From: a virus
IMG/VR virus record: IMGVR_UViG_3300011114_000953
Coordinates: 1 to 34,302 of that record
DNA length: 34,302 nt
Direction: 5' to 3' (one strand)
This document shows positions 1 through 34,302 of the stretch, in pieces (within the stretch, counting starts at the first letter, position 1; each line of letters begins with the position of its first letter). The position numbers and the translations under genes were made by a program. The notes under the pieces are model-generated. The model worked only from the letters and a program-made list of their open reading frames with translations. It was not told where the DNA came from and searched no databases.

Positions 1-114
1 GAGCAGCTGCGTGCGGAGCCTCTGCCTCCCATTGAACCGATGTCTCTGCTGTTTGGACTAGTGTTAGGCGTCATCATCGGGGTAATCATCCGTGACTCAT
101 ACGATGGGAGGTAA
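1..114 (+). CDS. C-terminal part of small membrane protein (complete copy at 34036-34275)
   Basis: This is the 3' end of the gene at 34036-34275, shown here only because the circle was cut within it. The frame is open from base 1 and ends at TAA 112-114. The 37 residues contain the single hydrophobic segment (LLFGLVLGVIIGVII) and a short charged tail. The stop lies one base before the ATG of the next gene at 116, and the GGGAGGT just before that ATG serves as its ribosome site. Confidence 0.85.
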   Translation, partial: EQLRAEPLPPIEPMSLLFGLVLGVIIGVIIRDSYDGR

Positions 115-141
115 CATGCTGACGACTTACAGGACCGCAGA
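1..141. repeat. 141-bp terminal direct repeat, left copy (circular overlap)
   Basis: Bases 1-141 are identical to 34162-34302. The repeat starts and ends inside genes, and its 141-base length equals a common assembler k-mer, so it most likely marks a circular contig, not true phage termini. It carries the last 37 codons of the small membrane protein gene that begins at 34036, and the first bases of the gene starting at 116. Confidence 0.97.
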
Positions 142-328
142 TAAAGCCATTCTGGAGAGCATGGGCGATGGCCTCATCACGCTCTGCCTTCCGACCCAGC
201 AGAACATCGACGACCTCGAGCATCAGTGCGACAGGTGGCAGGACGACGGCAGCGTCGTCAGGTTCATCTCCGACCTTCACGGATGGACCGTCGTTGTCGT
301 GAAGACGAAGGCCATCCGTGTCATCTGA
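116..328 (+). CDS. Small protein with CLPT...DDGS motif, paralogue 1
   Basis: A 70-residue protein of unknown function. The ATG at 116 is preferred over an upstream in-frame GTG at 92 because GGGAGGT (106-112) is correctly spaced and the preceding gene stops at 114. The sequence has the order Ala-rich helix, CLPT, about 16 polar residues with a Cys, then DDGS and a hydrophobic beta-like C terminus ending in WTVVVV. The next gene (339-539) has the same order of motifs, so the two look like a tandem duplication. No catalytic motif is visible. It is probably a small cytosolic accessory protein. Confidence 0.75.
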   Translation: MLTTYRTADKAILESMGDGLITLCLPTQQNIDDLEHQCDRWQDDGSVVRFISDLHGWTVVVVKTKAIRVI

Positions 329-338
329 AGGAGCGTCC

Positions 339-539
339 ATGTACGACACTGCGCGTGAAGCAATCTTCCACAGCCGGGAGACAGGGAAGAGTACGACCTG
401 CCTTCCGACCATGGACAATTACACTGAACTTGTCGAGGCCTGCTGGGACCGCAGGCTGCGCGACGACGGAAGCATTCTGTTCTCCTGCACATTGCCGGAG
501 AAGGACTGGAGCGTCGTGATGGAGAGGCGACCATGGTAA
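339..539 (+). CDS. Small protein with CLPT...DDGS motif, paralogue 2
   Basis: A 66-residue protein of unknown function. The ATG at 339 follows GAAGGAG at 327-333; a GTG at 318 in the same frame would overlap the previous gene and has no good ribosome site. It aligns along its whole length with the protein of 116-328: CLPT, an intervening Cys, a Trp-Asp-Arg segment, DDGS and a C-terminal WSVV. The two genes also share the 12-base string TGCCTTCCGACC at CLPT. It overlaps the next small gene by 7 bases. The function is not recognisable. Confidence 0.75.
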   Translation: MYDTAREAIFHSRETGKSTTCLPTMDNYTELVEACWDRRLRDDGSILFSCTLPEKDWSVVMERRPW

Positions 540-646
540 TGGCACTGATGGCTGCGGCGCAGCCGAAAGCAGACCCGCTGATGCTGGCCTTCATGGTCAT
601 CATCTTCTCGTACACCGCGTGGCTCCTCTGGAAATCGACGCGCTAG
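533..646 (+). CDS. 37-residue single-span membrane protein
   Basis: A very short gene starting at ATG 533 inside the end of the previous gene and ending at TAG 644-646. A GGAGAGG ribosome site lies at 521-527. The product has a short polar N terminus (QPKADP) followed by one hydrophobic segment (residues about 16-32, MLAFMVIIFSYTAWLLW) and a basic end (KSTR), which fits an N-out/C-in or tail-anchored membrane peptide. It could be a small lysis regulator or a membrane-acting host-takeover peptide, but nothing identifies its role. Support is the ribosome site, the overlap and the clean hydrophobic profile. Confidence 0.6.
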   Translation: MVMALMAAAQPKADPLMLAFMVIIFSYTAWLLWKSTR

Positions 647-648
647 TG

Positions 649-677
649 TTGACTCTCTCTAGTTGACGGTGTAAAGC
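649..677 (+). promoter_or_regulatory. Candidate sigma70-like promoter upstream of 724
   Basis: TTGACT (649-654) is followed after 17 bases by TAAAGC (672-677). The -35 box is good and the -10 box is weak. A second TTGACG lies at 663-668. This is in the only sizeable gap (647-723) among the plus-strand genes around the circle junction, with an AGAGAGGGAC ribosome site before the ATG at 724. Confidence 0.35.
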
Positions 678-723
678 AGGGAGGCAACCACGGTCTCCCC
701 AGACCAGTCACAAGAGAGGGACG

Positions 724-1098
724 ATGAAGATGTCACTGGAAGTGTTTGACGTGATTCGTGAAGCCGCGAAAGCGGACGATGGAACGGCGCTGCTGATGCC
801 TTTCGACGGCACGCTGTTCATGGAATACCGCAGAGCCGGGTTCGATCTGGTGGGCATCGTTGACGACGAGCTGCTGCTGCTGCTCTCTGGCACGTGGGAA
901 GAGTACGACCCTGCGAGCATTGCATGCATTGAGCGCGCCTGGTGTTCTCGGAACTTGTCGCAAGGTCTGGTCATCTGGACGATGCTGGATGTCTTGTCGA
1001 AGATGCCGGCAGACGCTTTCGAGCAGCGCGGTCTGATGCGCGTCATCATAAAGAATTGGTCCTGCCTCCAGCACATGGAGGCGCTGAACAATGGCTGA
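724..1098 (+). CDS. Hypothetical protein, 124 residues, acidic leucine-rich
   Basis: Unknown function. ATG 724 follows a strong purine-rich ribosome site (GAGAGGGAC); an ATG two codons downstream is also possible. The N-terminal half has an Ala-rich helix, a Pro-Phe-Asp segment and a run of acidic and leucine residues (VDDELLLLLSG). Its motif spacing faintly recalls the CLPT...DDGS paralogues upstream, but identity is too low to claim homology. The C-terminal half is helical with two Cys and several Trp. It overlaps the next gene by 8 bases (ATGGCTGA), which suggests translational coupling. No membrane segment or enzyme motif is seen. Confidence 0.7.
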   Translation: MKMSLEVFDVIREAAKADDGTALLMPFDGTLFMEYRRAGFDLVGIVDDELLLLLSGTWEEYDPASIACIERAWCSRNLSQGLVIWTMLDVLSKMPADAFEQRGLMRVIIKNWSCLQHMEALNNG

Positions 1099-2431
1099 AC
1101 ATCATCCTAAGACTGACCTCGAGGTGCGCTTCGAGATGTTCAAGAAGCAGTACCACGACCGCCTGAACGAAGCGAAGCGGACAGGAAAGCCGATTCCAGC
1201 TCACACGCAGCGCTGGTACGACAGACAGATTGAGGAGTACCGAACCTCTCTGAAGCGTCTAGGTCTAATCATGACGCTTTCACTTCCCACGGTGGCAGAG
1301 GCCGTTGAGCGCATCGCAGCCGTGAAGCAGACGGTGGATGCGCGTGCGCCCGTCTTCGAAGCACAGAAGAAGAAGGAGCGGCAGGCCAAGGTCAGACAGT
1401 ACACCAAAGGCTGGCGCGACAGACGCGTCGCCACCAATGAAGAACGGCAGAAGCAGCTGGAAGTCCGTCGCGAGTGGGACAGGAACCGCAGGGCGCGGGA
1501 ACGGCAGAAGCGCGCTGCAGCGCGACAGGCCCTGCGCGAGTCAGGCATCAAAGTAGAGGTCCATGTCCCAGAGCCGCTTGAAGTTCCGAAGGACATCATG
1601 GCAATGCGCGTTGAAAAGAAGCGTGCGAAGCAGCGCCGCAAGCAGGCGAAAAAGATGGCTAGAATTAACGCATGCCCGGAGCTGCGTGAAGCGTTCCTCG
1701 AGAAGGAGCGTGAGCGTTGGCTTCGTTATCGCAGCAGTAAGCGCGACCCTGCACTGGTGACTGCATCAATGCTGACGACAGAGGCCTACATCGCTGAAGC
1801 GATAGAGAGCGGCGAAATCGACGCGAAGGAGCAAAAGCTGTGCGTTCACTCCATCCGCATGGCGCAGTCGCATCTGACGCAGGAAGAGCGGAAGAGACTG
1901 AACCACAGGAGAGCGGAGCAGCGACGGCAGAACAAACGAAACGCAGAGCGCATCGCATCGCTGACCGCGAAGATTGTCGAACCCGGATGGGCGGAGAGAG
2001 CCATCGAAACAGACCAAGAGCTGCGCGGCCTGTTCAACGACTACATTGCTCGCAGCGTGAACTCCACGGTCTGGTACAAGGTCACGCATAACATCCAGCA
2101 CACGGCCCAGGATGTGGCAGCGATAAAAGCGCAGCGCACCTTCCTGCTTCTACTGAACCTCAATGCGGACCATGGGTTCCTGCATCGCCTGGACGAGCTG
2201 CGCAAAGAAAGTCTGCGTCGCTCCGGGCAGAAACAGTGGGCGATGATAAAGAACAACCCAGAGCGGTATGAGCAGTACAAGCGCGAAGCGGCAGAGGCAT
2301 ACGCGAAGAAGCAGGCGAAGCGGATAAAGATGGGCGTAGAAGCCATCAGCGACGAGATTGCCTCTGAAGCGGTCTTTGACCATTGGGCGGCTGTGTACGA
2401 AGTCGCGAGAAAAAATGCGCGGAAAATTTGA
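1091..2431 (+). CDS. Large, highly basic coiled-coil-like protein
   Basis: A 446-residue protein exceptionally rich in Lys, Arg, Glu, Gln and Ala, predicted almost entirely helical. Residues about 110-215 and 270-305 are dense in KR/E heptad-like runs. The last 70 residues contain a NNPERYEQYKREA segment like the NPEKAKEAQRKK segment of the protein at 32645-33160. Such NPE-type basic helical repeats are common in uncharacterised phage proteins and may bind nucleic acid; that is inference. It is coupled by an 8-base overlap to the gene before it. There is no nuclease, helicase or zinc motif. It could be a DNA-compacting or decoy protein, or a structural filament. Confidence 0.8.
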   Translation: MAEHHPKTDLEVRFEMFKKQYHDRLNEAKRTGKPIPAHTQRWYDRQIEEYRTSLKRLGLIMTLSLPTVAEAVERIAAVKQTVDARAPVFEAQKKKERQAKVRQYTKGWRDRRVATNEERQKQLEVRREWDRNRRARERQKRAAARQALRESGIKVEVHVPEPLEVPKDIMAMRVEKKRAKQRRKQAKKMARINACPELREAFLEKERERWLRYRSSKRDPALVTASMLTTEAYIAEAIESGEIDAKEQKLCVHSIRMAQSHLTQEERKRLNHRRAEQRRQNKRNAERIASLTAKIVEPGWAERAIETDQELRGLFNDYIARSVNSTVWYKVTHNIQHTAQDVAAIKAQRTFLLLLNLNADHGFLHRLDELRKESLRRSGQKQWAMIKNNPERYEQYKREAAEAYAKKQAKRIKMGVEAISDEIASEAVFDHWAAVYEVARKNARKI

Positions 2432-2483
2432 GTAGCGTTCTGCGCGCTGTATGCATGCCTCTCCCCGTCAAGAAGGACACACC

Positions 2484-2654
2484 ATGTTGAAGGTCATCGA
2501 ACATACCGCTCCCGCCCCGTTCCTGAAGCGCATTGAACTGCACGCCGTGGACTGCATCGACAGGAACGTAGAGACGGCAAAGAAGGTCCTGCTGGCGCTG
2601 ACCTATGTCGGTGCCGTGGCAACGGTCGCAGCGCTCTTCCTGCGCGTGTTCTAG
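2484..2654 (+). CDS. 56-residue tail-anchored membrane protein
   Basis: The ATG at 2484 follows AGAAGGAC (2471-2478); an upstream in-frame ATG at 2451 lacks a ribosome site. The product has a polar amphipathic N-terminal half and one C-terminal hydrophobic segment (residues about 35-53, VLLALTYVGAVATVAALFL) ending RVF. It is the last plus-strand gene, and only 17 bases separate its stop from the stop of the convergent lysis-region gene at 2672. It might take part in lysis, given the position beside the lysis cassette on the other strand, but the strand and probable timing differ. Function unknown. Confidence 0.65.
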   Translation: MLKVIEHTAPAPFLKRIELHAVDCIDRNVETAKKVLLALTYVGAVATVAALFLRVF

Positions 2655-2671
2655 AGGGTCACACCATAAGT

Positions 2672-3070
2672 CTAGACAGGCGGCTGTTCGGTATGCGGTG
2701 CCATGCGCTCGCCTGCGCTGCCCGCGCTGCGGCCGCCTGCGTCAAAGACATTAGCCATAGCCGAGCCAAGGATGCCGGTCATGACTAGCAGGATGTCCTT
2801 GCTCATCTGGAAGTACGAGACGCCGATGCCGTCCTTGTCAGTGCTGCCGGGAATGTACCAGTTGATGAGCGTGAGCGCGCCAAGGTAGCCCATGAGCGCG
2901 GCAATGCCCATGAAGATGAGACGAAGGATGGACAGCTTGCGAGAAGCCCGCCTGTCAGCAGCAGCAATCTCGATGGCGATGCCCCGATTGAGACGTTCCA
3001 CCTCGGCCTCGGCCACAGCAGCACGAGCCAGAGCTTCAGACAGGGTAATAGTCGGGTCTTGTTCAATCAT
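2672..3070 (-). CDS. Two-span membrane protein, candidate holin
   Basis: A 132-residue protein. Residues 1-44 form a charged, Ala/Glu-rich helix. Hydrophobic segments lie at about 46-68 (LRLIFMGIAALMGYLGALTL) and 88-108 (MSKDILLVMTGILGSAMANV), joined by a loop with GSTDKDG. A polar Gly/Ser-rich tail follows. Size, two spans and location two genes after the endolysin fit a holin or holin partner that permeabilises the inner membrane. It begins two bases after the stop of the upstream gene, with GGGATGAG as ribosome site. Three neighbouring membrane proteins compete for the holin role, so the assignment is tentative. Confidence 0.6.
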   Translation of the reverse strand: MIEQDPTITLSEALARAAVAEAEVERLNRGIAIEIAAADRRASRKLSILRLIFMGIAALMGYLGALTLINWYIPGSTDKDGIGVSYFQMSKDILLVMTGILGSAMANVFDAGGRSAGSAGERMAPHTEQPPV

Positions 3071-3072
3071 GG

Positions 3073-3381
3073 CTACTCATCCCAATTGTTGACTTGATTC
3101 TCAATGCGGTCCACGCGCCGGCCTAGGTCCTGGACATCATCAGCCAGACGGTTGAGCGTCGCAGCATCGGGCATCTCCTCGAGCCGGTTTCGCATCTCTT
3201 TGACCTCGGCTCTGAGCTCCTTCCACTCCTCTCGCACGAGGTTGAAAGCGAAGGACGCAAAAATCAAAACGATGGTAGAGGCAACCGAGCCAATGACGGT
3301 GACGATGCGCCACATGGTTGGCAGTCCGACGACGGCCTTTGAAGCCATGGTCTCAACCGAGCTGCGGCTGTCACTCGCCAT
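3073..3381 (-). CDS. Membrane-anchored coiled-coil protein in lysis cassette
   Basis: A 102-residue protein. One strong hydrophobic segment (about residues 24-47, WRIVTVIGSVASTIVLIFAS) is followed by a charged coiled coil (about 50-100, heptads such as EWKELRAEVKEMRNRLEEM). N-terminal membrane anchor plus coiled coil resembles inner-membrane spanin or XhlA-like lysis accessory proteins, but there is no lipoprotein partner nearby, so the spanin idea is unproven. It overlaps the upstream membrane protein by 11 bases and is separated from the next by two. It likely acts with the neighbouring holin candidates at the inner membrane. Confidence 0.6.
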   Translation of the reverse strand: MASDSRSSVETMASKAVVGLPTMWRIVTVIGSVASTIVLIFASFAFNLVREEWKELRAEVKEMRNRLEEMPDAATLNRLADDVQDLGRRVDRIENQVNNWDE

Positions 3382-3619
3382 CTGACTTCACTTTCGCTGC
3401 GTCTGCGTCCAATGCGCGTTCAACGGGAGTCTTCAGCTCAACGTTACCAGCTGCAAGCGCGGAGGCTCCACTGGCAAGCGCAACCCACATGGGAATGGTG
3501 ACTGCACCGAGACCGCCTGTGATTGCTGTGACCAGAACGGGAACGACAGTTCCGAGAATGCCACCGGCCATAAGGCCCCAGTTAAGTTTGCCTTTGCTGT
3601 TCGTCAGCTTCACGGCCAT
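3371..3619 (-). CDS. Small two-span membrane protein, candidate holin
   Basis: An 82-residue protein with a short basic N terminus (KLTNSKGKLN), a hydrophobic segment at about 14-34 (GLMAGGILGTVVPVLVTAIT), a Gly turn, a second segment at about 40-60 (VTIPMWVALASGASALAAG) and a charged C-terminal tail. This is the size and layout of class II holins. It lies directly after the endolysin gene (36-base gap), the usual place for a lysis partner. The ribosome site is weak (TGGTG), which may limit its level. Among the three membrane proteins here it is the closest to a typical holin. Confidence 0.6.
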   Translation of the reverse strand: MAVKLTNSKGKLNWGLMAGGILGTVVPVLVTAITGGLGAVTIPMWVALASGASALAAGNVELKTPVERALDADAAKVKSDGE

Positions 3620-3655
3620 GATGCACCAGACGCAGCCCCCTCGAGGGCGGTTAGA

Positions 3656-4417
3656 CTAAATCTTGGTAGGGTCGAACCACCCGATTGTCCTATCGACTTG
3701 AGGTGCGTTCGTCCACAGATGATGTTTCAGATACACACCATCGCCGTCGCGACTGCCTGCGCTGTTAGTGTTACCCTCAATGGTCGTCCAGCCAGTGTCG
3801 TCCACCTTCACGACGACGCCAGTGTGACCCTGTACCCACGTCCCGGAGCGGCACTCCTTTGCTCCCGTCGGGTCCTTCGCGCGACACCAGACCCAGCCGG
3901 CCTTTACCTTTGACTGGAAGCCAGCCTCGAGCGGCGTCGTCTTTGCATCAGCAGCGCACTTCTTGGAGCCGAGGTGCCACTGGGTCGCGACCGAACCGCT
4001 GCACCATGCCGGAGGCTTCGTTAGGCCGCGACTGTTCATCACGTTCCACGCGACGAAGGCAGCGCACCATGGGCCACCTTTCGCCACTCCTACGCTCTTC
4101 TGGTACTTCTCCACATCAGGGCCGTGGTTCGCGCCTCCTACCTCCTTCACGCCTTTGCGGAGCTCCGCCTGGCATGACTCAATGAGAAGGCCTGCGAGGT
4201 CACCTGCAGCTGCAGGCTTTGGAGGAACCAGCGCAGCGAAGGTGCCGGGTCCCAGCTTGCCATCGGCGGTCAGACCCTTCGCAGCTTGGAAGGTTGCCAC
4301 AGCATCAGCGAAAGCAGCGGAGGCCGGGTCAAGCGTGGAGAACGGCGCAGGCAGTTCTTCGCGCTTCCATGACTTTCCGACCTGCTTCAGATTGTACTCA
4401 ACGCGTGCATCAGACAT
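3656..4417 (-). CDS. Endolysin: peptidoglycan-binding domain plus CHAP domain
   Basis: A 253-residue lysin that should cut host peptidoglycan at the end of infection. Residues about 24-63 resemble a peptidoglycan-binding type 1 domain (AFADAVATFQAAKGL then DGKLGPGTFAAL). Residues about 85-245 form a CHAP-like amidase/peptidase domain: catalytic Cys118 in GGPWCAAFVAWN, His198 in WVQGHTGVVV, and Glu214/Asn216 in TTIEGNTNS, in the expected order. There is no signal peptide, so export would need a holin; membrane proteins follow immediately. It has GGAG as ribosome site and overlaps the upstream gene by 8 bases. Amidase versus endopeptidase specificity cannot be told. Confidence 0.92.
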   Translation of the reverse strand: MSDARVEYNLKQVGKSWKREELPAPFSTLDPASAAFADAVATFQAAKGLTADGKLGPGTFAALVPPKPAAAGDLAGLLIESCQAELRKGVKEVGGANHGPDVEKYQKSVGVAKGGPWCAAFVAWNVMNSRGLTKPPAWCSGSVATQWHLGSKKCAADAKTTPLEAGFQSKVKAGWVWCRAKDPTGAKECRSGTWVQGHTGVVVKVDDTGWTTIEGNTNSAGSRDGDGVYLKHHLWTNAPQVDRTIGWFDPTKI

Positions 4418-4802
4418 CTTTGCTCCTTTTCACGTATTTACGTTTGGCCTTGACCTCCACGGCGACGCCGTGTTCAATGATGTCTGGCTTCGCAGCAGCC
4501 TTCGTCGCGGCCGCACCCATTAGGATGTCCGCAGGCGCTTCATGAATTGGACCGTATGGGCCTTCCTTGACGGGAGTAGGAGTCTGCCGCACTTCCTGTG
4601 TGGGTTCGGTCTTTGCCCATGCTTGAATCGCATCTGCGAGCATGCGAGTGGCGTTCACCAGCTGCTGTTTGTCGTGATGCTCGAGGTTGAAAGCGCGGCC
4701 TGTGTGTCCGTTCTTGAGGATGATGCCACCCTGTGCAGGAGTGACAGTGTATCGCGCGATTTCGCGAAGGAAGGTGGGCAGCAGACCAAAGACGGCACTC
4801 AT
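4410..4802 (-). CDS. Hypothetical protein upstream of endolysin
   Basis: A 130-residue protein of unknown function. The N-terminal 60 residues contain a hydrophobic start (VFGLLPTFLREIARY) and a small beta-like segment (GGIILKNGHTGRAF). The middle is Pro/Thr/Ala-rich, and the C terminus is very basic (VKAKRKYVKRSKDV). Between tail-tip genes and the endolysin it could be a virion or lysis-associated protein. It is coupled to the endolysin by an 8-base overlap. No enzymatic motif is evident. Confidence 0.7.
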   Translation of the reverse strand: MSAVFGLLPTFLREIARYTVTPAQGGIILKNGHTGRAFNLEHHDKQQLVNATRMLADAIQAWAKTEPTQEVRQTPTPVKEGPYGPIHEAPADILMGAAATKAAAKPDIIEHGVAVEVKAKRKYVKRSKDV

Positions 4803-4823
4803 CGGGGGAACTCCAATCGGAGG

Positions 4824-5285
4824 TTAGGGGAGCGTAGCTTCTTTCAAAGGGTCTTCGAGGATGTACAGACCGTAGTATCCGCCTGTCCCAGAGGTGGACT
4901 GCACACTGACAGCGACTAAAACCCATTTGTCGTCAGTCCAGGTTGGCGCGATACCGACAACAGCAAAGGCCGGCGCTGCTCCCAGCGTGATGGTTGAGGT
5001 CACGCCGTCTACAACAACAATGACGATGGCGTTGAGGCCATAGACTCCAACCGTGACAGCGTTCTCAGTCAGCTTGGAGTTGTGAACCCACAGCCACGCA
5101 GACAAATCGGCAGAGACTGTGTTAGTCGTGAAGAACGGGGACAGCGAAGTGAGCATCCGGCGCTGGTTTGCAAAGATGAACCTGTCGCGCTCGAGGAGCG
5201 TCAGCATGGTCGGAGCGCGAATCTTGTTCGGAACGCCCTGATTCTCAAGCGGGGCCGGATAGACTGCGGGAATCGTGAAGCCCAT
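4824..5285 (-). CDS. Hypothetical tail-tip-associated protein
   Basis: A 153-residue protein, mostly beta-strand-like, rich in Thr, Val and Ala, with no membrane or catalytic motif. The C terminus includes a Gly/Tyr segment (GTGGYYGLYILED). It begins two bases after the stop of the large upstream tail gene and probably encodes a virion component at the tail tip. The composition fits a small fibre or carbohydrate-contact protein, but that is inference from position. Confidence 0.65.
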   Translation of the reverse strand: MGFTIPAVYPAPLENQGVPNKIRAPTMLTLLERDRFIFANQRRMLTSLSPFFTTNTVSADLSAWLWVHNSKLTENAVTVGVYGLNAIVIVVVDGVTSTITLGAAPAFAVVGIAPTWTDDKWVLVAVSVQSTSGTGGYYGLYILEDPLKEATLP

Positions 5286-5287
5286 GA

Positions 5288-6679
5288 TTAGCCTGCGATA
5301 GAGGTAAGACGAGCGTACAGGTTGTAGACGTAGATAGCCGTGTTATCTGGCGTGACTGACAGTTCAACCGTGTAAACTTTGTTAGCCAACAGTGAAAGCG
5401 CAGGCGTATTGATTGCAACCATAGTGCCAGTTGTCATTTCCGTAACATCCATGCTGTCACGCGTCCCCCATGCTGCGACTGCGGACGAGTCGTACCAACC
5501 ACGCGCAGTTATGCCGATTACCGACTGTTTCCAATTACTTAGCCTTACACTTATTGGCGTGTCTACATTTTGCGTAACCAGCGTTCCGGTATTATCTCTC
5601 AATGATAGAGTGATTAGCGAGTTCGTTCCGCTTGCAAGACCGGAATAATGCATCGTCACGGACAGCGTCAGGTTGTCAACAATGGTGTTTGAGACAAAGC
5701 TAAACCCAGTTTTGACAGCGGCGCGAACTGGGTTGGTCGTGGCAGCCGCAATCACAGCTCCGAAGGCATACCGCTGCGACACACCGTTGCAGAGGTCCGG
5801 CTGGAACACAGTAACCGCACCGTTCTGGGTGCCGATGACCTCCGTCAGCGGAGCGGTAGTCTGATGACTGAACTGCGCAGGGGCAGTGCCTGGGTTTGCA
5901 TTCATTGAATTGAACGCAACTCCGAGCAGTGTCATCGCTCCAAGTTCGTAAACTTGTGCTATATGACTCTGAACGTACTCGTAATAGGACGGAAGGCGCG
6001 GAGGGTTTCTGACCAAAGAGGGGAACACAGATGCGTAACCATCTGGCGGGTTTGGAATATTGGTACTGATGTAGTTTATCTGATACTCGTTCAGAGTGGA
6101 TGCTTCTCCGGCGCTGGGAGCAGGCACACCAGTCATGTCCAGAAGTTCATGCTTCTCGCCTGCCGTTATGGGGTATGTGACTTCATCTAGATAGATGATG
6201 TTCTCCACACCACCGCTCACGTTTACAGTTCCAAGTTGTTCCAGCTTCGAAGACTGGAAAGTCATACCAAAGTTCTGCGGACCTGTCGCAGCAGCGTTCA
6301 ACGGAAGGCTAATGTCTAGGTAAGTTGGAGTTCCGGCACTCGGAAGAAGGCCGACAGTAACGAACTCACTTCCACCCCAGCGAAAGATGTTGACGTACCC
6401 TTGAAAGCCGTCTCCATCTTGGCTGCTAGTCAGCGTCGCGTATGTCACACGGAAGTCTACCTGCTTCACGGCCTGTCCCACGTTCACCGTGAACATGAAG
6501 CCCCGTGGTTCCCAGTACGATGACCAGGTAACAGGGTGAGTGGCGTTCCACGCAATGCCGCCTCCACGCGTCATGTCATTGTTATAGCTGTTCGCGTTCG
6601 TCGTCAGGCCGTTTGCCAAGAAGGACGAATAGGGCATGTCCAGGAGCGCCTGCGCGTCGTCAATCTTCTTCCATGCCAT
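5288..6679 (-). CDS. Tail-tip / putative receptor-binding protein
   Basis: A 463-residue, beta-rich protein, high in Thr, Ser, Asn and Val, without Cys clusters or transmembrane segments. The start is ATG at 6679, overlapping the upstream stop as TGATG and preceded by GGAG; an upstream in-frame start (6691) would lie inside the previous gene. Composition and position, last large gene after the tail hub and before lysis, fit a distal tail or receptor-binding protein. The DNA is visibly more AT-rich (near 47-50 % in sampled lines) than the capsid genes, as is common for exchanged host-range genes. No named fibre domain is recognised. Confidence 0.6.
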   Translation of the reverse strand: MAWKKIDDAQALLDMPYSSFLANGLTTNANSYNNDMTRGGGIAWNATHPVTWSSYWEPRGFMFTVNVGQAVKQVDFRVTYATLTSSQDGDGFQGYVNIFRWGGSEFVTVGLLPSAGTPTYLDISLPLNAAATGPQNFGMTFQSSKLEQLGTVNVSGGVENIIYLDEVTYPITAGEKHELLDMTGVPAPSAGEASTLNEYQINYISTNIPNPPDGYASVFPSLVRNPPRLPSYYEYVQSHIAQVYELGAMTLLGVAFNSMNANPGTAPAQFSHQTTAPLTEVIGTQNGAVTVFQPDLCNGVSQRYAFGAVIAAATTNPVRAAVKTGFSFVSNTIVDNLTLSVTMHYSGLASGTNSLITLSLRDNTGTLVTQNVDTPISVRLSNWKQSVIGITARGWYDSSAVAAWGTRDSMDVTEMTTGTMVAINTPALSLLANKVYTVELSVTPDNTAIYVYNLYARLTSIAG

Positions 6680-9228
6680 CAGCGGCTCCACGGGTATGCA
6701 AAAATATCGTTTGCGTCGACCAGACCCATGGTGTCAGCCTGGAACGCGTCCCAGCATTCCTCCATGTCTTCCACACTGCCTGAGAAAACATTGAGGCCAG
6801 TGGCAGCTTGCATGATGATGATGTCTCCTGCAATGGCTGTGTCAAAGCCAGCACCGCTGAACTGAAGATTCGTGCTTCCAACGTTGACGAGTCGTTCTGT
6901 GAGACCATAAGGCGTCCCGTACTGGTCGTACAGCTCGCACCAGTAGTTCTTTGGAACGCCGCTTACGATGCGCTGCAGCGTCTGGTCAAACGCTTCAGGG
7001 TCAGAGGCCGGAGCGTTGAGCTGCGCCAGAGGAGCAGGAAGCGTGAACGCGTTGTCTTCAATGGTGATGACACCTGTCGACGCAACAGCGACAACGCGTG
7101 CGCTCACAGACACCAGCGACACACGGTTGGCTGCATACAGGTAGCCGGGCAGGAACAGCGTGTAGGAGCTCGTCGGAGTCTGCCAGCTGCGCGTTGCCTT
7201 CAAAACGATGCCGGTCGCATTAGCCACGCCCATCGACCCTTCGCCGTTAGGAATAAACAAACTAGTGAAGGCCACGTACTCTCCGATGGCGAGCTGCTTC
7301 GTTTCGTTCCGCAGCGTCACCTCAATGATGCCAGCAGCCTGCGAGTAACGCAGGACCATGTCCGTTCCGTTCTGGAACGCGAAACTCTGGATGGTTCCAG
7401 CCTGGTAATCTGTCCCCTGCTGCATCATGCTTCCGACAGTCACAATCTTTCCAGCCCCCGTGATGATGCGCTCCAAATTTGCAATCGGGTTTTTTGTCAT
7501 TGACAGGTTGTCTGCCGTGATGACGGCTGGGTACTCCACTGTCACGGACTGGATGCTGTTCGCTCTGTCGAAGCTAAGTCCGACCTTCGGTTCCGCGAAG
7601 TGAGAGTCGTTTATCGAAGTAGGAAAGGGGTTCGCACAAGCCCACCGGCCGAAGGTGATGCGACCTTTGTCGTAAACCATGAAGAGACCAAGGTTCTTCA
7701 TAATGTTGTCCAGGACCTCTCCAATGGTTTTAGGACCATCCGGCTTCACTGGAAGGATGAAAATATTTGACTCAGTAGTTGAAGTGATTGGGTTCCACAT
7801 CTGGCACAGCGGAATGTCGCGAAGCATCTGATCTGTGCTGAACGCTGCGTTCAATGAACCCAAATCAATGATTTGCAGATAGTCTGTCAATGGGAACGGA
7901 ATCCATGCAGCCATGCCCCATGCCCGGACGCCAGATGCTCCAGTAAAGTCGCCGTTGTATGTGCCGAAGATAAGGTCAATGATTGCAATTTGAAAGTCCT
8001 GCGCGCTGAATGCAATCTGAGCTGTAAACGCAGGGTCAATTTGCAAACTAATAGGCGTTACTATTCCATCGCGTCGTGCGCGACGTAGGTCCGATATACT
8101 GCCTTCTGTCAGTGCAATGTCTAGTTCGTCATCGTCGTTGTATTGGCGATAGTACCCGTCGTTGAACACCAGACTAAACCCGTTGGCGCGCATGTTATCT
8201 AGTTCAGGGTCAATCGGCGTTGCAGAGACAGTGATTACATTGCTATCTTCAATCTCAATGATGCCACTGACTCCGCCATACGGTCCGCTGCGAATCTGCA
8301 TCGCCCCGAACCGCGTGTCGTACGGGTTAGTCGTGTCCTCAAAGATTGGACCGGTCATGGATAGATTTGGGTAAACCTTCATGAATCCGCTAAAAAAACG
8401 ATTGCTATATTGTTGCTGTATCGCTTCTGAAAAATCGCTTCGACTCTTATAACCCGGAACAACATAAACGCTCAAACCAGACGACGACGGTGCCCACGGC
8501 GCGTTCTTTATGACGCCCATCAGCGACATGCATTCCACCGCAATCTGGTTCTCTGTCCCGGCCGAGGTCTGCAGACTCACACGCGAAACCACGCCACGGA
8601 AGACAACCGTTTCCGCAGCTGGAGACACAGCGTCTATGTCCACCGTGGAGATGGTCACGGCCTGCTGCTCAGCTCCGCCTGTCGGGTACTCGTTCCCCTG
8701 CCAGTAGGACGCATACAGCGTGGAACCTACCGCCTCTCCGCCGATAGTGCGCACAGGAATCGGCTGCGGCACAGACCCATAAGCCATCACCGCTTGGATT
8801 TCTCCAGGAATCAAACCATCCGAGGCTAACACCCCGTACGCAGCTCCATTGATGCGGATGATGTTTCCGTCTGCAATGGTGGATGCGTCAGTCACCTTTA
8901 TCGTCGGAGTCGGGTTAGGCGTAACATACGCGGTCGTCTGGATGCTCTGGTTATTTACGCCGCGAACCTCCGTAGCTCCACGCGACATCAGCACTGACAG
9001 CGTCTGCGTGTTAGCTAGGATACTGAAGGTCGTCGTCGGGTCCGAACCCATCGACGAGAAAATGCCTATCTCCGACGACATCTGCGTTGTGAGCTCTGTG
9101 ACCACCCCTTCAATCGCTGTGGATTGGAGGTACGACAACGGCCGGCTGGTCAGCGTCAGCGGCTCAAATTTGTCACCTTGAAACCCGATGCCGCTGATTC
9201 GAACGATGATGACGCGGTCAGAGGTCAT
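6679..9228 (-). CDS. Large tail-tip protein, candidate tail hub
   Basis: An 849-residue, mostly beta-structured protein, the largest in the tail module after the portal fusion. It sits two genes after the tape measure, where siphophages encode baseplate hub or central tail-tip proteins. A segment near residues 490-530 (DNIMKNLGLFMVYDKGRITF) resembles hub-type folds in style only. There is no peptidase or lysozyme motif. Its ATG overlaps the upstream stop by one base (TAATG), and its stop overlaps the next gene (TGATG), so the tail-tip genes appear translated in series. Homology to lambda gpJ or T4 gp27 would need structure comparison. Confidence 0.65.
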   Translation of the reverse strand: MTSDRVIIVRISGIGFQGDKFEPLTLTSRPLSYLQSTAIEGVVTELTTQMSSEIGIFSSMGSDPTTTFSILANTQTLSVLMSRGATEVRGVNNQSIQTTAYVTPNPTPTIKVTDASTIADGNIIRINGAAYGVLASDGLIPGEIQAVMAYGSVPQPIPVRTIGGEAVGSTLYASYWQGNEYPTGGAEQQAVTISTVDIDAVSPAAETVVFRGVVSRVSLQTSAGTENQIAVECMSLMGVIKNAPWAPSSSGLSVYVVPGYKSRSDFSEAIQQQYSNRFFSGFMKVYPNLSMTGPIFEDTTNPYDTRFGAMQIRSGPYGGVSGIIEIEDSNVITVSATPIDPELDNMRANGFSLVFNDGYYRQYNDDDELDIALTEGSISDLRRARRDGIVTPISLQIDPAFTAQIAFSAQDFQIAIIDLIFGTYNGDFTGASGVRAWGMAAWIPFPLTDYLQIIDLGSLNAAFSTDQMLRDIPLCQMWNPITSTTESNIFILPVKPDGPKTIGEVLDNIMKNLGLFMVYDKGRITFGRWACANPFPTSINDSHFAEPKVGLSFDRANSIQSVTVEYPAVITADNLSMTKNPIANLERIITGAGKIVTVGSMMQQGTDYQAGTIQSFAFQNGTDMVLRYSQAAGIIEVTLRNETKQLAIGEYVAFTSLFIPNGEGSMGVANATGIVLKATRSWQTPTSSYTLFLPGYLYAANRVSLVSVSARVVAVASTGVITIEDNAFTLPAPLAQLNAPASDPEAFDQTLQRIVSGVPKNYWCELYDQYGTPYGLTERLVNVGSTNLQFSGAGFDTAIAGDIIIMQAATGLNVFSGSVEDMEECWDAFQADTMGLVDANDIFAYPWSR

Positions 9229-10097
9229 TAGGTCTCTCCACGGAAGAAGATGCCAGTCGCACTCCAGAGCCGCGGTGCATCATCCGCCTGGAGGAAGTCC
9301 GCCGCTGCAGACTTTGAAGAGATGCCCGGCATCCTCGCAATTAGGTAGTCCTCATTTGTGAATCCGGCAGCCGTCGCAGCCTGCTCATAAACATGGAAGG
9401 TCACGCCCGTCGCGGCAGCTGCAAGCATCTTCTCAAAGATGTTGTTTGGGTCGCCAACCAGACGGCCAGCCTTCGTCGCATAAATCGACTGCGACGCGTA
9501 CCAAGTGAACGCGTTTGCCACCGGGAACAGCGTGGAGCGGACCTCTATGTCTGCCACCTGTCCCCAGTTCACGACATCGGTGGACAGGCCTGACATCTCC
9601 GATGAGCTGGCTGCGGCGCGCTGCTTCGTCGTCCGCGTCACGTCGCCAGACACACCAGAAGGTGCCCACACGCCACCTACATTGAAGGTCGTGGTCGTCT
9701 GAACGCTGCCGCTTCCAATGCTGACCGTCGTTGACGCGAAGCCGTACACCGCCGCGTCTGCAATACTCCCAAACACCAGCGTGATTGCCGATGCCGACGC
9801 CGTCGTTAGCGTCATCGTCAAAGGTGACAACGAAGGGCCGGTAGTATCTGTGAAGTTGAAGGATGCAACAGCCACGATGCCGAGCGAAACAGGCGGAGGC
9901 CCGACTGTCACAGCCGCCGTTATCTGCGCCGCCAGGTAATAGGCCACCGTGTTAGTCGCAGCAGGGTAGGGTGCTATCAGCGACGACACGCCGAAGCCAA
10001 ATTTGCCGTTCACTGCAGGCACGGACGCCGTTCCAATCGCGTTCGTTACTGTGAACCCAGGAGCTGTCACCTGCCATGCGACTAACGGGAAGTTCAT
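9228..10097 (-). CDS. Distal tail-like protein
   Basis: A 289-residue protein rich in Ala, Thr, Val and Ser, probably beta-structured. The start at ATG 10097 is chosen because GGAG lies seven bases upstream; a TTG start four codons earlier would overlap the ribosome site. It follows the tape measure gene by one base and abuts the large tail-tip protein, the usual place for a distal tail or tail-tip adaptor. The middle contains a low-complexity Thr/Ser run (about 130-160). No family signature is recognisable by eye. Confidence 0.6.
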   Translation of the reverse strand: MNFPLVAWQVTAPGFTVTNAIGTASVPAVNGKFGFGVSSLIAPYPAATNTVAYYLAAQITAAVTVGPPPVSLGIVAVASFNFTDTTGPSLSPLTMTLTTASASAITLVFGSIADAAVYGFASTTVSIGSGSVQTTTTFNVGGVWAPSGVSGDVTRTTKQRAAASSSEMSGLSTDVVNWGQVADIEVRSTLFPVANAFTWYASQSIYATKAGRLVGDPNNIFEKMLAAAATGVTFHVYEQAATAAGFTNEDYLIARMPGISSKSAAADFLQADDAPRLWSATGIFFRGET

Positions 10098-10098
10098 C

Positions 10099-12099
10099 TT
10101 ATGCTCCAACTGGAACGAGGCCGCGACGCTGTGCAGACCTCTGCATCATCGCGAACTGTCTAGCGATACTCTCACCGTCTGCAAAGGCAGCATCCACGCG
10201 AAGGTTGAAGGCCGTGTTCACAGGACCTGCTGCAGGAGCTGCTGCCGCCGGTGTCGCTGTCGTCGCCTTCTTCCCTTCCGCTCCCAGATACGCTGCAGCC
10301 GTGTATGCTGCCACGCCTGCTGCAGCCATGGGTATCGCCATCGGATTGAACGCAGCCGCGTACATAGCGGCCTCTACCATCGCTTTATCTCCAAGCGCGC
10401 TAATCTGCGCACCCAGCGCCTTCTTCGCCAGCTTCTCTGCAACCTTCGACGCCTTCTCCCCGGCTGCGAGCTGGGCGCCTGCAAGCTTCCCGTACTCCTG
10501 AAAGCCGGCCGTGAGTTCGTCCACCTTCTCTTTATGCGCGGCCTTCTCCTTCGAGGACTGGGCATCGGTAAATTGCGCTGCGGTCTGCGCTAGGTTGAAG
10601 TTCAAGTCTCCAAGCTCAATCGCGCGGGCCCGGGCTGCGTCAAACTCCGCCTGGTCAGCTGCCGCCTTTGCTGCTTTCGTCCCGTTGTACGCGTCAATCT
10701 CCGCAGTCGATGCTTGACCAAACATAGCAACTCGAGCGTCGTACTCTTCTTTCCTCAGCGCAACGTCCGCTGCAACCTTTGCTTTCGCAGCTTCTGCCTT
10801 CTTTTCCTCTTCAGCAATGTACTGTTCTGGAGTCTGCGTCAGATTGAAGGTCAGGTCTGCGGTCTCAATCGCGAGCGCTCGCGCTGCGTTGAACTGCTCT
10901 TGAGCAATCGCTTTTTTCGTTTCTGCGGCTGCTTTATACTTTTCGATTTCAGCGTCAGTCGCTTGACCAAACATGGCGACGCGAGCCTCGAGAGCTGCCT
11001 TATCCTTCGCCTCTTGAACCAAACGAGCAGCTTCTTTCTCCGCCGCTTCACGAGCTTCTTTCTCCTTGGCTGTCTCGCCGCCGCCGGTCCTAGTCGGCTT
11101 AGGCTCTTCGAAAGAAGTAACTCCGCTTTCGATGTCCTGGCGCTGGCGCTCTAACTCTTGAAGGCCAAGTTTTACCTTCTCCTTCATCGCATCTTGACCC
11201 TTCATCTCTTCTGCAATGCGAGCTACCGCTTCAGCCCTAGCAGAATCTCTTGCTTTATTAACCCGGGCATCAGCTGCAGTTCTAAACGCTACTTCATAAC
11301 TGTCGTCCATCGCTGCGCGTTCTGCAGCTTCAGCGCGGTCTGCTGCAAGATTGCCAGCTGTCTGCAAGCGAACAAACTCAAGAGCCTCTGCCTGCTTGAC
11401 TATCGACATCAACCCCGTGGCCTGCGTCTTCAAATCAAAGAGAGCAATATCCTTCTTTGTTCCCAACAGCCGGACTAGCACGCCTTCAATGTTATCGTAT
11501 GCTGTGTTCAGCGCTGCGACTGAAGTAGCCGTTGCGTCCGTGGCTTTGACCGCTTCACGCTCTGCCTTTGCTAACTCTTTCTGCTCGTCCGTTGCATCGC
11601 CAGTGTGTTCTGCGAGATAACGGATAGCTTCAGCTACAAATCTGATTGGTGCAAGTAATCCATTTATTACAAATGTCGCCATTTGGACGACTGGAATTAT
11701 TGCATCCATCGCCTCTTGCATGTCGTCAGTGCCCATGATGGCCGTGAAGAGCTGACCTTGAAGCTCATTCAGCGCTTTATCTAGGTCCGCCATGGCCTGC
11801 TGACCGGCCGCGCCCTGCGTCGATGCAAACGCGCTCATTGAGCCGGAGAAGGCACTTAGTGCCGTACTAGCGCCACCAAACGCGATGCCTACTGCTCCAA
11901 TCGCTTTGATTGCAGTCCCGCCTCCAATTTTATTGACCATCGCCCCAGCAGCTTTGTCAGCTTCGGATGCAACGTCTTTGAACTGCTTTGATAGAGACTT
12001 TCCTCCGCCTTCTAGTCCAAGCATCTCCTTCTTTGCATCGCCAATGGCTTTGACCAGGCTGCTGCTGTCGCCTTCAAGTGTGACTACTGCCTTCGCCAT
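10099..12099 (-). CDS. Tape measure protein with internal duplication
   Basis: A 666-residue, almost wholly helical, Ala/Lys/Glu-rich protein that should set tail length and occupy the tail tube lumen. Residues 60-160 contain Gly/Ala-rich hydrophobic helices, including GLLAPIRFVAEAI, and another hydrophobic stretch lies at 575-605; such segments are common in tape measures. Residues about 341-560 are charged coiled coil. Two repeats begin at residues 372 and 455 (ARVAMFGQA..AEI..Y), an 83-residue period. The gene follows the frameshifted chaperone pair, the canonical order. The ribosome site is AAGGTG. Confidence 0.88.
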   Translation of the reverse strand: MAKAVVTLEGDSSSLVKAIGDAKKEMLGLEGGGKSLSKQFKDVASEADKAAGAMVNKIGGGTAIKAIGAVGIAFGGASTALSAFSGSMSAFASTQGAAGQQAMADLDKALNELQGQLFTAIMGTDDMQEAMDAIIPVVQMATFVINGLLAPIRFVAEAIRYLAEHTGDATDEQKELAKAEREAVKATDATATSVAALNTAYDNIEGVLVRLLGTKKDIALFDLKTQATGLMSIVKQAEALEFVRLQTAGNLAADRAEAAERAAMDDSYEVAFRTAADARVNKARDSARAEAVARIAEEMKGQDAMKEKVKLGLQELERQRQDIESGVTSFEEPKPTRTGGGETAKEKEAREAAEKEAARLVQEAKDKAALEARVAMFGQATDAEIEKYKAAAETKKAIAQEQFNAARALAIETADLTFNLTQTPEQYIAEEEKKAEAAKAKVAADVALRKEEYDARVAMFGQASTAEIDAYNGTKAAKAAADQAEFDAARARAIELGDLNFNLAQTAAQFTDAQSSKEKAAHKEKVDELTAGFQEYGKLAGAQLAAGEKASKVAEKLAKKALGAQISALGDKAMVEAAMYAAAFNPMAIPMAAAGVAAYTAAAYLGAEGKKATTATPAAAAPAAGPVNTAFNLRVDAAFADGESIARQFAMMQRSAQRRGLVPVGA
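10488..10986 (-). repeat. Two 249-bp in-frame repeats inside the tape measure gene
   Basis: Codons 372-454 and 455-537 are diverged copies. Shared landmarks include ARVAMFGQA, AEI(E/D).Y, F(N/D)AARA, and DL(T/N)FNL.QT. The second copy fades after about 60 residues. The period of 83 residues is 249 bp, starting at about 10986 and 10737. Confidence 0.8.
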
Positions 12100-12101
12100 G
12101 G

Positions 12102-12826
12102 CTACACCTTCTTCTGAGTAAACAGCTCCGCCATGCGCGTTGCAGCCTTAGTCTTATGCTCGTCGTAATTCTTCTGACCCTCTTCGACCTCGTACTGAAC
12201 GAACTCTGCCAGCTCGAGCTGCGCATGCGTTACCTGCTCCAGCGTAATGACTGGAGCGCCGCGCGCAATCCACTTCGACATCTTCAGTGCGCTCCAGAAG
12301 CCCGCAGGCTCCATCAGAAGCACAGGGCACGTCACAGGCAGTGGCTCCTTATACTCAAAGTCCAGACCCTGCCTGTAACCCATCGTGCAGCCTCTCTGAT
12401 GACGAATCGCGTCAGGACACTCCCAGCAGCGGTTCCGATGTGATGTTATCAGCCGGGCGAAGTCTCGCCATTCGACCCGGCTGAAGTTTTTGGGTAACCC
12501 ACCGTCGCGACCGCAGAGGCAATACTAGAAACATCCGTCCACGGAATCCGACCAATCCACGCGGACCGCTCCTTCTCCGAACCTGCCTTCGGAAAGGCCG
12601 GCTCAAAGTTCTCACTGTCCAGGACGCACGCAGTCAGAAGATTGATGTGAGTCTGGATGATGCGCTCCAGCGCTTCGAAGTCTGCCTTCATCGCCTCCCG
12701 ATGTTTATCCACGGCTGCGAAGTATCGCACGCCTTCCATGGCATTCGGTTCACGGACCAGAAGACGCGCTTCCACGCCTTTGACGGTTACTGTTATCCAC
12801 TCACTTTCAACGAACTGAACTGACAT
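12102..12826 (-). CDS. Tail assembly chaperone, -1 frameshift fusion product (G-T type)
   Basis: A 241-residue product expected when ribosomes slip -1 at C CCA AAA (12494-12488). It carries residues 1-113 of the short chaperone (12449-12826), then 128 residues in the -1 frame. I translated that frame by hand; it is open from the slip site through the ATG at 12383 to the stop at 12102, beginning N-F-S-R-V-E-W-R-D-F-A-R. Tail chaperones of siphophages, as in lambda G/GT, lie exactly here between major tail and tape measure genes and use -1 slippage to make the long form, which recruits tube protein to the tape measure. The unfused 93-residue reading from 12383 is less likely to be used alone. 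Confidence 0.88.
12449..12826 (-). CDS. Tail assembly chaperone, short form (G type)
   Basis: A 125-residue protein made without frameshifting, starting at ATG 12826 after GGAGGG. The N-terminal region is beta-like (SEWITVTVKGVEARLLVRE), followed by helices. It ends about a dozen codons past the slippery site. Its role is inferred from gene order and the frameshift: it should coat the tape measure during tail assembly and be absent from the virion. It corresponds to lambda gpG in function, without recognisable sequence identity. Confidence 0.85.
   Translation of the reverse strand: MSVQFVESEWITVTVKGVEARLLVREPNAMEGVRYFAAVDKHREAMKADFEALERIIQTHINLLTACVLDSENFEPAFPKAGSEKERSAWIGRIPWTDVSSIASAVATVGYPKTSAGSNGETSPG
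12488..12494 (-). promoter_or_regulatory. Programmed -1 ribosomal frameshift site (C CCA AAA)
   Basis: The minus-strand heptamer CCCAAAA is in the zero frame as C CCA AAA (Tyr-Pro-Lys codons), fitting the X XXY YYZ rule. A fifth A follows. The downstream -1 frame is open for 128 codons, ending just before the tape measure gene. No strong stimulatory stem-loop was worked out. Confidence 0.88.
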
Positions 12827-12863
12827 GTGCGCCCTCCGAAGTTTGGGCTGTTAGGGAATCTGG

Positions 12864-13964
12864 TTAGGTAGAAGTCATCAGGAAGGAGAGCAGCGTCGCG
12901 CTGCTGTCAGGAATCGCCTGCCACTTCAGAGCATTGCTGCGATAGCCGTTCGTCTCTCCACCGTTCTCCGGGAAGGCGACGTACTGCGGGTTGTTCAGCG
13001 TGATGGTCCAAGTCTGCGAAGCCGCAATCGTCATGACCAGAACGATGCTGGTGCCGATGGTGTTAGCCTGCGCCTGTGTCCAACTGGCCTGCAGCGTCTC
13101 ATTGAACTCCGCCAGCTCAATCTCCAGCGACGGCGATGCGTCCAGGCGGAAGAAGGAGATGCCGAACCCGTACTCCTTCCGGGTGTCGCCAACGTCGTTC
13201 AGAGTCCAGCCTGTGTCGATAGTGACCTTCGTCGCAGCATCCACAGCGCAGGTGATATCCGTGATGGTCAGAGCGCAGTTCACGCCGATGAGAGGCGCTT
13301 CCGTCGACGGCGACGGGTACGAAGGCTGCTGGTTAGTGCTGTTTGTCACAGGACGCCACGAACCTTTGATGGTCCAGTCAATCATAACGCGCTGGCCGTA
13401 TTCCCACGAAATCTTCGGAAGAGCCACGCAATCAAAGGCCTCGTAACGCTTTCCGCCCGTCTCTTCGTACACCATGCTGAACGGCTGAACCGCGTATGCA
13501 ACAGAATTATCAGCAGGAGGAGTTGCAGTGTTTGTTCTAACTGCCTTCGGCTCAAAGAACGGCTGCACTTCCATCAGCGTGTCGTTCGAAGCGCCATCGT
13601 CAGAGATTGCCCACGGCGACGCAAGCCACAGCGCTGCGAGCTGCGTCTGGTTTGCAAGCGTGATGTCAAAGGCCTCATTGAATAGCCAGAAGAATTCAGT
13701 CTGAAGCGTGATGTCCCATCCGAGGCCACCCGTCCGGCTCGAGGTATTGCCAGCCCACGGAGTGAAGACCTCCTTCCGGTCGATGATGCCAGCGCCGCGA
13801 ACTGCGAACTTCGGAGCTCCGATGCAGCGAATGGCTCGCGTGCCAGTGTAGGTTACCGGAGAGGTAACAGGGAAGACCTCGCAGGGGTCAACCCATGTAC
13901 CCAGCGCGGCCTGCGTGCGGATGAATACTGCGCTTTGGTTACTAGCTAGAAGAGCGGTCGTCAT
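12864..13964 (-). CDS. Major tail (tube) protein
   Basis: A 366-residue beta-rich protein, immediately upstream of the tail chaperones, the standard place for the tail tube subunit. It has the composition of structural proteins (Thr, Ala, Asn, Ser and Trp throughout), and the C-terminal part (about 230-366) has strand-like repeats that could form an added surface domain. The ATG follows AGGA. The upstream gene stops three bases earlier. The call rests on gene order, size and composition. Confidence 0.72.
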   Translation of the reverse strand: MTTALLASNQSAVFIRTQAALGTWVDPCEVFPVTSPVTYTGTRAIRCIGAPKFAVRGAGIIDRKEVFTPWAGNTSSRTGGLGWDITLQTEFFWLFNEAFDITLANQTQLAALWLASPWAISDDGASNDTLMEVQPFFEPKAVRTNTATPPADNSVAYAVQPFSMVYEETGGKRYEAFDCVALPKISWEYGQRVMIDWTIKGSWRPVTNSTNQQPSYPSPSTEAPLIGVNCALTITDITCAVDAATKVTIDTGWTLNDVGDTRKEYGFGISFFRLDASPSLEIELAEFNETLQASWTQAQANTIGTSIVLVMTIAASQTWTITLNNPQYVAFPENGGETNGYRSNALKWQAIPDSSATLLSFLMTST

Positions 13965-13967
13965 GGT

Positions 13968-14603
13968 TTATCCTGCAAGAGAGCGACGCTGGTACACCTG
14001 AATGGATGCCCTGACCGTCTGTTGAATGAGAGATTGTCCCGTGTCGTCCATGCCGACGACGAAGTCCTGCGGCGCGACTCCAGTATAGGGCGACGCGTTG
14101 TAGATGCCTGTCCCCTGCCAGCCCGGTGTGCTTCCGTTACGCAGGTCCAGGTTGATGAACCCGTACGTCGCAGAACACAGAATCATTACGATGCCTTCCA
14201 CGTATGCACGCAGAGCCGTCTCATACACCTCTGCCGTGAACTCTATGGCAGGGTCGCCGGGAGAAGCAGACACCAGTGGCTGCGCGACTCCAAACCCGTC
14301 GTAATAGCCCCAATCTGAACAGACAGTAATCTGCAGCTCATGCAGCTGGTCCATCGCTCCAAGCGCGTCAGTGATGTTGGCGCTCGAGGATGCAACAGAC
14401 AGACCAATTGCCGGCTGCGACTCTGCCGTGAACAGCGTCCGAAGAGACGTGAACACATTCGCAGACACAGGTGCCGGCAGGTTCGGAGCGCCCATCGCCT
14501 TCTGCCATGCAGCAGTGCAGACAGCAGACCAGTTCGCCAGCACCAAAGCCTTCGCCTGGTCTGCCACAATCTGCGGCCCATATGCTGTGCTGGGAATCGT
14601 CAT
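13968..14603 (-). CDS. Tail terminator / neck-type protein
   Basis: A 211-residue protein between a gpG-like neck protein and the major tail protein, where siphophages encode the tail terminator that caps the tube. It has an N-terminal Ala-rich helical segment and a longer mixed C-terminal part, with no catalytic motif. Its ATG overlaps the upstream stop (ATGA). Functional assignment comes from synteny; a sequence family cannot be named. Confidence 0.6.
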   Translation of the reverse strand: MTIPSTAYGPQIVADQAKALVLANWSAVCTAAWQKAMGAPNLPAPVSANVFTSLRTLFTAESQPAIGLSVASSSANITDALGAMDQLHELQITVCSDWGYYDGFGVAQPLVSASPGDPAIEFTAEVYETALRAYVEGIVMILCSATYGFINLDLRNGSTPGWQGTGIYNASPYTGVAPQDFVVGMDDTGQSLIQQTVRASIQVYQRRSLAG

Positions 14604-15256
14604 TTGAGGCCAATCCTTCCGCCGTTCAACTTGAAGTTAGCCGCGTACTGCGCATCCGTGATTCCGACCTTGCCGCCCATTGCTGCTGCAGTCTTTCCCA
14701 GACGGTCCCGGAGCTTGCCGATAAACGGGTCTCCGAACCGCGTCAACGGTCGCTTTGGAGTAAGAACCGTGACTGACTTAGTCTTATTCTTGCCAAACTT
14801 CCGCGTCCAGCCGCCTGTACCGTTGTCATGGTTCGACGCATACGACAGGCTTGTACCCAGTGTCACGATGTTTCCTTGGACCGTGTAGACATAGTTGGCA
14901 TTGCTCTGCACGCACATCGACGGGAACAGCCGCTCACGGCCTGCTGTCCTGCTCTGCGGAGTCTTTGACCAGCGAAGCACTGAACCCTGCTGCATCGGGC
15001 CGCCACCTAGCGCCCACCGCTTCACAGGCACGTAATACTTCTTCTCCATCGCGTTGTAGTTCGCCCACCGGGGACCCGTTGATGCGCCCTGCGACAGGAA
15101 CATGTCGATGCGTGAGTTAGCCCAATCATTCGATACGCCGTCGCTGTCAGTCTTACCGCCCCAGAAGGCAGACCAGTCCCCTGCGTTCCGGATTGCTACC
15201 TCGAGCACCTTCACGCCGTCGTTCGCATTGTTCGTCATCTTTATGAAGACGCTCAT
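14600..15256 (-). CDS. Neck protein, Mu gpG-like virion morphogenesis type
   Basis: A 218-residue protein. Its middle follows the pattern of Mu gpG/HK97 gp10-type head-tail connectors: a helix, an Arg-rich Leu-Arg-Trp-Ser segment, then a strand reading IVTLGTSLSYASNHDNGTGG, comparable to the VxIGTNxxYAxxHxxGG signature of that family. It probably joins the head connector to the tail terminator. The ATG shares a base with the upstream stop (TAATG), and the stop overlaps the next start (ATGA). It is longer than usual family members because of a C-terminal extension rich in Lys and Gly. Confidence 0.65.
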   Translation of the reverse strand: MSVFIKMTNNANDGVKVLEVAIRNAGDWSAFWGGKTDSDGVSNDWANSRIDMFLSQGASTGPRWANYNAMEKKYYVPVKRWALGGGPMQQGSVLRWSKTPQSRTAGRERLFPSMCVQSNANYVYTVQGNIVTLGTSLSYASNHDNGTGGWTRKFGKNKTKSVTVLTPKRPLTRFGDPFIGKLRDRLGKTAAAMGGKVGITDAQYAANFKLNGGRIGLK

Positions 15257-15741
15257 TACATCTTATCTACTGCAGCATTCACGGACAGACGAGAACCGCT
15301 GTTAAGCTGGTTGTTCGTCAGCGTCTGCTGGTAGTTCGCATTTGAACGAAGGATGTTAGGACTGAACAGGCCGTTAGGACGGGTCTTCGCCATGTCCTGG
15401 ACATGCACCCGCAGGCGGTCCCACTGCTGCTTCGCTTCATCGTCCAGGCGGTCTGCCATCGACTGGCTGTCCTGCTGCCGGCTGCGAAGAACCTGCGCCG
15501 CGAAACGAAGCAGGATGTACTTCTGGCAGTTCCGGTACATCGTCGCGCCAGAGTCAGCTGCGAGCGTCGTGATGCTTACACCCATGCCGATGAGGAACCC
15601 GCAGAGGTCCGCTGCATGGTCGTCAATGATGGCCTCTGCCTGCGTGTCAGTCGGCTGCGTCGTCGCGCTGAACGCGATGCGAGGCAGGTAACGGCCGATG
15701 TCCGCAGGAACCACACCAAAGGTTGAGTATTCGTTTGGCAT
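15256..15741 (-). CDS. Head-tail connector (adaptor) protein
   Basis: A 161-residue, mainly helical protein located between the major capsid and neck genes. The N-terminal portion has the small acidic, helical character of gp6-like connectors (AEAIIDDHAADLCGFLIGMGV, then LLRFAAQVLRSRQQ). It likely sits between the portal and neck proteins. The call is positional plus composition. It starts 93 bases after the capsid gene, past a strong hairpin. Confidence 0.65.
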   Translation of the reverse strand: MPNEYSTFGVVPADIGRYLPRIAFSATTQPTDTQAEAIIDDHAADLCGFLIGMGVSITTLAADSGATMYRNCQKYILLRFAAQVLRSRQQDSQSMADRLDDEAKQQWDRLRVHVQDMAKTRPNGLFSPNILRSNANYQQTLTNNQLNSGSRLSVNAAVDKM

Positions 15742-15801
15742 CTTGAACCTCTTTGCTGTGAAGAGACTGCAACCGGAGGGGTCAGAGCTGCAGCCTCATC
15801 A

Positions 15802-15826
15802 CAGCACCCGGCCGAAGCCGGAGCTG
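15802..15826 (-). other. Strong RNA hairpin after the capsid gene
   Basis: On the minus strand CAGC-U-CCGGC, loop UUCG, GCCGG-GU-GCUG forms a stem with a very stable UUCG tetraloop, in the 93-base gap after the capsid stop. No U-tract follows, so a terminator is unlikely. An mRNA processing or stabilising element, or a partial attenuator setting capsid versus connector levels, is more plausible. Confidence 0.6.
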
Positions 15827-15834
15827 CGTCCGAA

Positions 15835-16863
15835 TTACGACACCTCGAGAAGAGCCGCGAACTTGTTCTGCGGGTCGTTCGCAGTCGCGCCGACAACCGT
15901 GACGCCGAGGTCGCACTCAATGTGCAGACCCTGACCCTGCGGATTGTACACGGGGTAGGTGTGGACGGTGCCGGTCGCCTCAGACGGGTTCGGAGTCATC
16001 GTCTGGATGAAGCCCGACGAACCATAGGACTCTGCCACCTTGAAGATGGAGAGGACCTGTCCACCACTGCCGCCGATGACAGACGGAATCGCCGGAGACG
16101 ACGTGCCACCCTGCTGGGTGGTGACGTAGTGCGGGAAGACGACGAGCTCCACGGGAATGAGGAGCTTCGACGCGAACCACGCCTTCAGCTGCGACATGTC
16201 CGTGACGCCAGTGCGGGCGTAGCTCGAGGTGTCAGAAGCCAGCGCGTAGCCAGACTCTGCAACCTGCGTGAGCTTCAGAAGGCCGTTTGCAACCTCCATG
16301 TTGCAGCATGCAACGAAGCGACCGCTGGAGAGGTCAGCACCGCCAGCCATGATGTTGATGATGAGCTGGTTCAGATAACCCTGCAGGTCCGCAGTCGGAG
16401 CATTGTTAATCGTCAGAGCATCGGTGTACGCGTAGTTCGCAGCGGTCGCGATGGTCGTACCGACGAGCGACGTCATCAGCTGCGTGCCCTGCGCCAGAAG
16501 CTTCTGCGTGTAGGTCGCGAGGATGTCGGACCCGCGCGCCTCGAACTCCGCAATCTGCTTCGTGCTGAAGTTCATCTGGCCGAAGCGGTAGATGCCAGCC
16601 TGGTACGTGCCGCTGCTGATGCGGAGACCGCCCGGCGATGCAGGCGAGTCGTATCCGACCGGCGAGTTCGCGTTGCCGGAAGGACCCACGTTGAGCTGGT
16701 CGTTGTCCAGGAAGAAGTGGTAGAAGCCCTGACGCGTATCGACCTTGATGATGGGCGAGACGAGAGCTGCTTCACGGCCCGTCGCGCCGAAGCGCGGAAG
16801 CGAAATCTGCTGGAGGACTGAAGGGCGAAGTGCCCCTGTATTTACGCCAATGGGAAGAGACAT
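15835..16863 (-). CDS. Major capsid protein
   Basis: A 342-residue protein in the position and size range of HK97-fold capsid proteins, after protease/scaffold and decoration genes. It has an N-terminal arm, a beta/alpha mix, a helical stretch near 105-130 and a C-terminal segment ending in beta strands (LHIECDLGVTVVGATAND). It has a strong GGAG ribosome site and well-balanced codons, fitting high expression. It will form the icosahedral shell and probably be processed by the upstream protease. No direct motif proves the fold. Confidence 0.85.
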   Translation of the reverse strand: MSLPIGVNTGALRPSVLQQISLPRFGATGREAALVSPIIKVDTRQGFYHFFLDNDQLNVGPSGNANSPVGYDSPASPGGLRISSGTYQAGIYRFGQMNFSTKQIAEFEARGSDILATYTQKLLAQGTQLMTSLVGTTIATAANYAYTDALTINNAPTADLQGYLNQLIINIMAGGADLSSGRFVACCNMEVANGLLKLTQVAESGYALASDTSSYARTGVTDMSQLKAWFASKLLIPVELVVFPHYVTTQQGGTSSPAIPSVIGGSGGQVLSIFKVAESYGSSGFIQTMTPNPSEATGTVHTYPVYNPQGQGLHIECDLGVTVVGATANDPQNKFAALLEVS

Positions 16864-16900
16864 GCTTTACTCCAAACGATGAAGGCCAGAGCCGGGTTGA

Positions 16901-17329
16901 TTAGAACTGGGTGACTGCGAACTTGATGGTAAACTGCTCACCAACGGTGGCAGCAGTCATCGCGAATCCAATGATGAAGTCACCAGCCAACGGGGTGGCC
17001 ACGATGAAGCGACCCGTAGAATCAACTTCGACTGCAGCTCCGCAAGTGATGGTGCCACCAGCCAAAGCGCCGTCAAAGCAGCCGATGAGAGTGTCGTAAA
17101 TCTCGCAGCTGGTCGCGTAGCCCGGGTAGGTGCCGGTGTCCGATGCAGCGCCAACGACGACGATGCCGACAGGAACGTCGGTGACTGCATTCGCGAGCTC
17201 AAGGGTGGCGACACCGTTAGTCGCGCTGTCGGTCACATTAAGGGTGAGAAGCTTCCCCTCTGCACCAGTGAGGTCTGCCTTTGCAAGGAACTTGAGTGTC
17301 GAACGAGGATTCAGGTCAGCAAGAGCCAT
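16901..17329 (-). CDS. Capsid decoration-like protein
   Basis: A 142-residue, Ala/Thr/Gly/Val-rich, all-beta protein directly upstream of the capsid gene. Composition and repeated short strands (GIVVVGAASDTGTYPGYA, then GGTITCGAAVEVDSTG) resemble DUF2190-like capsid-associated or decoration proteins. It presumably binds and stabilises the expanded shell. The ATG follows GGAG. A scaffold role is unlikely because it lacks helices and charge. Confidence 0.65.
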   Translation of the reverse strand: MALADLNPRSTLKFLAKADLTGAEGKLLTLNVTDSATNGVATLELANAVTDVPVGIVVVGAASDTGTYPGYATSCEIYDTLIGCFDGALAGGTITCGAAVEVDSTGRFIVATPLAGDFIIGFAMTAATVGEQFTIKFAVTQF

Positions 17330-17369
17330 GATTTACTCCAAAGGAGAGAGTCCGAAGACTCGGGTTTGA

Positions 17370-18011
17370 TTAGAGAGAGGTGAACTTCGCAGTGGCGCGC
17401 TTCTCTTCGACAGAGGTCGGTGCCTTCCCGTCGCGAATCCAGCACCAGGCGTCAATCGGGTCGATGCTCTGGGCCTCAGCGAGGTCCGAGATGCACTTGA
17501 TTTGCTCCGCGTCCGAAAGGTCGTTCCACTTCGGCATGTTGCCCATGACGTCCGACAGGTTCAGACTGTTGCCGTTCGTCATGCCAGGAGCGATGGGCGA
17601 CACAGCGCGAGGAGCTGCAGCTGCAACCTTTGCGGCAACAGGCGCGAGGTCCGAAAGAAGCGCCTCGAAGGTTGCAGTCTTTCCAGCGACCAGTGCGTCA
17701 GTAAGAAGGGTCTCCATCGCGCTGCTAACCTTCCGGCCAGTAATCGCGCTCTTCACCTTCTCCGATGCAGCCGAACGCTTCACGCGATTCAGCTCTGCAC
17801 GAAGCGACGCAACCTCCGACATCGGAGCCTCCGCGTCAGCCTTTTCGACCTCCTCGTCTTCCTTCTTGGCCTCGGCCTCAATCGAAACCTCGTCAAGCGT
17901 CGGTGCCTCTGCCATCGCAGCAGCCGAAACCATCTTCAGCAGCTCCTCAACCTTCGCCTGGTCAAGCCCAAGCTCATTGCAATACGCGCCCATCATGTCT
18001 GCAAACTTCAT
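17370..18011 (-). CDS. Nested scaffold protein (internal start in protease gene)
   Basis: The in-frame ATG at 18011 is preceded by GGAAGGAAA, spaced four bases from the ATG, the best ribosome site in the gene. It would make a 213-residue protein containing the helical, acidic scaffold region without the protease domain. This is the arrangement known for Mu I/Z and lambda C/Nu3. The separate product is inferred. Confidence 0.7.
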   Translation of the reverse strand: MKFADMMGAYCNELGLDQAKVEELLKMVSAAAMAEAPTLDEVSIEAEAKKEDEEVEKADAEAPMSEVASLRAELNRVKRSAASEKVKSAITGRKVSSAMETLLTDALVAGKTATFEALLSDLAPVAAKVAAAAPRAVSPIAPGMTNGNSLNLSDVMGNMPKWNDLSDAEQIKCISDLAEAQSIDPIDAWCWIRDGKAPTSVEEKRATAKFTSL

Positions 18012-18578
18012 GGTGTTTCCTTCCGAAAGGGATACCCCGCGCATCTCTGCGACGGGTACCTGTTGAGTCTTTATCTGTGGCACCGTGACGAAACTGACTT
18101 CACCGATTCCGAACGGGAACCGCCTGTCTGTTTCCGTCGATGCGCCTGCGCGAATGTTCGGAGAGATGTACGGCACCTCTCCGGCATCAAACCGCGCAGC
18201 CCACTCCGGACTGGTCACGTCCAACCCGCCATAAATCATCCGCGACGCAGGCTGTTTGATTCCGAGCTTCGCAGCTTCGCCAGCGCTCAGAACGCGAATC
18301 GCCCGGAGGTAGCCTGCGGCCGTTCCGTCCTTCACATGCTCTACCGCAATCGGAGGAGCGAACTCCTGCAGCCAGTCTTCCAGCGACGACACGACATCAT
18401 CAAACCGGAACTGCAGCTTATCGGGGTCCGTCTTCGCAGCTGCAAGGTCCCACACGGTGCCATGCGCGTGAATCTTCCCCTCTGGAAGCAGAGACACCCA
18501 GCGAAGAGCACCATCGTCTCCAAGGTTGACCTCGTTCGTCCGGATGCGGGGACGATTATGTAAGCTGCTCTTTGACAT
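17370..18578 (-). CDS. Head maturation protease with C-terminal scaffold (Mu gpI-like)
   Basis: A 402-residue protein when started at ATG 18578; a GTG ten codons upstream (18608) is also possible and neither has a strong ribosome site. The N-terminal 180 residues have features of Mu gpI-like prohead proteases: a G.I..HG..W segment, APPIAVEHVKDG, an AAGYL..I segment and YISPNI. The C-terminal 200 residues are helical and charged (EAEAKKEDEEVEKADAEAP), typical of scaffolds. The protease should process the scaffold, and perhaps the capsid protein, during maturation. An internal ATG at 18011 can make the scaffold alone. Confidence 0.8.
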   Translation of the reverse strand: MSKSSLHNRPRIRTNEVNLGDDGALRWVSLLPEGKIHAHGTVWDLAAAKTDPDKLQFRFDDVVSSLEDWLQEFAPPIAVEHVKDGTAAGYLRAIRVLSAGEAAKLGIKQPASRMIYGGLDVTSPEWAARFDAGEVPYISPNIRAGASTETDRRFPFGIGEVSFVTVPQIKTQQVPVAEMRGVSLSEGNTMKFADMMGAYCNELGLDQAKVEELLKMVSAAAMAEAPTLDEVSIEAEAKKEDEEVEKADAEAPMSEVASLRAELNRVKRSAASEKVKSAITGRKVSSAMETLLTDALVAGKTATFEALLSDLAPVAAKVAAAAPRAVSPIAPGMTNGNSLNLSDVMGNMPKWNDLSDAEQIKCISDLAEAQSIDPIDAWCWIRDGKAPTSVEEKRATAKFTSL

Positions 18579-18703
18579 GCCGACATCTTGCACGCCCTTT
18601 CTTTGCACTGAAAGTCTTTGTTTGTCGCTTTATCCTCCACTAGTGTGGCGTTCGCCGCAGTAGTGCAATCCTATCTGCTGCGCGGTATTCTTTTGGAGGA
18701 ACC

Positions 18704-18955
18704 ATGGACCAGTCAGCACTATCGAAAAGACAAAAGGCGCTCCTTGACGAGCTTCATCGCTGTCACGCAGTCGGATTCCACCCGTCTCCCAGAACCCTCG
18801 CAGCGCGCATCGGCTACTTCGGAGACAAAGCCGTCCGGTCTGAGCTCATGTCCCTCTTCATTGAAGGCCACATCACTCAAATCTTCAAAGGCATCGGCTC
18901 GAGGTCCAACAGGTACATCCTCAAAGGTTGCACCTGCGAGGTCTGCAGCCTCTAG
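18704..18955 (+). CDS. LexA-like winged-helix DNA-binding protein, opposite strand in late cluster
   Basis: An 83-residue protein whose length is nearly all winged helix: residues about 6-72 follow the LexA N-terminal domain pattern (LSKRQKALLDEL, then a PS.RTLA..IGY recognition region, then LMSLFIEGHI and GSRSNRYIL). There is no protease domain. A CTCEVC tail could bind metal. The GGAGGA ribosome site is strong. It lies on the plus strand between the minus-strand portal and protease genes, and its TAG stop shares CTAG with the portal stop. It needs its own promoter, and may regulate late genes. This is a 'moron'-like insertion in layout. Confidence 0.8.
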   Translation: MDQSALSKRQKALLDELHRCHAVGFHPSPRTLAARIGYFGDKAVRSELMSLFIEGHITQIFKGIGSRSNRYILKGCTCEVCSL

Positions 18956-21858
18956 TCGTACAGACCGATGTAACCGCAGCGGCAGCGGCCTGCGCCACCT
19001 AGACAGTCCGGGTCTGGAAGCGGAGGCAGCACAAGGTCAGTGCCGACGACGAAGTCCCGGACGTTGTACTCTTTGCCGTCCAACGATTCGCAGACATCGC
19101 AGCGGTCCGCGTCATTGATGCTCGAGCGGATGACCCGGTCAGGAACCAGCGGTGCCAGACCAGAAGAGGCCAGCGCCGCAGGAGTCTGCGCGTACCCTGC
19201 TGCACGCGATGCAGACTCAATCATGTTCCGTGGTTGAAGCGTGCTGGTCATCAGGCCGGCAGGCGTAATCCGCGTGACGAACTTAGACATGTCAGCGCCA
19301 CCCAGAATCGCCTGCTCCACTTCGCCCTGGACACGGTCAGTCACAATCTCTGCGGCCTTCTGCGTTGCAGCTGCAGCCAGCGCGAACTGCTGGTCAGCAG
19401 CAGCCTGAAACGACTTCACCGCATCGTCGATTTGAGCAGACGGCTTTGCTTCCACGCCGAGGCCAGAACGCGCAGTCAACTTCGCCTCATCGACGACGCC
19501 TTCAATCACGTTCTTCCGCATCTCACCAGCCCCAGTCGTCAGTGCGGAAGAGTAGAGCTGAAGGTACTTATTCCAAAGCGCATCGCGCTCTCCGGCCTGC
19601 CATCCATCGGCCAGACCTGCAATCACGGCTGCGCGATGCTCGTCTGCAATCGCTAGAATCGCAGTCGTCAGCAACTCGTCCAATACCGCGCGACTGTCAG
19701 CCAGCGACACCCAGCTCACAACCTTCTCCTCCGCGCGGAGAGGCCGGTAGTTCACGAACTCTTTGCCGTCGCCGCCGACGACGAGAAAGCCTTCGCCTTC
19801 GCCGTCTGCAAGGTCACCTCCGCCAGTCTTCGAACGGTCAGACAGACGCGACGCGCGACGATGAGCGCCCTGCGCGTACTCCATCAAAAGAGAGCGAACC
19901 CAGCGACGGCCGGCATCGCCTCCGCGCAGCTGGTACGCATGATACGAAGGACCGCCAGACTTGAACGACTTCGTCTCCACCTGACGCGGGTACTCACGAC
20001 CGAAGTACTCTGCTAGCTTCATCACCCTGCGCCAGGACAAACGCTTGCCGCCTGCGAGGTCACGCGCAATCAGCAGCGCTTCCGTGTCAGTCGTCCGGCC
20101 CTTCGCGATGAGACGATGCGCCTCGAGCGCGGCAGCTGCAATCTGCATCACCTCCGCAGGAACCAGACTGTCAGGAGCCTCAGACATCGACGCGACCAGA
20201 AGCGTCGCTTCATCGGCCATGTCGTCTGCCATCTTCGCGTCAGGCGGCTCTGCAGATGCAGGCGCAAACGCAGACGACTCTCCAATCGCAGCAGGAACCT
20301 CTACATTCCCGCCGATGACGACCTGCGGAACATCAGCAGGCGCAGTCTCTGGAGCTGCCGGTGCAACCGTCAAGATTTCCTTTACAGTTCCATTTGCAAC
20401 GGGTGCCGCAGCCGCAGGTGCGCCCATGCCCATCTGCGCTGCAACCATCTGGTCCGCTGTCTCTGGCTGAACACCTGCCGCAATCAGAAGCAGACGCGCC
20501 GCCTCTGGTGCAATCGGAGCCGCGGAGCCCGGCACCAGCCCGGCCAGAATCGTCTGAGCGATGCCGACCGCTGTGCTTCCGATAGCTTCCGGCAGGTCGT
20601 CGTTGTCCTGCTCTACTGTTACTTCCGGTGCGCCGATGACGCGACGTGCCCACGCTTCGTCATCAGGACCGCGACGAATCAGACCAGACTGCACGCCCTG
20701 GACATACGCGGCCCATCCATCCAGACCCGTCGTCAGCTCCGCAGACACGCTGCGAAGGCAGGGAAGCTTCCCTTCGTACCCATGCGCCTTCGCCAGCCAG
20801 CCAAACATGCCCGTCGATGCGCGCTCAAAGATGGTGTCAACCCATGCCTTCGCGCGACGGCCTGCCGCATCGTCAACCGTCTCCGCCATTGCACGCGAAC
20901 CGAACTTGCCGATGCCGGCCAGATTGTCGTTCAGCATCCGCTGGATGAGCGTGTCGTAATAGGTGAGCTGCGCAAGAACATCAGGGCCTGCGCCCTTCGG
21001 ATACTTCATCTCCACGTCAACAGACCGAGGACGAAGAATGTACTTCCGCACGCCATCTTGGAACTGGCCTGCCAGCGTGTTCATTGCGTCGATGTCGTCA
21101 GTCGATACCGACGGGTCATACGCGATGTCCAAGAAGCCCCAGCTCATCTGATTGTAGATGCCTGCGTTCAGCGCCGTCTGCTTCCACAGCTCATACGGCT
21201 GAAGCAGCGAACGAAGAATGCTCTTGCCTTCCCACTCACCAGCCGTCGCTGTGCCATGCACAACGTGAACGAGGTCCGCTGCTGGGACGTTCGCGTAACC
21301 CTGACCCGTCGAGAACTTCACGCCACGCAGGAAGTAGCTCTGCGGCTCCGGGTCCCACAGCATCACCGACGAATGAGCGACAGGGTACCACTCAACAGAG
21401 TTCCCCTCGAGGAGACGCGGCAGCATCAGCCCAAAGCCCATGAACGCATCCAGAATGACGTACTGCCACAGCGCGTTAGCGCCAGACAGCGTCCCGTCAA
21501 AGACGACCGCCTCTTCAATCACAGCCTGCGTGCAGATGTGCATGAAGGCCTTCTCTTCTGCGCCTGGCATCGAAGTGTGTGGCCAGATGACCTCCTTCGG
21601 AAGAGACGCGGCTTCCGTGATTGACCAGTACACAGCCGACGCGATGCCGGAGTGAGTCTGCATCATCTCCTGGTACTTACCACTAACGCTGCCGCCTGTG
21701 CCGCGTCGCTGATACGGACCGAATGTGCTGTTAGGGTCCGCGTCCGGGAAGCCGCCCTTGAAGTTCCGAACGCCCATGACACTAACGCGAGTGTTCGCGT
21801 CCATCACGGAAATCGGGTTTCCAGACGGGTCCACTAATCCAGAATTCCGCGTCACCAT
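18952..21858 (-). CDS. Portal protein fused to GGDAGR domain and MuF-like C terminus
   Basis: A 968-residue fusion. Residues about 50-420 look like a Mu gp29/DUF935-type portal, the dodecameric channel for packaging. An Ala/Pro-rich linker spans about 440-545. Residues about 565-655 match a domain often seen in phage proteins, here AR.L..GKRLS...V..LAEYF and ending GGDAGRRW. Residues about 700-968 resemble the MuF head morphogenesis family: DRCDVCESLDGK near 918-928, and DCLGGAGRCRCG at the end. Normally portal and MuF are separate genes. The ATG overlaps the terminase gene by 7 bases, after AGGGTG. Confidence 0.82.
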   Translation of the reverse strand: MVTRNSGLVDPSGNPISVMDANTRVSVMGVRNFKGGFPDADPNSTFGPYQRRGTGGSVSGKYQEMMQTHSGIASAVYWSITEAASLPKEVIWPHTSMPGAEEKAFMHICTQAVIEEAVVFDGTLSGANALWQYVILDAFMGFGLMLPRLLEGNSVEWYPVAHSSVMLWDPEPQSYFLRGVKFSTGQGYANVPAADLVHVVHGTATAGEWEGKSILRSLLQPYELWKQTALNAGIYNQMSWGFLDIAYDPSVSTDDIDAMNTLAGQFQDGVRKYILRPRSVDVEMKYPKGAGPDVLAQLTYYDTLIQRMLNDNLAGIGKFGSRAMAETVDDAAGRRAKAWVDTIFERASTGMFGWLAKAHGYEGKLPCLRSVSAELTTGLDGWAAYVQGVQSGLIRRGPDDEAWARRVIGAPEVTVEQDNDDLPEAIGSTAVGIAQTILAGLVPGSAAPIAPEAARLLLIAAGVQPETADQMVAAQMGMGAPAAAAPVANGTVKEILTVAPAAPETAPADVPQVVIGGNVEVPAAIGESSAFAPASAEPPDAKMADDMADEATLLVASMSEAPDSLVPAEVMQIAAAALEAHRLIAKGRTTDTEALLIARDLAGGKRLSWRRVMKLAEYFGREYPRQVETKSFKSGGPSYHAYQLRGGDAGRRWVRSLLMEYAQGAHRRASRLSDRSKTGGGDLADGEGEGFLVVGGDGKEFVNYRPLRAEEKVVSWVSLADSRAVLDELLTTAILAIADEHRAAVIAGLADGWQAGERDALWNKYLQLYSSALTTGAGEMRKNVIEGVVDEAKLTARSGLGVEAKPSAQIDDAVKSFQAAADQQFALAAAATQKAAEIVTDRVQGEVEQAILGGADMSKFVTRITPAGLMTSTLQPRNMIESASRAAGYAQTPAALASSGLAPLVPDRVIRSSINDADRCDVCESLDGKEYNVRDFVVGTDLVLPPLPDPDCLGGAGRCRCGYIGLYD

Positions 21859-23108
21859 GTGTTCACCCTGGAAGATGTCGCCTGATTCTTCGGAATCGTG
21901 CGGACATCACGACTTACACCTAAACGCTCTGCGCCATGCCACGCCAGAGCATGCGCGCAAACAGCGTCATCGTTCATTGACGACGGCGCTTCGTAAACAA
22001 TCCTGTTGCCGCGCATCTCGTACTCAAAGCCTTCCAGCTCCGCTCGGTGCACGCCGTCGATAACCGAAGTGCGCCCCTGCTGTAAAGCCATTGCAAGGCC
22101 TTCCATCAAACCTTGCTTAGAGGCAGACGAGAAGATGAAGGGTTCAACCCACACCTTCTCCTTCTCCAGCTGCTCTCCGACTGGGTCGCCAACTCCGGTC
22201 GCGTCGTAAAACACGCAAGCCTTTGACTGCGGCCCCACGATGCCTTTGATTTGCTCCACGATGCGGCTGTACGGCAGGCCATGCCACCGATGGAACTGCG
22301 CCACCTTGCGGTTCGCGTCCAAGCCGATGAGAACCGTGTGGTCACGCTTTCGAGCTATGTCTAAACCCCAGACGCGAACGGGAGCGCCTGTGAGCTGGCC
22401 GTTGCAGAGCTCCGCGCAGTTCCGAATCGCGTCGATGCCGAACGGGTTCGCACCGTCGTCGCTGGGTTCGCAGTAATACAGCTGCCGGAAGACAGAATGC
22501 GGCATGGACCGGCGCGCCATCTCGAGGTCCGCAGCGTGCCACAGGCCAGCTGCAACAGCGTCGTCAGCAGTAAGACGATGATACGCAAAGCCCGGCTCCC
22601 CTGCCTCCGCTTTCCGGCTCCACTGGTAATGACGATTGCTGCGGCCGCGAACGTTGCCGATGAGACGCATCCGGCCCCGCGTCGCTGTCGTCGTACTGTA
22701 CACAGCGTCAACCGCGTCGTCTTTCATCCGACTGGCTTCGTCCAGGACGGCACTTGAAACAGCAGACCCGTATAGGTTGTCTGGTTTGTCAGCGCTCTTG
22801 AACATCCAGCGCCGTTCGCCCGGCCCGATGATGCTGCGGTCGGACAGCGACTGACGGAAGCCCGGCTTACCGCGCAGCAGCTTCCACGCTTCACGGAAGG
22901 CCATGTCTGCCTGTTGGTACACAGGTGCCACCCACCAGTGTTCAGTGTCCGGGCCCGCCTTCAGCATCTCCGAAATCTGCCAGATGATACAGGAGAGAGT
23001 CTTCCCTGCCTTCGTCGTCGATTCAATGCAGACGATGCGTGCAGGGTCCAGAACCGCAGCGCCCTGCTTCTTATACAGGCGCGGTAGTTCAACGACGATT
23101 TCAGGCAT
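21852..23108 (-). CDS. terL: Terminase large subunit
   Basis: A 418-residue DNA packaging motor. The ATPase part has a Walker A-like STTKAGKT at 30-37 and a Walker B VLDEA at 121-125. The nuclease part has the three acidic positions expected of the RNase H-like fold: Asp250 in VWGLDIARKRD, Asp302 in VFYDATG, and Asp380/381 in SMNDDAV. It cuts concatemers and drives DNA through the portal. It overlaps the small subunit gene by 8 bases and the portal by 7. Compact size is normal for this group. The packaging mode (cos or headful) is not evident. Confidence 0.93.
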   Translation of the reverse strand: MPEIVVELPRLYKKQGAAVLDPARIVCIESTTKAGKTLSCIIWQISEMLKAGPDTEHWWVAPVYQQADMAFREAWKLLRGKPGFRQSLSDRSIIGPGERRWMFKSADKPDNLYGSAVSSAVLDEASRMKDDAVDAVYSTTTATRGRMRLIGNVRGRSNRHYQWSRKAEAGEPGFAYHRLTADDAVAAGLWHAADLEMARRSMPHSVFRQLYYCEPSDDGANPFGIDAIRNCAELCNGQLTGAPVRVWGLDIARKRDHTVLIGLDANRKVAQFHRWHGLPYSRIVEQIKGIVGPQSKACVFYDATGVGDPVGEQLEKEKVWVEPFIFSSASKQGLMEGLAMALQQGRTSVIDGVHRAELEGFEYEMRGNRIVYEAPSSMNDDAVCAHALAWHGAERLGVSRDVRTIPKNQATSSRVNTW

Positions 23109-23526
23109 CTTCGCCCTCTGCGCCGCGAATGCGGTCCACGATGGGTATCTCTATCTTGAATGAGACGGCCTCTCCACCGGTCGTGATGTCCAGCGCCTTC
23201 CGCTGCGCGACATCTAGCCCCAGCAGCTTAGACCTACGGTCTTCAATGGCGAGCGCAGCTGCGATGGCCTTTGGGTCTCCGGCTTGAACCTTCTCCCACA
23301 GCGCATCCATCATTGCGTCCAGGCGACCTGCCTGATTCGCCACATGCTTCTCCGCAGTGCCGACCAGCTCCTCCTTCTTCTCCTCCAGCGCCTTCTGCAG
23401 CAGCTGGCATACGTAGCCACCAGACAGGCCCAGCGCCTCTCCGATGGCGCGCATGCTCTTCCCTTGCAGGCGGAGCTTCCATGCCTCTTCTTGAAAGTCC
23501 TGTTTCTCTTCTCGTGTGAAGCCCAT
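23101..23526 (-). CDS. terS: Terminase small subunit
   Basis: A 141-residue protein. Residues about 22-48 form a helix-turn-helix (SMRAIGEALGLSGGYVCQLL) for DNA recognition. A central charged coiled-coil helix (about 46-105) would drive oligomerisation, and a short beta-like C terminus would contact the large subunit. Immediate upstream position to terL, size and HTH support the call. The start at ATG 23526 has GGAG. It is the first gene of the minus-strand late module, and the intergenic region just upstream may contain its recognition site. Confidence 0.88.
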   Translation of the reverse strand: MGFTREEKQDFQEEAWKLRLQGKSMRAIGEALGLSGGYVCQLLQKALEEKKEELVGTAEKHVANQAGRLDAMMDALWEKVQAGDPKAIAAALAIEDRRSKLLGLDVAQRKALDITTGGEAVSFKIEIPIVDRIRGAEGEDA

Positions 23527-23581
23527 TGTTCGCTCCAGGTGCGTTCACGCGCGAAGGTTTGCAGGCGGCGTGCACAGGCAG

Positions 23582-23610
23582 TATGTATCCCCGCAGTGCT
23601 TCTGACGCAA
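23582..23610 (-). promoter_or_regulatory. Candidate promoter for the late module
   Basis: On the minus strand TTGCGT (23610-23605), a 17-base spacer and TACATA (23587-23582) precede terS. Both boxes match consensus in only three of six positions. A CTAG lies just upstream, as it does near the 24195 promoter. It is offered because no better sigma70-like pair was seen before terS. Confidence 0.25.
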
Positions 23611-23650
23611 GAACTAGCGCGTCAATAGCGGAGGCATGCGGCCTTTAGCA

Positions 23651-23704
23651 AGCCGCCGCTCTTCTGGGTCCCACAGTTCCGGTCTTCATCGTCCGGAGGC
23701 GGCT
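23651..23704. other. Nested inverted repeats upstream of terS
   Basis: AGCCGCC (23651-23657) pairs with GGCGGCT (23698-23704), and TCCGG (23678-23682) pairs with CCGGA (23693-23697). The right arm is therefore a continuous 12-base strand facing two left-hand blocks separated by a 20-base bulge. It could be part of a packaging site or a structured leader RNA. No protein-coding gene is convincing here. Confidence 0.45.
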
Positions 23705-23962
23705 CGGAAGGGTGTATGCGCTTTGACACGCTAGAAGGGTGCTTTGCCGCTCTTGACGGCCTTTGACGGAATCCGCCCCACTTCGCGCCCCACTACTAAA
23801 AACCTTGTTTGAGGCAGGAAGTATGCGGCCGCGCGGGTGTTTTTGGGGTCCGCCCCAAAACTCAAAACACCACACCGACTATGTGCGCGGACGTGCAGGC
23901 GCATGCGAGCGTGTGCGCAGGTGCGCAGGTGCGCGCGTGTATAGGTGCTGTGTGTTCAGATG

Positions 23963-24073
23963 TGGGGCATGTGGGGCAGTAAAGAAAGATATGAGAAGAA
24001 ACAGTAAGATAGAGAGATAAACCCGCCCCAGACCTTGGGGCAACCTTGGGGCGCAAGTGGGGCGGATTGGGGC
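23963..24073. repeat. TGGGGC motif array
   Basis: TGGGGC occurs at 23963, 23972, 24036, 24047, 24058 and 24068, with an inverse copy at 24025. Further inverse copies lie outside this interval at 23775, 23787 and 23852. Spacing of the last four is 11, 11 and 10 bases, one helical turn each. Two copies share the longer unit ACCTTGGGGC. Confidence 0.8.
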
Positions 24074-24124
24074 AGAAGGTACCTTGAGAGGGTCAAACAG
24101 CCCTATTCTGGGGGCATCAGCCAA

Positions 24125-24172
24125 AAATCGGGGAGCAGCTGCCAGAAATCGGGGAGCAGCTGCCAGAAATCG
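24125..24172. repeat. Tandem 21-bp repeats
   Basis: Two perfect 21-base units (24125-24145 and 24146-24166) are followed by the first six bases of a third. Each contains the palindrome GCAGCTGC. The 21-base period is two helical turns. GCTCCC (24172-24177) can pair with GGGAGC in either repeat. Confidence 0.88.
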
Positions 24173-24177
24173 CTCCC

Positions 24178-24194
24178 GTCTAGTGTGACTAGAC
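24178..24194. promoter_or_regulatory. Operator-like palindrome
   Basis: GTCTAG and CTAGAC form a perfect 6-bp inverted repeat around TGTGA. It directly abuts the -35 box of the promoter at 24195, an arrangement typical of a repressor or activator site. The binding protein is unknown; the HTH proteins at 18704 and 31318 are candidates. Confidence 0.6.
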
Positions 24195-24222
24195 TTGCTT
24201 TTGCACCGTTAGAGAGTATGCT
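24195..24222 (+). promoter_or_regulatory. Candidate promoter for primase-helicase gene
   Basis: TTGCTT (24195-24200), a 16-base spacer and TATGCT (24217-24222). The ATG is 29 bases beyond the -10 box, with GAGAGGAC as ribosome site. Match to sigma70 consensus is moderate (3/6 and 4/6). Confidence 0.5.
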
Positions 24223-24250
24223 CACCCTCCCCCATCATTGAGAGGACACG

Positions 24251-27004
24251 ATGAGCGAGACGAGGTGCCTAGACGCGGCCCTTCTGTACGCTTCGCGCGG
24301 CTGGCAGGTCTTTCCTGTCGGCTCCGGGAAGTCAAAGAAGGAGCCATTTACGAAGAACGGTCTGCACGATGCGACGACGGACCCTCCGACGATTCGCAGC
24401 TGGTGGAAGAAGTGGCCCAGCGCGAACGTGGGCATCCGGACGGGGCAGGCCTCTCGTCTGGCAGTGCTGGACCTAGACGCGAAGGACATTCCGGTTGAAG
24501 TTCTGATGGAGGAGTGTGAGCGGCTGGCCGGTTCGCCCTTCCCACGGACGGCGATGTCGAAGACGGGAGGCGGAGGTCTGCACCTTCTGTTTGAGCTGGA
24601 AGAGGGACAGGTCGTCCAGAACTCCACGGGAAGCATCTGCAGGAACGTGGATACTCGAGGAGAGGGTGGCTACATCGTCGCGCCACCTTCGCTGCATAAC
24701 AGTGGGAAGCTGTACGCATGGGCGGAGGAAGACGGGGACACGGGTCTGGAGTCGGAGTGTCCGCCTGCAGCTGCAACGTGGCTGCTTCTCCTTCTGAAGA
24801 GTACGGGTACGACGGCGCGTGAAGAGCGGGTTCGGAACGGCGACCTAGGCGATGTGTCCTGGGTGGCATCGGCGCTGTTCAGTCTAAGTGCGTCGATGTC
24901 TTATGCGGACTGGTTCCGCGTGGGCATGGCCCTGCGCGATGTGCCGGACGGTTACCAGCTGTGGATGGATTGGTCAGCGACGAGTCCGAAGTTCGATGAT
25001 GAGTCTGCGAAGGTGCAGTGGGAGCGCATCCAGAAGAACGGCAAGTCGTTCATCGGTCTGGGTACGCTGTGGCATGCAGCGACGCAGGCTGGGTGGAAAC
25101 CGCCCAAGAAGGTCAAAACAGAGCCGGTCATGCCTAACTGGATGCTGGACGATGTGCCACTGCCAGAAGAGCCGTCTGCGAAGAAGGAGAAGGCCGCAGC
25201 GGAGGAGCCTGCAGCTGCTCGGACATACGCGCCTAACCTGCCAGAAGATTATGACATCGACGAGAACGGGCGTCTGGTCCGGGTGGCGATGGTCAAGGGG
25301 AGGGACGGCAAAGAGGTAGAGAAGCATGTACTGGTGTCTGACCCTCCCTTCTTTATCACGAAGCGCATCCTCGAGGTGACGATGGGCGTGGAGAGCCTGC
25401 AGGCGGAGTGGGACGACGAAGACAGGAGGAAGATACAGGTGGAGTCACGTCGGGTGTTCTGCAGCGGTAACGCTCTGCTGGGTTGCCTAGACTCTGGGAT
25501 ACCTGTGACCTCTGCGACCTCTGCGGAGGCAGTGCGCTACATCGGCGCGTCGGAGTCGATGTTACGCAGGTGTGCGCACCAGGAGCGGATGTCGCGCGTG
25601 CTAGGATGGCATGGCAAAGGCTTCCTGCTAGGAGAGGTTGCCATGGGCGATGCCCCTGCCTTCTTGAAGCTGGATGAGACAGGCGCGAAGGCCGTGTCGA
25701 TGGTTCACCAGAACGGGACGGCGCAAGAGTGGACGACGGCCCTGTTGCCCTATCTGATTGAGCATTCGACGCTGCGAGCGATGGTGGCATCAGCGTCTGC
25801 ATCGGCGCTGCTCCCGTTCCTTGGAGAGACAGCCCGGACCTTCTTTATGGACCTGTGCGGAGAGACAGGGTGCGGCAAGTCGCAGATGATGCAGGTGGCG
25901 CTGTCAGCGATAGGGTATCCGCTTGAGCTGGCGACGACCTACAGCTCCACGCCGATTGCGATTCAGAGTTATGTCAGCATGTTCGCTCACCACACGGTTG
26001 CGATTGATGAGACGAAGAACTGGTCTGAGCGTTTAGGTCCAAAGCACCTGTCTGCGCTAGTGTACCAGCTGATGAGCGGCCGAGGCCGTGACCGTGGAAC
26101 GACGGTGGTAGGAAAGTTCCAGCGGACGGAAGAGTTCAAGAGCATCATTATCAGTACATCGGAGTATCCGCTGTCGTCGATTACGGGAGACGGTGGCCTG
26201 CGCTCGAGGTGTGTGACGCTGCATGGGTTGCCATGGGGAGAGCAGTCGCCGCAGATGGCAGCGAAGATTGCGGACCTGCTGTCTCACATGTCGATGCATT
26301 ACGGCCATGCGCAGATGCGGATGGTGGAACATTTGCAGGGTCTGGACGATGCCGGCAAGAAGGCGCTGCGCGCATCGTGGAACCATTACCAGGCGGAGTT
26401 CACGACGCGTGCACTGAAGCTGTCGCCGGGGAATAAGGTGGCACCTCGTCTGGCCGGTTACATGGCGACGCTAGAACTAACGTGGAGGCTGCTGCAGGAC
26501 TTCATGGCGAAGTGGGTTGGAGAGGCCGCTTTGCCTGTGGACTGGTACGACATCATGGTGGGAACCGACGAGCTGTGGATGAAGGTTCTGTCAGCGGGAG
26601 CCAGCGCGGACCGTCCGCTTGCAGCTTTGGAGTTCGTCATGGGCCTTGTGGCTTTGGAGCCGGACAAGTTCGCGAACGTCGGAGCGAAGACGCAGGAGAT
26701 GCCGAACGGCGGCTGGATGGGTGTTGCGCGCGTGCAGGACGGAACGATTGCGGAGCTGGGTGTGGTTGTGAGTAAGCTGCGCGAAGTGTTGAAGCGTGCT
26801 GACTTCGACGCGGAAGGCGTCTTCAAGGCGTGGCAGCTGCGCGGGTGGTTGGAGACTGATGCGAAGCGCCTGGACAAGAAGGCGATGGTTGCAGGCGTCC
26901 GCGTGCGCTGCATGGTTTTGTCTAAAGCCGCTTTGAAGGAAGTCCACGGGGAGCCGGTGCCGGACATCCGCGTGGTTGATGAAAGGTTCGAAGATGTCGT
27001 CTGA
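24251..27004 (+). CDS. Prim-Pol primase fused to DUF927-like helicase
   Basis: A 917-residue replication initiator. Residues about 5-180 form a bifunctional primase-polymerase domain: DLD at 74-76, SKTGGGGLH at 103-111, and DTRGEGGYIVAPPS at 134-147. Residues about 215-283 resemble the PriCT linker domain (YADWFRVGMALRD, GTLWHAATQAGW). Residues about 360-750 are a DUF927-like ATPase with Walker A GETGCGKS (537-544) and Walker B VAIDET (583-588). It can prime and unwind DNA, so it could start replication while the host supplies the main polymerase. It has its own promoter next to repeats. Confidence 0.92.
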   Translation: MSETRCLDAALLYASRGWQVFPVGSGKSKKEPFTKNGLHDATTDPPTIRSWWKKWPSANVGIRTGQASRLAVLDLDAKDIPVEVLMEECERLAGSPFPRTAMSKTGGGGLHLLFELEEGQVVQNSTGSICRNVDTRGEGGYIVAPPSLHNSGKLYAWAEEDGDTGLESECPPAAATWLLLLLKSTGTTAREERVRNGDLGDVSWVASALFSLSASMSYADWFRVGMALRDVPDGYQLWMDWSATSPKFDDESAKVQWERIQKNGKSFIGLGTLWHAATQAGWKPPKKVKTEPVMPNWMLDDVPLPEEPSAKKEKAAAEEPAAARTYAPNLPEDYDIDENGRLVRVAMVKGRDGKEVEKHVLVSDPPFFITKRILEVTMGVESLQAEWDDEDRRKIQVESRRVFCSGNALLGCLDSGIPVTSATSAEAVRYIGASESMLRRCAHQERMSRVLGWHGKGFLLGEVAMGDAPAFLKLDETGAKAVSMVHQNGTAQEWTTALLPYLIEHSTLRAMVASASASALLPFLGETARTFFMDLCGETGCGKSQMMQVALSAIGYPLELATTYSSTPIAIQSYVSMFAHHTVAIDETKNWSERLGPKHLSALVYQLMSGRGRDRGTTVVGKFQRTEEFKSIIISTSEYPLSSITGDGGLRSRCVTLHGLPWGEQSPQMAAKIADLLSHMSMHYGHAQMRMVEHLQGLDDAGKKALRASWNHYQAEFTTRALKLSPGNKVAPRLAGYMATLELTWRLLQDFMAKWVGEAALPVDWYDIMVGTDELWMKVLSAGASADRPLAALEFVMGLVALEPDKFANVGAKTQEMPNGGWMGVARVQDGTIAELGVVVSKLREVLKRADFDAEGVFKAWQLRGWLETDAKRLDKKAMVAGVRVRCMVLSKAALKEVHGEPVPDIRVVDERFEDVV

Positions 27005-27014
27005 GGTAGCAGAC
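26999..27014 (+). other. Small hairpin overlapping the primase-helicase stop
   Basis: GTCTG and CAGAC form a 5-bp stem with a 6-base loop that includes the end of the TGA stop. No U-tract follows at once, so it is a weak terminator at most. The rest of 27015-27173 holds the promoter at 27088 and no gene. Confidence 0.35.
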
Positions 27015-27087
27015 TTCGAAGATAGCGCCTTTCCCATCTGAGTTCTGGAGCAGGTGAAGAAAGTTCGCTGTGTGTGTCGTTAGTAAG

Positions 27088-27116
27088 TTGACAATGTATC
27101 TTTGCGCGTCTAGGAT
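27088..27116 (+). promoter_or_regulatory. Strong sigma70-like promoter for recombination module
   Basis: TTGACA (27088-27093, perfect) is followed after exactly 17 bases by TAGGAT (27111-27116, 4 of 6). This is the best promoter in the window. It lies in the 170-base gap between the primase-helicase and the gene at 27174, and likely drives the long chain of plus-strand genes. Confidence 0.75.
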
Positions 27117-27173
27117 AGCAGTCCGCTAGAGAGATTCCCCATCACGGCCATCGGGCCACACCAAAGGAAGGTC

Positions 27174-27638
27174 ATGGACATCCATACCGACATTAGTCCT
27201 GTTCTGTCTCTTATCCCGCCTACTCTGACCATCGTGGCGCAGGTCCTGCCTCTGCCGTGGAAGGTCACTTACACCTCGGCCACGTCGTACTCTTTGAGTG
27301 CAGAGCGGAAGGTTGACCTGCTGCCTGACATGCTGGCGTATGAGACGCCCGGTTACCACAGCGAGAGCTGGAAGGTTCACTGCGTGGTTGTGATGGACGA
27401 GGTCCGCATGGTCCTGCAGGTCGGCACCCATGTCATGGACAACTTCGAGAGCACCTTCTCTGTTGGCTGGACGAATCTGACGACTGCAACGCCGTCGCGT
27501 CCGGTTCTGCGTGCACAGCTCGAGCAGGCTCTGACGAACGAAGGCGCAGCTCACGCTGTGACCAGCGTCATCGACGAGCTGGTGATTCTGATGCAGGAGC
27601 GTCGTGACGCCATTCGCGCGACGGTGTCCCATGACTAA
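27174..27638 (+). CDS. Hypothetical early protein upstream of exonuclease
   Basis: A 154-residue protein, first of the operon from the promoter at 27088, with a strong AAGGAAGG ribosome site. The N-terminal part is hydrophobic but Pro-rich (LIPPTLTIVAQVLPLPW). The middle is beta-like (VHCVVVMDEVRMVLQVG) and the C terminus is helical. Its last 8 bases overlap the YqaJ-type exonuclease gene, so the two are probably coupled. It may be a partner or inhibitor for host nucleases, by analogy with phage recombination operons, but nothing in the sequence shows this. Confidence 0.7.
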   Translation: MDIHTDISPVLSLIPPTLTIVAQVLPLPWKVTYTSATSYSLSAERKVDLLPDMLAYETPGYHSESWKVHCVVVMDEVRMVLQVGTHVMDNFESTFSVGWTNLTTATPSRPVLRAQLEQALTNEGAAHAVTSVIDELVILMQERRDAIRATVSHD

Positions 27639-28704
27639 GCCGCGTCACACTTACGCGAACAAGCAGGCCGTGGCTCTTCCTCCTGCGGAACACGGCAGCG
27701 CGCAGTGGCAGCTGGGCCGCGCAAACCACATCGGCGCGTCTGAGGTCGCTGCGGTTCTGGGTGTCTCCAAGTGGGCTGGCCTGCTGGACATCGTTCGGAC
27801 GAAGCGTGACCTGCGTGCAGGCATCGTGGACGAGAACGATAACGACGCAATGCGCTTCGGTCGCGACTTCGAAGAGTTCATCGTGCGGGCTGGCATGCAG
27901 AAGCTGGGTATCACGACGATGTCGTCGCCTCTAGCGTGGACGCATCCGGAGTCTCTGGCCTTCGGAGCAGTGTCTGCGACTCCTGACGCTCTCATCCTGG
28001 ACGAGCGGATTTCGTCTGGGTTCGGGGAGGAGCTTGTGGTTGCAACCTTTGAAGCGAAGGTAGACCGCAGCGGCGCAGACTGGCAGCAGGTGGACGAGTT
28101 CGGCTTCGCTGACCTCGAGCCGGGCGATGTTCGGCTTCAGTATTATCTGCAGTGTCAAGCGCAGCTTCTCGTCTGTGGATGCAAGAAGGGTTACCTGTGC
28201 GTGGCGACCGGCCTCGGATACGACCGCATCCACCTTCTGGAAATCCTCGAGGACAAAGAGACGCAGGCGACCATCATCGAAGCAGCAGAGGCTGCTATCG
28301 CATGGGTCAATGACAGCGCCGGCAGATGGCCTGCAGCGTCGGACAGCGACAGCCTAGCATCTCTGGCAGCGACCATCCGTCCGAAGGCGACCGACGACTC
28401 CATCATGGTGTCTGGTGCCGTTGAAGCAGCGATGGAAGAGTACACCGACTTGAACCGCTCCAAGAAGGTCATTGAAGACCGGCAGGACGCGCTGAAGAAG
28501 GTCATCGTGGCATACCATGCGGAAGGTCCGAAGCTGCACACGGCTTCCGGCATCAAGTCGTCGTTCACGCCGGAGTCTTCGAAGGAGGCCTTTGACGCGA
28601 AGGCGTTTGAGGAGGCGCAGCCTGCGATGGCTGCACTGTACCGCAAGACTGTGACGCGTTCTGGCGGGGCGACCATCACAGCGCCACGGGCGAAGAAGGG
28701 TTAG
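27631..28704 (+). CDS. YqaJ-type phage exonuclease
   Basis: A 357-residue nuclease of the lambda exonuclease/YqaJ, PD-(D/E)XK family. Visible motifs are GASEVAAVLG near 35-44, MRFGRDFEEFI near 74-84, ATPDALI with Asp119, the E-X-K element FEAKV (Glu141, Lys143) and YYLQCQAQL near 171-179. It should resect DNA ends to give 3' single strands for the RecT protein encoded three genes later. ATG 27631 overlaps the previous stop; a GTG at 27604 with an AGGAG site is an alternative start. C-terminal residues after about 260 are helical and family-variable. Confidence 0.9.
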   Translation: MTKPRHTYANKQAVALPPAEHGSAQWQLGRANHIGASEVAAVLGVSKWAGLLDIVRTKRDLRAGIVDENDNDAMRFGRDFEEFIVRAGMQKLGITTMSSPLAWTHPESLAFGAVSATPDALILDERISSGFGEELVVATFEAKVDRSGADWQQVDEFGFADLEPGDVRLQYYLQCQAQLLVCGCKKGYLCVATGLGYDRIHLLEILEDKETQATIIEAAEAAIAWVNDSAGRWPAASDSDSLASLAATIRPKATDDSIMVSGAVEAAMEEYTDLNRSKKVIEDRQDALKKVIVAYHAEGPKLHTASGIKSSFTPESSKEAFDAKAFEEAQPAMAALYRKTVTRSGGATITAPRAKKG

Positions 28705-28712
28705 GCCTTCGC

Positions 28713-28731
28713 GCTGGGTTCAATGCCCGGC
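28713..28731 (+). other. tRNA T-arm-like hairpin, copy 1
   Basis: GCTGGG, loop TTCAATG, CCCGGC forms a 6-bp stem with a seven-base loop like a tRNA T-arm. It starts nine bases after the exonuclease stop. The upstream GGTTAGGCCT, overlapping the stop, is also found before copy 2. No full tRNA cloverleaf can be built, because the bases upstream are codons. The same gap (28705-28788) also contains GTCGC/GCGAC, a second small stem. Confidence 0.55.
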
Positions 28732-28788
28732 TTCGCGCCTTTATTTCAACCCGTCGCAATGAAGCGACATTAGAACAGGAGAGAGGTC

Positions 28789-29478
28789 ATGAAGGTTCAA
28801 GAACAGTTAGCGTTACAGTGTGTGCTGATGTCTCTGCAGAACAGGGTACTTCCGAAGAAGGATGAGAACGCTGTTGAGTTTGCGCATCGTCTCCACGACC
28901 TTGGGTCTGGCATCCTTGCAGAGATGCTGATGGAGGCCGATGTCCTAGACGATGGTGAGAGCGGCTTTCCGATTTACACGGAAGCAGACGACCAGTCGGA
29001 GGAGTTTGAGCCGGAGGAGACGCTGACCGAAGGGACACGGATTCGTTACTACATCGACGAGGACGGCAAAGAGGACTGGTACAGCGTCAGCGAACCGTCT
29101 GCGAAGCTGGTGCCGATTCACGCATGCGTGCACTGCGATAAGACCTGCAGCGAAGGCGAGGTGGACGCAGTCTTCGGATTTCGGAACATGAAGCATGTTA
29201 CGTCTGAAGGGGAGTTCAGTGTGGTTCGCCGGCAGAGCTGGTGCCGTGAGTGCCGTCTGGAGGCTCTGCGTCAGCGGCAGGCTGCGCGTCTAGAAGTGAC
29301 GCAGGAGCTCAAGAAGGAGTTTGGCATTCCTGCCGGCATGCCTCCTGCGGACTTTGTGAAGCTGTTCCGGATTTTGTCTAAGGGCCGTTCGCCGTTGCAG
29401 GTGTGGCTTCAGAACGAAATGGCAATGAAGAAATGGGGACCCATCACATGGTCGGTCGTCCCGAAGAAGCCGGACTAG
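28789..29478 (+). CDS. Zinc-finger-containing hypothetical protein
   Basis: A 229-residue protein. Residues about 112-157 have a CxxC...CxxC zinc-binding layout (CVHCDKTC, then WCRECRLEALRQRQ) followed by a basic helix, a pattern shared with phage zinc-ribbon and HNH-associated proteins. The N-terminal half is very acidic, and the C-terminal 50 residues contain Trp-rich segments. It has GGAGAGAGG before its ATG. Position between exonuclease and RecT suggests nucleic-acid metabolism. No HNH histidines are seen, so nuclease activity is not claimed. Confidence 0.75.
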   Translation: MKVQEQLALQCVLMSLQNRVLPKKDENAVEFAHRLHDLGSGILAEMLMEADVLDDGESGFPIYTEADDQSEEFEPEETLTEGTRIRYYIDEDGKEDWYSVSEPSAKLVPIHACVHCDKTCSEGEVDAVFGFRNMKHVTSEGEFSVVRRQSWCRECRLEALRQRQAARLEVTQELKKEFGIPAGMPPADFVKLFRILSKGRSPLQVWLQNEMAMKKWGPITWSVVPKKPD

Positions 29479-29515
29479 GTTAGGCCTGTGGCTGGGTTCG
29501 ATTCCCAGCCGTCCG
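29471..29515 (+). other. tRNA acceptor/T-arm-like minihelix, copy 2
   Basis: GGCTGGG (29490-29496), loop TTCGATT, CCCAGCC (29504-29510) forms a perfect 7-bp T-arm-like hairpin. CGGAC (29471-29475) pairs with GTCCG (29511-29515), adding five bp to make 12 in all, with a 14-base bulge where a tRNA has its D and anticodon arms. The bulge contains the stop codon of the zinc-finger gene. It is not followed by CCA, and a complete tRNA is not possible. Confidence 0.6.
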
Positions 29516-29555
29516 CATTCCCCTGGTCAAAGGACCGCAACGAAGGAGAGAGAGG

Positions 29556-29951
29556 ATGTCACGCATTGCAGACGAGCATTACATCAAAGGCCGCGAACGG
29601 GAGCAGGCGCTCGAGTTCATGGAGTACATCGTGGCCTGTGCCGCGAACTACTTCCAGCGGAAGCATGGGCCTCTTCCGAAGCGCGTGGACGCTGTGGCGA
29701 CTCCCAGCAGGAAGCGGAACAGTCCGCGGAAGTGGACTGACCATCCTGTCCACGGCACGACCTTCGCGGAGATGAACCGGCAGATGACGACCATCCGCTC
29801 CACGCTGAAGACGCTCGAGTATTTGCAGCAGCAGCAGCCTTGGCAGACGCGAGAAGCGGAGATTGAGATGCAGAAAAAGTTGCTTTCCAATCTGCACCGG
29901 GAGTATGATTCTCTTCGCAAGAGCATCGTCGCTAGCGAGAGCTCGAACTAA
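29556..29951 (+). CDS. Hypothetical helical protein upstream of recT
   Basis: A 131-residue protein of unknown function. An N-terminal helical stretch contains two Cys-Ala-type positions (YIVACAANYF), a Pro/Arg-rich middle follows (TPSRKRNSPRKWTD), and a long Gln/Leu/Glu-rich helix ends it (about 75-125, LKTLEYLQQQQPW). The ribosome site is GGAGAGAGG. It sits between a zinc-finger protein and RecT and may bind nucleic acid or another early protein. No catalytic residues are recognisable. Confidence 0.7.
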   Translation: MSRIADEHYIKGREREQALEFMEYIVACAANYFQRKHGPLPKRVDAVATPSRKRNSPRKWTDHPVHGTTFAEMNRQMTTIRSTLKTLEYLQQQQPWQTREAEIEMQKKLLSNLHREYDSLRKSIVASESSN

Positions 29952-29969
29952 CCAACCGCAACCCCAGAT

Positions 29970-29991
29970 GAAGCCGCATTTCGCGGTCTTC
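29970..29991 (+). terminator. Weak terminator or RNA hairpin before recT
   Basis: GAAG-CCGC, loop ATTTC, GCGG-T-CTTC forms an 8-bp stem with one bulged T, followed by GTGCGTTTAG. The U-tract is poor, so partial attenuation or mRNA stabilisation is more likely than full termination. Confidence 0.35.
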
Positions 29992-30017
29992 GTGCGTTTA
30001 GACTAAGGACATTGACA

Positions 30018-30848
30018 ATGACAACCGAAATTCAGACACAACCACGCAAGGACCTCATCGGCTGGCTTGCATCTCCTGCGACCGTGGAAGAGTTCCGGAA
30101 GGCGCTCCCCGCTGTGATGACCGCAGAGCGCTGGACGCGTTCGCTGCAGACGACTGCACGCAAGAACCCGAAGCTGCTGCAGTGCTCTCTGGCATCTGTC
30201 CAGGCATGCATCATGACGGCGGCGCAGCTCGGCCTTGAGCCTAACGTGCAGGGCCTGTGCTACCTCATCCCGCGCGGCAATGAATGCACGCTCATCATCG
30301 GGTACGAAGGCATGCTAGCGCTGATGCGTCGCAGCGGAGAGATTCGGAGCTTCAGCGCGAATGTGGTCCGGAAGTCGGACACCTTCAAGATTGCGCGTCA
30401 CCTCGAGGTTCCGTTCATCCATGAAGAGAACCTCGATCCGGACGCCGACGACAGCATGGTGGGCGTGTACTGCTTCGTCCGCTTGAAGAGCGGGGAGAAC
30501 TTCATTGAGTACATGAGCAAGAAGCAGTGCGACCAGATTCGGTCGCGCAGCCAGTCTGGTTCGTCTGGTCCGTGGAAGACGGATTACGAGCAGATGTGCC
30601 GGAAGACGGTCATCCGTCGCGCGTTCCATTACCTTCCGAAGTCCACGGACATTGTCCAGGCGCTCGAGCTGATGGACGACGAAGAGCGTTCTGGTCAGAC
30701 CATCGACGCGACGCATGCTCCTCTGGAGACTGTGAAGCGTGGAGCTCTGCGGATTCCGATGGCACCTCCGGCCGCAGACAACGAGGTGGAGAAGGTGTCC
30801 ATCGACGTAAACGCGACTGACTCCGACGATAATGAACTGCTGCTGTGA
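30018..30848 (+). CDS. recT: RecT-family single-strand annealing protein
   Basis: A 276-residue recombinase that anneals single strands made by the YqaJ-type exonuclease. RecT family hallmarks are clear: AAQLGLEPNV in the region of residues 60-75, CYLIPRGNECTLIIGYEGMLAL near 77-100, and an FVRLKSG/EYMSKKQCDQIRSRS segment followed by PWKTDYEQMCRKTVIRRAFHYLP. The C-terminal tail is acidic, as in proteins that recruit partners. The ATG at 30018 is chosen over an in-frame TTG at 30012 because AGGAC at 30006-30010 is spaced correctly. The next gene overlaps by four bases. Confidence 0.93.
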   Translation: MTTEIQTQPRKDLIGWLASPATVEEFRKALPAVMTAERWTRSLQTTARKNPKLLQCSLASVQACIMTAAQLGLEPNVQGLCYLIPRGNECTLIIGYEGMLALMRRSGEIRSFSANVVRKSDTFKIARHLEVPFIHEENLDPDADDSMVGVYCFVRLKSGENFIEYMSKKQCDQIRSRSQSGSSGPWKTDYEQMCRKTVIRRAFHYLPKSTDIVQALELMDDEERSGQTIDATHAPLETVKRGALRIPMAPPAADNEVEKVSIDVNATDSDDNELLL

Positions 30849-31321
30849 GCGTCATGCGAGGGAGCCGGACCGCCTTTCCGGAACATAACTGCCCACACTG
30901 CGGCATGTATGCATGGGGCGCTGTGGAGTTCATAGCGTCTAACGGCGCGCAGCATTACCGCTGCGGCTGCATGGAGTGCGACAGCGAAGTCGTGGCATGG
31001 CCTGACCGCGTGCAGGAGGCCCTTCCGGGCATGTCTGACTGCAGGGTGGGAGACAGGTACGACCTGACGAAAGAGTTCGCGCTGTCGCAGAGCATCGTGA
31101 AGCGGGTCCAGTCGCCGGAGCTTCAGTATGCAGCTGCAGAGTCGTTCTCCGGTCAGACCTGCAATGTCTGCGGCGACCCGTTCGTTGAAATGCATCATTA
31201 CGCACCGAAGGAGTTCTTCGGAGTCGCGGAGGCCGATGCCTTCGGAACAGTTCCGCTTTGCAAGAAGCATCACGACAGATGGCACCAGGTCATCAATGAT
31301 TTCATGAAGAGGGCACGATGA
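30845..31321 (+). CDS. HNH-like zinc protein
   Basis: A 158-residue protein with two metal sites. The N-terminal portion has NCPHCGMYAW and a later CGCMEC, a zinc ribbon. The C-terminal portion has CNVCGDP, MHHYAPKEF and VPLCKKHHDRWH, the usual CxxC, HH and CxxH order of HNH endonucleases. If active it would nick or cut DNA, perhaps at recombination intermediates. It starts with GTG overlapping the recT stop (GTGA) and overlaps the next gene at ATGA; an internal ATG at 30854 is possible. Confidence 0.78.
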   Translation: MSVMRGSRTAFPEHNCPHCGMYAWGAVEFIASNGAQHYRCGCMECDSEVVAWPDRVQEALPGMSDCRVGDRYDLTKEFALSQSIVKRVQSPELQYAAAESFSGQTCNVCGDPFVEMHHYAPKEFFGVAEADAFGTVPLCKKHHDRWHQVINDFMKRAR

Positions 31322-31665
31322 TGACTGCAGAAAAGACAGACACCTTCCCGGAGGTGCGTGAGCTCATCCGGATGCGGACCTCGCAGGTTCACGGCAGTTA
31401 CTCTGCGCTGGCCATCTCCTGCGGTATGAGCAGGCAGCTGCTCTACAAGCGTGTGGAGTCAGCGACGCAGTGGCCTAACACGCACAAATGGTGGGTCTTC
31501 GTCCTGTTCCTTCACGACCCGCTGGACCGGCTTACAGTGCAGGACGCTCTGGCCGTCAGTGTGCCGTCGAAGGAGAAGGTTCAACACGGCCTGCATGGAC
31601 AGGAGGTCGTATGGGAAGAGTGCAAGAAGACGAAGGGGAACTGGCACCAGTGGAGGCGGGCATGA
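31318..31665 (+). CDS. Helix-turn-helix regulatory protein
   Basis: A 115-residue protein. A helix-turn-helix is visible at about residues 28-48 (SALAISCGMSRQLLYKRVES), followed by a Trp-rich segment and a helical C terminus with a WEECKKTKGNWHQWRR end. It may regulate early or replication genes; the palindrome at 24178 is one possible target, unproven. It is coupled to the HNH-like gene by ATGA and to the next gene likewise. Size is larger than Cro but smaller than CI; there is no cleavage domain. Confidence 0.7.
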   Translation: MMTAEKTDTFPEVRELIRMRTSQVHGSYSALAISCGMSRQLLYKRVESATQWPNTHKWWVFVLFLHDPLDRLTVQDALAVSVPSKEKVQHGLHGQEVVWEECKKTKGNWHQWRRA

Positions 31666-32069
31666 CCACCGAACAGTCAGAATACCTCGAACAGTTGGGC
31701 CAGCGCGCTATCGCCTGCAAGCGCTGGCGGTGGATGCCGGGCATGCTGTCCAATAAGGACCTGCGTGTCACGCGATGCGACGACGACGACTATGTCGTCG
31801 GGTATTACGAGAACCTGTCCTACATCGCAGAGTGCGTATCTGGCAGCGTACCAGACCTCTCCGACCCTGCCACGCTCGGCTGCCTGCTGGCTCTGGTGCG
31901 CGAGTCATGGGGACCAGCTGCAAGCGTGTCTGTGAACCTAAGCGGATTCTGGGCGGTCGGAGGCGCGACGGTTCTGTCTGGCAAAGGCAAAGGCGCGAGC
32001 ATCAACCTTGGCATCTGGAAGGCAACTGAGATTGACGCACTGGTGTCTGCGCTCGAGGTGGCACCATGA
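31662..32069 (+). CDS. Conserved phage hypothetical protein with CKRWRWMPGM motif
   Basis: A 135-residue protein. The N-terminal helix ends with the segment ACKRWRWMPGM, a motif frequently seen in otherwise uncharacterised phage proteins. An acidic patch follows (DDDDYVVGYY), then a helix and a Gly/Ser-rich beta C terminus. ATG 31662 overlaps the previous stop; an in-frame start at 31488 would run through the previous gene and is rejected. The gene also overlaps the next by ATGA. Function unknown. Confidence 0.75.
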   Translation: MTTEQSEYLEQLGQRAIACKRWRWMPGMLSNKDLRVTRCDDDDYVVGYYENLSYIAECVSGSVPDLSDPATLGCLLALVRESWGPAASVSVNLSGFWAVGGATVLSGKGKGASINLGIWKATEIDALVSALEVAP

Positions 32070-32377
32070 AGCGACACGGATGGACCCGCCTTTCTCCAAA
32101 ACCCGGCACATGCTGGACTCACTACGCGCATGAGGATTCAGGTTGGCAGTTCAGACATTGCGGGCATCCGACTGCGAACTGGCCCTATTACTTTATCGAC
32201 CCTGCCAGCCTTCGCACTGTGATGTCGTTCAACGGACTTGGCTTCAAAAGCGTTGAGGTCTGCATGAATGTGATTGAAGGTGTGATTGCTGGAAAGTTCA
32301 AGCTTACAGACGACCAGTGCGTCGATGGCATCATGCGCGTCATGGTTACATCGTTTGGTAATGAGATAGAGCCATGA
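32066..32377 (+). CDS. Hypothetical small protein, His/Trp-rich
   Basis: A 103-residue protein of unknown role. The N-terminal half is aromatic and His-rich (TCWTHYAHEDSGWQFRHCG), suggesting a compact fold possibly binding metal, and it continues HPTANWPYYFIDP. The C-terminal half is a helix pair. Both ends overlap neighbours by four bases (ATGA), so it is translated in series with them. It is reminiscent of small phage proteins of the HCGHP-type pattern, but no named family can be supported. Confidence 0.72.
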   Translation: MKRHGWTRLSPKPGTCWTHYAHEDSGWQFRHCGHPTANWPYYFIDPASLRTVMSFNGLGFKSVEVCMNVIEGVIAGKFKLTDDQCVDGIMRVMVTSFGNEIEP

Positions 32378-32655
32378 ACATTGATTACAGTAAACTGCCG
32401 GATGGTCACATCATTGATGGAGCCGCGCTGGTGTCGATGAAGCTGCAGGAGGCGAAGGGCTTCATGGCTGATGTCACGACTGCCAGGTACAAGCTGGGTC
32501 GCTGCAAGAAGAGCATGCAGGAGCCTGCGTGGAGCTGCATGATGGGCGTGTACACGCTGCGCATTGAGAACTTGAAAGGGTTCATGGCGCAGATGAAGCT
32601 GCTGCTGCAGCGCCTCCAGCTGGAGATGAAGAGCAGAGGCATCCATGACGACTAA
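32374..32655 (+). CDS. Hypothetical small helical protein
   Basis: A 93-residue protein, nearly all helix, with Met-, Leu- and Lys-rich stretches (AALVSMKLQEAKGFM and FMAQMKLLLQRLQLEM). It has two Cys but no metal motif. It overlaps the previous gene by ATGA and the next by 11 bases. Its composition suggests a coiled-coil or protein-binding role. Function unknown. Confidence 0.7.
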   Translation: MNIDYSKLPDGHIIDGAALVSMKLQEAKGFMADVTTARYKLGRCKKSMQEPAWSCMMGVYTLRIENLKGFMAQMKLLLQRLQLEMKSRGIHDD

Positions 32656-33160
32656 CACTAACCGTGAAGAGGCCATTGCTCGCATCATGGCCGCGGCGCA
32701 GGAGCGTGCAGACCGTGAAGCTGCAGCTGCACAGGCCGTCATCGACAGGAAGCGGAAGAGGAAGGAGACGAAGAAAGCATGGCGTCTTGCGAACCCAGAG
32801 AAAGCGAAGGAAGCGCAGCGGAAGAAGCAGTCGAAGCGCGATGCCTGGAGGCGTCAGAAGTACGCGACTGACCCTGTGTATGCAGAGGCGGTCCGACAAA
32901 AGCGCAGAGAGGAGTACGCAGCCAAACGGCAGCTTTTAGGTGCAGAGGTGTGCAACGCGATTCAGAAAGCAGCTGTGAAGGCTCGGAAGGCCCGTAATCC
33001 AGAAGAGTTTCTGGCAAAGCAGAGAGAGTACCGAAAGCAGCGAATAGCGCAGCAGAAGGCCGAAGCTGTAAAATATTGGCTTACAACTGAACCATCCGGA
33101 GATTCCGGACAGATGGTTACATCGCGTAACCAGCTCATAACCGCGCATTACCGCGCATAA
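32645..33160 (+). CDS. Highly basic helical protein with NPE-type repeats
   Basis: A 171-residue, strongly basic (Lys/Arg), Ala/Glu-rich protein. Segments such as LANPEKAKEAQRKKQ, then KYATDPVYAEAVRQKRREEY, then KARNPEEFLAKQREYRKQR look like a repeated 'N/D-P-E/V helix' unit, and a similar unit is in the 446-residue protein at 1091-2431. It may bind nucleic acid. The C-terminal 25 residues lose the helical bias and run into more AT-rich DNA with 10-bp repeats, perhaps marking an insertion junction. Confidence 0.75.
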   Translation: MTTNTNREEAIARIMAAAQERADREAAAAQAVIDRKRKRKETKKAWRLANPEKAKEAQRKKQSKRDAWRRQKYATDPVYAEAVRQKRREEYAAKRQLLGAEVCNAIQKAAVKARKARNPEEFLAKQREYRKQRIAQQKAEAVKYWLTTEPSGDSGQMVTSRNQLITAHYRA

Positions 33161-33165
33161 CCGGG
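33136..33165. repeat. Three 10-bp direct repeats
   Basis: CATAACCGCG, CATTACCGCG and CATAACCGGG follow each other without gaps across the end of the basic-protein gene, whose TAA stop lies in the third copy. The 10-base period is close to one helical turn. They could bind a regulator, or simply reflect slippage. Confidence 0.65.
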
Positions 33166-33174
33166 AGGGATGAG

Positions 33175-33534
33175 ATGTGGAAACTTGGGTATGAAAACTG
33201 GATTAGCAATGAAGAGCTTGACAAACTGGACAGAGATGACCTGCTCCAATGTGCAGTTTTTGAATGGAAAATCGTAGATTACGATAAGAAGTGGCTGGCG
33301 GTGTTCTTTCCGTTGAACCACTGCTGCGACATGACCGGATGCATCAAACGTGCACAGCAGATAATGCCGAATGTGCGAGCTATCTCAACCATCAATCAGG
33401 AAGGCCTCGACACCTTCTACTACAAAGGCAATGTCGCAACGAACACGCAATCAACACCAGATGAATGGTTCAACTCCAGAAGAGGATTGAAGCCTCCCGG
33501 ATTCGAACATGTTCCGTATTCTGAGGATGTTTGA
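33175..33534 (+). CDS. Hypothetical protein in AT-rich segment
   Basis: A 119-residue protein of unknown function with a GGGAGGGATGAG ribosome site. It has an acidic N-terminal helix, a central segment with paired cysteines (NHCCDMTGCIKRA), and a polar C terminus. Sampled GC is near 40-43 %, clearly below neighbours, and codons are A/T-rich, suggesting recent gain. It stops immediately before the RuvC-like gene. Confidence 0.7.
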   Translation: MWKLGYENWISNEELDKLDRDDLLQCAVFEWKIVDYDKKWLAVFFPLNHCCDMTGCIKRAQQIMPNVRAISTINQEGLDTFYYKGNVATNTQSTPDEWFNSRRGLKPPGFEHVPYSEDV

Positions 33535-34035
33535 GTGAGCACCTTCATCTACTCCGGCGTGGACCCCGGCAAGAACGGCGCAATCGCCAGCATCGACCAG
33601 GACGGCGCAGTCCTGAAGATTAGCCGCTTCAAAGACGCGGACACTGAAGGCCGCATCGCACTGGTCATCGCAGACCACTTCGCGGAGCTGGACGACGGCA
33701 TCCACGCAGCGACCATCGAACGGGTGGGCGCGATGCCGAAGCAGGGCCTTTCAAGTACGTTCACTTTTGGAAGGGTTTATGGGGAGGCATGGGCTGGCCT
33801 ATTACTCTCGAAGGCCGGAGGTGTCCGCGTCCATGCAGTCACACCATCCATGTGGCAGCGCGACATGTACCTTCCGAAGCGCGACTGCGTGACGAACCAT
33901 AAGCGCACCTTGAAGGAAGAGGCGGAAAAGCGGTTTGGACGCAAGTTCATCCTTGCAGAAGCAGACGCGGTCTGGCTGGCCGAATGGTCGCGCGTGAAGG
34001 GACCGTGGAGCCGTGGCATGCGAGCGGAGGGTTAG
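33535..34035 (+). CDS. RuvC-like Holliday junction resolvase
   Basis: A 166-residue RNase H-fold nuclease. The first motif is GVDPGKNGAIA with Asp10; the second is AATIERVGAMP with Glu62; a later helix has AEADAVWLAEW with Asp144. STFTFGRVYGEAWAGLL and TPSMWQRD between them also fit phage RuvC-like enzymes. It would cut four-way junctions made by RecT-driven recombination or packaging. Start is GTG directly after the previous TGA, with GAGG upstream. It probably resolves branched concatemers before terminase acts. Confidence 0.85.
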   Translation: MSTFIYSGVDPGKNGAIASIDQDGAVLKISRFKDADTEGRIALVIADHFAELDDGIHAATIERVGAMPKQGLSSTFTFGRVYGEAWAGLLLSKAGGVRVHAVTPSMWQRDMYLPKRDCVTNHKRTLKEEAEKRFGRKFILAEADAVWLAEWSRVKGPWSRGMRAEG

Positions 34036-34275
34036 ATGGCGCAGGCGTCCCCAGCTGCAAAGGACCAACAGCCAGGGACGGGACCTTCCGGTCTCTCTGG
34101 TCCCCACCATTACCTGCATAACATCCTAGCAGAGATTCCAGTCGTTACAAGAAGACAGGTGGAGCAGCTGCGTGCGGAGCCTCTGCCTCCCATTGAACCG
34201 ATGTCTCTGCTGTTTGGACTAGTGTTAGGCGTCATCATCGGGGTAATCATCCGTGACTCATACGATGGGAGGTAA
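34036..34275 (+). CDS. Small C-terminally anchored membrane protein
   Basis: A 79-residue protein. The N terminus is polar (Ala, Gln, Pro, Gly, Ser), followed by helix (LHNILAEIPVVTRRQVEQL), and the C terminus has one transmembrane segment (LLFGLVLGVIIGVII) ending RDSYDGR. The ATG directly follows the previous TAG and has GGAGGG inside the end of that gene. Its last 114 bases are the copy at 1-114. It could be a lysis or membrane regulator; nothing specific is seen. Confidence 0.72.
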   Translation: MAQASPAAKDQQPGTGPSGLSGPHHYLHNILAEIPVVTRRQVEQLRAEPLPPIEPMSLLFGLVLGVIIGVIIRDSYDGR

Positions 34276-34302
34276 CATGCTGACGACTTACAGGACCGCA
34301 GA
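34162..34302. repeat. 141-bp terminal direct repeat, right copy
   Basis: Identical to 1-141. Contains the end of the gene starting at 34036 and 26 bases of the gene that begins at 116 (ATG at 34277 in this copy). Confidence 0.97.

Follow-up and report, generated by a model that had tools for sequence, protein, structure and literature searches.

Near-absence of GATC from an uncultured phage genome and clade-wise switching of lost palindromes in its family

Results

GATC is nearly absent from the phage genome

The genome studied here (G000), from a lake phage, contains only three GATC sites. The elimination of this word probably reflects escape from a GATC-cutting Type II enzyme in the host. 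The window, which is the whole stretch of 34,302 nt that was analyzed, covers the complete virus record. By direct count, its GATC sites are at positions 844, 7830 and 30435, exactly as reported in the initial annotation. In comparison, 127 sites are expected from base composition and 139 from a maximum-order Markov model, and the z score of −16.7 from that model is the lowest among all 256 4-mers. In 200 second-order Markov sequences the mean is 140.9 (sd 10.9, minimum 116). In 60 shuffles that preserve protein and codon usage, the coding sequence, which has 3 sites, is expected to have 125 (sd 8, minimum 107). The Burge-type compositional bias of GATC is 0.03 (3 sites versus 99 expected), well within the definition of site elimination by Rusinov et al. 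(2018), a bias below 0.1 with more than 15 sites expected.

The other palindromes examined as controls do not show an equal loss. CTAG occurs 57 times (Markov expectation 44) and CATG 196 times (261). The earlier proposal of specific avoidance of GATC is therefore strongly supported (3 sites versus 127–141). Two weaker losses, absent from that annotation, were also seen in the window, for TTAA (6 versus 37 expected) and ACGT (57 versus 137 expected).

GATC is avoided by synonymous codon choice

The loss of GATC is produced by synonymous codon choice. Isoleucine is encoded by ATC in 0 of 125 cases where the preceding codon ends in G, compared to 267 of 356 elsewhere in the window. Similarly, aspartate is encoded by GAT in 3 of 110 cases before a C, and in 129 of 432 elsewhere. 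The three remaining sites are the following.

844–847, in ORF 724–1098: GAGC in the aligned sequences of the close relatives G002 and G008, with Glu there and Asp in G000
7830–7833, in ORF 6679–9228 (minus strand): plus-strand GGTC, or GACC as read along the gene, in aligned G002 and G008
30435–30438, in the recT-like gene: GACC in aligned G002 and G008, with Asp codon GAC instead of GAT

None of these sites has a counterpart in the aligned close relatives, and they are therefore recent point changes. Among 1,823 places in G002 that are one base off GATC, G000 has GATC at 3, and among 1,796 such places in G000, G002 has it at 0. The same rate in this comparison is 1.5–3.2% for AGCT, CATG, CCGG, CGCG, CTAG, GCGC, GGCC, GTAC, TCGA and TGCA. 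The loss of GATC persists across 10–13% nucleotide divergence.

Organization of the genome

The first and last 141 bases of the contig are identical, and it is therefore circular or terminally redundant. The main features are listed below.

1–34302: whole phage contig, nearly GATC-free, with 141 identical bases at both ends
15835–16863, minus strand: conserved head-region protein, probably the major capsid protein, with no PHROG family
18952–21858, minus strand: large protein, putatively portal/MuF-like, with a weak Phage_Mu_F match (0.0016, under the curated cut-off)
21852–23108, minus strand: terminase large subunit (phrog_2, 1.4e-25)
24251–27004, plus strand: Prim-Pol/DUF927 primase-helicase
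27604–28704, plus strand: RecE/YqaJ-like exonuclease
28789–29478, plus strand: ORF with a Cys4 zinc motif, between recE and recT
30012–30848, plus strand: RecT-like annealing protein
30845–31321, plus strand: small HNH endonuclease, with close orthologues only in G002 and G008

This is a dsDNA phage, with the terminase large subunit located within a gene block that is conserved across the family. The cluster of the portal/MuF-like protein is present in 33 genomes. No tRNA was found in the window. No integrase family was found among its 45 ORFs, and the phage may therefore be virulent, with weak helix-turn-helix matches (Sigma70_r4, 6e-4; LexA_DNA_bind, 1e-3) counting against this assignment.

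The lost palindromes switch between clades of the family

The phage belongs to an uncultured family of tailed phages of ~33 kb, collected by a search with the terminase large subunit. GATC is lost in 22 of the 63 family records (5 sites in total versus 1,544 expected). The remaining 41 records have 4,090 sites, versus 3,895 expected, and none of the 63 shows an intermediate level. The GATC-free records form two clades (A and D) in a 49-row tree of the head-region protein, which was flagged because long branches meet; a second tree, of the terminase, has 10 open forks.

The lost palindromes differ among the clades, being GATC in one, GATC and ACGT in another (G013, G021, G025 and N132), and GTAC and ACGT in others. 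What is new in our observations is that, within a single uncultured family, the lost sites switch by clade. Our literature search, with most subscription journals outside its reach, found work on the general phenomenon and none on this family.

A single origin of the GATC loss was considered and is disfavoured, as 13 of 14 gene trees (FastTree) require two label changes. The RecT tree requires one, although its gene set lacks a RecT from G004. One ancestral loss followed by later regain may have occurred. G004, sister to the clade of the window, has the lowest GATC level among GATC-bearing records, at 0.92 of the base-composition expectation, and with its protein sequences fixed it has 92 sites versus 156 expected. 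A distant relative outside the family count, G034, is also GATC-poor (8 sites versus 94 expected).

Methyltransferase genes in the family

The initial annotation had noted no visible methyltransferase in this phage, and the searches bear this out. None was found by Pfam scans of the 45 ORFs (E up to 0.01), or by tblastn with ten methyltransferases from relatives. Among family records with at least 24 kb of sequence, a methyltransferase was found in none of the 9 that are GATC-free and in 8 of the 9 that are GATC-bearing, a contrast based on few independent clades. Some of the matches are partial, with a single 284-residue ORF in G004 and a gene that runs off the contig in G016. Among GATC-bearing family contigs of at least 10 kb, 8 of 19 have no match, and several of these are fragments or partial sequences. 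G033 (28.6 kb) is one of the eight, yet it is not small. G034 does encode a C5 methyltransferase.

The enzymes of the GATC-bearing members are of the Dam (PF05869), N6_N4_Mtase, C5 and MmeI types. G007 and G011 have N6_N4 methyltransferases. The methyltransferase of G030 belongs to the Dam family, which N103 matched too. Only this family name suggests that any of the relatives' enzymes may act on GATC.

Searches for the host

A terminase profile and two-motif scan of 84,980 genomes returned 60 stretches fitting the pattern, none of them a relative. A RecT profile identified 18 loci in unrelated bacteria (32–46% identity), with no host signal. A look for CRISPR spacers compared 20 kb of the window with 784 genomes, and three short matches were found in 399 genomes of one order and two in 385 genomes of one class. 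Of the five matched loci (L096 to L100), L096, L097 and L100 were inspected and have no repeat array. At L096 there is a single pair of 27-base repeats that are 70% alike. Named phages (Tunturiibacter, Thermus, Meiothermus and others) have related terminases at 23–36% identity, which is too distant for naming the host.

Discussion

Escape from host restriction

GATC-cutting restriction enzymes include MboI, Sau3AI and DpnII. The host lineage most likely carries an orthodox Type II enzyme of this kind, which would cut unmethylated GATC. A phage with no detectable methyltransferase of its own would then survive best by offering zero sites. A new GATC created by point mutation would reduce the chance of successful infection, and would be purged chiefly via synonymous codon changes. 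The extreme and specific loss, its synonymous route, its clade-wise distribution and the undetected methyltransferase support this reading. The loss of different palindromes in different clades would be expected if each clade meets the enzymes of its own hosts.

Site avoidance is well documented in phages by Rusinov et al. (2018; PMC6286503), where elimination is strongest among virulent phages; no integrase was seen here, and a virulent lifestyle would fit the restriction reading. The window resembles the cases described there in its near-absent palindromic 4-mer with a bias below 0.1, its dsDNA tailed nature, and the lack of a visible integrase. There are differences, however. The lost word varies here by clade, we infer both the host enzyme and its type, and within the family methyltransferase genes were found only in GATC-bearing members. 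Phage-encoded methyltransferases, another known system, are thus present in this family, whereas none was detected in the window or the GATC-free members.

Against this reading, neither the host nor the enzyme was found in the terminase, RecT and 20-kb window searches. The initial annotation had suggested restriction in the host lineage, of MboI or DpnI type. Host restriction stands as the best explanation, and with no host or enzyme found the two types are not separable. Dam-linked control, also named there, is kept as a weaker rival, since relatives lose GTAC and ACGT.

The window phage and its nearest kin are most likely a clean case of known phage evasion of bacterial defence. Knowledge of site elimination comes from surveys of phages whose hosts are known. 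In this uncultured freshwater family, the forbidden words change sharply from clade to clade, in an all-or-none manner. Should host enzymes be responsible, phage genomes from metagenomes would bear a record of which restriction enzymes their unseen hosts carry, and the lost words could aid host assignment. Moreover, losing the site and carrying a methylase would become testable as alternative answers to one pressure.

Other explanations

An unlikely alternative is modification-dependent restriction of the DpnI type, with the phage growing in Dam-positive cells and its methylated GATC being cut when it enters certain other strains among its hosts. The phage would need no methyltransferase, and PMC6286503 gives a GATC CB below 1 in all 46 phages whose hosts encode the Type IIM enzyme for this site (below 0.8 in 45). 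Its authors, however, explain the weak avoidance of these sites chiefly by ordinary Type II systems that share the site. In addition, the Dam-family gene of G030 would harm that phage in its own host, and the GTAC and ACGT losses of the sister clades better fit ordinary Type II enzymes.

We consider it quite improbable that mismatch repair is responsible, with MutH cutting undermethylated GATC in the phage, or the lack of GATC maintaining a high mutation rate, as has been suggested in coliphages. This would require a Dam/MutH host, and such hosts are known among Gammaproteobacteria. GTAC and ACGT are not known to be used in this pathway. Loss restricted to GATC among the relatives would be expected, but the GTAC and ACGT loss of the sister clades and the added ACGT loss in G013, G021, G025 and N132 are left unexplained. 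The roughly full GATC expectation in 41 family records also argues against a family-wide pressure. The precedent is phiX174, which has 0 GATC sites versus about 20 expected, and in which 20 added sites gave an eightfold lower mutation rate (PMC5014478, which cites Deschavanne and Radman 1991 for MutH-driven counterselection in coliphages). Against this reading, the same paper reports that the added sites carried no significant fitness cost in its setting. GATC is missing, or nearly so, from the genome in both cases. In contrast to the coliphages, members of the window's family lose other palindromes, and our searches gave no hint of a Dam/MutH host.

A nuclease of the phage itself could cut GATC in host DNA, a site-free phage being immune, and the window does encode an HNH endonuclease (30845–31321). 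This is very unlikely. HNH orthologues are close only in G002 (98%) and G008 (95%), with G010 and G014 at 31%, and no match exists in GATC-free G013, G020, G021 and G025 at E up to 1. The HNH protein was rejected as a general cause, as the nuclease is not in every GATC-free member. The GTAC and ACGT losses elsewhere would also remain unexplained.

The Cys4 ORF is another candidate, as it has a 48-residue stretch of similarity to ORFs at the equivalent place in clade D. Eight of the nine GATC-free family genomes with at least 24 kb of sequence, from both clades, carry this Cys4 stretch between recE and recT. It was not found in GATC-bearing records, and the likeness in G011 and G016 is confined to 23 residues outside it. 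However, the proteins are just 23–24% alike across clades, and the stretch is missing in GATC-free G025. The ORF has no Pfam family, its best match to a solved structure has an E value of 0.36, and its structure model is poor (pLDDT 49, low confidence). That this protein acts on GATC, for example by helping destroy host DNA so that the phage must lack its own target, is highly doubtful; freedom from GATC would then be linked to a factor of the phage as well as to the host.

A library or assembly artefact, or mere base composition, for which no supporting points were found, can practically be dismissed. Codon-preserving shuffles give 125 sites, and phages from one record set (3300007734, a Lake Soyang virome, a TruSeq library made without amplification according to PMC7553992) fall into different GATC groups, with 0 sites in G002 and G013 and 228 in G007.

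Depletion of GATC in the window

The tetranucleotide GATC is found at positions 844, 7830 and 30435 of the window and nowhere else in its 34,302 bases, exactly the three places reported in the initial annotation. The roughly 120 sites expected there compare well with the computed values, 127 from base composition, 139 by the maximum-order Markov model (z –16.7, the lowest among the 256 4-mers) and 141 in 200 second-order simulations (minimum 116). The Burge-type formula gives 0.03. The claim that the avoidance is specific for GATC also holds, as CTAG (57 vs. 44 expected) and CATG (196 vs. 261) show no comparable loss. The GATC loss in the window is a strong, well-controlled signal, a real phenomenon of a known kind.

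A milder depletion is seen for ACGT (57 vs. 137 expected) and TTAA (6 vs. 37). TTAA and GGCGCC (1 vs. 12 in the window, 0 vs. 11 in its close relative G002) may be avoided in this clade as well.

The avoidance is achieved largely at synonymous positions. Synonymous codons were exchanged within the genome, keeping protein and codon usage, for 30,726 coding bases (ORFs from a simple script). The 60 shuffles give 125 GATC on average (sd 8, minimum 107), compared to 3 observed. Isoleucine is never encoded by ATC after a codon ending in G (0 of 125), whereas ATC is used in 267 of 356 cases after other codons. Similarly, aspartate is GAT in 3 of 110 cases before a codon starting with C and in 129 of 432 before others. 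AATC, CATC, TATC, GATA, GATG and GATT are 1.3- to 1.5-fold over Markov expectation, an excess that is partly arithmetic because GAT and ATC enter this expectation.

Distribution and maintenance in the family

Relatives were collected from IMG/VR with terminase, primase and head-protein queries, giving 63 family records (33 fetched first and 30 later, with G009 and G034 excluded as outside the family); many are fragments, and some of the later 30 are covered in part. With GATC-free defined as below 10% of the base-composition expectation, 22 records are GATC-free (5 GATC in 397,399 bases vs. 1,544 expected) and 41 are GATC-bearing (4,090 vs. 3,895). No record has an observed/expected ratio between 0.024 and 0.92.

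On the head-protein tree (49 rows, 21 GATC-free and 28 GATC-bearing), which is flagged for long branches that meet, the GATC label requires two changes, also over the 5–95% range of 200 bootstrap trees. Two changes are required in 13 of 14 single-gene trees as well. Clade A contains the window, G001, G002, G008 and N108, with the GATC-bearing G004 as its sister, and the second GATC-free clade (clade D) has 16 rows.

The window shares 90% identity with G002 over 30,126 aligned bases and 87% with G008 over 26,251. Its three GATC sites are private, with GAGC, GGTC and GACC in both relatives at these places. Only 3 of 1,823 one-base neighbours of GATC in G002 are GATC in the window, and none of 1,796 in the window are GATC in G002. 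The corresponding rate is 1.5–3.2% for AGCT, CATG, CCGG, CGCG, CTAG, GCGC, GGCC, GTAC, TCGA and TGCA; GATC is set against these ten only, since rates are likewise low (0–1.5%) for ACGT and the four palindromes made of A and T alone. The private sites and the low rate of gain show that selection against GATC is recent or continuing.

Other palindromes

Different words are lost elsewhere in the family. In G003, G007, G012, G026–G029 and several later records, GTAC and ACGT are nearly absent and GATC is normal. Part of clade D (G013, G021, G025 and N132) is GATC-free and has lost ACGT, and G020 retains about half its ACGT (47 vs. 86), possibly a stepwise addition of forbidden words. The codon-preserving test, run on 17 genomes, bears these losses out, with 0 GTAC vs. 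48 expected and 1 ACGT vs. 56 in G007, and 1 ACGT vs. 96 in G025.

TCGA is strongly lowered in some GTAC/ACGT-poor relatives (9 vs. 104 in G007, protein fixed). With protein fixed, CTCG/CGAG is at 113 vs. 293 in G002, 207 vs. 301 in the window and 218 vs. 297 in G008, a possible non-palindromic site avoided by one member, G002. Aspartate not before C is GAT in 237 of 292 cases in G007 and 259 of 308 in G026, despite genomes of 64% G+C.

Methyltransferase genes

Methyltransferases of the N6_N4, C5, Dam (G030) and MmeI (G004) types are found in GATC-bearing relatives with Pfam and NCBIfam (METHYLTRANSFERASES). The tblastn queries were ten proteins picked up when ORFs of the first 35 records were scanned for motifs; records that supplied a query match by construction, and the test is absence elsewhere. 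Among family records with at least 24 kb of sequence, none of nine GATC-free records has a match, compared to eight of nine GATC-bearing ones (the exception is G033). For contigs of at least 10 kb, the numbers are 0 of 11 and 11 of 19. The window was said to lack a visible methyltransferase, and none of the ten enzymes matches it. In GATC-free records the motif scan picked up the primase ORF (the window, G001, G002 and G008) and one ORF in G014 without any family evidence.

This contrast is suggestive, as the clades are few. Outside the family, the distant relative G034 (35.7 kb, 40% GC, terminase 33% identical) has a C5 methyltransferase and is poor in GATC (8 vs. 94 expected), CATG (8 vs. 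76), GGCC (5 vs. 54) and CCGG (9 vs. 61), a misfit with a simple either-or rule. The part worth keeping is the clade-wise switching within one uncultured family, together with its parallel in methyltransferase genes.

Possible mechanisms

The simplest account would be that the phage escapes an orthodox Type II host enzyme by having lost the site which that enzyme cuts. Host enzymes that differ between clades would be expected to leave losses of different palindromes from clade to clade. Site avoidance is reported to occur mostly at orthodox Type II sites, to be stronger in non-temperate phages and, for roughly one viral genome in ten, to be complete or nearly so (PMC6286503). No integrase family was found in a scan of the window ORFs, though weak helix-turn-helix matches are present. 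Terminase and RecT profile searches of genome contigs, a comparison of 20 kb of the window with 784 genomes and a repeat-array check at three of the five short matches did not find a host.

Other explanations would be cleavage by a DpnI-type enzyme, mismatch repair of the kind described for phiX174 (PMC5014478) or a GATC nuclease encoded by the phage. A library artefact is spoken against by G002, G013 and G007, which come from one Lake Soyang virome, reported as prepared without amplification (PMC7553992), and yet differ in their lost words.

Two candidates for a phage factor are present in the window:
30845-31321, HNH gene, with close orthologues in G002 and G008 only
28789-29478, ORF with a Cys4 zinc motif, between recE (RecE/YqaJ-like exonuclease) and recT (RecT-like annealing protein)

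A 48-residue stretch of the Cys4 ORF is similar to clade D ORFs at the equivalent place. It is found in eight of nine GATC-free genomes with at least 24 kb of sequence (not in G025) and in none of the GATC-bearing records, of which G011 and G016 share 23 residues outside it. Seven GATC-bearing genomes examined have other ORFs or none between recE and recT. The stretch may be no more than a sign of common descent or of exchange at this locus.

The window ends carry an exact repeat of 141 bases (1-141 and 34162-34302), and relatives that have a terminal repeat show 127, 123 or 121 bases. Repeats of these lengths resemble k-mer overlaps left by an assembler on a circular map rather than biological ends.

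Follow-up and report, generated by a model that had tools for sequence, protein, structure and literature searches.

Ten exact copies of the word TGGGGC, read on either strand, are clustered at 23775-24073 of the tailed-phage genome analysed here, a stretch of 34,302 nucleotides referred to below as the window. It is highly probable that this array is the phage's replication origin, belonging to the kind known from SaPIs and PICIs, and the TGGGGC words are most probably docking sites of the phage's own primase-helicase. The array is read in this way because of the family and fold of that protein, the sites themselves, the melting tract beside them and their layout. The original prediction had already recognized in iterons next to a melting site the layout of an origin, with a packaging site as the alternative, and the origin reading has gained good support from the initiator's family and fold, the conserved geometry and the melting tract, as well as from words that change with the initiator lineage and from arrays that accompany the same helicase family amid other gene neighbours.

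The window is a circular assembly: the 141 bases at its start recur at its end, and relatives run across the junction. The array lies between the divergent starts of a terS-like gene (23526, minus strand) and the primase-helicase gene (24251, plus strand), the latter followed rightward by RecE-like and RecT-like genes (Table 1). The terS-like protein matches PHROG 645, which is labelled 'Rnase E', a label that looks like a misannotation given the protein's terS-like position and HTH. Seven of the large leftward genes of the structural region (5288-21858) were compared with PHROGs and none was matched; the virion proteins of the clade therefore look undescribed. Two relatives depart from the window within this region. 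In L028, positions 12928-13807 align in inverted orientation to window positions 20603-21476, inside a 968-aa gene (18952-21858), with the adjoining stretches aligning directly, which reflects either an inversion or an assembly fault near a contig end, and L002 is longer by about 320 bases at window position 20226. Rfam and tRNA scans across the window found nothing, and a nucleotide search of annotated phages with the array region as query gave no match.

Table 1. The array and its neighbours, in window coordinates
Feature	Position	Strand	Basis or remark
Terminase large subunit (terL)	21852..23108	-	PHROGs
terS-like HTH protein, alternative candidate for reading the array	23101..23526	-	Position before terL; alignments
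TGGGGC, left outer group	23775..23780	-	Exact match
TGGGGC, left outer group	23787..23792	-	Exact match
TGGGGT, one-mismatch copy	23844-23849		Adjoins left inner site
TGGGGC, left inner site	23852..23857	-	Exact match; within palindrome TTTTGGGGTCCGCCCCAAAA
TGGGGC, right inner pair, first	23963..23968	+	Exact match; 9-bp pair kept in relatives
TGGGGC, right inner pair, second	23972..23977	+	Exact match; 9-bp pair kept in relatives
Purine-rich, A+T-rich tract, proposed melting (unwinding) element	23978..24020		72% A+T, 84% purine
TGGGGC, opposite-strand copy	24025..24030	-	Exact match; 53 bp from inner pair; layout conserved
TGGGGC, right phased tandem	24036..24041	+	Exact match
TGGGGC, right phased tandem	24047..24052	+	Exact match
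TGGGGC, right phased tandem	24058..24063	+	Exact match
TGGGGC, right phased tandem	24068..24073	+	Exact match; TGAGGC in L002, intact in L003
Primase-helicase, proposed initiator	24251..27004	+	Prim-Pol, PriCT-2, DUF927 helicase, Cch HTH (Pfam); 917 aa

Exact matching returned the same ten copies that had been counted from the sequence, against a density of 0.089 per 300 bp outside the array, and reproduced the spacings of 11, 11 and 10 bp among the four tandem copies at its right end. The accompanying statement that only one other clear copy exists elsewhere was mistaken. Another ten lie dispersed over the window, almost all of them within leftward genes, such that TGGGGC is not over-represented window-wide (20 observed vs 16.7 expected); its clustering is confined to 23775-24073. 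Between the array and the primase start, at 24107-24172, there is also an imperfect 21-bp tandem repeat, present in three copies and in fewer in L002 and L003.

The A+T-rich tract is in the right half of the array, with the inner pair on one side and the outer group on the other. It had been proposed as the easily melted DNA of the neighbourhood, and this turned out to be an understatement, as the least stable 40-mer of the entire 34,161-bp circle, based on nearest-neighbour energies, starts at 23980, inside the tract. In the GC-skew check that had been suggested, the minimum, at 23804, coincides with the array, but it is confounded with the switch in gene strand at the same place.

The primase-helicase combines a Prim-Pol domain (Pfam, 2.1e-39), a DUF927 helicase core (PF06048, 1.3e-28, above cut-off) and a C-terminal, Cch-type HTH (PF18662, 3.8e-8, 33.8 bits vs a cut-off of 26.2). 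Its only confident sequence relatives in the PDB are SaPIbov1 Rep (8tch) and SCCmec Cch (5dgk), and matches to it among GTDB genomes were confined to the Prim-Pol domain. An AlphaFold model covering residues 330-917, built from 16 natural relatives and having a mean pLDDT of 79, resembles both structures over nearly its full length (model residues 1-577 with 5dgk and 1-570 with 8tch) at Z about 29, the next structures scoring about 13. Foldseek additionally matched the C-terminal domain to TcpK, the relaxosome DNA-binding protein of pCW3 (5vfx), a match that is suggestive of a DNA-binding fold in the modelled domain. We infer from these relationships that the primase-helicase belongs to the class of initiators whose C-terminal domain recognizes iterons, and that it would bind the cognate words here.

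Clustered words recur among phages with the same terminase. A TerL scan yielded 32 loci, and of 20 further intergenic regions that were examined for clustered words, all 20 contained a single short word, in 6-15 copies within the same gap; since clade members are related, these loci do not count as independent. Word classes, as taken from k-mer counts, comprise TGGGGC (the window, L099 and L123), GGTAACAG (L100, L101, L105, L110, L112 and L114, with the GGTAACG of L106 grouped here), GGTAACAT (L104, L111 and L115), TGGGAAG (L116, L118, L120 and L126), TGGGAACA (L121, L122 and L127) and TGGGGAC (L010). Site order and strand are kept in several of these classes, in the form of a 9-bp pair, a gap of ~52-58 bp, an opposite-strand copy and a 10-13-bp tandem. 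Throughout the clade the array lies 5' of the initiator gene, and no arrays were found 3' of the clade's initiators. The gene content around the array does vary: in L101, L106, L110, L112 and L114, the array is separated from the DUF927 primase-helicase by a gene for an SF2 (ResIII/DEAD-type) helicase of about 570 aa, and a helicase-like gene adjoins the array in L010.

The original prediction was vulnerable to relatives that keep the genes without the motif spacing. Close relatives retain all or nearly all sites, and the more distant L123 (71% TerL identity) preserves the order, the strands and the 9-bp pair, but has a gap of 90 bp in place of 53. Between the window and L127/L121, where words differ and sequences are unalignable, seven of ten sites match in position and strand; against nulls made by random placement or by permuting the spacings, such agreement arose in 0/1000 random placements and, with permuted spacings, in 2 and 0 of 1000. 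L116 has six sites in common with the window. Iteron columns are less changed than their flanks in most comparisons; the window's closest relatives go in the same direction, if not significantly (1/60 iteron vs 40/632 flank substitutions, p 0.11), and L121/L127 display no iteron vs flank difference. Comparison of the window with L099 and L003, its closest relatives, shows a single indel within the iteron region; located between the arms at ~23899-23908, it is exactly 10 bp long, or about one helical turn, and this one event is suggestive of phasing being kept.

Arrays also accompany relatives of the helicase outside the clade, where they are found 3' of the gene and not 5' (seven viral loci). 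Further arrays 3' of a DUF927 helicase gene occur in the phages THSA-485A, phiRg507T2_3 and FP_Epona and in Geobacillus and Streptomyces plasmids. In L164, capsid, protease and portal genes come immediately past the array; both L164 and L191 are contigs of ~18 kb with the order rep, array, capsid/protease/portal genes, and they look like capsid-forming PICIs. Many of the outside loci have a dyad layout, in which convergently oriented inner pairs lie ~51-64 bp from the centre and a copy on the opposite strand lies at ~110. Eleven outside loci agreed with this template at 49 of 66 positions (null mean 36.1, 0/400), the template having been written after part of the eleven had been seen. Among seven DUF927 genes that were fetched later and given an automatic motif choice, three had clear arrays, all 3' of the gene, which agreed at 14 of 18 positions (null mean 9.6, 1/1000); pDATS04, a Deinococcus plasmid, scored 6/6. 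Because the other four of the seven had weak or no arrays, the layout is to be seen as common, not universal; DUF927 genes without a clear array are those of Jekyll (L243), Antarctobacter (L254) and L251, and the arrays of L250 and L255 are weak. The window itself fits the symmetric template at four of six positions, which is not significant alone (86/400), a shortfall due to the single exact copy in its left inner arm. A pair-plus-52 feature was weak in the freshly fetched set (3 vs 0.96, 51/1000), the pair-plus-gap thresholds having been fixed after the first loci had been viewed. It is about as likely as not that a single dyad blueprint, with inner pairs at ~51-64 bp, an opposite-strand site at ~110 and outer 10-12-bp tandems, is common to the DUF927 (MCM-like) initiators found in phages, satellites and plasmids; the word would then turn over freely with the C-terminal domain, and the blueprint would stay because it places two helicase rings face to face.

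The principal alternative is that the array is a pac site, at which the neighbour-encoded TerS binds and packaging starts. The terS start is 249 bp from the first iteron copy, and the clade's contigs are circularly permuted, as headful packaging predicts, but so, too, would be any circular assembly. TerS and the primase both vary between clades, and a Mantel-type correlation with word similarity (Spearman 0.71 for the TerS N-terminus, 0.64 for the primase C-terminus) shows TerS tracking the word as well as the primase does. As this overall correlation does not separate the two proteins, the argument about the reader relies on specific pairs and on geometry. The TerS proteins of L106 and L110 are 98-99% identical, yet the words are GGTAACG and GGTAACAG, the primase C-termini being 81% identical; conversely, the layout is conserved between the window and L127/L121 across TerS N-terminal domains that are unrelated (15-19%). 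When TerS N-termini are 30-45% identical, word elements are nearly always shared by pairs whose primase C-termini are at least 30% identical and otherwise not, with L106/L111 as the exception. Moreover, loci outside this terminase family carry the array next to the DUF927 helicase gene, with none on the gene's other side, and packaging offers no evident role for a melting tract. A pac site is an improbable account of the array, although the region could serve packaging and replication alike. Domain content bears on the reader as well: the N-terminal primase is of the Prim-Pol type in the window and in L123 and of the Toprim type in the remaining classes examined, whereas all have DUF927 and the Cch HTH in common, the HTH falling below cut-off in two. 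The word is therefore likely to be read by the helicase through its C-terminal domain.

Less probable still is a purely regulatory operator, in which a repressor or the initiator would bind the words solely to control divergent early and late promoters. Operators are common in the divergent gaps of phages, and the array does sit in such a gap. Against this, phased sites that extend over some 300 bp and include a melting tract would make a large operator, the arrays outside the clade are 3' of the helicase gene and not in divergent gaps, and no sigma-70-like promoter was found in the array region, this last being weak evidence. A double role as operator and origin is possible, and the divergent genes may also be autoregulated from these sites. 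Chance or compositional clustering of a G-rich word, for which it might be said that TGGGGC is not rare genome-wide, has a negligible likelihood. TGGGGC is alone among the window's 6-mers in reaching ten copies within 300 bp, the intergenic region after dinucleotide shuffling gave a top 6-mer count of 4.1 on average and 7 at most (0/100 attaining the ten observed), and the array is conserved in relatives, with other words replacing TGGGGC in the same layout.

If the array is the origin, then initiation might proceed as follows. The C-terminal HTH of the primase-helicase would read TGGGGC, and copies arranged as an imperfect dyad would gather two helicase assemblies face to face, with the phased sites at 24036-24073 placing subunits on one face of the helix. 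The purine-rich tract would then melt, the helicases would load onto the single strands, and the fused Prim-Pol would prime synthesis of the circular genome.

Such an origin in a tailed phage would mean that a layout that was called PICI-unique in 2018 also serves tailed phages as well as plasmids from several bacterial phyla, and sequence alone would then suffice to mark replication origins in viral contigs that lack annotation. The many pairs of initiator and word, in which words change under a constant spacing, open the specificity of initiators and the way it evolves to direct testing, and the dyad hints at a manner in which two MCM-like helicases might be placed on DNA. Since spacing is kept while words differ in related phages, satellites and plasmids, a recognition code could be derived by comparison; were the blueprint true, every locus would supply one protein-word pair for learning it.

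Among known systems, the closest are the SaPIs. The C-terminal domain of SaPI Rep recognizes iterons, SaPI origins are 3' of rep, the DUF927 protein Cch is related to SaPIbov1 Rep, and the direct repeats that follow the Cch2 gene are bound by that protein's C-terminal domain (PMC7581432). The window shares with SaPIbov1 a homologous DUF927 helicase with a C-terminal DNA-binding domain, alike in sequence and full-length fold (8tch), and clustered short iterons that adjoin the initiator gene, a likeness at the level of general arrangement. It differs in that its array is 5' of the initiator gene and shared with terS, in place of lying immediately 3' of rep, that its helicase is fused to an archaeo-eukaryotic Prim-Pol and that the element has its own terL. 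SCCmec Cch has the same fold (5dgk) as a DUF927, MCM-like helicase, but only three short iterons are reported for Cch2. PICI origins, part of a pri-rep-ori module, consist of two iteron sets flanking an A+T-rich region, an organization stated to be absent from any other known bacterial replicon (PMC6092414). The window likewise has two sets of short iterons and, as in the PICIs of E. coli and Gram-positive cocci, sets them beside an A+T-rich, presumed melting site; in contrast to PICIs, the organization is here that of tailed phages which encode a terminase of their own, and relatives carry it in non-satellite phages and plasmids. A classical PICI is a satellite without a large terminase, and the window's own terL excludes only these, because capsid-forming PICIs also carry terminase genes. 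Lambda O iterons, P4 alpha/ori and iteron plasmids, too, place repeated initiator sites beside an A+T-rich melting tract, but their initiators are from unrelated or more distant families. The best reading of the window's array is, then, a SaPI/PICI-type origin in a tailed phage, lying upstream of its presumed initiator and beside terS.
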